64,000 nucleotides of DNA. Origin: Heterotrichella gracilis. Its lineage: Eukaryota; Sar; Xanthophyceae; Tribonematales; Xanthonemataceae. This document shows, one piece after another, positions 1 to 64,000 of the stretch. The translations under genes were made by a program, and so were the position numbers. The stretch spans positions 184,560 to 248,559 of the forward strand of contig JAULBX010025718.1 of assembly GCA_032358255.1 (NCBI GenBank), read 5' to 3'. The notes beneath the pieces were generated by a model. It saw only the letters and a list, made by a program, of their open reading frames with translations, made no database searches and was not told the DNA's origin. The first letter of the stretch is position 1. Each line of letters opens with the position of its first letter.

Positions 1-877
1 TGTGCGAAAAATCTCGATTGCCTGCGCCCACGTGACGAAACCCTACATTAGGGCAAATTGTTCAAACCCTCACTGCAGTGCAATTTTCAAAACACAGATA
101 GAAGCGGGCGAGCAGGTGTTCCGAGAAGTCCGCTTCTGTTTGCAAGCATATGTAGTAGCTGGCAATCTGGCTGATGAGTGCTGCCGAACAACTGCACCTG
201 TTTTGAATCTGTGGTGATTTCCTAACCATGCAAATTTTCGCATGCATGCATAAATAGTGGAGTGCACTGGTAGCCATCCGGTATGCAAGCCCTCTATGCG
301 CAGTTGTGGAGTTTAAACTGCTTACCGTTCATAGTTGTAGTAATATCAGCGTCGCGGCTGATTTGACGGCCTCAAAACATACACAGGGCTGAGCCAGTGG
401 TGCACGCATGTTTGGCCATTTGCACCTATCGAGACTGCAGCGCTGCTCGCCACGCGGTTGAACCACCTGTTGCGTCGCTCGACTGCGGTCACCCTATGGT
501 GGTAGACCCCTGGCAAGCCTTCCTGTGCAAGATTGTGCTGCTGGTGGTGTCGGCGCTTGATGCTTGTCCCCTCATCACCAGGCTGACGACATGGCTGCTG
601 CAAGAATCGGGTCCCGCCTGCCCAACCGCAACCCTCGAAGGTGAAGAAACATACACCATGTCGTTGTAGAGCAGGTTCACATCCCCGGGGAACAGACAGG
701 ACCTGACAAATAAGGACTCGGTGTTTATAGTGTCAGCGTGCATTCCGAAGTTGGCCCAATGCAGCACCTCTACTGGCCTACACCCAGTACCACACAGAAA
801 AATCCATCCCCAATGCTTGCTCAGTCTGCCAAACTGCTATCCATTTTCTGATGGGCGTGGGGGTGACTTTCCTCCAG
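1..877. other. Upstream region of the lipase-like gene; first exon(s) not resolved
   Basis: The next exon (from 878) opens in mid-codon, so at least one coding exon of the lipase-like gene should lie here or left of the window. Open stretches exist on both strands (for example 397-669 plus), but none shows family resemblance with matching splice phase. A CATGCATG palindrome run sits near 240-252. I cannot place a start codon or promoter. Confidence 0.4.
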
Positions 878-2976
878 GTGATGAGCAGCAGCAGCCCCTC
901 TACATCCAGGCCTACAGCGGGGGCGCCACCACACCGCCGCCAGCCATTGGCGCCCCCAACCCCATCCCTGGGCCCTGCAAGCAGCTGCTGTACAGCTACC
1001 AGTTCCCCGTGTGCGACGAGCAGCAGTGCGACACCCTAGGCGAGGGTTCCTCCCCTTGGCTGCACCCCTACAACACGCACTTCCTCAGCCTGTGCTGCAA
1101 GCTGTCCTATAACCACATAGGGACGGTCAGGGATACAACCACCGATCTCTGGGGGTTCACATGGCTGTCTGGTGGGGTGGTGAAGCAGGCGCCTGACATG
1201 CCAGCAAGGTCCCTGAAAGGTATGAGCTCAGTAGAAATCCGTGTGGCTGACTCAACCTTTTTGCACACGTGGTAGAAGGCTTGTTGCTGCCTGAACTTTT
1301 CCCCGCAAGGGCTTTGGCATAGTTTAGTATCCAGCTGGAAAGCCATCTATTGCTCTCCATCGCATGGACTTTATAATAAGCTGGAGTTTGGCTTGAAAGC
1401 ATTCCTTTTTTTATTGTGACTGTATGGGTTTGCAGTATATGCACAGTGCTGCATCCCGCACGTGCCTGTGCTGCTGTACACTAGCACCATGTGTAGGTGC
1501 ACATTAATAATGTGCTGAAACCCCCCCTTTACCCCTTCCCACAGGCCAACGCCCCAGCACACCCCCGCGCACCGCGCCAGCCCCAGCCACCTCCTGGCAG
1601 CCCTTTGAAGTGGGATGGTTCGCCATCGCCAACACCCAGGCGGTGGTCATCTGCTTCAACGCGCACAACTCGGTGCTCCAGCTCCTGGAGTGGTTGGCAG
1701 GCACTGGAGGCAGCAGCGGGCTGTCGCGCCCCCGCCCGGGGTTTGGCAAGGTGAACGACGCGCTGTTTGAGGTGCTTTTTAAGCAGCCCTGCGGCACGCT
1801 GGGGGACGCGCACGGGCAGTGCGTGTATGCCGCGGCCACGCAGGCCATCGACCACGCGCCGCTGTCGTGCAAGGTGTTCCTCACAGGTGAGGGCAGGGGT
1901 ACGGGAGGGCATGGCAGGCTGTCTCTCTCTCTCCCTGTCTGCCTCGCCCATAATGAATGCCCCATGCTTGAGATGAGGCGCGTGGCCATTTCATGCTTTT
2001 GGGAGCTAAACCCCTGCTTTATTGATGGCATTTCCCTATGGTCTTTAGAGAAATGCCATCTCTGCCATTCTTTAATTTGCTTGTTTGGTGTATACACGAA
2101 GAATATCGGGGCGGGCTGGTAGATGGCAGCTTGTACCATATTCGTGTACAAATTCCTGTTTATTTCCTCGCAGGCCATGGCATCGGAGGCTGCCTGGCAG
2201 TGCTGTACGCACAGGCCCTGGCTGCAAAGCGCCCCGAGCTCAAGCGCAGGGTGGAGGGCATTTTCACCTTTGGTCAGCCCAAGGTGGGGGATGCCACCCA
2301 TGTGGAAACGTTCCTCCACAGCTATGGCAGCCGCATGTGCTTCAGGTTTGTGACGGAGGGCGACGTGGTGCCCAGCCTCCCCAGTTCCCCCGAGTACCTG
2401 CACCTCCCTGGGCAGACGCATGTGGTGGTGGCGGATCAGACAGGTAAGCGGGCGGCGGCCGACGGGGCAATGTATGGTGTGTGGATGGTGATCATGAGGG
2501 ATGGGGATCGGAGGAACGCTTTTCAAGTAGCGCAGTTCCCCTTTCTGCCTGGGTTGCAATGGCTGGACATGCACAGGGCCACTTAGGGGCCATTCCAGAG
2601 GTAATTTTGCATATTGACAATGCATTCCTACTCCCATTGCATTTGGATTTTTGCATCTACTTTCCTTTCCATTCAATTTCCACTTCTTTTTCATTTCACG
2701 CATGCCATCTTGACAATGTTCGTTTCAACTCCATTTCCATTTCCATCATCACACCATAACCTGTATCCGGGTGCACATGCAGGGGCAGGGCGGCCGCTCC
2801 CGCACCACCGGCACTCCAGGCTCTGCGAACCAAACCGCACAGGCGCCCCCATCCATGCCAGCATTTGCTCCTCACTGCTGCTCTACCTGGTGAGGAGGTG
2901 CATGGCAGCGGTGCTTCCCGGCCTGGTGCACCACATGCCAGCGGAGTATGAGCACCATTTGCACCGGCATCTGTAG
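878..2976 (+). CDS. Class 3 lipase-fold protein, probably non-catalytic (5' end missing)
   Basis: Four exons join in phase: 878-1219, 1545-1886, 2174-2443 and 2783-2976 (TAG), all GT-AG. The product has the Lipase_3 alpha/beta-hydrolase layout: an N-terminal segment before the core, the strand region with VVICF, the elbow region, the strand FGQPKVGD and an acid region GDVVPSLP that matches the catalytic Asp neighbourhood, followed by a His-containing segment. The family elbow GHSLGG reads GHGIGG here, formed across the 1886/2174 junction, so the nucleophile Ser is Gly. The RGT oxyanion segment after the first strand is also replaced by NAHNS. Family membership follows from order and spacing of motifs. 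Loss of hydrolase activity is an inference. A decayed copy of the last exon follows the stop. The N-terminus lies upstream of 878 and is not resolved. Confidence 0.75.
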
Positions 2977-2985
2977 CTGGGGTAT

Positions 2986-3017
2986 GGTTTAGGGTTTAGG
3001 GCTTAGGGTTTAGGGTT
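2986..3017 (+). repeat. Interstitial telomere-like repeat (TTTAGGG)n
   Basis: About four units of TTTAGGG, one degenerate (CTTAGGG), lie ten bases after the lipase stop. They sit exactly between the true terminal exon and its decayed copy, the arrangement repeated elsewhere in the window. Confidence 0.9.
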
Positions 3018-3093
3018 CATGGCAGCGGTGCTTCTCAACCTCGTCCACCACCATGCCCGCAGAGCACCAGCTGCACAGGCACATGTAGCTGGG
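3018..3093 (+). repeat. Decayed copy of the lipase terminal exon
   Basis: This stretch repeats 2901-2981 (CATGGCAGCGGTGCTT through TGTAGCTGGG) with substitutions and small indels. It includes the copied stop codon region. It lies outside the coding sequence and is presumably 3' UTR or intergenic. Confidence 0.8.
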
Positions 3094-4640
3094 TTTTTCC
3101 AAATTTTCAGGGTTCAGTTTTCAGGGTTTGCAGTTTCTAGGCTGGGGTCTAGGGTTCAGGGTTTTTGGGCTTGGGGACGCTGCTGGGCAGAGTGTATGAG
3201 CACCACCGTTCCCGCCAGCGAGCAAGCTAGGGTATCAGCAATTTTTCTAGGGCGTAGCGATTTTCATGATAGGTTAGGCCCCAATGGCTGCAGCTTTACA
3301 GCAGCGCATCTGCCATAATTTCCATGTGAACAGCCACTTGGTTTGTGCAGCTGCTTCAGTTTTTGCCAGCAGATGTGTTCTCACAATAGCTAGACGTTGT
3401 TCAATCACTAGCAGCACTTTGGCAAACCTATTTTTCCAGTCTTGGGTGTGATGTAGTACCCTGCTTTGGCAGGTAAGTGCTCCCTACTGCTGTATACGTA
3501 CGTGATTTACACAAGCCTTGCGGGGCCCATTCTCCAATACCTTGCAAGTTACTTGTACATGTAGCGTTGTACACGTCAAAATTTGAAAGACGTGGCTGAT
3601 CTTGGCTGTTACAGTAGCCATTTTGAACGTCACTCGGAGTATTCGTTTCATGTCCATCTTCAAGATCAATAAGGTGGCCCACCTTACAGGGATCAGGTAA
3701 TGTACCCTAGATGGAGCTGTGGCAGAGCGCCTCTTTAAGGCGTACGCAATTGCAATCATTCAAAATTTATTTTTCACTTGCGAAACACTCATTGAGCGCG
3801 CCTCTGGCGGCACATTTTGTGGGTGATACGCATCACTGATGGCATTCAGATGAGCATGCATGCCCAGCAGCGAAATAATGGACATGTTGTGCGACATGAA
3901 GAGTGCATGCGTCAGACTCTGATCAGATGACTGTGGCTGCCATCACAAGACATGACTGGCAGTCATCCTCTGGGACTCTGGGGTAAGAAGGAACACCAGA
4001 TCTAATGGAATAAAATTCCATTGCAAATTTTGCAATCACATTAAATTTGGAAGCTAGAATGAAAGGGAACACACACGGAAGTTGACCATTGAACGCGGAG
4101 AAACATGCAACTAAGATTTGTCACAGTGTGCATGCTGGCCAATAAAGTCACTTCGTACGTAAACACCACAGATGTGGTGTGGAGATATCATAATGCCAAG
4201 CCTGCCAGTAATGACTGACATCAATGCACATGCACTACAGTCAGGCAAGCACTCTCAACCCCTAATCTCAGAGGGTTACCTGAGGTGGGCTGGTCCATTG
4301 ATGCATGCATGCAATGGCGTCAGTGCTGGCAGTACAGGCTGGATGGACAACATCAAATCGGGTAAAATTCAAATTCTAGCGCAAAGTTGCAATGGCTGGC
4401 AGCCCAGTGGCAGCTAGAATTTGGGCCCGGTGACCTCCAAAAAATGTACAAGCAAGAGTTGCCACCGCAGCAACAAGGGGCACAAATTGACAGCTCACAA
4501 TGCATAACAGTCCCTGAGCCCTCACCACCAGCACACCCAACGCCAAGTGCGCTCAACCCCTACATATACATACACTATACCCCAAAACCCTAAATAAAAC
4601 CCCTGCATGGTACACCCAAGTGCGTCGACTCCAACCCCTT
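3094..4640. other. Intergenic region, no gene seen
   Basis: Convergent space between the lipase gene (plus) and the F-box gene (minus). It is AT-richer than its surroundings and has short telomere-like fragments near 3110-3170 and CATGCATG runs near 3858 and 4303. I found no open frame with family resemblance or good splice context. Confidence 0.5.
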
Positions 4641-4895
4641 TCTTGGCAATTCCACCCCACAAAAACACGGACAGCACACATTGCTCCAACGTCGGGGGAA
4701 AATCCATTCCCAGTGATTTTGAGCCAGGTGCGTGAAACCATCTCGCAACACCCTCTCCCAGGGTAACTCAGACAAGGACGTACTATGAACCCCTGGCAAA
4801 CCCCATCCCAGGAGAGTTTCAGCCAAGAAATGTAAAACCCCACCTGGCTACCACCTTCCCCAGGGTACTTGCAAATGGAGAAACCCTACCCCAAG
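4640..4895 (-). repeat. Degenerate tandem copies of the F-box gene's terminal exon end
   Basis: On the plus strand, blocks near 4722 (GAGCCAGGTGCGTGAAACCA), 4768 (CTCAGACAAGGACGTACTAT) and 4818 (TTCAGCCAAGAAATG) echo the true end of the coding exon at 4901-4935. They are spaced roughly 45-85 bp apart and are interleaved with CCCA-rich spacers. They lie downstream of the gene's stop codon. Confidence 0.5.
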
Positions 4896-4900
4896 ATTAT

Positions 4901-7161
4901 TCAGCCAGGGACATAGAAGTCCATCTGACTCACAGGAAGGTTGAGCGGCGAGTCGTGAACCCTATCCCAGGGTACAAACACATATGGCGCCAGGCCCCGC
5001 TTGTGTGACCGCATTTCCGCCCCCTGCAGGTCATCCTCGTCGGGATCCCCAGCTTCTGCACAGCACCAACAAGGGCACATTTAAGGCGGATGGGATGTGC
5101 ATACACATGTAACTGCTGGCTACGGTTGTACATAACAAGCTACACTACACAGATCACTGGCATCAGCCAATCATATTGGGCTTTCTTTGACAACAAAATA
5201 AGCTATATGGCGCCACATCACCTAAAGCATCACTTCCCCCACGTGATTTAGTTGGTATTGAGACCAAGTGGTGCGCACACTTGTTCCAATGTTGAGCACC
5301 ATTCATGCGGCCACCCCTTTTTTTTCGTGCCATGCATTTCCCATTACCCTTCATCCTCCCCCCCCCCCCACGTGAACCCTAAACCCTAATCGAAGCCCAC
5401 CACGCACCTATGAGCGGCACGCTCTCTCCATCCTCCCTGTCGAAGGTGTATATGCTGTGCACATCCAGGCGGTTGTTGGCCCCGGGGGTGGTGGAGCGCA
5501 GGCGCATGCGCGACCGCACCTCGGTGGTCCACTTGTTCTCATACTTCATCACGGTGTGCAAGCGCTCCCCCTGCGCCATAATGAATAGTTCATTATACCA
5601 GAAGTGGTAAAAATAAATCCCATCTACATCCCACTCAGCACAGTGTGCAAGAGCTTCCACTGCGCCCGCTGCAGGATGCCGCTACTGCGAACTGATCATG
5701 GCATTGAGTAACCGCTGCTGTAAAGTAATCAGTTATAGATGGTGCTTGCAAACATTCTCTTTATTTGTTGCAACATTTTTCAGAAAAATACTTCACCATC
5801 TGCATCATCATCACTGCCTCATTTGATGGTTAAGATGCAAATGCAGCCCCAGCCCCCGACCTCCCCACGATTTACGGTGCAATTTGGTCCCCGGCAGCCA
5901 CGCACCTCCAGCTTGTACCTCCCCTCCTGCAGCGTGCTGTCATGCCCCCCCTTTTGCTGCCTGCGCGGCATGACTGCCATGCTGCGCGCCACCTTGCTGA
6001 CCACGTCAGGGGAGGTGCGGTACAGGAAACGGCCGTCGGGGAGGAAGCGGTAGTACCTGCACCACAGTAGTTTGATTTAAAAACTATGTCATTTAATTGT
6101 TTTTCTTGTTGATATCTGTGGCAGTCCCACATTTTTTTATAATCCAGCTGCAATTGTGCCCTGCCATTTTGGCGCATGCACGGATATCCTGCTGACGCAC
6201 CCGCTTCAATGCACGCAGCCGCTCCTCCCGCAGTCACGCATGCAGGCACTGCCGCCCCACCCACCCCAATACCCCTCTGTAGCGTCAGACCAGATACACC
6301 GGACTCTTCACCAACCTCCTCCTCCCCCACCCACCACTCCCAACACCCACCACAGCAAGGCGTGCAGGCCCCCTCTCACCCCCCACCTGAAGTAGCATGC
6401 ATGCACTGCCGCCCCCTCCGACCACCACAGCAATGGCCCCCCCTCACCCCCTACCCGCACCTGAAGTAGCACACCAGGTGCACGGGGTTCTTCACCCTCC
6501 ACTCCACCACCCCCGTGCGGATGTAGGTGTTGCGAGACACGTACAGACCCTCGGTGCGCAGGTGGGGGCGCTCCACGTACATGGTCTTCCAGGAGCCCCT
6601 GCGGTGGGTGGTGGGTGGTGGGTGGGGTGGAGTGGGTGGTTATAAGGAGGGCGACACTATGGCACTATTCAAGAGTGGCGAGACCCCCTGACCCCCCCTT
6701 GAGAGGGACCCCTTCATGGGCTGTGGCACGTGCACCTCCACCACTGTCCAGCAGTGGTCCCTACCCAAGGGGGCGTTGTCGAGTAGGGGGAAGGCGAGGA
6801 AGGCGTTGGGGCAGGTGGACTGCCGCAGCCGTATGGCTAGCGCACCACAGAGTACAGCAGTACCACCGCCACCATCACCACCATCGCCACCGCCGCCGCT
6901 GCTGTCGTCGCCCCCCCACCACCGCCATCACCACCACCGCTACCCTTACCTGTAGTGGCTCCTGACCAGCCGCGCGTTGTCATGCACGGGAGATGCGGGG
7001 AAGGTGTCCAGGCACGCTGCCTGCCACAAACTCTGGCTGGCCCCCAGGTAGCGCCACTGCTTGCACACGCACTGGGCCGACGCCAGGGAGTATGGCGGGA
7101 GCTTGCCGAGCACGATCAGGAGGATCTCCTCAGGCAGGAGGCGCTGGATGGGTGAGAGGGC
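4901..7161 (-). CDS. FBXO9: FBXO9/Hrt3-type F-box protein (5' end unresolved)
   Basis: Five exons join in phase on the minus strand: 7161-6950, 6598-6461, 6056-5906, 5570-5408 and 5055-4901 (TGA), giving 272 codons. The first exon is an F-box ([20 protein letters not shown], then a CKQW core and the SLWQAACL end). Next comes the family-specific segment [17 protein letters not shown] with SRNTYIRTG, then [10 protein letters not shown], a strand series ending NNRLDVHSI, and the closing block [25 protein letters not shown]. This order matches FBXO9/Hrt3/Pof13 substrate receptors of SCF ubiquitin ligases. The N-terminal exon(s), which in animal members carry TPR and MIT-like parts, lie above 7161 and were not placed. 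Long introns contain chance open frames, for example 6700-6850. Confidence 0.85.
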
Positions 7162-9009
7162 CTAGGGGGGAGGTGGGGGTTAAGGATTTTGGAGGAGTGA
7201 TGAGTGCGTTGTGCGCAAGCAAGGTGTGGGGTGTGGAAAGGGTGTGCAGGGGTGCAGGTGTGGGAGTATGGGGGGAACCTGCTGAGGATAATGGTTTTCT
7301 CGGTCAGGGGGTGATGGATGGGGCGATGAGGAGGGGGTGCCATGTTGACGAAGTGGCACCAGCTCACAGCGCAGGACAGGGTGTGGGGTGGGTGAGTGGT
7401 GCGGTGTTTCAGTTGCAATTTTGAGTGTTAGCGCAACATCGACACTTTTGCTTGGCGGTAGCTTCCTCCAGGGCATGTCAGCATGTGCAACCTCCGCCAT
7501 TGTGGGTGATACTGGCAGTAAACGGTGCCAACTGCTGCGGACACACGGCCTGTGCATAGTGTTACTCCCCTCTCTCTATACACATATATATTCGTGCTCA
7601 AGGCGCAGGTAATATTTGTAAATACCTTTTGTTCCTGTTCATTGTTCCTGCTCCTCAGCCGAACCCCATACAGGGAGAACCAGGGTCGGAAGGACGTGAG
7701 GTACATAGAGGGCGCATGGTCGAACTCCTGGCTTGTGGAAGGGACGGTCTCAACCACCGTCACCATACTGGCGGGTTGTTGTTGGGTTGGTTCACTGGGT
7801 GCTTAAATGCACTGCGTTGTAAGGGTTATGCATGCAATCTGCTGGAAACCGACGCTGGGCTTCGTGTTCCAGCCTTGGAAAACGCTACGAGCGGCAAGTA
7901 ACGACGAGTGTAAGACGTCTGCTGTAGGCGCGAAACACTGGCTGCGTTCTGACGTGGGTATCTCCCTGCATGCCTTGAAAACCCTCCCCACAACCCAACA
8001 CAAAAGTCGGGAAACGGTTCCGTTATTGGCTCTGAGCAACCTCAAGTGAAGCTTCACAGTTTCCTCGTTGCTAAAAGTTGCAGGTCAACGGTGTCGACAA
8101 CGACAAAGACTGTGACGCACAATGTTTCTCGAAGCTTTTCAACCACAGACGTTTCCCACCGAGCCCGCCTCCTAACGGCGGCCTGCGGGTAAACCCTAAA
8201 CCCTTATTCCACCACTGGGTGCCATCAATGTGGTTTGGTGTGTTGCAGTGTTACAAGCCGCAGGGACAGCTGTATTGCACCATATGAATGCTGTGAATCA
8301 CATCACCCACAATGTCATAATTGTCACAACGGTGGCATGCCTTGGGCGGGCAAGCATTTGAGGGTCACTCCACAATACGTCGCCTTGCTTGGCCAACAGT
8401 TGTGCCAATAGGGTTGGCCAGCCAGCCCCCCAGAACCCCTTAAAAACTACAAAAGGAACATCAATAAGCAACTCTTTAAGTCCACCCAGCGTCACAAGGT
8501 ACCCAGTGAGCACACAACTGGCGTAGAAGGATTGCAGGCTCTTTGGAGCAAGCAAAAAGAGCCGAGGTTCTCTGTGTGCAGCAGGCACTGCGGAACAGGC
8601 CCTTAGCACACAGAGCCAGTTGGTTTATCAACTGGCTGTTGCATTCACACTGCACTGTTTGCCTTGTTTAGGATTGATGGTGTTTGGCTCGGCACGTAGC
8701 TTGCCTCGCCAAACCTTTTTATGTTTTATGCTCATGCCTTTTAGGGTGTATCATGTCAAGGCCTTTACAGTGCAGTGTTCCTGCTGTGTTGCGTCACAGC
8801 TTTGTTGTCACCATCAAATCTGTAACTCTGGCATCGCGCGGCAAATATTTATTTGCTTGACAATTCCCTGAGCAGCAGTAGACTGCAAACTCAGAGAAAC
8901 AAAGAAAGCAAAGAAACGCTCACAGGTGACAGCCAGGCAGGACTTCGCGCAGCTTCCGCAATCATAAAATTGCAGTTCATATACCACACATCACCCGTGC
9001 CAAAGGTGC
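7162..9009. other. Region holding the unresolved 5' end of the F-box gene; possible unidentified exon near 7640-7766 (-)
   Basis: Minus-strand 7766 down to about 7670 encodes a protein-like stretch (VVETVPSTSQEFDH, then a PSMYLTSFRPWFSLYG segment) before an open run. It could be an upstream exon of the F-box gene or part of another gene, but I do not recognise it. Telomere-like units occur at 8188-8204. The rest shows no supportable gene. Confidence 0.35.
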
Positions 9010-9160
9010 TGCACCCTCTAGGGTTTTATCTGCATCCGCTAGTTCTGGCTGCACCCTATGGGGTTCTCCTGCAGATACTTGCAGGGTCTGCCTAGCGCTG
9101 CAGCTGCACCTTGAAGGGTTACGCCTGTGGCCTCCAGGGTTCCACCTGTACCCCTTGAAC
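9010..9160 (+). repeat. Degenerate tandem repeat downstream of the phosphatase gene
   Basis: Variants of GCTGCACCCTCTAGGGTT occur near 9010, 9048, 9103 and 9130. They resemble the sequence around the true stop codon of the next gene (9245-9262). This looks like the same exon-end copying seen elsewhere, here on the 3' side of a minus-strand gene. Confidence 0.6.
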
Positions 9161-9252
9161 ATTCAGTATCATGCCCCCAAAGGGAGCGCATTCCAGCGGT
9201 TCAGGCGCCCCATGCACCCCTGAACCCTACAGGATGGCAGCGGCTGCACCCT

Positions 9253-10819
9253 CTAGGGTTGTGGTTGGGGCTCTTTGAGGCACACCGGGTGGGCAGCGAT
9301 GATTCCCGCGGTTTCCTCCGCCACAGCCTTGCAGCACGCACCCATCACCCTCCGTGACATGATGTCAAAGGCGCCGCCCGCAGGGTCCATCATCACCCCC
9401 CCTGCCTCCTCAACCACCAGCGATGCACCCGCCACGTCCCACGGTCCCCCAAACCCAATCTCGTACATCACGTCCGCCCTGCCCGACGCCACGCTGCAGA
9501 GGTCGAGCGCGCAGGAGCCGCCCAACCTGACCGACCGGCACTTTGAGGTGACCGCTTGCATCCTGCCGAACAGGGTGGTGAGGAGCTCGTCGTCCCTGGG
9601 AAGTACTGAATCAAATGAGAAAAGAAGAAAATAATAATTTATAATAATTATAATACAACATTGATGATATGAAGAACCTTTCATCTACATATGTATTTGA
9701 TGTATCGGTACTGCGTATCAAGTCGACGACGCTCATTGAGTGAAGGTAGTATATTGGGGGCTGATACCTTTCCCCCTGGTGTCCCCACCATTCCTTCACA
9801 GTGCCAGTCAAGTGTTACGTGCGTGCTCCCAGGGACACACACCCACCAAGTGGCCATACGCAACGCATCCCTGTCCTTCCGCAGGCCCATTCCCTCGCTT
9901 GCCCCTAGGCTACAGCTCCCTCTATTTGTCCCTTAACCCTTAACCCTAAACCCTGCCGCTCCCTCTCCTGTCCCTAAACCCTAAACCCCAAATCCTGTCG
10001 CTCCCGCTCGTTTCCCTACCTTGAGTAGCCCACTTCCGTTGCCAGCAAGGCCTCAGACAGGCTGGTCTTGGCGGACACGTGGATGGGCTCGCCATTGAGG
10101 GTTGCGCCCCCTCCCCTCACTGCGCTGTATAGCTCCCCCATGACGGGGTTGTACACCACGCCCACCACCACCTGGGGGAGGAATGCAGATGGGGACATAA
10201 GGAGAAAACCCTAAGGAAGCAATGATCACAGAGGTGTTGACCACAGAATTCAGTACAAACACTGTAGTTAACCCATGGGTGCTGGAGCTGGCCAAGGATG
10301 GCGTTGCAAGCATGGCGACACCGCAGGTAACACATTAGAGATGGCCAGCCTCACCTGCTTGTTGATGGCCAGGCCTATGCTGACGCACACAAAGGGGTAG
10401 CTGTGGACAAAGTTGGTGGTGCCGTCCACGGGGTCCACCATCCAGGTGGGGGCGTCAGTCAGGGTGTTGGTGAAGCCCTGTGCAGCTGAATCCTCCTCTC
10501 CGATGAATCGGTGGTCAGGGAACGAAGTTTGGAGGGCTGAGAAGATGAGCCGCTCGCACTCTTTATCCGTCTCGGTCACCAGGTCTGTGGCGCAGCCCTT
10601 GTTCTCGATGCTCTTGGGCAGGCGGAATGCCTCCTTGATCACCGCCCCAGCTGCCTCCGCTGCTGACGTGGCTACCTCAAGGTAGGGAGAATAGTCTTGG
10701 GCGGCGCCATTGGCCCCAGCCATGGTTGCTCTTGTGACGCAACGGCGGGCTTGCAGGCGGGAGTGGCACCGAGGTGGGCTGGATGCGATGTGCACCAAGC
10801 GTGTGGATGCGTGGAGCAT
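9253..10819 (-). CDS. VTC4: Inositol monophosphatase / L-galactose-1-phosphate phosphatase
   Basis: Three exons join in phase: 10819-10355, 10171-10020 and 9595-9253 (TAG), giving 319 aa. The family's metal-site motifs are present in order: the GEED acidic site, the [11 protein letters not shown] box, the [13 protein letters not shown] region and the C-terminal [18 protein letters not shown] box. Spacing and wording are closest to plant VTC4-type enzymes. These hydrolyse myo-inositol-1-phosphate and L-galactose-1-phosphate, feeding inositol and ascorbate synthesis. A Met at codon 33 begins a segment of usual cytosolic length. The first 32 residues are rich in Ser, Arg and His with few acids and look like an organelle transit peptide, so dual starts are possible. 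The second intron carries telomere-like repeats. It is divergent from the gene at 11559. Confidence 0.93.
9930..9990 (+). repeat. Telomere-like repeats inside the phosphatase intron
   Basis: Two clusters of CCCTAAA-type units (9930-9952 and 9972-9990), with CCCTTAA variants, are separated by a 20-bp spacer. They sit just downstream of the donor side of the last intron of the minus-strand gene. The flanking words CCGCTCCCTCTCCTGTC and CGCTCCC are also repeated around them. Confidence 0.85.
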
Positions 10820-11558
10820 ACCAGGGGAAGGTACCTTGGTTTACAAGGGCAAGTACTGATCGACCAGGCGCATGTATTAGTAAAATGGAAAGCGGCTTGG
10901 CAAGTGCAGCCAGCAGCTATGGTGTGCGCGAATATGCCCTTTGCATGCATGCATCAATATGGCTGGACACACTTGAAGTTCTCACAGTACAGGAGGCGAG
11001 CTATAGCAGTTGAGCGCAACAGAGAGCAAACGGCATATATACTGGATCAGCGTTCGCTTCTTCAACTTGTGCTCTACGAAAACTGCCCAAAAACGAGTGC
11101 TCCACACAAAACGTTTTGGCGGGAACCCCCATGCAAAACCCTTATCAGGGTCCTCATGAATTACTAAAACCCTAATCGCCCCCAGAGTGATGTGGCACGA
11201 TGTGATTTGGTGTGGCGGCCATCCAGTTGCAGCAGCAGACCCATCCTGTGACTGATGCGAAGCTTGACACACTTTTAACACCTGACACACACCCCGTGCA
11301 TGCACACAGATCGTGCCGCGCCGACTGCCGCCATACGCCGCAGACTTTATCAGTATTTACTGGTAATCGTTTGCAGCCATCTGTTTTGGCAACTTGAACT
11401 TGCTGGTTCGAACTGCCGCCGGGGTCCGGTGTGCAAGGTGCAGGAACCACCCAGCATAGGGGTGCGATCTTCCTGCTTGTTATACAGCGCATACCGGCTA
11501 TTGGCAACTTACATTGCGCTGCTTCCACCCTCCAAAGACCCCTGTGCATGGCTGGCTG
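10820..11558. other. Divergent intergenic region
   Basis: This region separates the minus-strand phosphatase start from the plus-strand small gene and must contain both promoters. I see a TGCATGCATGCAT run at 10942-10955 and a lone CCCTAA-type fragment near 11167. I could not identify a TATA box or other element with confidence. Confidence 0.4.
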
Positions 11559-11798
11559 ATGGTGGAGGAACCACAGACACCCACCCAGCTGCGTATTAAG
11601 GCCGGCACAGTCGTCGTGACAGCCATTGCGGCGCTCACCCTCCTCCTGTACGACTGGGACTCTGTAGCAAAGGGGCCAACCATCTTCAGCCCTGTGCGAC
11701 CCGCCCTCAAGAGGGTGTTCAACAGCATATACGGGGTGGGCACCGCCACCGCCACCACACCGCCACCCACTGACACCAAGCCTGCCGAGGGGAAGTGA
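11559..11798 (+). CDS. Small single-pass membrane protein, 79 aa, function unknown
   Basis: This open frame starts at ATG 11559 and ends at TGA 11796-11798. A hydrophobic segment (VVVTAIAALTLLLY, residues about 17-30) is followed by a charged, Pro-rich tail with YDWDSVAKGP and IFSPVRPALKRVF, then a Thr/Pro-rich end. It looks like a small organelle or ER membrane protein, but I do not recognise the family. An upstream exon is possible because the frame remains open for 45 nt before the ATG. Its stop is only 15 nt before the ATG of the next gene in the same frame, which fits a bicistronic mRNA or a coding leader. Confidence 0.55.
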   Translation: MVEEPQTPTQLRIKAGTVVVTAIAALTLLLYDWDSVAKGPTIFSPVRPALKRVFNSIYGVGTATATTPPPTDTKPAEGK

Positions 11799-11813
11799 GA
11801 GCGCGCTGCAGCC

Positions 11814-14800
11814 ATGAGCGGCCAACACCTGCTCGAGCAGGTTTCTGCATTCTGCAAGGATACTCTCAAGATCGAGGAGCTGCCAACAGAGGTGGCGGAC
11901 AAGGTTGCGAGGTGCGTATGCATGCATCGCCACCCTTTCGCGGCTGCTGGGCGTCTGGCAGGGTTTCGTGCAGTTTTCGCAGTGCTTTACCCCTGCTGCA
12001 AGAGTGTTGCATCCTAGCACTGGCATTCTCCTTGCTCTACCACCCTCGCTCTGAATTTTAGTGGTGAGCTGCACTAGAGGCGCACCCTCTGTACGCCTAA
12101 TGCTGCCACACTTTCAACCCACACCCCTGCACCAGTAAAGTGTGCCAGCACGTCCCGCCACACAGCTAGGAATAGGTGCTTCACTGCTCTCACGCCGCTG
12201 TTACTTAACCCAGCGGCGGTCAGTGGGTGTACTGACTGTGCACCTGCCCTCCGCAACCTTGCCTGACCCCCCCCTCCCCCCTTGCAGTGCGGTCGCGACT
12301 GCCCTCCAAGACCCTAGCCAGGAGGAAACCCTATTGGACCTGCTCACCGCCTACGCAGCCGCAGACATCCCGCCACCGGCCCTCAAGGCGCACATGGCGA
12401 CCCTACTCGAGGGTGCGGCAGCGGGGCCCAGCCAGGGGGAAAAAGCAGGGGTTGAAGAGGAGGAGGAGGCAAAGGTCGAGAGCCCAGTGCTCGACCCTTC
12501 TGCAGTGGAATTTGAGCCTAAGGTGTGTGGTGGTGGGAATGGTGGAGGGGGTATATGTGGTGCTGCACGTTTGACCACCGGTGCAGATGATGGCTTGAGC
12601 ATTGCCAGGATAGGGATGGCAGGTGGGTGGGCTGTCCCCGCCAGTTTCCCTGCCCTCCTACTGCACCCCCACCTTCCATCCACCGCCAACTCCCCCGCCC
12701 ACCTGTTGCCGCGCCTCCCCAAAACATGGATGCATGTCTACCCCACCGCACCCTCTCCCACCCACCTAATTCTCCCCCCTTGCCGCTCCCCCACAGGCCA
12801 ACGAGAGCGTCCACCGGGTGGCCAGCCTGCATTCGCACCCCATCGACGCCTTGGCGGCAGCCCTGGATGATGATGAGGAGGACGCCATGGCATTCAACTG
12901 GAACGTGGCCGCCAAGGAATTTGTGCCCACCTTCTCACCCGCACCCAAGGGGGCCACCGCCAATGGGAGCCACAAGGAGGCTGGGGAGGCGGAGGCTGCG
13001 CCAGCCCCTGCCACAGGCGAAGCAGCGCCTGTCGAAGCCAAGGGGTATAACATCAAGGCCATCAACGGGGAGGTTATCAATGCTGCCGATGCCGCCGATG
13101 CCAGCGCAGCCCCTGCCAAGGGGGAGAAGGGGGATGTGCCCTCCCTGCGCCCGGGCCACCAGAGCCCCGTGTCGCACCTCCACCTGGACCTCCAATCCAC
13201 ACCCACCAGCGACAGCGACACCCCCTTGGACCCTGCGGTGGTGGATGGGGGGGATGTGGCCGCCTATGGCGCCTACCACCCCGCAGCCTACGAGGGCGCA
13301 GCGTACTATGCCGAGGGGGGGTATTATACAGCGGATGGCACGTTCTGGGCGTACCCGCCCCAGGCGGCGGGGGCGGGCTATGAGGGGTATGGATACCCCG
13401 CGCAAGGGTTTTTGCCCGACGGCACCTACGGCACCTACGAGGGGTATGGCGGGTATGAGGAGGGCTATGGCGAGGCGAACGGGGAGGTGTATGCTGTGGA
13501 GGGGGCTCAGGAGGAGTATTATGATGACCAGGTGGGTGGGGGACTGGTACCTTGAGCATCTGTTTGCCTCAGGTTGCTCGAGCTCATTAGTGCACGCATA
13601 GCATTGCGCATCCCCATTTCTTTCTTTCTCGCTAGTCAGCTGCATGCGTTCCAGCAGCACAACCAGATTGGCAGCCTGCACTACATGCCTTGCGGCAGAC
13701 ACATAATTGACCACCAATGGCGGCCTTGCATCAGTGCATGGACAAAGCACACCCCTCCCCCTTGCCGGGCTTCCCGCACCCTGCATCTCCCTCACCACAT
13801 CATGTGCCCGCCCCTGTCCCTTTCCCATTGCCCACCCGAACCATCCCCCCAACAGTGCAAGGAGGGAGCTGCTTGGCGCCGCATGTGCAAGGCTGACTGC
13901 TAATCTGGCTGCATTGCTGGAATGCATGCAACGAACTAACTAACCCCACCCCCCACCCCACTTGCAGTGCGATTGGCAGCGCCAGGAATCAGTTAGATGG
14001 TTGACCATCAATGGCGGCATTGCATCAGTGCCTGAACAAAGCACCCTTTGCTGGGGTGCCTGCACCCTTCATCCCCCCTGTACCCTCCCCATTGCCCCTC
14101 GCCAACTCACCCCCCATCTCCCACCCCCCGCAGCGCGACTGGCAGCGCCAGGAGTCCACCGCCAAGCTGTGGCTGCTGTGCTCGCAGTTCAGTGGCTACT
14201 CACGTGCCAGCCTGCGCGCGCTACTGGCCGAGCACAATGGGGACGTGGCCCTCACCTGCGAGGCCCTGCTGCAGCTGGAATTCGAGACGGGGCCTAAAAA
14301 GCGCCCCCCCGGCGCCAGGAAACCCCCCGCAAATGACACCAAGGTCATTTTGACGGAGGAGGACTTCCCTGCGCTGGCGGGCACCCCTGCGGCTGGGAAC
14401 TCGCCCAAGGCGGCCTGGGGGGCGAAGGCCAAAGGGGAGAATGGGGCGGTCGCAAACGGGGAGGGCAGCGTGGAGGTTTCGGCAGTGGCGGAGCCGGCGT
14501 CGCCGCTGGCGGCGTCACCGGAAGGTGTGTATGGTGGCCCTGTCTGGATGGTGTCTGCCTGTCTGCACATGGCATAAGCGGTATGTCATTAGCATGGCGG
14601 TGAGCCACGCATGCATGGCTCCCACAGCGATGGCATGACCTGCTGCTCCATGCAATTGCAGGGCGGCACAATCACGAAACGTGCCCCACCACGTTTCTTC
14701 AAACCCTAAACCATTAAGCCACAACTGTGTCCCCGTTTTACAATATCTGCTGACACCTCGCTCCCCACCCACAGCCCCGCCCCCCACCCCCTCCACCACC

Positions 14801-15926
14801 GCATCCCCCACCAAGCTCTCCTTCAAGGCCATCGTGGCAGCCACCCCACCCACCCCCTCCCCCGACGCACCCACCACCACCACCGCCGCCGCCACCCTAC
14901 CACCCGCCAAGCCCCGCGCCAAGCCCACCACCGCCACCAATGGCGCATCCACAGCATCCACCAAGGCGGCTGCTAAGGCGGCCCCATGGGTCGCCACTGG
15001 CGAGGCTGTTTCGGCTCAGTATGAGGAGGCCAGGGGGGAAGCCAGGGACCGTGCCAGGCTTCGCAACCAGTGCTTCATGCAGGCCACGCAGGCGTACCTG
15101 GCAGGTGGGGGGCAAAACCTAAACCCTAAACCCTAAATCTAGACCTTTTCTGGCGTACCTGGCAGACCAGGTGGGCGTGCATACTGCAGCATATTCAAGC
15201 CTAATTACGCCAGTGCTTCATGGGCAGCAGGCTCCCTCCCTCCACATCTGGGATTTCATTGACCTCAAACACCCTAAACCCTAAACTCATACCCTCTTCC
15301 CCCAGGCAACAAGGCGCTCGCCAAGGAGCTAGCTGCCAAGGGGCGCCACCACGCCGAGCTCATGCACAAGGCGCACGAGGTGGCCGCTGAAGGCATCTTC
15401 TCGGCCCGGAACCCGCCCCGCGCCGCCTCCCGCCCTGGGACCGTGTTTCTTGATCTGCATGGGCTGCATGCCGCTGAGGCGCTGAAGAAGCTTGGTGAGG
15501 AGCTTGAGAGGGTGAAGGGCAGCTGGAAGGTGAAGGAGGTGCTGGTGTGTGTGGGCACTGGGCACCATACCAAGGTGGGTGCGGTGGGGATGGTGCGTGG
15601 GGGGGCGGAGGGGGTTTGGGTGGGGAAGGGAGGTGTTGGTGTGTGTGAGTACTGGGCACCATACCATTGTGACGGATCTAGGGTGGCCCTATACCCCATA
15701 CCCTAAACCCAACCCTGTCTACCATGGCCACCTGACTCTCGAGCATCTTCGCTGGTAGTGAAGGTTGATTACCCCTTTTCTCCTCCCAAACCCAAACCCT
15801 AACCACCCGCAGGGCGCCAAGACCCCCGCCCGCCTGCCCGCCACCGTTGAGAAGTTCCTGGGGGAGCAGAACCTGGTCTACTCCACACCCCAGCCTGGGC
15901 TCCTGGCGGTCGCCATCAAGCACTAA
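11814..15926 (+). CDS. PAM2-motif, DUF1771 and Smr domain protein (CID5/6/7-like)
   Basis: Seven exons join in phase: 11814-11911, 12288-12522, 12797-13531, 14134-14524, 14775-15104, 15306-15574 and 15813-15926 (TAA), giving 723 aa. An N-terminal helical region is followed by two PAM2-like motifs, LDPSAVEFEP and NWNVAAKEFVPTF, that would bind the MLLE domain of poly(A)-binding protein. A low-complexity Ala/Pro and Tyr/Gly-rich linker comes next, then a CUE-like helical segment (LRALLAEHNGDVALTCEALL). The DUF1771 helix pair starts YEEARGEARDRARLRN. The Smr domain carries DLHGLHAAEAL and the GTGHHT/ARLP signature. Plant proteins with this architecture (CTC-interacting domain group) link RNA turnover with PABP. 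Smr suggests nucleic-acid binding or nicking, which is inferred only. Introns contain exon-edge copies. Confidence 0.9.
13668..14133 (+). repeat. Two decayed copies of an exon start inside intron 3 of the Smr gene
   Basis: The true exon 4 starts CGCGACTGGCAGCGCCAGGA at 14134. A near copy (TGCGATTGGCAGCGCCAGGA) after its own CAG lies at 13968, and a weaker one (GATTGGCAGCC) near 13670. Both are followed by a shared block (GACCATCAATGGCGGCATTG and its variant). Spacing is about 166 and 300 bp. Confidence 0.85.
15113..15232 (+). repeat. Telomere-like units plus copies of the preceding exon end (Smr gene intron 5)
   Basis: Immediately after the donor at 15105 come three CCCTAAA-type units (15113-15137). 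A copy of the exon end (TGGCGTACCTGGCAG, 15151-15165) follows, then a copy of the slightly earlier exon part (CCAGTGCTTCATGGGCAGCA, 15210-15229; original from 15068). A second telomere-like cluster lies at 15270-15288 before the acceptor. Confidence 0.9.
15632..15666 (+). repeat. Copy of the Smr exon 6 end inside intron 6
   Basis: GGTGTTGGTGTGTGTGAGTA and the following CTGGGCACCATACCA repeat 15538-15572, the 3' end of the exon that encodes the GTGHHT motif. Identity is high, with a few substitutions. Confidence 0.9.
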
Positions 15927-16315
15927 CACACCACCACTGACAGCATGGATGGCTGCGAGTGGAAGATGCGCCTCCCGCATTTCGGGGAGCGCAGCATGTG
16001 TCATGAGATATAGGTCAAGGGCAGTGAACGCTCCCATACACAGCTACCAACACAGCATTGACAGCTGCGCCTGGGCAGCGGTGCAGATGGGAGCGCAGCA
16101 CATTGCTACAAATGGCAGTGGAGCGGGGATCTTATTCATTCTACTGCACCCAGGTCAATGTCATGCCCATACAGAGCTAGTAAGTGGTAATGCACCATTG
16201 GTACTATGGGCAACTGGGATTCAACAAACTAACAACGCACCACTGACAGCATGGACGGGTGCGCACGAAGGGTGCAGTATAGGGGGGAGCGCAGCACATT
16301 TTACAAAACCATGGG
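15927..16315 (+). repeat. Three diverged tandem units after the Smr stop codon
   Basis: Units starting near 15927, 16045 and 16228 share CACCACTGACAGCATGGA-type and GGGAGCGCAGCACATT blocks. They begin directly after the TAA, so they are probably 3' UTR or flank expansions of the same kind as the exon-edge copies. Confidence 0.7.
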
Positions 16316-18365
16316 GACAGGCCAAGCTAGGGCTGCGCTTTTACAGATATTGACGAGCGTGTGAGAATGTCTTTTGGGGATGCGCTCAGCAGTTGCGCAG
16401 CATGTGATGTTGGCGCAGAGCAGATAATTTGCGTCATTGACGGGAGAATCAGAGCAGGTTCATAGTGTGGGTCTTTTACGGGATGCATTCATTCTTGAGC
16501 TGACAGGCATTTCAAAAGTGCGACGTCAACCCATGTGTTCACCCTCCGAGCCTGATCTATTGTTTACAAGCGCTGCGTGATCACACGTTTTTGGCCCAAC
16601 GAGTTTTTTAGAGGTTCGAGGAAGGGTTGATGGTTTAGGGGGGTGGCAGCCTGGCGTGGTGCCTTGCAGATTTTGGGGATGCCGTACGCCGCAGCAGGCA
16701 GCGTTTGGAGTCGGCAGGAGCGTCTTGTGCAATTGTTTTCAAATGCATTCCTTTCGAGCCCCCTGTGCAGCACAATGTACACAGTGCTTTTAGCCGCAGC
16801 AGGTATGACCATAATGATGCGGCCAACAGTGCTGTGCCCAGCTAGGAGATAGGACGTAAACCAATTTTCTGGCACTGTGATTGGCTGATTATGTGTGGCA
16901 TTGTATAAGGCATACAGTTTCCTGCACCTTTTGTATTCCAGGATCTGGACAATGCTAATCATCGCTGTGGTAGTCGCTAGCAGGCCATTATCGCCGGTCA
17001 GATGCTCTGTTTTGGGCACAAGTCACTGAGGCAACATCCATAGTCAGCAGCAGGGGTCTATGGGGGTCCACCTGTGACCCTTGACATATTGTTTAGAAAA
17101 GCACAGGGGTGCAATTCCCACACCATGAGGCTGGGCTAGGCTGGGCAGTTAATCACATTTTACATTCATGCCAGCAATGCAATGCATGCCATGCTTGAGG
17201 GTAAATGCACAATTTGATCGCCACCTCATAGGCCTGTGCAGAAGACGTGCCGTAGATTGTTTGGTGCTCATTAATGTTTGTGGTGAGTCCAAATCGTTTG
17301 CTTTTTACATTTTGCAGGCAGGTCCCAACAGCAGCAGCGTCATTGTCAATGAGTATCATGTATGATAGCCGCAACGGCATGCATAAGACAGCGCTAGGTT
17401 CTATCGTGCATCCTTGCCGGCTGCCTAGGCAGCTACCATCGTCTACCTAGACCCTATCCTAGGGTATATTTCAGCATCGAGATTGCGTACAGGCACTCAG
17501 TCTGTCCAGCATGACGTTGCTCAATCGCTGATGATCGGGAATTGTTGCTTGACAAGCTGTTCTTAAAAATAACAATGTTTGCTTCTTGTAACACTGTGCG
17601 GATGTGATGATTAAATCAAATTTTGTCGTCACCCGTGCGGCACTGTGCCCCGGTCCCCAGTGCCCAAATGGCAGCAACTTTGAAAGTGGGAGCGTGCAGC
17701 GTGTGTGTCAGCTTCCCACTCCGGGCAGGGGGTTTCCTGTGGCCATGTTGGCTGTATCCCATTCCCATAAAGTCCAAGGTGATACCTTGCAGCCGTACAA
17801 GGGATGCAGCCAAGGGTGAACAAGGCAACCCCCTGCCAAGGTTATAATGTTTCCACACACGCTGCATGCACATGCGTACAGTCCCCATTCATACCCAGTA
17901 TTCGGGAGAGCAGTGGGGGCCTGCTCTTCCTAAAGAAGTTATTCTTCCATCCCATAGGTTCAGTTCAGCTGAATCGGATCCAATAATATGTGTTCTTCTC
18001 TTGTCCTCGTGGATCCACCTTGTATGCTATAGTAACTATCATTGAAAAGGGTTCCATACACCGTACCAAGTCAGCTTATTTGTTCCATTTCTTTCTTGCT
18101 TGACAACTGTGACCACGCACGTTGCTCCCGTCACCTTCAACACCACGTACCACATGGCCAGGCACCCAAGTCCTGGCCTGCCTGCAGTCCCGCCCCAGGA
18201 AAGAAGAAAACAAACACGATACTGAGCCCCCTTCCCCTTCACCCACTGGCTGCCTGCAGTTCTGTTCCAGGAGAAACGAGAGAAGTACACAAGACTGAGC
18301 CCCCTTCCCTAAACCCTAAACCCTAGACCCCACACGTATGCGCCATTTAACCCTGTCTCAGCAGG
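16316..18365. other. Intergenic region, no gene seen
   Basis: Convergent space between the Smr gene (plus) and F-box/LRR gene A (minus). Open frames are short and shared between strands. A telomere-like cluster lies at 18307-18330 next to the 3' end of gene A, and TGAGCCCCCTTCCC-type words repeat near 18222 and 18296. Nothing else is supportable. Confidence 0.5.
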
Positions 18366-21300
18366 TCACAGCAGCGGCAGCTCCCGCCTGAGCGCCACCA
18401 CCGCCACCTTCATTTTGGCCGCGTACCACATGGCCAGGTGCCCCACGCTGCACTGCAGCTCAGTCAGACGGGTGAGGCTGCTCAGCTGATTGATATGGCT
18501 GATCAGGTCGGTGGTGTGCGCCGCATCGCAGCAGTTGACCAGGCACAGGCGCCGCAGGGTGGACATGTGGCGCAACTCGGGGACCGCCTCCGGGGGTATG
18601 TGCACCCCGTTTTTAATCTCCAGGCTGGTCAGGTGGGTGAGGCTGGCTGCCCAGTGGGCGATGTCGGGGGTGGTGAGCCCCCGGATGCCTTTGTGGAGGG
18701 CGAGGGCGATGAGGGTAGGAGGGAGGGGGAGCGGGGCGGTGGGGGGCGCGCGAGGGGAGAGGGTGAGAAGACCCTCCTCGGGGTTTAGCCCCGAGAGGGT
18801 CAGGCTGGTGAGGTGCGGGAGGGTGGCGAGCGCCCCCAGGGATGCGAGATCCACCGCTGGGGATAGCACCAGGTGGAGCGATCCCAGGGAGGGGAACGAA
18901 GCTGGGATGGCGGCCAGGGTGGCGTTAGTGAACATGGCGGTGGGAGCGGCTTGCAGCACCTGGCGTTGGTCCACCCGCTGCGTCATCAACCCCAGGTGGG
19001 TGAGTTGGGTGAGGTTGCTGGTGAGGAGGTGCAGGCAGGGGTCTGTCAGGTCCTCCAAGGGGTGTAAGAGGTCCAGGTCGAGGGAAGCCATGGAGGAGAG
19101 GGTTGCCAGGTGGCGCAGGCCTGGTACAGATGGAAGGAGGATGTATGTAAGAAAAACGGAGGGGCGCGCCCCGCTCAATTGCAAGGGCGTGGGTTGAGGA
19201 AGGGACAGTGTGCGGGGGAGCAGGTCGGAGATGGTACCCATGCACGGAGAGGGCCTACTGACCGCAGTATGTGGAGTTTGCACTTGGTTGCAAGTCATAA
19301 AGGAAGGCATGCATGGCGTGTAGCCATAACTAATGCACGTAGGTACCAAGCAAGTAACTGGACAAACATTACAAAAGATAACTGTAATCGTAATTCCACA
19401 CCTTGTGCGCCTCCCCAGCTGCCTGCCACCTGGAGGCTGGTCAATGACCCCTGCCGCAGGCACCCAAGTGCATCCGCTGCTGCTGATGGTATCACGGCCC
19501 CCTTGCCAGCATCCAGCTTCAGGGTGGAGAGGGTAGGGAGGGAGGGGAGAGAGGGGAGGACCAGCCCCACACTGCCATCAGCCAGTGTCACATGCACCTG
19601 TAAGTGGGTGATAGGTGTTTTATGAAAAGAGATATAGCTTCAAAAGGGCTTAGCAAAGTACCACCAAAATGCATTTATTTGTTTTACAAATCACTGCAAT
19701 ATGCTGTGTTCTGTTCTGTACTGTGAGCTATACAAGAATAAATTTTGCTGTCGGTACACACGCGGTGAAAGCGATGCATTTTATGACAACAACATGCCAG
19801 TATGTACAGTACTAATTATCAGTGACCCCAACCGAAACAAGCCCTTTTGGTGCCGCTACCGCACCTGCCGCGCCGTGATGCGCTCCAAAGCGGCTGACAG
19901 CGCGGGGGCGTCAATCGCCACGTCAGCGCTTCCACGCTGCCCTCCCCCACCACCCACCACCAGGGACATCTCCAGTGTGTGGAGGGAGGGGAGGTGCGAG
20001 AGGTAGGCCACGCCTGTTGGAAGCTCCTCGGTGCACTGGAGGGTCAATTTGAGGTGCGATAGCCCGGTCAGGGCAGCGATTGCGCCCATCAGGCCGTCCG
20101 TGGGGGTCAGGGGGTGCAGCACGGTCAACTCCTGCAGGTTTAGTGTTTAGGGTTTACGGTTGACAGCGCCAGGTCAAGAGGTTGTCCATGCTGAGCAAGG
20201 TCAACAAGCTGTGTAAGCAGTGCCAGGATTGAAGTGGATGGCGCCGCATGTGGAAGGCTAGCTCCTTGTCTGGCTGTCTATTGATGCAAATCAGTCAACA
20301 AAAGTACCTTCAAATGGCCCGGAGGGAGGTTTGCGCTGCAGCTGAGGCGGGCTGTAGCTCGAAATTCAGCATCTTATATACAGAGAGAGTGTTTAGGGTT
20401 TAGGGTAAAACCCTCACCTGCAGGTTGGTCAGCTGCGACAGCTGCGCCATATTCTCCGCCAGGGCCTGGCACGGCTTGCATCCCAGGGACTGCAGCTCCA
20501 GGGAGGTCAGGGTTTTCGGTAGGGTTTGCAGGGTCGCCGCCCACGCGCTATAGTCCGGGTCCTTGATGGGCGCGGCCAGCATTTGGACTTGCACCGGGAT
20601 GGGCAGGGGGGCTGCACTGGTGCTCAGGCGTTGGAGGTTGGTGAGGGTGGAGAGGGTGCGCAGCTGGGGGAGGGTGAAGTGGATGTAGTCCGACTGGAGG
20701 CTGGTGAGGGAGGTGAGGGTGGTGGCTAGGGCTGCGATGTGGCGCCCCACCACGTCAACCTCCAGCTCGTCGTTCTGGAACCTGCGTGGGGTGGTGGGTG
20801 GTGATTGTGACTGTGGCGGGTGTGGGGTGTGTGTGTGCATAACGATTTGAAGTTTGGGAGGGGGCGGCCACACTGGACTTGATAGTGCTTAACCCTCATG
20901 TTGCCAAGACTCTTGTCTCGTCAGGAAAACCAATCCACAGGCAGGAATGCAGCAGAATTTTCTGTCCTGGGAGATCGCTGGCGTGCACTTGGGAGAAACT
21001 CGGCAAGGCACACGCAAGTCTACGCTTATTGTGTGCACTAGCAAGCATTCCTGCAGCTGCTGCAACATGACAAACATAATACTACATGCCCACGTCCACC
21101 CACCTCCTCTCCCAGTCGTCGAACTCCTCCAGCCTGAGCGCAGACACGTTGGTCAGCTGCTGCAGCACGCTGAGCGACCCGTTGCACCGGTGGTGGATGC
21201 TGTACACCCGCTGCAGGGTGATGCTTTTCAGCCACGGCAGGCTGCCCAGCACCTCAAAACCCTTGCTTAGGGCCGGGAGGGTCGCAAAGGTGGGGCTGAC

Positions 21301-21495
21301 CACCTTGAGATGCTCTAGGAATGGATACTCGGGCTTCAGTTTGGCGAGGGCTTCCGTCCAGGGTTCCAGTGCGTCCCTCGTCTTGGGCAGGCCGATGGCG
21401 TGTGTGGTGACTGACAGCCGTGCGCCGTCCCTCCAGGCTTTGCAGGTGGCCATGGCGGCTTGGAGGCTCTCCGCGTCCAGGTATCTGCCCACGTC
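18366..21495 (-). CDS. F-box/LRR-like gene A (first exon unresolved)
   Basis: Five exons join in phase: 21495-21104, 20781-20418, 20131-19865, 19597-19402 and 19120-18366 (stop). The first begins inside an F-box-like segment (DVGRYLDAESLQAAMATCKA, then W) right after an acceptor, so the N-terminal half of the F-box must come from an upstream exon I could not place. The rest is a series of degenerate leucine-rich repeats, with segments such as LTSLTSLQS, LRTLSTLTNLQRL, LTSLTLSGLNPEE and LTHLTSLEIKNGV. Such proteins usually serve as substrate adaptors of SCF ubiquitin ligases; the function here is inferred. Gene A is more diverged than B, C, D and E and lacks their shared C-terminal domain (WxHLEGCP...VWVHSF). 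Confidence 0.7.
20137..20406 (+). repeat. Telomere-like motifs bounding an intron of gene A
   Basis: TTTAGTGTTTAGGGTTTACGG lies just outside the acceptor of exon 3 (20139-20160), and TTTAGGGTTTAGGGT lies outside the donor of exon 2 (20391-20406). They therefore sit at both ends of the same intron. Confidence 0.75.
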
Positions 21496-21987
21496 CTGTG
21501 GTGCAGAAGGGTTTATGTGGGAATTACTCACTGCATGGTGTCAAGGTCACCTTGCCAGACTGGAAGCAGCACCGATGTTGACACGCCGGACAGAACAAGG
21601 TTCGGATAAGACAAAGATGCGACCTATACACTGACCCCTTCCTACAGGCTTCCAGTTTATGGCATAGTGTTCTGTTCCGGGGACGATGTGGTGTTCTGAG
21701 CGTCACCCTTGATGGCGGGTTTTGGGTGATGGCATCCGCATGTGCATAGCCGTTCCAAGATCGTCCCCCACCTTCAAGTTTCGTGCAGAGACGTCAGTCC
21801 AGTCGGGAATGGTGTCTCCCATTGGCGGTACGATACGCTCTGAACCCCACAACCCAATCGTCAAGTCCGAGACTCTCGGCGACTGTGTGCACACGCAGAG
21901 GGGTTGCGGTCACGTGTGCAGCGCAGCTGGCGGCCAGGAACACCAGAAGATGTGTGAGGCTTGTGGAGGCGAGAGTGGCGTCTTTCA

Positions 21988-22232
21988 GTGCGCTGAACCC
22001 TGTTCCTTTGCTGTTTAAGGTGCCCGTGTTGCGGATGTGGGGCTGGCAGGCAAGGCGGAACACTGCAATTGGGGTGGCAGACAGAAAAGTGCCGGTCTTA
22101 CTGGACTGTGAAGTACACCAATATATGCGCTCCTGAAAGACAGCAGTACATACGCTCGGGTTTGCTCTCTGTTATTGGCATCTGCTGACTCCCGCATCCG
22201 ACATGCCCCAACACTATATGCATGCATGCATT
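21988..22232 (+). repeat. Dispersed repeat, copy 1 (about 245 bp)
   Basis: Shares a colinear block with 24570-24797: CTTTGCTGTTTAAG, GATGTGGGGCTGGCAGGCAA, GGCGGAACAC, GGGTGGCAGACAG, GGTCTTAC, GGACTGTGAA, ending in a TGCATGCATGCATTG run. It might be a non-autonomous mobile element. No clear terminal inverted repeats were found. Confidence 0.75.
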
Positions 22233-23937
22233 GTGTCCACCCAAAACCCAAACCCTAAACAGTTACAAATGCCACCTAGTACTACGTAGGCCAATCATTT
22301 GCACTTCTGCAAACCATCATTTTACCCGGTCTTGGCAACCCCACTTGTATCCAGAACTATGTGCAGGTGGACATCGCTGGTATCCAAAATCTTTTCCTTG
22401 TATGGAAAACCAGCAATGACAAACATCGACTGTCATCAACTGCTATTTTCCAAACAACAATGTGTCTCACCCTCAACCCTTCTCACATAAATTTTGCAAG
22501 GTTATTGCGTGCATACGTTACAGTCTTCAGTACCTGCAGACCCTGACATTGTCTCTCTTCAAACCCCTAAGTGAGTGGAACCCCTAATAATTGAGTGGCA
22601 CGCGTCCTTCAAAAGTAAAACAAAACTGCAATTAACCTTAAATATCTGGGTTCCCTTACCCTACACCCTTGAGAAACACGGCAGCCACTAGCCCTGCCCA
22701 ACTGCTCACCATGCTCCCCTTCTAGCGAGGCGGCCCATGCTGCCCCGCGCGGCGCAGCGGGAGAGACTTCCCTGTTGGGCACAAAGCACCGCGCCTCCCT
22801 CCGGCCTCCTTCACCCGCCAAGGCTCATGATTGAGGGCAAGCAGGCTGCGAGCTCACCCCCGCACAGGGTGCCCTTGCAAGGGGACTGAGGCCGGAGACA
22901 GGCGCCGGGCTATGCTTCCAGCGCTAGCGGGGAGTCACCTCTGTCGCACCGCGGGAGGCAGCAGGAGTCTCCGCGCAAGGAGGGGAAGCACGGTGAGATT
23001 ATCGGCAGGACCTGTGGCAACTCACAGCCCTACAACCTCGCGCAATAATAAGTAGCAGATAAACACATATGCATGCCATGCTGCTTGTGAGTGACAGCTA
23101 TTGCAAGGTTTTATGCTGCTGCAATTGCAATTTATAAAACCCAGTATGCAATTAATCCCCTGTTATTTCCTACCGCCTGACTGGTGTGGTACAGCACCCT
23201 CTGCCCAGGCTCCTTGGGCAACACTTATTTGCAGGATGGATGTGGAAATCAATAGTGGTACAGAAACGCGTCTTCTTTCATACGAGCTTTGCTTGCAGTC
23301 ACCATGGGCTGAACCAGCGCTCAGCAGTGAAGTTGCTAGCAGGCCAGTCTTTGTACATAACAGCTCACCCCCCCTTCCAAAGGTTCAAACCTGCAGCAGA
23401 CAGAACTCTCAAGGTACACCAAAGCATCATCTATATACCACTCCCTTGACCAATGTGCTTCACTTTGCATGCAGACTAAAGTGTCAGAGTTGACATGATC
23501 CACATGCGGTTGTAAGTACTAGTATGCGAGGGGCATCACCAGCAAGGAAGCAGCAGGCCTCACCAGCCCCCCGCAACCAGTGCCAAGCTAAAGTGCCTAG
23601 CTGCAAAACCACAAAACCTTCCCCACCTCCCAACGTTGTGTACCTGCTTACAGTAGTGGCTGGAAGTAGAAGCCTACTCGAACACGGAGAGCCACTCTAA
23701 GATATTGAGATACTCCTCAAGAAAGTCAAGAAAAAAAGCCACAAAGTCAAGAAAGTCAGCTACCGGTGGCTAGGAGAACCAGTTGCGCACACCCTGCAAG
23801 CCACAGCACTCACTTGTCAATACCAAGCAGAACCCCAGCTTCCAGCTGAGTGAACAATGCGTAGTGGACATACCTCCAGCGGTCCCGTGCGAGCGGCCTG
23901 CAAATTGACATAAACCAGTTGCGTGAGCTGCTGCACT

Positions 23938-24190
23938 TTGACAAAACAACGAAAAGTTGGATATGGTTTGGGCACCGCACCTTTATAACCCTGGCCTGAG
24001 GTTGCTGCCTCTGACCAGAAAGCTTTTCTTGTGGCATTTTTTGTGGGTGCGTGCATTTAACCCAGGATGAATGGGCCCTGTTGACAAAACTACAAAGGTT
24101 GGAAATGGTTTGTGCATCGCACCTCTTCAACCCTGTCATGAGATTGCAGCCTTTGACCAGACAACTTCTCTTGTAGGTGTGGGTTGGGAG
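23938..24190 (+). repeat. Direct tandem duplication, two units of about 120-140 bp
   Basis: Unit 1 (from 23938) and unit 2 (from 24081) share TTGACAAAAC, a GTTGGATATGGTTTG/GTTGGAAATGGTTTG block, CACCGCACC/CATCGCACCTC, AACCCTG and TGACCAGA...CTTCTCTTGT. No coding meaning is apparent. Confidence 0.75.
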
Positions 24191-24569
24191 CTGGTGCACC
24201 ATCCGCTGTAGCATGGGGAGTGAGCCCGACCCTCCTCGTGCTGCTGGCATTACCCCACAGTTGCCTGCCGCGAAGGGCCAGGCGAGGCCTGCATGGTGCA
24301 GGAACAATGCCTGGGGTCCGCACGGTGCTAGGACCCAATACAACCTTGGTAACTTGCATGCTTTGAACTTGAGGGCTGTAGAGCAAAAGACTGTGGTTTG
24401 AGAAGGCGTGGCTCTCTAACTAGACAGACAACCGTGCTGTTTGGGTTTCGTGTCTTGTCTGGTGGGCATGCACAACTGGCTGCCCTGCTGTTTCTCTATA
24501 TTGGTTTCGGTTCCCGAGTGACTTATCCTCTCGTTGGATATTGGTGGGGGAAATCGGCGACTGATAGTA

Positions 24570-24797
24570 CGCTGGACTCTGTTTCTTTGCTGTTTAAGTT
24601 GGCCATCTCTGTTGCCGATGTGGGGCTAGCAGGCAAGGCGGAACACGGCAATTTGGGTGGCAGACAGGAAAGAACTGGTCTTACGGACTGTGAAATACAG
24701 CACAGTTTGCGCTCCTTAAAGTTACAAATGTATGCACGAGTGTGCTGGCTGTCGTTGCCATCTGCGACTCCCGTGTCGGCATGCATGCATTGTTCCA
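24570..24797 (+). repeat. Dispersed repeat, copy 2
   Basis: Second copy of the 21988-22232 repeat, in the same orientation and about 2.6 kb away. It ends at a CATGCATGCATTG run only about 80 bp before the dehydrogenase start codon, so it may form part of that gene's promoter region. Confidence 0.75.
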
Positions 24798-24877
24798 TTG
24801 CCACAAATATTAATATTATGTTATTAGCCCCCACACAGTCACGTCCTCCACTTTTGAATCTTTCAACCTAGTCAGAC

Positions 24878-27800
24878 ATGCAAGCCATTACTTTCTCCGG
24901 TGTGGGCAAGGTTGAGTGCACCACCGTTCCCCTCCCAACGCTCGAGGACGCCTGCGATGCCATCGTGCGAGTGACGCTGGCGGGCTTGTGTGGGTCGGAC
25001 ATACACGTGTACACGGGGAAGGACGACCTGCCAGACCCTGGTAGGTTTCGTCGTAGTCCTGCACCGTCAAACTGCTCCTGGTAGCCCCCTCCTCTACCAG
25101 ATGTGGGGGTGAACCCATTGTGTGTCTGGGTCAACCCCATAGTGTCCATACCTATGTGCGTGTGACACTCACTGGCTTCCAGACCGAACCTCAATGGTTT
25201 CCAGACCCATGTGCGGTGAACCTCAATGGTGTCCAAACCAATGTGCGTGTGAACCCCGTTGGTGTCCAAGACCTATGTGCGTGCGTGAACCTCAACTGTG
25301 TCCAGACCTATGTGCGTGGGTCAGCCTCTTTGGCCTGAGGCTCACGCCCTCCGCCCTGCTCTCAGGTACCGTCATGGGCCACGAGTTTGTTGGCTTCGTG
25401 GAGCAGGTGGGCAGCGGAGTGCAAACCATCAAGGTACATGCTGGATTGCGCATCGGTCCACTGGATGCTCCAGCACCACCACACATCCTGGTGGCCATGC
25501 CTACCCCTCGCCAGACAATCCTGGTTCACTGAATTGCATGTCACACCCTGACTCCACCAAGTGTGGTGGGCTATATATAGTTGTCATGGCAGGACGGGGT
25601 ATTTACTGTTGCCGCTACATGGGATAGAGCCAGGCATGGTTCAGGGTTGGCCGGTTCTCCGTTGAACCCTTAACCCTAGGGCTCACCCCTATCAATCCGC
25701 AGGATCCCAACCCTCCCCTCCCCTCCCCGCAGGTCGGTGATCGTATTGTGTGCCCCTTTACCTCCAGCTGCGGCGCATGCTTCTATTGCCGCCAGGGGTT
25801 GTCAGCGAGGTGGGGGAGGGGGCAGGCTGTCTGCCATGTTTGATGTTTGATGTTTGATGTTTACAATAATACAATAATAGATGATGGGTGTCCGCCGGAG
25901 CAATGTTGTTGTTTCAGTTCTCTTGTTTGAAGCCGGTGTGCAAATCACATTTGTAGCCACCTTGCCTTTTATTCATAAGATCTGGTATTTCTAATCAAAG
26001 TTTGACAGTTGATGGCCAAAGTTAATGATTTATAAAATATTGATGATGATGATGAATCAAATGATTGTCCTTGCCAGGTGTGAGAGGGGGCAGCTGTTTG
26101 GGTGGCAGCGGGCAGGCAAGGGGCTGCAGGGGGCGCAGGCACAGTTTGTGCGGGTACCCATGGCAGACAGCACGCTGGTCAAGGTTGGAACGGTACAGGA
26201 GCCAGCAACGGGTATGAAAACCATGGGTGCTGGGTGCTGGCGGGATGAATCATACCTGCTATGCCCGCACCTGCTTCCTAATCGAATTGAATTCCCTCCC
26301 AAACCCCTTCACATATCATATGGAACGATACAGCCTACCCGACAGGGATTCTGTGTTCATGGGCAACATCATGGCCACTGCACTATTGCTATCAACCCTA
26401 GCATGTCACCCTTGGGCTTTGCAGCCCTAAACAATGCCTGCTAAGCCCTACGCAATGCCTGGTAAAACCCTGAGCAGTGCCTGATGAACACCATGCTGTT
26501 GCCAACAAAAGATATGATTCTCCCTCCACAGGCGCCCTACCCGATGAGGAGGCTGTGCTCATGGGCGACATCATGGCCACAGCAATATTCTGTGCTGACC
26601 AGGGGGGTGTGGGCGGGGAGGAGGGGCACTGCTGCGTGGTGGTGGTGGGGTGCGGGCCTGTGGGTACGGGTGGCGGGTCGGGAGAGGGACGTGCTGTTGT
26701 GGATGTTGGACAAGCTGCTTAGTATGCGTGCATGCTACTGCCCACATGGTTTTTGTTTTCTTTTTTTTTTAGGGTTCAGGGTTTCGTACATGTCCTTGTC
26801 AGGCTTCCAGCTGGTGCCCTATGCACACATGCCCAAGAACAGTCAAACCCAATAGTGTGGTTGTTTAGGTGCATTTTTTACCCACCACCCACCACCACCT
26901 GCCCACCCACTCAACCGCCCCAGGCCTGCTGACCGTCATCGCTGCACGGGAGTTGGGTGCCACCCGCGTGTTTGCACTCGACTGCCTACCCGACCGCCTG
27001 GCGCTGGCTGAGTCGCTGGGCGCTGAGCCAATCAACTTCAAAGAGAGCGAGCCAGGGGAGACGATACGATCGCTTACACAGGTGAGCGCAATACTGAATA
27101 TATGCTTTGTAACCACTGCAGTTGGTGCCTATCACCGAGATACTCACATACATACTCAAGATCCTCCCAGTCTGAAAAATAGAGAAGTGAATAAATGTGC
27201 ACTTAGTATGGTGGGGAGTTCTTTTGTGCACGGAATGGTTGGCCAATCAACCATGTGTGGAGGTGGTTGTAATTGCATTCAAATCACGGCACTTCATGTA
27301 ATTTCATTGAGTCATTCATTATTTAAAAACTTCAATCACAAATGTTTGTAGCTAAGCAGAAACTTCCGCTTGTCCATAGTACCATATAATTTGGTGCAGG
27401 GGAGGGGTGTGGACGTGGCCTTGGAGGTGGTTGGCCACCCCTCGGCGCTGCGCACCGCATTCGAGGTGGTGCGGCCAGGGGGGGTGATCAGCTCCATTGG
27501 CGTATATGGAGGGGGGGAGGCATTTGGCTTCCTACCGGTGGACTGCTACAACAAAAACATCACCTTCAAGTCTGGCAGGTGGGGACATCTCTGTATTAGG
27601 GTTTGATTGGCTGGATTTGCTGGCAGGAGGGTGGCAAACACTCCCAGCCTGGCTGCGCATATTGAGGGAATTTCCGAAAGACTAATGTTTCCAAAAAATC
27701 TGTGCATACAGGGACGGGGCAAGGCATTGGGCTTTCGCTAAGTGGACCGCTCCAACCAAACAGATTCCATAATACCAATAGTAATAATATAAAAAGCATT

Positions 27801-28050
27801 TCATACTCATTGATTGCTTAATCCTTTGTTAAGCAACCCCTCCGCTGCTATCCCCAGGTGCTCGGCGCGGCGTTACATGCAGTCGCCTGCAATGCGCCGC
27901 ATCACGGCCGCCCCGCGCCGCTACCCGCTGGCCGACGTCATCTCGCACCGCGCGCCGCTGGCCCGGGCGCAGGAGATGTACGAAAAGTTTGCGGGGAGGG
28001 AAGCCGGGTGCACCAAGGTGGTGTTTGACCCCTGGGAGGGAGTTGAATGA
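24878..28050 (+). CDS. Zinc-containing alcohol/polyol dehydrogenase, MDR family
   Basis: Eight exons join in phase: 24878-25040, 25366-25433, 25733-25809, 26078-26211, 26532-26663, 26924-27081, 27400-27578 and 27858-28050 (TGA), giving 367 aa, normal for the family. The catalytic zinc region is intact (GLCGSDIHVYTG and GHEFVG). The structural zinc loop has four Cys in CGACFYC followed by RQGLSARC. A Rossmann nucleotide-binding core follows (VVVVGCGPVGLLTVIAA, then the acidic residue in FALDC). GRGVDVALEVVGHPSALR and RPGGVISSIGVYGG complete the fold. The product should oxidise a secondary alcohol, polyol or threonine-like substrate with NAD(P); the substrate cannot be read from sequence. Introns 4 and 7 and the 3' flank carry decayed copies of exons 5, 7 and 8. 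Exons 2, 3, 4 and 8 start with GT directly after AG. Confidence 0.9.
25086..25330 (+). repeat. Minisatellite in dehydrogenase intron 1, unit about 33 bp
   Basis: Repeated words AACCTCAATGGTGTCCA and GACCTATGTGCGTG recur about seven times with variation. The array fills most of the intron and has no spacer-like unique segments. Confidence 0.85.
26327..26395 (+). repeat. Decayed copy of dehydrogenase exon 5 inside intron 4
   Basis: CTACCCGACAGGGATTCTGT and the following TTCATGGGCAACATCATGGC match 26538-26580, the exon encoding LPDEEAVLMGDIMATA, with point changes that break the frame. It lies about 205 bp upstream of the true exon. Confidence 0.85.
27713..27770 (+). repeat. Decayed copy of dehydrogenase exon 7 end inside intron 7
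   Basis: GGCATTGGGCTTTCGCTAAG, TGGACCGCTCCAACCAAAC matches 27518-27560 of exon 7 (coding AFGFLPVDCYNKN), about 200 bp upstream, with several substitutions. Confidence 0.8.
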
Positions 28051-28105
28051 GCGCTCCAGGGGGACCACTCCGCAACTCCAGGGGTTATAATACCTAATAT
28101 GTTGC

Positions 28106-28152
28106 ACTGTAGTCCCCTTGGAGCCCTCAGCCTAGCCTAAAGGGACTACAGT
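28106..28152 (+). repeat. Inverted repeat (hairpin) after the dehydrogenase stop
   Basis: ACTGTAGTCCCCTT (28106-28119) pairs with AAAGGGACTACAGT (28139-28152), 13 of 14 positions, with a 19-nt loop. It could fold in the 3' UTR. No function is known. Confidence 0.7.
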
Positions 28153-28176
28153 ACATCCTAAGGGGAAGTAGGGCAG

Positions 28177-28412
28177 CTTTGGGGTTCCGCGCTGTGCGCC
28201 GGATCACCTCGGCCTCATGTCGTGACTCTCTTGTTGGATGCTGACGTACATGGCGTTTGGTTGTGCCACACGCCGCTGTGCCATGTGCGGCTGTCACAGT
28301 GCCACCACGCGCCTGTGCTGTCCCCAGCTTGCGCTAGGGCAGAAAATCATTCCTGAATTGAATCGCATTTTATGCGGGGAGGGTGCACCAAGGTGGTGTT
28401 TGATCACTGCAA
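28177..28412 (+). repeat. Decayed copy of dehydrogenase exon 8 downstream of the gene
   Basis: TGCGCCGGATCACCTCGGCC at 28195-28214 echoes 27893-27912, and GTGCACCAAGGTGGTGTTTG at 28383-28402 repeats 28008-28027 almost exactly. The intervening part is scrambled by indels. Another case of a terminal exon copied into the 3' flank. Confidence 0.8.
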
Positions 28413-28958
28413 TGAGCCATTTATATACTGTGTCTGGTCCATTCGCAAGTTACAGTGTACCAATCTAGACGAGAAAATCGCTAGTCTTGGTCCATTGGAA
28501 GCTTGCTGGAGCTTATGGCAATGCCCCAAGTGGAGCCGGGGCTAGTAGTGCATAAGGCCTACTGAAAGTCAAGCCAATCATTGCAATCATCGGCTATTAA
28601 CATGTACAGTTGAACTTCTACAGAACTTCTGTAGAAGCGCTTGGGTTGGATCAAATATATGAAAAAGTGTGTCATCTGACATCTGATGATTCATGTACAC
28701 GTGTGATTGGTCCTCATGCTGTTGCTCCACCCAATCTACCTATTGACCAGCCGTTCTGGCTGGTGTGGTGCCGGGCCCTGGTGCGAGCCAGTGGCCCCTA
28801 AACTACGCCTTTCAACAAATTGTGCGCCCCCTTTCTTTCTTTCTTCTTCTTCCTTCAATAAGTTGTTGACATGACACCACGCTAACCATCCCACGTGGCG
28901 AGGATCCACCAGAGCCTCACAGGTGGGACCTGCCATCACCACCAAAAACAGTGAAACC
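28413..28958. other. Short intergenic region between convergent genes
   Basis: This stretch lies between the dehydrogenase (plus) and F-box/LRR gene B (minus). It contains a small perfect hairpin at 28615-28637 (CTTCTACAG and CTGTAGAAG around AACTT). No gene is visible. Confidence 0.5.
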
Positions 28959-30072
28959 CTACATAAGCAGATCCTCGTCATCATCCCCATCCTCGTCCCC
29001 ATCCCCATTCCCATGCTCACCCCCATCCCCATCGTCGTACGTCAGAACCATATCATCATCTGAAGAGAAGCCAGAATCCTCCCAGCATGGCACGTCAGGT
29101 GGTGTAGCTGGTGCCTTGCACAGGTCTGACTCCGTCATCCCTGCCAGCTTGGCAGCCAGGTCAGCAGGTGGGCAGTGGAGCTGAGGATGTGCCCCATGTG
29201 GCGTGAAGGAATGCACCCAGACACCGTCAGCAGCTGTCACATGGTCAGCAGGCGCCTTGATGCAGACTTTAGCGGGGCAGCCCTCCAGGTGATCCCACAC
29301 CCACACCAGCACATCTGCAACTGCCTGCCAGTCCCACTCCTGCTGGTGCTCGCAGCCCTTCCCAATCCTGTGAATGCCATAGAATATGATGGAGTTAAGA
29401 CACCCTTGACAGGTTAGCAATTTGCTACTTGCGTGCATGCATTTATTTCAGTCAAGCTATGGAATCAGCAAATTCTACCCTCAAAGTGGCGCTTCAAGCG
29501 GGTATACCTGTGCACGAAGAGGTAGGAGGCATCACCACCGTCCAACAAGCCGCCATGTGAATTGCATCCTGCTTCGAGATGCGACACCCCCCCCCCCCCC
29601 CTGGGACAGGCACTGTGATGTATATCAGCTGCTGTTCGCTTACTCGGACTGGAGCATGTGCCTTGAGCAGCAACCCCTGCAAAAACCAGAGTGGCTTCAG
29701 TATGGTACCAAAAATTAGCATTGCCATTGTCTCTGGTATTCAATACCAAAATGTCGACTAACAAGTGAATTAGGAAAATGAAACCTGATGGCATATTTAA
29801 AGAGGCACACCGCATATAGGCATACCCCAAGGTCATTCACAATCACTGGTTGCAGTAAACACGCACAGACAACGGTCCGCGCAGTAATCGGAACGAAAAA
29901 GAGTTTTAGGCTTGGATTGGCAAACTCTCGCCAGGGGCAAAAGTGGTCGCACAACAAGGCGGGTACTCCAGGGTTCACCTGAACAGTGTACGAAGATGCT
30001 CATAGCATATGGAAGTCCATGGACACGTTTGGGGATGTTGCTGCCTGGTAACAATTAGGTGTGCGCATCAGA

Positions 30073-30093
30073 AACCTAATTAACAATTAGGTT
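30073..30093 (+). repeat. Small perfect inverted repeat in gene B intron 3
   Basis: AACCTAATT and AATTAGGTT flank a 3-nt centre, and the same AACAATTAGG word recurs 20 bases upstream. Probably a decayed element end or chance. Confidence 0.5.
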
Positions 30094-31297
30094 GTTAATA
30101 AGCATGATACGACAGGGCAGGCGAGCCAGGGTCACAGGAAATGACCTGAGATGGCGTGACCTGAGATCGCACAAAGTAGAAACAAATAGTACATCCAGTG
30201 CCATGATTAATCGCTTTGCACCGTTTGTGCTGATCGCAAATGAGGCTGACCTTCGTTGCTGAGTAAGTATCTAAGAAAGGCACAGCCGCTCACCTGGAGG
30301 CTGTGCATGGTGGTGATGTCAATTGGGAGGTGCGCCACTGGAAATGCACCCCAACCCAACAACTGCACCCGCAGGTTGAGGTGTTCCAGCCGTGTGAGGT
30401 TGGCAATGTGGGTACCCAATTCCCATGCATGGTAGCCCACGCCGTCCACCGCGTACTTCAAATCATATTTCACCGACAGAAACTGCAGCTGCTTAAGGAG
30501 CCCAATTGAGGGTGGCACCAGCTCTGAAATGCGGTCTGCGGGGACTAAATTTCCTTCGCAAGGGGCGCCATAGTGGATGCGCAAGGAGAGTGAGGTGAGG
30601 GACGAAATCCCAGAGAGCGAAGACAGGGCTGGCTCCCCAGCATACGCCACAAACCCCCCCAGATCCAGGCAAACAAGGTTGGGCAGTGCACTGGGGAGGT
30701 GCTTCAGCTGTGGCAACGGAACCCCCCAAAATGCTGCGCCTCGATATGCCAAGTGCGTGAGGCTCCGGCTGGTGCAGACTGGCAGGGGGTACTTGCTGCC
30801 ATGTGTCGCCTGCAGGGCTGGCAGGAAGTGATCTGGGTTGTTTGCAAGTCTGACCAGGCGGGAACAGCGCTCAAGATTGGCAGGAGGTGGCAGGCCATCC
30901 AGCGTCAGTGAGGTGAGGGCTGCCAGGCTGCTCAAGCTGTTGGCGATCTCCTGGCGAAACTCCATGGCCTGGTCACCGATTGAGCACCAGCCGTATGGAT
31001 AAGTCACATCGAGAGACAGCTTCTCCAGCCCGATCAAGCTGGACAGGGACCCTAGCGACTGCACAACGGTTATTACATCAACTGCATAACCACCGTCACC
31101 TACCCGAACCCACATGTCGAGGGAGGTCAGAGTGGTGCAGCTGGCGATGCAAGACAGGGCCCGAGCTTCAACCCTGCCAAAACGCAGTTGCACCAGGTTG
31201 GTCGCACTCTCAAAAAGGGAAGCTTTGACGCTGGTGGCAAGGGGGTTGATTTGGCCTCCTAGCCATAGGCGCTGCACACCTGGCACGTGGCGCACAA

Positions 31298-31324
31298 GTT
31301 CGGTTTTAGGGTTAAGGGTTTAGG
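31298..31324 (+). repeat. Telomere-like units in gene B intron 2
   Basis: TTTTAGGGTTAAGGGTTTAGG lies about 15 bp outside the exon 3 acceptor, next to a stretch (RHVPG-coding) that resembles the preceding exon's end. Confidence 0.8.
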
Positions 31325-31960
31325 TTGTAGCTACCTATGCTTGACAAAGTGCGCAATCGGCAGCTTGCACCTGGAAAAGGAGACGTGACGCAAACTTGGT
31401 GTACCATAGGCACGTAGGCGCACCACACCCACCACCAATGCCAGTTGGAAACCCTAATCCAAAACGTTGTGCAGCGCAGGGTTTAGGGTTCAAGGTCGTT
31501 GCTTGCACCACACCTGGCATGCGGCACCGGAGCCAGGAGACGAACTTGGTACAGTTCCTGAGGTGCCTGGCATCATCTGCAGGCCTAGGGTTGCCCAGCT
31601 GTCGGGTGCACAGCGGGGTTGTCAGTGGCAGGGGACAGAAGTTGCAAAAGGGGCCGAATGAGCAGTCTCAGAGCTGCTTACATCCATTGATGTTCTTTGG
31701 GCACACAGCTGATGCGATAAGAGGTGCAAGGGCCACCTGCAAGCTACTTACAGCGATATCAGCCCACATGGCAGAGGGCCCTATGCCCAGTTGGTGCCAT
31801 GCCTTGCACACCAAGGGGACAGCACCCAGGCGCTCCTTCAGGTCTAGGTGGCCAAACACAAGCTGGAGCACTTCTGCTGGTATGGAGTGTATGCTGGCTG
31901 CTCCATGGTGGAGGTGGGTGGGTAGGTGGCCCTTGGGTACTTTGAAATAACCCTGTGGCG

Positions 31961-33193
31961 TGGTCAACCAGGTGGCTGCAGGGTTTACACTCCACTTGCC
32001 CTGGGCCGTGGCTGCAGGATGAAGCAGGTGAAGGCCTAAGCGTGAACGTGTGACTGCTCCGTGAGAGGTGTCGCGGGCCCTACCCTCTATATTCTAAGAG
32101 TGACACAGTCGGCAAGTGTTGCGTGCCAAGCTGGACCAGTGCCAAAGTAGTTAATATGCATGCATGCAAAACTCAGAGGATGCCCAGCTCAGTGCTTCGA
32201 CTCCCACCTGCACCTGCTTGCAATGGCCGACTCGGATAGTCCACGACTGCCAGCCAGATTAGTTCGATACAGCCGTGTTTGTAAGTGCACTTGCCAGTTT
32301 TCTTCTGTTTCATGAAGAGTGCACTTTTAAGTAGCCAATGCTGTGTTTCTAAATACGGACCCCAAGGGTTTAGGGTCCACCAGACATGTGCACACTGCAA
32401 CCCACTGAGTAAAAGGCTTGGGACCCTTGTCCAAGTTGGTGATCATAACTTCTAGTCTTCAAAAATTTCCCACTAATTGCAGTCTGCACAAAGGTTTGTA
32501 GGACTGATCACCAAGTTGTTGATACCACATAAGGCTGGTGCTGGCAATTAAAGCCCACATGTCTTACAGAATCTGCGCCCGTGTTCCCGCCTCAGGCACT
32601 GGTCTAGGATAAGCACCCACAACCCCGCAGCGTAACCCAGTCCCCCGGAATTCAGTAAATATGGACCCTTGCCATCGCACAGGGCGATGCACCCCCCTCA
32701 AACGCTGGCAGATGGCGGTGCCCATACTGGCCCGTTGTAACCCCTGCTCCCTTATCCCCCACCCATGCACCACTACTAAGAAGTACACACGAAATCGTCA
32801 TATTTGCCATCCAACTAGGTGGACTGGGACACCGCATTACCTTCGAGGGGTATACCTGCCTTCTCCTCAGGTGGGTAACCCGACCCACACCTTCTGTTGA
32901 ATCCCCCCCCACCCACACACTGTTACCACACATACAGCCCCTTACTTTCCCTCCTTCCCCAAGGAATGCCCCCCATCCCCACACACCCTTCAACCCCCCC
33001 TGCCCCTCTAGGAAGGTGTTCGTGTATTGTCAATACAATACTCAGGTGGACACAGCTATTATTATAGTAACGCAGCCGGGTTCACGCCATACGCCCTTTG
33101 TGGTTAGCAGGCAAACCCACAGCCCCCACCTTCTACTTCAGGCGCCCACTTCACACCCTCTCCTCCTCTACACACACGTGAGTGAATACCACC
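31961..33193. other. Intergenic region, no gene seen
   Basis: Upstream flank of gene B and 3' flank of the ISWI gene (both minus). It has an ATGCATGCATGCA run at 32156-32168 and C-rich low-complexity stretches at 32900-33010. No coding region is supported. Confidence 0.5.
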
Positions 33194-43207
<10,014 letters not shown>

Positions 43208-45027
43208 GCTGCCTGGAGCTGGGGTGCAGGGCCTCAGTGGAAAGGGTTCCTGGCAGCTGCGTGGGGTCCACAGGTGGGAGTGGGTTTTTCAATATAGGGG
43301 TGATCACAAGTCCCTCATGGGTGCCACTGATGCCGCAGTGGGCTGGGTTTAATAGAGCCCGTGGGGCGAGGGCAGCAAGGTTGGAGAGGCCAGGGAGTAG
43401 AAAGGGAGCATATAAAGCTTTCAAGTGCTCACAATCAACGGTGTGTGAACGTTCCTTGACTCCACTTGCTGCTGGAATTTCACAGCTGGAGTTCAAGAAA
43501 CAGCCAACATGCATGCACCGCAAATCTGGGAGCTTATCCGCAGCACCGCAATCGGACGAGGTTGCGAATAGTGGCTGGTAATTATGCTGCAAGAAATATT
43601 GTGCCAATGCTGGTGGGCCCCTGCCCGCACACTGAAGTGGCACTAACGGCGACCAGGCGGGACAAGGGCCTCAATCAGAGAACCAGGGCCAAAACATCGC
43701 ACGGAACCACGCGAGTGCATATGATTATGGGCAGAGGTGACAGCCTTGGCAGCATTGCTTGCGCAATTTTAAAACATGCATATGCTTCATGGCGTCATGG
43801 TGATAACTACAACATGCATAATTTGACATCACTGCCCTGCGTTGGGCCCAATTCTTCCACACACACACTACCATGCGTGAAAACCGTCGTCGATACCGTA
43901 CAAGATCGGCCAGAAGCGAGGAAACGAGTAGGAATCCACGAGGAAGATTGAAGAGGTTTAAAAGGTGCAAACATGAGTGGCCAGATCTGCTTCCGATCAA
44001 AACACCACCATACTGCAACCCCGCATAAATACACAAGATTTGGCTGCTGAATCAACGTACCCCGTGCCGACGACGATGCCTTGTGAACGCCCCAGGTGCC
44101 TGCCTGTCCTGGTCCTGTTCCAACGGGTAGTAGTCCTCCCGCTCAGGATTCTGGTTCAAAAGTGCAGGCACACGCCCAAGTGACTCCTTCCTGAAATACC
44201 AACCGCGTGGTACTCCTGCCGGTTATAAAACCTGTGCGCAGACAGGCACGGCTTTCAGAACTGCCCCTTGTTGGGCACACCATGGCTGGAAACGAGTTTC
44301 AAACCAGGCAGGCACCAGGGGGAAAGGAAAAAGGGTGTTGGTCCCTCGAAACGGCGGAATCGGCGGGAGGTCACGGGGTCTCGAGACGGGATTATAATCC
44401 GCCACGTTGGCAATCGGCGGGAAAAAGCGGGAAAAAGGTAGGCCAGCCAATGAAAGAACGGCGACTGGACTGGCTTTCCAAGAGAGGTGCGTATCACCTG
44501 CAGCTAGATATCTTTGGGCCGTCCACCAGCGCGTTGATACAGCAAGCCGTGCACTATCCTTGGGTGCGGGTTGAGGCTGGACATACTTCAGCTTTGCCAA
44601 AGGCAGATGAGCACGTTGCCGTTGTAGCTGCCGGACGCCTGTGTCCCAAGCAGCGTTTCCAGGTGCCCTTGGGGCGGACGGCTGCAAGTCAAGCTTTTTC
44701 AGCTTTTGAACCCAGTTGCTGCACACACAGCGAGCAATCCAAGGAAGATGACAGGCCCAATTGGAGTGATGTCGCAGCCTTCGTGTTCTATGCGGTGTGG
44801 GCCGTCTGTGCCTGCCCAACGGGCCTCGTTTCGTCACCACACCCCATTCGGTGAGAGCCTGGATATACCGCTCTGGAAACTCTTGCCTGCAAGGCCTACT
44901 GCGTTGCTGGTGCACCCAAGTCGCAGTTGGGTCTCTTTACGTGTTTTGGGCACGAAGGGAGCAGGTTTGGGCGTTGCATGAGCACAGGAGAACCGGTACC
45001 GGGGGCCGGCTGTTGTCGACGTCAGAT
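43208..45027. other. Divergent intergenic region, ISWI / DUF3110 genes
   Basis: About 1.8 kb between two divergent starts. Two long open frames overlap on opposite strands at 44207-44915, but neither has family resemblance or splice support and I do not call them. E2F-like sites are listed separately. Confidence 0.4.
44416..44434 (+). promoter_or_regulatory. Two adjacent E2F-like sites
   Basis: GGCGGGAAA (44416-44424) and GCGGGAAA (44427-44434) match the plant/algal E2F core TTTCCCGC read on the other strand. Related GGCGGGAGG and GGCGGAATCGGCGGG words lie just upstream at 44353-44372. They are about 1.2 kb from the ISWI start and 0.6 kb from the DUF3110 start, so which gene they serve is unclear. 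Confidence 0.4.
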
Positions 45028-46513
45028 ATGTTGCTTCCATGTAATGTGTATTACTAACATCACCCTTCTCAAGAGGCCTCCCGACACCTTCGCCTCCTCA
45101 TGAGACACTCGCACAGCCCACGTTGTTCCTCGCAGTCTGCCGGTGCTTCTGTGACCAGCCCACCAGTGTGCATTATCACTGCTTTTGCACGATGGTCTGA
45201 GGCCCATTATAGGCACCAAGGCGTTGGTGGTTTAAACTGTCTTCTTTCGCGCAGGCGCGTCACTGTCGTCGTCCAGGCGGCCGAGCAGGGTACCAAGCAG
45301 GGTATGCAGAGCGTCACAGGGGTTCTCAGCCCAGGGGAGCCAAGACGACTTCGATTCGGATGCATTCTACAACCAGATATTTGGGCGGAGCATCGATGAC
45401 GAGTGGAGGGTGAGCAGGCCTCGCTTCATAGTGCAGCTGCCTGCCAGTTACGTCTGCAATCACACCCTCCAGTTGCGGCACCAATGCTGAACCTTGGCTG
45501 TTTGCGCTTTAACAGGAGGTTATGCGAACCCACCGCCAGGATCCAGAGGCTGGCAACCTGACACACATCGATGGGACTTGGGACTTCACTGACGACTTGT
45601 ACACGCCCTTCCCCAGCAACCTGCCCACCAGCGAGTCTGGGCGAGCAATGAACGTCCTCTCACTGCAAGAATTTGCAAAACTGACAGATCTCTATTCTCC
45701 GTTTTATGGCAATCGCAAGGTAACCCTTTTTGAACATTTGGGTCCTGTGCCCTTGTCCCACCAGCAGAACTGCCACCAACAAACAAGTTTGGTTGCCAAT
45801 CTTCCCTTCCCACACGCAGGTGTATGTGATCCTTTTTGGGGTTGGGGAGGCACCAATGGAGGGCATCTACTCGTTGCGGGGGGTGGCTGCGGATGAGATG
45901 CCCCAGGACACCATCGTCGCTTTTGAGGACAGCCGCGATGCCCAGCGGTGCGTGCTGTCTCCCTTTGTGCAAATCCAGTACAACCCAACTCTTGAAACCC
46001 TGTTACTGCGCAGTTCCAGCACCACTCAGCGTTCGAAACCTCCTGCTGGCATACCAGTGTGTGGGTTCACGTTTTTGGAGGCTTGTGCTGAACCATTTGT
46101 GCTGCTTCCCTATCAGGTATTCCAGCCTCCTGGAGGAGAGCATGCAGCACCAACCCACCGTGCGCCCCATCACAACGCAAGAGCTGCTCGAGTTTTGCGC
46201 CGAGGCTGGGTACAACTGCCGATTGGAACCCAGGGGCTCTGACCTGTTCCCGCCCAACTGCAACATCGGCGTGACAGACTGGGAGCGCTCCCTCAACCTC
46301 CGGGGCGGGGGCTGGAGCGTGCTGGATTCAGACCCTTCCTCAGGAGCCCAGCAGCAGACCGCGCAGTACAAGAACCCACTGGCCCACCTGTCCTCGCAAG
46401 CTGTGCAGTACGACATTGACCGCCAGTACGATGCCCTCACCTACTCCAGGCTCAGCGAGGAGCAGATGCGCAGGATCAAGCAGAGGCTTGAAACGCTGCT
46501 GCCAAGGGAATGA
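45028..46513 (+). CDS. DUF3110-domain protein, probably plastid-targeted
   Basis: Exons 45255-45409, 45516-45719, 45820-45947 and 46117-46513 (TGA) join in phase. A 13-nt first exon at 45028-45040 (ATG through CCAT, donor GTAATG) fits the phase and would give 298 aa, but it is only a proposal. The N-terminus after the join is Ser/Arg-rich without acids (ASLSSSRRPSRVPSRVCRAS), a typical chloroplast transit peptide. The middle carries the DUF3110 core: VYVILFGVGEAPMEGIYSL, FEDSRDAQRYSSLLE and ELLEFCAEAGYNC. This domain is found in cyanobacteria and plastid-bearing eukaryotes; its function is unknown to me. A WERSLNLRGGG segment and a long charged helix (SEEQMRRIKQRLETLL) close the protein. Confidence 0.8.
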
Positions 46514-48092
46514 AGGGTTTTTGTTGTTGGGGGCGTTCACAGCCCCCAAAGCAGCCTGGCCAGCGTTTGCTGACAGGACTGCATTCTTTCCCGGTGTGGT
46601 GCAGAGGACCAGCCAGCTGTGTACCTTGGGAGGGCGGCTACTGGCTACTACCTATGCAGGCAGCCTACAAGGAGTGAGCACACAAGTTAGCAATACAATG
46701 TGTGTTACTCTGTCCCGATTGTCTTGAACTTGCGCACTGTATGCAGACATATCCTAGGGCAATAGTTGAAGTAGACTAAATTAGGGCAATAGTGAAGTAG
46801 ATACTGTGGCAAGCCTTCCCAGCACACGCTGATGAGCCCTGCACCAAACACAGGTGGATGTATAACTTTTTCCCAGCCGTGGTATTTTCCCCATGCGGCA
46901 CCTACAGCGTTGTTGTATACTCTAATTTTTATGCCGCAACTTGCGCGTATTTGCAGACTGTCTGTGGTGCAATCAAACGTATGTTCACTTCCACTAATTA
47001 AACGTTAGCTTGTAGCAAAAGCCGGCAGAGTCAACGTCGTGCAGAGCACACAACACACCTGCCCAGTTGGCTTTCAATTCACATTTTCTGTAGTTTAGGA
47101 CAGCACTTAACACACACTTCTGTTTTTTGTTTGGAACTTTGCGATCCACGTGGTCGTTTTGCGGCTAGTTCTTCTGTTTGAGCTCAGGAGGAGGTTTTGC
47201 TCCTGCAGTACTGCGCAGCTACCATTGCCATTTGCCCTGTTTTGCGTCACCTGGTAGAGTCTGTGGGCTGTGGATGTTAAGAGGGTGGATGCGCTACACC
47301 AAAGGGGAGGGGGCCTGTAGTGCATCAACCGCTTGTCAACATTTCCAAGGGATTTTGGTGCTTGCACCATGTTGCTTATCGCCTGGTCGCAGTCAGTCAT
47401 TTATTGTAACCGTACCCCGTTCTTGTGAGCTGGTGATGATGCCTTTACCTGTGAGGTGGGATGACATCAGTGTGGTGTTGCCCTGACCTTCCACGTTGAC
47501 CTGATGGGCACTGCCTCTGAGCGCTACTTTGATAGCTCTGGTGTTCTGACATCAACCCACGCAAACAAGGGGTTCATTACATGGCTTATCGCTTTGCTTG
47601 GATGGCACCCACTAATCCCTCAAGTCACCCCATCGCCACCCTTCAAGTATCAGGCGCGGCTCCTGCCATTGTGTAGTGTACAGACATGCTGTCCAGAGGA
47701 CCCCTGCCCCCACTCCAGCAAGGGGATGGTTATATGGCTTATCCAGGATAAGTTATCCTTCCTTCTATACTTTAGGTGTGCCCCATCAGGCTTAGCCAAG
47801 GGTGCAAATACTTGCGCATAGGCCTGTACACACAGCATGCTTCATATTTACTTCCCTTGCCAACTGAGCGTCGTACCAGGCATCATGGGCTCTCTCATTG
47901 CCATGCCGGCCACCAGGGCACAGGACCATGTGAGCTTTTTTGCAGGGTAGCGCGCAGCTTGAACACACAGCTGTTAAGTGGATACTTTCAACTCAGCAGC
48001 TGTCGAACTGTGTTACGTTTTGTGGGCTTGGTACCGTGCAGCAACGTTGTTGAGCGCATGTGATTTGGCAGCCCGGGTTTCTATTCTGGAAG
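46514..48092. other. Intergenic region, no gene seen
   Basis: This is the 3' flank of the DUF3110 gene and promoter side of MSI4. A short direct repeat (AGGGCAATAG...TGAAGTAGA) occurs at 46756-46801. No coding region is supported. Confidence 0.5.
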
Positions 48093-51000
48093 ATGGCGAA
48101 AGGCGAGCTCGAGGAGGCCTCAGCGGCGTACGATCGGGAACAGTACACGAAATGGAAACAGCTGATCCCGTTTCTGTATGACTGGTTTGCCAACCACAAC
48201 CTGACGTGGCCATCCCTCTCGTGCCGGTGAGAGTACGAGTCATCATCTGCAGTGCTCGTTGCAACTAACTGTCTGCTTCCTGCACTGTGCTCGCGACCCG
48301 TGCTGACTGTCAAACCACCGACACAGGTGGGGTCCCAGGATCGAAGAGCACACGTTCAAGTTCAAGCAGAGGCTGTACCTCTCAGAGCAGGTGAGCGCAT
48401 GCATGCATATGTGCCATTGGCATGCACCCTGCAAAATATGCCAGAACACGTCATCCGGCTGCCCACTTGGCGATACTTCAAGGTCTGTGATGCGGTGCAA
48501 CGTGACCGCTTTCGATTTGTGCAGACTGACGGCACCGAGCCCAACAAGCTCACCATCTACAATGCCGATGTCTGCAAGGTGAGAGAGCCCTAGGGGCATG
48601 AAACACACCAGTGGGGAAATTATCCACTCTTCACCTCTATTCATTTTGTTACAGTGGGCTCGAATTAAACCACCCCGCTGCCTGGAGTCCAGTGCATGTC
48701 ACGGCCTGTCACTTGTGCATCGCCATCCCCACACGCCACACCACAACAGCAACCTGCGCGTGCCCTGCATGCACACCGCCACCAAATACCCCACCAGCAC
48801 CATCAGTAGCACCACGCCACCCCTCGATGCCCACACAGCCTATCCAGTGCACACCCTCTCCGCCAAACCCTAAACCCTTACCCCCCTTGCAGCCGCGCGT
48901 GGCGGCCGCCGAAACCATCTCTGGTTTCCAGGAGCAGCACAAGAGCCCGTACATCAAGCCATACAAAACAATTCTGCACGACGGCGAGGTGCGTTGCACA
49001 CGCCTGGCTTGAACACCAAACCCTGAACCCCAACAAAAGCATCCTGCACCCCGCCTGGTCCAACCGGGGCAAAAATGTAAATACTACACAATGTTTATCA
49101 TTGTAATTGCAGTATGTTTATAAATTCAGACTGGGTAATGAACAATGTCCAGGATGGAATATCCGACATGAGAAAACCATTTGCCTGAAGTGTTACCATG
49201 CCGCCCTTCAATTTTGTGTTCATGACATCAAAGCGAAGGGCTCCACCAGCACAGCGCCATGCGTCACACCCAATTGCTGCCTATGCATGCGCCATCTGAC
49301 ACCACTTTGTGCCAACACTGGTCATTTTCTCGCCCGGCGCGCTCGTGAATCCCAGCCACTCCTGTGGAATCATCCCCATACACGCATTGGTGGTTATGCT
49401 GGGGGCCCATATCCGTCCCCAGCTTGGTCTCCAACCCCATCACCCCCCATGCCCATCCCCAGGTGAACAAGATCGGCGACCTGCCCAAGAACCAGAACAT
49501 CATCGTGACCCACACAGATGCGCCCCACCTCAACGTGTGGAACGTGGACACGCAGCCTAACAGGGCGGGGGAGAGGGTACGTGGAGGCGTTGGTGGTGGT
49601 AGTGGTGGTGTGTGTGTGTGTGGTGGTGGAGAGCATTTTTGTGGAATGAGGATGGGGTAGGGCTTCATGTACCAAGGGATGGGCTGCATTAATCAATGGT
49701 GGATCTGGATGCTCGCCTTACACCTTGTGTGTGTGCGCATATGGTGGGGCGTGCGTGAAGAGATGATTGGGTGCATGGTATCAAATTGATATCCTGTGTC
49801 GCCGACAGAAGTGGTGACGATGCATGCGCGTGTGTTTTCCACTGCGCAATATTGCATGTTGTCCCCAAAAGGACCCCTTTTTGCACGCATCTCCCATCGT
49901 TGTATGTCACGCCCTTGGACCTCCACCTCACCCCCTCGCCGCCCCCATCCACTGTGGGAGCGCCCCAAAGGGTCACTAACCCCTCATTGATTGCCGGCCC
50001 CCCTGCCCCTCACCCCCTGCCCCCCACCCTTCCCCAGGGCCCCTCCTCCAAGGTGTTCTCCCGCCCCGATCTGCTGCTCAAGGGCCACGAGGACGATGCG
50101 GAGTTTGCGCTGGGCATGTGCGACGGAGCGCCGTTCGTGGCTAGCGGGGGGAAGGACACCTGCGTAAGGGGAAAACTTTCAACCCTAAAGTGTAGACCCT
50201 AGACCCTACACTGGCATGTTTGCGCTGGGCATGTGCGTCGGGCGCCATTTGTGGCCAGCGGGGGGAAGGACACTTTCCTAAGTGCAAACACCAGACCCTA
50301 CACCCTGGACTGATGGCAGTGACTTCGCTGGCCATGATATCCCCAGCCCCCTCCCCTGGTAGCAACCGGGTTCCACCACGTATATTTCCCCACCACCCCG
50401 CACCTCCCCCTGTCCAGGTGGTGGTATGGAGCCTGGAGGATTACGTGAGCGGGCTGTCCAGCGGGGGCCAAAGGGGTGACGGAGAGGGGGAGTCGCCCTC
50501 CCTCCAGGCCAGGCACGTGCTGCGGGGGCACTCCAAGACGGTGGAGGACGTGACCTTCAAGCCAGGCAACTCGGCAGGTGTGATTCTTGGATGACAGCCG
50601 CATTTGGCCATGGTTGCTTTGCACGGATGACTGTTGACATGGCTGGATTGGAAGTCGTGTGGTGAAAAAGCTAGCGTAGGGGGTGGTTCCGGGTTGGCTG
50701 GGGATTGTGGTCGAAGGGTCTGGGTTAGGTTGTGCATCTGGGGTGGGTGGGCAGCCACTGAACTCCGCTCCAACCTCCCCACCGCTTTGCTTTTGCACCC
50801 CCTGCCATTCCCTCCCCACCCCTTCAACCCCACCCCCGCTCCCCCAGAGCTGGCCAGTGTGGGCAACAACCCCTCCTGCTCTTGCAGGACACATGCATGC
50901 AGCGGGGTGTTGAGGGTTGGGTTTATGGAGCACATACATACATGCACCGCTCCATTGCACCATTACACCCCATGGCCTTGCAGATCACCTCCTTTGACCC

Positions 51001-54000
51001 CACGCCCCACTGTCACAGAGCTGGCCAGTGTGGGCGATGACTCCAACCTGCTCATGTGGGACACCCGCAGCGGTGTTGCGCCAGTGCTGCGGGTGGCGCA
51101 GGCGCACGGCACCGCCGACATGCACTGCGTGGATTGGAGCAGGCACAGGGAGCACTTGCTGGCAACAGGTGGGGGGTCGGAGGGGTGTTGTGGTGGTGGT
51201 TGTGGTGTGGCGTCGCTGCTGGGTGTGGCGCACAGACATGTACTGTGTGAGTCGTAGCAGGCACAAGGGGCATCTGCTGGCTCGCAACAGGTGGGAGGTG
51301 GTGGTGGTGATGGTGATGGTGGACACTGTGCAATGGGGTAAGGGGTTTGCACAGGGACCACGTGTGCCCCTGGGTGGAGCACCCCACTGGCAATAGGGGC
51401 TGGTGGGGGGCTAAAGGGGTAGGGAATCCAGCATGCTATTCAATGGAAGGTCCTCGGTGACCACCACCTTGCAACTCGATGGAACGTGATCCTAGACATG
51501 GGCACCCTCATGCAACTTGATCCCACATGGTCTTAGCCATGGGCAAATTTATGCATGGGCATGACCATCCTCATGCAACGTGATCCAACATGATCCAAGG
51601 CATGACCACCCTGATGCAACGTGGTCCCAGGCCTTGTGAACTGGTTGGACAATGCCAAGGGGTGGTGTGTCATGTGCAGGGTGCGCGGGGGGGAGCCTAC
51701 GGGTGTGGGACAGGCGCCAGCTCAGCACAAGCGCCACCTCACTGCCACTGCACACGTTCGACTTCCACACCGAAGCCATTCTGCGGGTGGGTGCAAAGTC
51801 CCAAATTCCCTGGACGAACCCTAGGCAAAGTCCTTGCCCCCATGATCCTCACCCATGCCCTAATTCTTTGCCCCACATCCCATACCCAAGCCCTATACCG
51901 TGGCCATACCCTCGCACCCTCCTCCTCTCACACACACAGACCACCGCCACCACTGCCGCCCACACCACCTCCTCTTCCGATCCAGGTCGAATGGTCGCCG
52001 GACCTTCCAGATGTGGGACCCTACACTCTCAACCCTAAACCCCTTCTTGCAGGTTGATGGTCACCTGACCTTACATGTGCAAAACCCTAAACCACTACCC
52101 CTTCCTGCAGGTGGAATGGTCCCCCGACCTCGCGGGCGTGCTTGCATCAGGAGGCGAGGACAGGCTGCTGTGCATATGGAACTTAGATAGCAACAAGGCG
52201 CTGGCAGGGGCAAAGCCAGGGGTACCTCCTCAGCTGTTCTTCCAGCACTGCGGCCACCGCTCATCGGTAAGCGGATGGGTTTGGAAATCGCCGGGAACTT
52301 TGGATTGTTTTGGTGTTTCAGAGAGGGGTCGGGGCTTTAAAGTGTAGTGTTTAAAAACAGACACAAGGCGCTGGCGGTGCCAAGCCGGGGGTGCTGCCTC
52401 AGTGTTCTTCCAGCATTGTGGCCACCGCTCATCAGTAAGGGTTTAGGGTTTGGAATGATAAGCAATGCGGCTTTCCGGGTACCGTGTCCTGACGAGGTGT
52501 CCAGTTCTTAGGTTTTAGAGGTTAGGGACAGGAAAACCGCTGGGGGGGCAAAGCCAGGGATGCATCCGCCAGAATCAACTACAGATGAGCGATTACAGTG
52601 GTTATAGATTTGGGGGCCTAGATTGAATCTAAAGCGTCCCCTCAGCTGTTCTGACTTCCAATATAATCCTCACACTCAAGAGTGCGTATCCATGTATATG
52701 CATAGGAGCATGTTTCTCTGCGCAGCACCGACTGCATCCTCCCAGTCGCACCACCAACCACCCTTCCCCCCCCTTTCAGGTTGTCGACTTCCAGTGGAAC
52801 CCCCACGACCCCTGGACCCTCATGAGTGTGTCCAACGACGTGTCGGATGGCCAGGGCGGCGGCACCCTGCAGATGTGGCGGGTGAGCGACCTCATCTACC
52901 GGCCAGAGGCGGAGGTGCTGGCGGAGCTGGAGCAGCACAGGTGAAAGCCCTAACAAAACCCTGTAAACCCTAATGATAATCTGTAAAAACCTTGTTAGAA
53001 CCCTGAAATTGTGGGGCTGGCTGGCCTTGTGTATCGGCCAGAGGCGGAGGTGCTGGCGGAGCTGGAGCAGCACAGGTGAAACCCTAGCGGAAACCCTATA
53101 GAAGCCCTAACAAAATTCTTGGAGTTGTGAGTGTGGTTGACCTTGTGTACCAGCAAGATGTGGAGGTTCTGGTGGAGCTGGAGCAGCCCAGGGTAAATAT
53201 ATCGTAAAAGCCCTGGGGAAACCCTAAGGAAGGACCTCCGGCAACCATGTGAAAACCCCTTTGATAATTGATCCCTCCCCAAACCCATGTTTAAGCCTGA
53301 ATGGAACAGCATCCTGATAAAGCCCTAGTATAACCCAACCACAACCCTACAGGGACTACATCCTGTCTGGCAGAGAAACAAACCCTAACGGCCCCTAATG
53401 CAGTCGCCAGGCATCCTTTAGATAACCCCTACCACAACCCTCCTGCGCCACTAGGAACTACATCCTCACTAGGCAGGAAGATAAACCCAAACATTCCCTA
53501 ACCCGACCCCAATAAACCCTACAGGGACTACATCCTCACTGGCCGGGAGACAAGCCTGGCCCCCCTGCCCCCCACCGCATTTGCCACCCCTGCACAGCGA
53601 GCGGATGACAGCCTCAAGGACGATGGGGAGCCGTCCTCTGCGGCGGCGCCAGGCAGTGGGGAGGGTGGCGGCTTTGGGGCGTTGGAGGGGGATGAGGCGG
53701 CGGGTGGTGCGACGCCTGAGGAGGTGCGTGTGCATGCAGCCTTGTGGTGTGTGTGCTGTGGTGTGGTGGGTCAGTGCTTGTGCCATTGGGGTGGTACAGG
53801 TAATGGTACAGGTACAATCAACAAACATTATGGCGGACAAATGTGCACCTTTTTACAGTGGCGTGTGGAGGGTTTCCAATGTTCATGTTGCCATCCATGC
53901 GCAACAGAATCATTGCCGCTGTTTGACGTCCTGTGTGTGATGCAGGGGGGCGAGGCAGCGGAGGGGATGGAGGGGGTGGAGAACGGCACCAGTGAGGATG

Positions 54001-54134
54001 TGCTCGCTGGAGCGGTGGTGGTTGAGGCGGGGGGTGGGGGTCTAGAGGGGGGCGAGGCTCAGCCCATGGAAACCGATGTCACCACAGATGGCGAGCCTAC
54101 TACAGTGGAGGAACGGCAGCCTGATACAATCTGA
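48093..54134 (+). CDS. MSI4: MSI4/FVE-type histone-binding WD40 protein
   Basis: Thirteen exons join in phase to 569 aa: 48093-48226, 48327-48390, 48525-48578, 48893-48988, 49463-49576, 50038-50163, 50418-50577, 51019-51168, 51680-51786, 52111-52266, 52780-52940, 53525-53723 and 53946-54134 (TGA). The N-terminal helix and CAF1C/RBBP4-type motif (YTKWKQLIPFLYDWFANHNL, then TWPSLSCRWGP) precede a seven-bladed WD40 series: THTDAPHLNVWNV, LLKGHEDDAEFAL, SGGKDTCVVVWSLED, VGDDSNLLMWDTR, LRVWDRRQL, SGGEDRLLCIWNLD and FQWNPHDPWTL. The end DLIYRPEAEVLAELEQH matches plant MSI4/FVE rather than MSI1. Such proteins bind histones in deacetylase and Polycomb complexes. An unusual acidic, Gly/Glu-rich tail of about 125 aa follows. 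Introns hold at least nine exon-edge copies. Confidence 0.95.
50207..50280 (+). repeat. Copy of MSI4 exon 6 end (intron 6)
   Basis: TTTGCGCTGGGCATGTGCGT, CGGGCGCCATTTGTGGCCAG, CGGGGGGAAGGACACTT repeats 50103-50160. Telomere-like words (AACCCTAAA, GACCCTAGACCCTA, 50180-50211) lie between the original and the copy. Confidence 0.95.
50846..50886 (+). repeat. Decayed copy of MSI4 exon 8 start (intron 7)
   Basis: CAGAGCTGGCCAGTGTGGGC, AACAACCCCTCCTGCTC repeats 51016-51053 (CAGAGCTGGCCAGTGTGGGC, GATGACTCCAACCTGCTC), 170 bp ahead of the true acceptor, and keeps an AG before the copied sequence. Confidence 0.95.
51215..51300 (+). repeat. Decayed copy of MSI4 exon 8 end (intron 8)
   Basis: GTGTGGCGCACAGACATGTA, GTCGTAGCAGGCACAAGGGG, CATCTGCTGGCTCGCAACAG, GTGGGAGG repeats 51091-51176 with substitutions, including the donor site. 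Confidence 0.9.
51984..52110 (+). repeat. Two decayed copies of MSI4 exon 10 start (intron 9)
   Basis: Copies at 51985-52009 (AGGTCGAATGGTCGCCGGAC) and 52050-52076 (CAGGTTGATGGTCACCTGAC) precede the true start CAGGTGGAATGGTCCCCCGA at 52108. Each is followed by CCCTAAACC-type words (52031-52040, 52084-52093). Confidence 0.95.
52362..52440 (+). repeat. Copy of MSI4 exon 10 end (intron 10)
   Basis: ACAAGGCGCTGGCGGTGCCA and TGTTCTTCCAGCATTGTGGC, CACCGCTCATCAGTAAGG repeats 52193-52271, including a donor-like GTAAGG. A weaker third echo lies near 52540-52570. The first copy follows a TTTAAAGTG spacer about 95 bp after the true donor. Confidence 0.9.
53030..53490 (+). repeat. Copies of both edges of MSI4 intron 11
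   Basis: Two copies of the exon 11 end lie at 53031-53081 (ATCGGCCAGAGGCGGAGGTG onward to CAGCACAGGTGAAACC) and 53146-53195. Two copies of the exon 12 start lie at 53350-53378 (CAGGGACTACATCCTGTCTG) and 53454-53482 (GGAACTACATCCTCACTAGG), ahead of the true start at 53525. AACCCTA/AAACCC words separate the units. Confidence 0.95.
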
Positions 54135-55101
54135 TACAAACCTGACTACACATCAACACAAGGGATAGCCTTCCGCGACGCATACACCGCTTACCTGGGC
54201 GAGGGAGCGGAGGGGAGGGAGTGGGGTGGAAAAGGGCGACAGTAGATGCTGTGGTGGTGGTGGTGGTGGTGATGGTGGTGGTGGGGGGGGGGGGAGATGT
54301 GAGGCTTGCCGATGGAAAGTGCTGGAGGCACAAGGTGACGAGCCCTGACATGGGAGGGCAACAGGCGGAGTAAAGTGTGCACTACAAAGCATGTTGGTGT
54401 TGGTGATCGTGGTGAACAACATGGAGGTGGTTATTCATGCCCGCATGCCATTCATCCTCATGCTTAAACTTCTTTGGTCATACGCAATACGGGCAACAGG
54501 TTTGGGCGGTTCATAGAGGCTCCATCAACACCAAAAACAGTAAGGGAGGGTGTTTCTCGTCCTGTCCATCTCCCCCATGCCAGTTGTAACTCATTTCCAC
54601 GCTCTGCAAATCCCCATGGCAAATCCCCACCAAGGGTCTGTACTTTGGGTGAATAATGGGCTTCATGGTTGGGGTTGCAATCTGGGCGACAAGCTGCCAA
54701 ACGTGTTTCCACTTGCAGTTTCCCTCACAGTTGTAAATGGAACCCCAGAACTAACCCCCGCATCCTCGATAAAACTATCCTTTAGCGGCCTTCAACCCCT
54801 TCAGCCGTCCCGTCAACAATAAGCGGGCACACACTGGTAAGGAGCAGATTACTGAGTGTATAGTGTTGCATGTTTACGGATGTACGTTTGCTTTCACGAC
54901 AACCTTTCAAGCTCAAGTGTCCCTTGGATGGATGGATGCAATGCATGCATGCATATACATCTCTCACCCTTGTGCATGTCCACGCCACGGCGGCTTTTGC
55001 CTACTACCACACCCAGGCTTGCACCTACCTGTCCTGCAGGACGCGCATAACTACTAGGTCTTCCACCTACTCCAGGGTTCACCTGAACCCAAACCACCAC
55101 C
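54135..55101. other. Intergenic region, simple repeats
   Basis: This flank holds a GGT/GGTGGT simple repeat ending in a G run at 54248-54296 and a GGATGGATGCAATGCATGCATGCAT run at 54929-54955 (given here by position; key word CATGCATG). No gene is supported. Confidence 0.5.
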
Positions 55102-58100
55102 ATGGATCATCCAAACGTACACTCCTTGCCAGCAGAAGTGCTCCAGCTTGTGTTTGGCCGCCTCCACCTGAAAGAGCGCCTGGGGGTTGTGCCCCTGGTG
55201 TGCAAGTCTTGGCACCAGCTGAGCATAGGGGCCTCTGCCATGTGGGCAGAAGTCTATGTGAGTACCTTCCCTTTGAGGCGGCCTTTGAACTGCCTGTGGC
55301 ATCGGCCGTGCGCATAACTGACCATAATCATAACCACGAAAAGGGAGGCAGGGCTATGGCACTCAAAGTGCCTCCATGCGTGCTATTGGTGTTTGGGGAT
55401 AGGGTATGTGGGTATCTGTGGAGGAGCATCTCATCTCATCTCTCTGAAGGGCTGCACACTGGGTTGCAAACGTGTATGTCAACCCTCTCAAAGGAAAAGA
55501 GCACATCACCCGCTCTTTACCATCATTTGCTATCTAAATAGCGCAACCATAGCGCCTGCCCCGTTTGCCACATGCATTTGTGGGCTAATATCAACGTGAG
55601 TAGCTGTAGGTGCCTTTGCACGCGTATTGCTGTGTGCCCACTGCCCATAACTACAGCCATATAAAGCAGATAGGGCACTCAGAGCAAGGTTAAATCCCCT
55701 CTGTGTATTGGCTGTGCGTCCCGTGAACATAGCTTAAACAGCTCTCTGCAAGGGGACTAGAATAGGACGTCCTCCTTCTCCCTGTGCTTCAGCGCCCCCT
55801 TTGCCATCTGTGTCTGACCCCCATGTGTGTCTGACCCCCTGAGACTGGCGACCACCTGTGCACCCCGCAGCCCTTCAGGCTTGGAGTGACCATAGAGATC
55901 AGCAACGCCGGTATGGCTCGACGCCAAAGGAACCTGGCCATGTTCGTCCTCTGGCTGCAACCCCGCATGCCAGGTGCATTGCAAAGATGTGCCTTTTGAA
56001 CCCTAACTCTTGACTGCCAAACTTTGCTGCATGGAAGGGTTTCAGTCAGCATCCCACACACTGGCGCCACTCAGATTTGCCCTGGCGCTACTTACAACGC
56101 GTTGAATGTATTTTCCACTCAGTCACTTGTATGTAGGTGTGGTGTGCCTGCATGCATTTTCAAATTGCCAGCTGTTGCTTGTGCTGTACCCCATCGTGTG
56201 CAACTAACTGCACCAGCTTTTCCCTAGCTGAGGCACATATGCCTACCCCCCAAAACGACCTCTCGTCTTTGCCCCTGCGCCTTTAACCTAAACTCTACAC
56301 CCCTAAACCCTTCATCGGGTTCTCATCCTGGCTGGTGCGCCACATGCCAGGTGTGCAGGTCCTGATGCTACCATTTGACCTTGGCAGCGGCGCCAAAGCT
56401 GCTCTGCTGGAATCTGCGGGCAGCCTGGTTAACCTGTACTTTGGCAGGGCAGATTTTGCCGCAATGCCCTCAATCACCGCCTGCACCGCACTGACCTCCC
56501 TGGATTTGGAGGTGAGCGTGTGGGATGCGATAGAGAGTGATTTGATCAACGTCCCTGTGGTTCTGGAGTCGCTCGGGTCCCTCTCCAAATTGGTGGGGCT
56601 GCAGCAGCTATTGCTGAGAGTGAGGTTCCCATACGATTGGCCATGGCTTGATGAGACGGCCATGCGGTTTCGACAGGCAATGGCCAACAGCTTGAGCAGC
56701 CTGACAACCCTCACCTCTCTGACGCTGGATGGCCTGCCCTCCCCTGCCGATCTCGACGCCTGCTCCCGCCTGGACAAATTTGAGAACCACTCAGACCACA
56801 TCCTGGCAGCCATGGAGGCGACACATGGCAGCCAGTACCCGTTGCCAGTCTGCACCAGCCGGAACGTCACGCACTTTGTGTTTCACGAGGAAACGCGTGC
56901 AGGGGTTCTGATGCCGCAGCTGAGTTATCTGCCCCACGCACTCCCCCACCTTGCTCAGTTGGAGTTAAATGGGTTCATGCTGTCTGCTGGGGAGTTAGCA
57001 CTGTCTTCGCTCTCCTCGCTTTCCACCCTCACCTCCCTCTCCTTGCGCCTGCTCTTCCCTCGCCTTGACCACTAAAATGAAGACCCAGCAAACATGCTTT
57101 TGGAGCTGATGCCAGCTTCAATCGGCCGCCTCACGCAGCTGGAGGTGCTTTATGTGGAGTACGATCTGCATCACTGGGAAGGTGGATACGAGCTCCACTC
57201 GGAATGGGCACTTAATGGCCACATTGCCAACCTCACACGGCTTGGGCAGCTCAGCCTGCGGTTGGACGTGGCGAACGGGGCTCCGCCTTCAGTGGTGCAC
57301 CTCCCGATTGACATTACCACCATGGCCAGGCTCCAGGTGAGGGGCTGCATGCAATTGGTGCTAGTAGGTCTGTAGCTAGTTTCCCTTATGCATCCTACGC
57401 TTGAGCTGCAAACCCAGCAGTTGAGGTGACATGGGCATGTGCATGGGTCGTTCCTGTCTGGTGCCTGTGTACGGGTAGCCTGATCAAGCTTTCCACGTGC
57501 AGGCTCCTTCCTGGTAATGCAGCCTACCACCATTGTGGAATCCCAGCACCATGCTGAGCCACTTGATTTTTTGCAGGTCCTGGTGCTCAAGGCACACTCA
57601 AATCGCCGAGACGTCGAGCCACAACTGCTGTGCATCACAGTGCCAATCCCAGGAGGGCTTGTTGGTGTGTCGCTTCCAGAACCACGCAATGATTTAGAGG
57701 GCAACATGTTGGAAGCTGAAGACGCCTGCTACCTCTTCGTACACAGGTACAAAGAGTGGTGGATTAGAAGTGGCTGGTGCTGCGCATGCATGCCTGTTGC
57801 TCACATGGTTGTAGTACTGGATGGCATGTACACCATGTTAATTGTTTACAAGTGGATTTTTTCATCACTGCGGTATGCCACAACGTTGGGGTTGGAGGGT
57901 TTTTTGTTGAATGACCACAGTTTGCACAGGAGTACGGTGGAGGTTGATCACCAGGAGCAGGAGTTGGACTGGCAGGCAGTGGCAGAAGTGCTGGTGTGGA
58001 TGTGGGGTCACCTGAAGGCTTGCCCTGATAAAGTCTGCATCAAGGCGCCTGCTGGCCAGTTGGAGGCTGCTGGCGGTGTCTGGGTGCATTCCTTCACTAT

Positions 58101-58188
58101 ACAAATACATATCCGCTTAGTGGGCGTAGGTAGCACCCACTGTGCAAATGAAGTTTCTTGCTCACCCTGTTGTTCAGTGTTAGATTAG
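55102..58188 (+). pseudogene. F-box/LRR gene C, interrupted by one in-frame stop
   Basis: Exons 55102-55257, 55871-55973, 56351-57336, 57577-57746 and 57930-58188 join in phase at every junction. Exon 1 is an F-box (SLPAEVLQLVFGRLHLKERL, VPLVCKSWHQL). Exon 3 is a run of leucine-rich repeats colinear with gene B (LVNLYFGRADF, LTSLTLDGLPSPADL, LTSLSLRLL). Exons 4-5 carry the family C-terminal domain (QLLCITVPIPG, DACYLFVHR, DWQAVAEVLVWMWGHLKACP, VWVHSFT), after which the end differs from B. At 57073-57075 a TAA falls inside the LRR exon; the frame and similarity to gene B continue unbroken on both sides. So it is a nonsense change, a sequence error, or a truncated product of about 327 residues. 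Same orientation as gene D directly downstream. Confidence 0.75.
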
Positions 58189-58270
58189 TGCCTGCAGTGC
58201 TGCAGTGCTCCCTGCTGCAGCTGACTGCGTGCAAGCCTTAACACCTAATTTGTGTTGTTTCAGGTGGTAG

Positions 58271-59878
58271 ACATGGAGTGGGGTCCCGCCTGAAGGCCAG
58301 TATCGCGTCTTTAACACCCCATGGTGGCATAGTTTCGAGTCTTGGCTGTCCCTCCGCCGAGCCTCTGTGCGCCACGTGGTGGTGGGCCGCCCGGTCCCCC
58401 CCATACAGCATGGCGTACTCAGACAGGCGATAAGCATATACCTATTGGAACACATCGACATGCAGCAGCTGCGTGGGCTGGAGCTGGATGCCACGAGCCC
58501 TGAGGACCTGGGGCGGTTACTGGCTGGGTGTGCCAACCTCACCCAGCTAAACTGGGGCGTGCTTGCAGACAAACGCCAGCGGAAGTATACAGTTGCATCT
58601 ATGGCGCACAAGGGGATTAGGCACCTGGTGGCGCTGACGCAGCTGCGGCACCTGGAGATAACCAACCACGAGGTGTATGTTCAAGGCCTGGACGTACGGG
58701 CACCAGCGGAGGGCCTTGCGCTGCTCCAGGGCGTGTCCGACCAGCTGCAGGCACTGACAGCCCTCACACCCTTGAAGCTACACAACCTGCCCTGCCGAAG
58801 CAGCCTTGCGTGCTTCCCTCACCTAGAGAAGCTTGGGATTGGCATGGGAATGAAGCTTGCTTCTGGCATCCAGGCGCTTGCCGGGGGTGAACCGATTTTC
58901 ACAGACAAAGAAACCCCCATCGTGCTGCCCATCGCCCCCAGCACCAACCTGCGCAGCCTCAGCTATGTGTGCGAGCGCACCAATTTCCCCCCCCTCCTCC
59001 TTCCCATGGTGGACGCCCTCCCCTCTACGCTCCCCAACCTTGCCCACCTGGCCCTGACAGGGGTGGGCAACTGCACAGCTGGCGTCGCCTCATTGGCTGC
59101 CCTCTCCCGCCTCACAGCCCTCACCTCCCTTGCCCTCCACCTCCAACCCTACCGCGGCGGGGGACCCACCGCTCCGGACATGCTTCCACAGTCCGTAACA
59201 ATGCTATCCCGCCTCCGCCACCTTGATCTGGCATCAGCCTGCTTCCCATTGGATGCGCAGTGGGACCCCTGTATCGGGGACCACATCAGCCTGCTGTCTG
59301 GGCTCACCAGCCTCAGCTTGGGGTTCCGCGCCTCACGGACTTGGGACCTGGAAAAGGCGCGCAGGCTCTCTCTCCCTGCGCACGTCACCGCCCTCACAGG
59401 GCTGCAGCGGCTCAGCGTGCGCGCCACGGTTGCCAAGGGACAGCCTGCGGCGGTAGTAGTCCCTGCCCCAGGTGGGGAGGTGTGGGTTGTGTGCCAGCCG
59501 AATGCAGTGTTGAGCGAGGAAGAGGAGCGGCATGAGGTGGTGGGCCCGGGTGGCGAGGGGGATGGCAGCGGTGGCTGCTACGTGGGTGGGTACCGCGTCC
59601 CTGGGACGGGGGAGGCCCCTGGGACCGACTGGGCCGCCGTGACAGACGTGCTTGTGTGGCTGTGGGAGCGGCTGGAGGGGTGCCCGCCACGCGTCACGGT
59701 GCAGGAGCCTGCTGTCCCGGGAGGCGGCACGGGGGGTGCTGCGTGGGTGCATTCCTTTGACTCGCATGCCCACCCTGGCCTGTGGTGCCCACCTGAGCAG
59801 CTGGCGGCCAAGCTGAGGAAGGCAGTGGAGGAAGAAGCTGCACAGGAATGGTATGCAGAGGTGGGGTGGGGGGGCTAG
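58271..59878 (+). CDS. LRR protein, gene D (535 codons, one exon; F-box exon not found)
   Basis: The frame is open from just after an in-frame TAG at 58268-58270 to TAG 59876-59878. No ATG occurs in the first 60 codons, so the region is probably an internal or last exon with acceptor AG at 58269-58270, phase 0. It holds HSFESWLSLRRASVRHVVV (matching exon 2 of B and C but without their intron), then LRR segments such as LTQLRHLEITNHEV, LPNLAHLALTGVGN, LTALTSLALHLQP and LTSLSLGFR. The intronless C-terminal domain follows: DWAAVTDVLVWLWERLEGCP, AAWVHSFDSHAHPGLWCPPE, QLAAKL. Phase and content would let it splice to the gene C F-box exon. Alternatively it is a truncated or retroposed paralogue. 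Confidence 0.75.
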   Translation, partial: TWSGVPPEGQYRVFNTPWWHSFESWLSLRRASVRHVVVGRPVPPIQHGVLRQAISIYLLEHIDMQQLRGLELDATSPEDLGRLLAGCANLTQLNWGVLADKRQRKYTVASMAHKGIRHLVALTQLRHLEITNHEVYVQGLDVRAPAEGLALLQGVSDQLQALTALTPLKLHNLPCRSSLACFPHLEKLGIGMGMKLASGIQALAGGEPIFTDKETPIVLPIAPSTNLRSLSYVCERTNFPPLLLPMVDALPSTLPNLAHLALTGVGNCTAGVASLAALSRLTALTSLALHLQPYRGGGPTAPDMLPQSVTMLSRLRHLDLASACFPLDAQWDPCIGDHISLLSGLTSLSLGFRASRTWDLEKARRLSLPAHVTALTGLQRLSVRATVAKGQPAAVVVPAPGGEVWVVCQPNAVLSEEEERHEVVGPGGEGDGSGGCYVGGYRVPGTGEAPGTDWAAVTDVLVWLWERLEGCPPRVTVQEPAVPGGGTGGAAWVHSFDSHAHPGLWCPPEQLAAKLRKAVEEEAAQEWYAEVGWGG

Positions 59879-61597
59879 CGGCAGCACAGCATGGAGCTCT
59901 TGACCCGGGTTCATAGTTTCACTCGACCACTAGCGGCGTTGTGCGCAACTGGTTGCCAATGTGCTTCAAGAATCTGCCACCTTGAAGCCTGGATTGGTGG
60001 CATAGGTGTCGCCCAATCTTTTCGTATTCCGTAACCTTCACGTTTTTGGTGATGGCCTTCATAGTCATGGCACAGTGGGGTGAAGGCCATTTTGGTCGTC
60101 CATCCCTAAACAGCATGTTCAATCTATGGTCGTCTAACCACTGCAATAACTGCTTGCGCTGTGACACCAGGTGCCTTCATATTGTGCATGTATGGTCAGA
60201 ACTTGAACCTCGCTCGCTTTGTGCAGACGGTTGAGGCCTACACCACAGGGTTGAGCATAGCACAATACGGTTCATGCTATGCTGTCATTGCTTGAATGAC
60301 ATCTCGTGCTGCAGCTCTGTGGCTAAGTCAGCCCTAAGCTTGTTGACTAAGACAGGACCTCTCGGTTGGTTGAAACGGCTGGACCATGCGCTGCTTGGTC
60401 AACCGCGAGCTACCCATCTTGTGGCTCTTGTAGCAGGTGCCGTAAAAGTGCTGGCGCCCAGCAGTGCTGGTACTCACAGGTCGACCTTAAATCTATGTGA
60501 TCAGGGTAGGGCTGGTGTGTCTCTTTACAGAACATTGGACTTCCTCCTTCCCATTGACTTGCACATCTACTGGCATGCCACCCTTGGATGCCTTGGCCCC
60601 ACCACCCAAGTCCTATTGAAGCTCAACTCAGTAAAAAGGCAGCTGTTTCTTTTTATTCCTGTCGTGTAACGAGGATAATACACTTTTGAACAGCGTCCCA
60701 ATTCTCGGTACATCTGTGGAGAATGGAGTGCCAACATGCCGGGTGGATGCCCACCACCCCGCATGCCCACTCAGCAAAGGGTCTTTCTCAGAACTGACAG
60801 GGGCTATTTCAGATCTCGGTGGTTGAGCTTGCGTTGCGACGTGAGTGTGGAGCACTTTATTTGATATCAATTGTCAATATAACACCACTTGCCTCGAGAC
60901 TGCCTTTTCACAGCGTTATATGCAGGCGTCACCTGGATCGCCCACTCTGTTGAAGAGGATTGCAGCCTCGCAAACTGTGCACACGTGCTGCAAAAAGTTG
61001 AGGATCGTCAAGATAAGCGCTAAAAGATAATCCAGTTGAACTTACGGCAGGCGGTGCTTGTGAGGCAACTTGGAGCGAAACACTGGATTGCTCGTTGGCG
61101 CTGCAAGGCTGACTGGAGGACGTGAACATCATACAGTGATATACAGCGAGGAAGTTCTGTAGCAAGGTATGTGTGACGTTCAATGTAACTCTCGTCCATC
61201 ACCGTTGCGGTGCCGTTTGCAATTCTTGCCACCAACAGACATAGTGCATGCATATACCACCCTTTTTGGGACGTTGCAACCCTAACGTGCGTATCCGACC
61301 CATATGCTAGCTGGCCTTGGAAACAACTGCTATATCTGCTAGCTGCTGCAGTACTTGTGGCGGGTGGTGTGCGCTTTACGTGGGCTTGCACCCAGATGTT
61401 TGCCTACTCACAGCTCGACGCTACACCTCACACGGCACATCTGGCCCCTCACACCCCGCTTGCAGCACCCAACCTTTTTACATACCGTAACCGCTTATAT
61501 ACAGGCTGACTGCAAAGCAAAACCTGGAAAATTATCTACTTGTTCAATTGTGGGTCGGAGTCCGCACTGAGGCACTGAGGACACCCACCTGACACCA
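59879..61597. other. Intergenic region, no confident gene
   Basis: A basic, protein-like minus-strand frame (60167-59919, 82 aa, with KQLLQWLDDHRL and RFLKHIGNQLRT) may be a fragment of an old element, but no domain is recognisable. The rest, up to the gene E start, shows nothing supportable. Confidence 0.4.
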
Positions 61598-63824
61598 ATG
61601 GATCCTCGCACCACCATACATTCGCTGCCGGATGAGGTCCTGCAGTCCATCCTGGGCACCCTCAGCCTCGAGGACCGGCTGGTCAGGGTGCCCCTGGTGT
61701 GCAAGGCATGGAACCAGCTCAGCAGGGGGCCCTCTGCCATGTGGAAGGACGTGGAGGTGCAAGCACACCTTGCAGGACACACCCTTGGCAGCACACCCCG
61801 TGCACATGCATCACATGTCCTCCAGAGCATGCCTTGCTGTGCAACCCCTTGCAGCACGCCCCATGCAGCGCAACGCCTTGCAGCACATCCCTTGCAGGGT
61901 TTGCCAAGCCCCCGCGTTGACCCACTACACTGCTGTCTTGGAGGGGGTTGGAAGGATAACAGTGTATATTTCGCACCCCAGTGCTGCCTTTGACAGCGTC
62001 ACCAGCACTTGGCAGAAAGGTCCTGGTGGCCTGCATGGGGCAGGAGGGGCAACATGCCCGTCCCCTTTGGCAAACTGTCCAGGCACCCCTCCTTTATAGC
62101 AAAGCCACACCATAATACCACACCTCACCCCCGGTCCCCTCTGAATGATCCCACACCTCCCCTCCCAACTTCCACCCCCACCCCTCTATGCACAAAACCA
62201 CCGTGGCCACTACCAATCCATTGCCCCCCCCCACACCCTCACCCTCGGGCCCAACCCACCCACCCCACCAACCATCCCCCACCCCCACCCTTGCACAGAT
62301 CACCACCGCTTCGTTCCGGCAGCGGTACGCCGGGCCCCCGCCCGGCCGCCCCCACCGCTCCCTCCCCACCCTCCCCGAGCTGACGCGCCTCCTGGCACCA
62401 CACATGGGGGGGGTGCGCAACCTCACCCTGCCCCGGGAGCTGCTGCGTGATCGGGTGCCCCACATCCTCACAGCAGCCACTGGACTGCGCCACCTAGACA
62501 TGCAGCTGGAACAGGTGGAGGCGATTGCTGCGGCGGCCACCTGCACCCACCTCACGCACCTCAAGGTGGGGACAGTGACATGGGGCTACTAGGGGCGATG
62601 GACTAAGAGGAGTAGAGTGGTGACGGGTTGAAGATAGTGAGTAGAATGCGTCACTGTAGTATAGCCAGGGTCAGCGGTCTACTTGAATGCCCTGCGCCAC
62701 CTAGACATGCAGCTGGAGCAAGTGGAGGCCAGTGCCGCTGCGGCCACCTGCACGCACCTCACTCAGCTCAAGGTGGGGGCGGTGTTTAAATGGGTTTAAG
62801 ACTGGCAATGGGTTGAGAGGTGTAGAGTGGCGGTTGGTTAAAGGTAGTGAGTATAATACGTTCCAGGTGCACAGCCATATTAGCAGTCAGTCCCCCATGC
62901 TATGCCCCCCCTGGTCAGGCAGCTTGGGTAGATGGATGGCACTGCAGGGGCGGCGATTGGCACCCTCCGCACGCAGCTCAAAGAATGTATGTAGTTGGGT
63001 TGTAGGTTTAGGGTTTAGCTGGTGACAGCCAGTTCGTCACAAGTGTCCAATTATATTGTACAGCCAACTCAGCAGCCGTCCACACTGGGTACAAGGAAAT
63101 GCTTCAAGCCTTTGAACACCCATGAATGCGTTGCCAACTGGTAGATCAAATAATCAAGTCTGTAGCGTAATGATCTTGCAGTTGGCCCTTACAACCTTGC
63201 CACGGCCTCGTGCAGGTGTGGATACTGCACCCCGAGCGCGGCGGCGGCGGCGTGCGGGAGCGCGCCGCGGAGCGCCTGCGCGATGCGCTGTTCCACCTGC
63301 GCCTGCTCACCAGGCTGCGCCACCTGGACATCGCCCTGGCAACCACCATCGCATCCTGGGGCAACCCCCGGGACCCCCAGTTGTACCAGGACATGACCTC
63401 CTGCCTCACGTGCCTGACGGCGCTCACGTCGCTCCACCTGGCGCGCCTGGCTGCGCCCCCCACGCTGGCCTGCTTTTCACATCTCAAGGAGCTGCGGTTG
63501 GTGGTGGGGGCGCCCCAAATCCCCGGGAGCAGGGCGGCGGATGCGGGGTGGCTTCTGCGCACCGCGCCCCCCTGCGCAACCCTCGACCGCCTGTCCATTA
63601 CCCTCACCGAGCCCTGGGGGCTGCTGCCGCCGCTCGCCGCCCTCCCCTCTGCGTTCCCCCTGCTGTCCCACCTGGGCCTGGTGGGGTTTCTGGACCCTCC
63701 CGAGGGTATGGCGGCGCTCACCCCGCTGGCGAGACTGGCGCACCTCACCTCGCTGGCGCTGCACCTTGTGGAGCAGTACGCCATTCCCGATGGGGAAAAG
63801 GAGGAGGCGCGGCTGGTTCCAGAG
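61598..63824 (+). CDS. F-box/LRR gene E (3' end beyond the window)
   Basis: Exons 61598-61756, 62299-62565 and 63216-63824 join in phase; the last ends at a GTACGT donor, so more exons lie to the right. Exon 1 is an F-box: TIHSLPDEVLQSILGTLSLE, DRLVRVPLVCKAWNQLS, PSAMWKD. Exons 2-3 are leucine-rich repeats (LTRLLAPHMGGVRNLTL, LRHLDMQLEQVEA, LTRLRHLDIALA, LTALTSLHLARL, LAHLTSLALHLVEQ). By family resemblance it is an SCF substrate adaptor; the target is unknown. Intron 2 contains two extra copies of the exon 2 end, the nearer one still an open reading frame ending in a GT donor. Confidence 0.85.
62600..63020 (+). repeat. Tandem copies of gene E exon 2 end plus intron
   Basis: 62692-62775 repeats 62484-62566 (CTGCGCCACCTAGACATGCA, CTGGAACAGGTGGAGG... 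CTCAAGGTGGGG) with about 90% identity, and the following GTAGAGTGG...GGTAGTGAGTA block is repeated too. A third, badly decayed unit lies at 62930-62985. Spacing is about 205-210 bp. A TTTAGGGTTTAGC unit closes the array (63006-63018). Confidence 0.9.
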
Positions 63825-64000
63825 GTACGTCGGCATTTGAGCACTTACCAAAAATAATGGACTTATTACAAGATTTACAAGATGTATTTGACAGTCACAT
63901 TCAGGGAGCCAACCCGGGCTCACAGACTGTTGGGGGTGCTTGAAAAAGTCACCCCGCTTACTAAATAAACTGTGAATTAATGGAGCCACATTGGCCCCAC
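63825..64000 (+). other. Intron of gene E running off the window
   Basis: This AT-rich sequence follows the GTACGT donor at 63825. No acceptor or further exon is visible before the end. Confidence 0.7.

Follow-up and report, generated by a model that had tools for sequence, protein, structure and literature searches.

How do introns come to hold sequence from the exons beside them? The initial annotation of the window, the whole 64,000-nucleotide stretch of probably algal DNA analysed here, had described decayed tandem copies of adjacent exon edges in introns and gene ends, and had related them to intron gain. The copies indeed occurred far beyond chance. We consider it likely that they arose by recurrent local duplication across exon edges, which lengthens existing introns and leaves the protein unchanged.

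Exon coordinates were predicted without RNA support using a home-made gene finder and were corrected by hand. Of the 84 exons called, 34690-34710, 35053-35108 and 62713-62772 were removed as copies and 43607-43612 was dropped; 55133-55197 and 56359-57075 were masked as exon and their edges were not used. One of 61 repeat pairs, a poly-G pair at 38799, was excluded from the family, spacer and edge-assignment counts. Decay was evaluated in the 41 pairs with at least 15 exon-to-non-exon columns, and spacers in 56 of 60 pairs, leaving out three exon-exon pairs and one with 4 edge columns. Edges were assigned for 36 of the 41 pairs, the other five being gene-end pairs. The non-exonic families numbered 38, with 3 exon-exon families standing outside them.

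The 12 gene models contain 132 internal exon edges. At 22 of these, a copy scoring at least 28 was detected in the bordering intron. The reverse complement of the same introns, used as a control, yielded no copy at this score (0/132), and further controls gave matches at 2/108 edges for the intron at the opposite end of the exon and 0/108 for the next intron. With growing distance from the edge, the proportions of matching windows were 21/130, 9/122, 1/103 and 0/142, the last class lying at 120 bp and beyond. Using 50 bp of each edge, 25/132 edges matched their own intron better than any of its 300 dinucleotide shuffles and better than any other-gene intron. The repeats were local and direct: blastn pairs at most 500 bp apart comprised 35 direct vs 1 inverted, and among 4212 60-bp windows, 239 had a local direct match scoring at least 32 vs 11 with a local inverted one, the mean for distant direct matches being 7.5. 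Introner elements are introns with repeated sequence. Unlike these, the 22 edges scoring at least 28 were equalled by no other-gene intron, and distant repeats were few. Introner- or transposon-derived sequence was considered and rejected, as no family was common to many introns. A search of Rfam at gathering scores gave no match.

The 36 assigned copy pairs lay at 28/132 internal edges and were accompanied by six gene-end families, in keeping with the more than 20 cases first reported. Among the 28 edges, 53946 is identical to a gene-end family, and at four others the copy ends before the edge or passes it by 1 bp. Copies were seen beside donors and acceptors alike as well as at gene ends, and many took in some of the intron. 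Their earlier reported spacing of about 90-300 bp was roughly right, the shortest period being 60-260 bp in 37/41 families, but the full range was wider (29-355 bp, with single pairs up to 417 bp). Pair identity ranged from 0.69 to 0.93, i.e. the copies are of mixed ages, as had been claimed; the weak families at 6748, 9008 and 20059 (0.69-0.74) may be chance matches. By gene, copied edges numbered 10/38 in ISWI, 8/24 in MSI4, 3/8 in Fbox1, 3/14 in SDH, 2/12 in Smr, 1/10 in LRR3 and 1/4 in LRR8. None was found in the lipase (0/8), IMPase (0/4), LRR5b (0/2), G6 (0/4) or LRR7 (0/4) genes. That almost every gene is affected was therefore an overstatement: ISWI and MSI4 together hold 18/28 copied edges, and five genes hold none. 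In these two genes, introns beside copied edges were longer than others (median 413.5 vs 314, p = 0.014).

The genes named initially (lipase, Smr, ADH, ISWI, MSI4 and F-box/LRR) all contained copies in introns or 3' flanks, but in the lipase gene only at its end; the IMPase gene, too, has a gene-end family only. At the lipase gene end (2897-3093, forward strand), the end of the last coding exon (2897-2981) is copied at 3014-3093 (identity 0.84). Between parent and copy lie 4.6 units of a TTTAGGG-type repeat (32 bp, 2986-3017), and this spacer recurs in the sequence behind the copy (p = 0.005). In Smr intron 3 (13666-14156, forward), the acceptor region with exon start 14134 is represented by copies at 13666-13858 (of 13971-14136) and 13934-13990 (of 14104-14156); the intron's own match exceeded 300 shuffles and 60 other-gene introns. 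At Smr donor edge 15544 (15505-15671, forward), the parent 15505-15577 is copied at 15598-15671 with its donor GT retained. In the SDH/ADH gene (forward), acceptor edge 25306 (25129-25334) has three upstream copies, whose copied exon starts lie near 25150, 25205 and 25237, and a second exon start (26334-26589) shows a copy at 26334-26387 of 26536-26589 (identity 0.83).

The ISWI copies lie on the reverse strand. At acceptor edge 34605 (34585-34734), the parent 34585-34629 is copied at 34690-34734 (identity 0.93), and the gene finder called 34690-34710 exon. Donor edge 35245 (34826-35365) carries at least two layered copies (34838-34979 and 34979-35173), with 35053-35108 called exon. At donor edge 36464 (35953-36530), tandem copies have their last exon bases at 36360, 36273 and 36182, close to the series 36361, 36273 and 36183 first cited for 36464; this edge has a fourth copy, older than these, at 36015-36071. 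At donor edge 36862 (36739-36921), the parent 36846-36921 is copied at 36739-36812 (identity 0.93). Donor edge 40274 (40057-40327) has its parent at 40229-40327 and its copy at 40057-40147, with an exon-part identity of 0.98; the last exon base of the copy, 40093, corresponds to the cited example of 40092 for 40273. Acceptor edge 40471 (40408-40601) has its parent at 40408-40502 and its copy at 40520-40601.

In MSI4 (forward), donor edge 50163 (50103-50300) bears out another cited example, 50207 for 50103: the parent 50103-50187 is copied at 50218-50300 (identity 0.89) without the donor GT. Single copies also occur at acceptor edge 51019 (50780-51078; parent 50945-51078, copy 50780-50912), donor edge 51168 (51085-51321; parent 51085-51207, copy 51217-51321), donor edge 52266 (52193-52455; parent 52193-52286, copy 52363-52455, identity 0.87), acceptor edge 53525 (53258-53563; parent 53415-53563, copy 53258-53395) and in the last modelled exon region (53948-54344; parent 53948-54097, copy 54197-54344, identity 0.80). 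Two copies precede acceptor edge 52111 (51959-52130), in which the exon start recurs at 51986 and 52053 and both acceptor AGs are retained, and two follow donor edge 52940 (52864-53227; parent 52864-52982, copies 53000-53119 and 53120-53227). Finally, at the F-box/LRR donor edge 62565 (62471-62981, forward), the parent 62471-62667 is copied at 62672-62877, which agrees with the example of 62692 for 62484, and again at 62903-62981; the segment 62713-62772 was called exon by the gene finder.

The copies decay like non-coding DNA. Over 41 pairs, mismatches at the three codon positions were 16.3, 18.0 and 23.0%, and codon differences comprised 98 synonymous vs 230 non-synonymous. The alignment spanned the splice dinucleotide in 31 copies and 23 of these retained it, vs 21.5 expected from identity; the dinucleotide is thus neither favoured nor purged. 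That the copies function as alternative or mutually exclusive exons is very unlikely. The splice site of 19/31 copies scores within the range of real ones, and the LRR copy 62672-62877, whose codon differences number 9 synonymous vs 3 non-synonymous, might be an exception. However, the copies are edge fragments and not whole exons with both splice sites, a frameshift gap or stop occurs in 30/41 pairs, and the three codon positions mismatch at similar rates. An assembly artefact, whether from collapsed haplotypes or false joins, is hardly credible despite a poly-G/N/poly-C gap in the scaffold at 38799-38888: the pairs are 7-31% diverged, are spread along the window and not at the gap, and in 19/26 the exon part is more similar than the intron part. 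The same difference points to constraint on the parent sequence. In the Rogers model, introns are born from tandem duplications of AGGT-containing exon segments. The presence in introns of direct exon-edge copies with splice signals agrees with this model, and the SDH intron 25810-26077 reaches 19/34 junction identities. Nevertheless, in comparisons of exon1-end/intron-start with intron-end/exon2-start, the introns' own junctions averaged 12.36 identities of 34 vs 12.30 for mismatched junctions, and 1/66 introns exceeded the 99th percentile of the mismatched ones, where at most 0.7 was expected. Moreover, 30/36 assigned pairs extend at least 5 bp past the edge into the intron. Because the copied stretches run over the splice site and on into the intron, the intron predates them, and intron gain of this kind, the initial suggestion, is highly improbable.

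Uniform neutral tandem duplication is a further alternative, in which copies arise everywhere and the conserved exon makes those of edges the easiest to detect. It accords with the neutral decay of the copies, with the existence of 3 intron-only and 2 intergenic families, and with intron windows matching as often as edge windows. Specifically, a local match was found in 129/1319 intron, 44/516 edge, 36/877 exon and 22/1398 intergenic windows, the intron windows including the copies themselves. By windows, the edge is not special, unlike by families: 33/38 non-exonic families include an exon edge, whereas uniform duplication with detection bias gave 31-42% edge families in nine simulated settings (P = 6.6e-9 against a 41% null) and a tract-anchored null simulation gave 35%. 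Neutrality plus detection bias does not account for this excess. Local direct repeats also cover about three times less sequence between genes (6.4% of intergenic vs 20.6% of intron bases). On balance, we judge uniform duplication unlikely.

These copies, direct in orientation, close to their own edge, of mixed ages, decaying as non-coding DNA and younger than the intron, are best explained by duplication across exon edges. Stretches of roughly 60-400 bp spanning an exon-intron border would be duplicated in place, in direct orientation, repeatedly. The outermost splice site, adjoining the rest of the exon, would stay in use, and the protein would be unchanged. The inner copy, with its exon edge, its splice site and the beginning of the intron, would then lie unconstrained inside the intron and decay, such that existing introns would grow layer by layer. 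Each event may reflect slippage during replication or, in the course of repair, a short template switch backward. Spacers shorter than 15 bp were found in 17/56 pairs, and 8/39 longer spacers were homologous to one or other outer flank; among young pairs, some (36739, 40057 and 34585) stop abruptly. As plain tandem duplication should leave no unrelated spacer, just as an ordinary head-to-tail minisatellite array would have none, either deletions at a later time or short copying that is not tandem would be needed.

Telomere-like TTTAGGG tracts just inside the intron may mark the affected edges, possibly by stalling the fork or marking a break; we treat them as a lead only. A tract was present in the first 80 intron bases at 14/22 copied edges vs 23/110 others (p = 0.00014). 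For donors, the values were 9/11 vs 7/55 (p = 0.000013); for acceptors, 5/11 vs 16/55 (p = 0.24). Outside ISWI and MSI4, the link was absent (1/6 copied vs 11/64). Within introns, direct repeats flanked 22/76 tracts vs 11% of control positions, although these controls were unmatched for splice-site distance. The G-rich strand pointed outward in 12/15 copied and 17/22 uncopied edges, lending no support to a polarity rule. C-rich tracts lay ahead of acceptors in 91 vs 8 cases within 75 nt; these may simply be the pyrimidine tract and branch site. A boundary test for tracts (p = 0.0002, then 0.001 with same-gene controls) was set aside, being undercut by an artefact null that joined unrelated same-gene introns. 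This null gave 7.78 vs 8.22 on the parent side (p = 0.27) and 5.95 vs 8.09 on the child side (p = 0.0007). Since the parent-side values were nearly equal, the tract link rests on the exon-only edge test.

Another possibility is that the tracts are marks left when breaks were mended, with telomerase adding TTTAGGG repeats and the flank sometimes being duplicated, as in mammalian interstitial telomeric sequences. The 32-bp TTTAGGG-type array between the two lipase copies and the tract-rich copied donors are in line with this idea. There is also a mammalian precedent, the available sections of PMC2246262 giving flanking duplications at 6/130 rodent and 4/25 primate telomeric insertions. Nonetheless, tracts were not enriched in junction zones over the remainder of the same introns (in-intron shift test, p = 0.41), and between genes repeats flanked 1/34 tracts, much as in controls; both results also count against the tract link itself. 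Further, the copy's intron-side border is also tract-rich (8.09 vs 5.95, same-gene controls) and the lipase spacer recurs behind the copy, so the duplicated unit itself seems to include the tracts. Break repair appears unlikely as the source of the copies. A broader proposal also appears doubtful: that in this lineage tracts at intron ends stall forks or break, that backward template switching from them into the exon repeatedly duplicates exon edges, and that such duplication, and not transposons, is the main engine of long green-algal introns.

Duplication across exon edges resembles several known systems, here compared by the available sections of the papers cited. Like intron gain by tandem duplication (PMC4974935, which also briefly notes an intronic tandem duplication of 83 bp), it involves local direct duplication with exon sequence and splice signals and an unchanged protein; unlike it, existing introns are lengthened and the new-intron junction signature is absent. 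As in tandem exon duplication (PMC9013439), exon sequence recurs in the same gene's introns, but here as decayed edge fragments. Copied non-exon bases at 80% identity or more amount to 6.0% of exon bases, vs figures in that paper of roughly 2% for human, 0.08% for fly and 0.06% for worm, a rough comparison as exonerate was used on exons there and local blastn here. Telomere-type repeats adjoin some duplications, as in interstitial telomeric sequences (PMC2246262), although here the tracts are mostly near intron ends and seemingly within the duplicated unit. Chlamydomonas and its relatives likewise have unusually long introns (medians of 198-343 bp) in compact green-algal genomes; their cause is described as an open question, and exon-edge copies are unmentioned in the available sections of PMC8226300. 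No report of layered exon-edge copies in introns was found among the open-licence PMC titles and abstract openings listed. Pattern searches gave 2 matches for ISWI and 0 for MSI4 among viral contigs, and 15 for MSI4 among genome contigs, with no relative among them.

Should edge duplications prove to be common as well as neutral and layered, the growth of introns would be readable and datable copy by copy, which bears on what sets long introns in compact green-algal genomes, as posed in the available part of PMC8226300. The decoy splice sites (19/31 within the real range) would, in that case, constitute a natural experiment on splice-site choice. Finally, gene finders will take such copies for exons; on our reading, three copies in the window were mistaken for exons in this way.

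Because the analysis depends on the positions of exon ends, gene models were made first. A home-made gene finder that took its training data from the window called 84 exons in 9 genes; splitting and hand correction of its output gave 12 models with 66 introns, 65 of which are GT-AG. The exception, in ISWI, is read as a misplaced border and was shifted by 3 bases; at its new position, 35245, the junction reads GAG/GTAAGG. Pfam matches were obtained for all eight proteins searched: a class 3 lipase, an inositol monophosphatase, an F-box protein with FBO_C, a zinc alcohol dehydrogenase (SDH/ADH), ISWI (SNF2, HAND and SLIDE), a DUF3110 protein, an RBBP4/MSI-type WD40 protein and a separate F-box protein. 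The names Smr, LRR3, LRR5b and LRR7 came from the initial annotation or by eye, outside the Pfam run. All counts refer to one window, these home-made models and thresholds of our choice, and related pairs within a family (a merged group of repeat pairs) are non-independent. One stretch of an ISWI intron, 38799-38888 (poly-G, ten N, ATG, poly-C), is a scaffold gap artefact.

The proposal that introns hold decayed copies of the adjoining exon edge was borne out. Using 50 bp of exon alone as the query and a score of at least 28, 22 of 132 edges matched the bordering intron and none matched its reverse complement. The intron across the exon's other side was matched in only 2 of 108 cases and the next intron in none of 108. 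Twenty-five of the 132 edges outscored all 300 shuffles and every intron of other genes, and the match dwindled over approximately the first 80 bp of exon. Self-comparison of the window revealed 35 direct pairs and 1 inverted pair less than 500 bp apart, and none at 500-2000 bp. In a finer scan of 4212 windows (score ≥32), local direct matches occurred in 239, local inverted matches in 11 and distant matches in 7.5 on average. At ≥80% identity, 1049 non-exon bases are copies of exon sequence, equivalent to 6.0% of the total exon length (17537 bases); the opposite strand gave 0. Outside the gene models, 21987-22194 recurs in direct orientation 2.6 kb away at 24566-24773, with 79% identity.

The 61 pairs, less one poly-G pair left out before grouping, formed 41 families: 27 at internal edges, 6 at gene ends, 3 intron-only, 2 intergenic and 3 exon-exon. 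Thirty-six of the 41 pairs that include exon sequence were placed at 28 internal edges (donor, 21; acceptor, 15). These extend 18-121 bp into the exon, the pair at 53948 overrunning it, and up to 251 bp into the intron. The ISWI edge at 36464 has four copies; an extra alignment at 36123 is doubtful. Arrays at 36175-36496, 52864-53227 and 62471-62877 are nearly clean head-to-tail, and some other families carry unrelated spacer between copies.

The initial annotation had also invoked intron gain by duplication of AGGT-containing exon segments, which predicts that the exon1-end/intron-start junction resembles the intron-end/exon2-start junction. This was not upheld: the resemblance was at chance level. 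Moreover, in 30 of the 36 assigned pairs the copied stretch includes ≥5 bp of intron; thus, the introns predate the copies. Since introns beside copied edges are also longer, we read the process as lengthening of existing introns.

The copies decay like non-coding DNA. Mismatches at codon positions 1, 2 and 3 were 123/753, 137/761 and 174/757, codon differences were 230 non-synonymous and 98 synonymous, and 30 of 41 pairs carried a stop or frame damage. Splice dinucleotides were retained in 23 of 31 copies versus 21.5 expected, so the copies are being neither preserved nor eliminated; 19 of the 31 still score like real splice sites. Three ISWI copies (36182, 36360, 36756) have donor GT changed to GC. 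The F-box/LRR copy at 62672-62877, with a 20-residue frame and both splice sites intact (62713-62772), may be a genuine second LRR exon, as its codon differences are 9 synonymous and 3 other.

An edge was included in 33 of 38 families, versus 31-42% when uniform tandem duplication was simulated with our detection limits (nine settings) and 35% when duplication was anchored at telomere-like tracts. The magnitude of this excess is uncertain because the simulation scored two copies directly whereas real families grew out of 60-bp seeds that were then merged, a handful of weak families could have arisen by chance, and, counted by windows, the intron match rate was as high as the edge rate. Local direct repeats cover 6.4% of intergenic bases versus 20.6% of intron bases.

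The telomere-like heptamers TTTAGGG/CCCTAAA occur at 0.6 per kb in exons, 5.4 in intergenic sequence and 11.6 in introns, where 187 of 271 hits have a splice site no more than 75 nt away. Before acceptors the C-rich form predominates on the coding strand (91 vs 8), possibly serving as pyrimidine tract and branch site; after donors the strands are mixed (46 vs 42). A nearby tract is commoner at copied edges, an association carried by donors, ISWI and MSI4, and may reflect a cause, a by-product or a joint effect of gene and position. Further tests of this link within the window were negative or partly accounted for by artefact. Among the most over-represented non-coding heptamers window-wide are GCATGCA and TGCATGC (44 and 41 vs approximately 3 expected).
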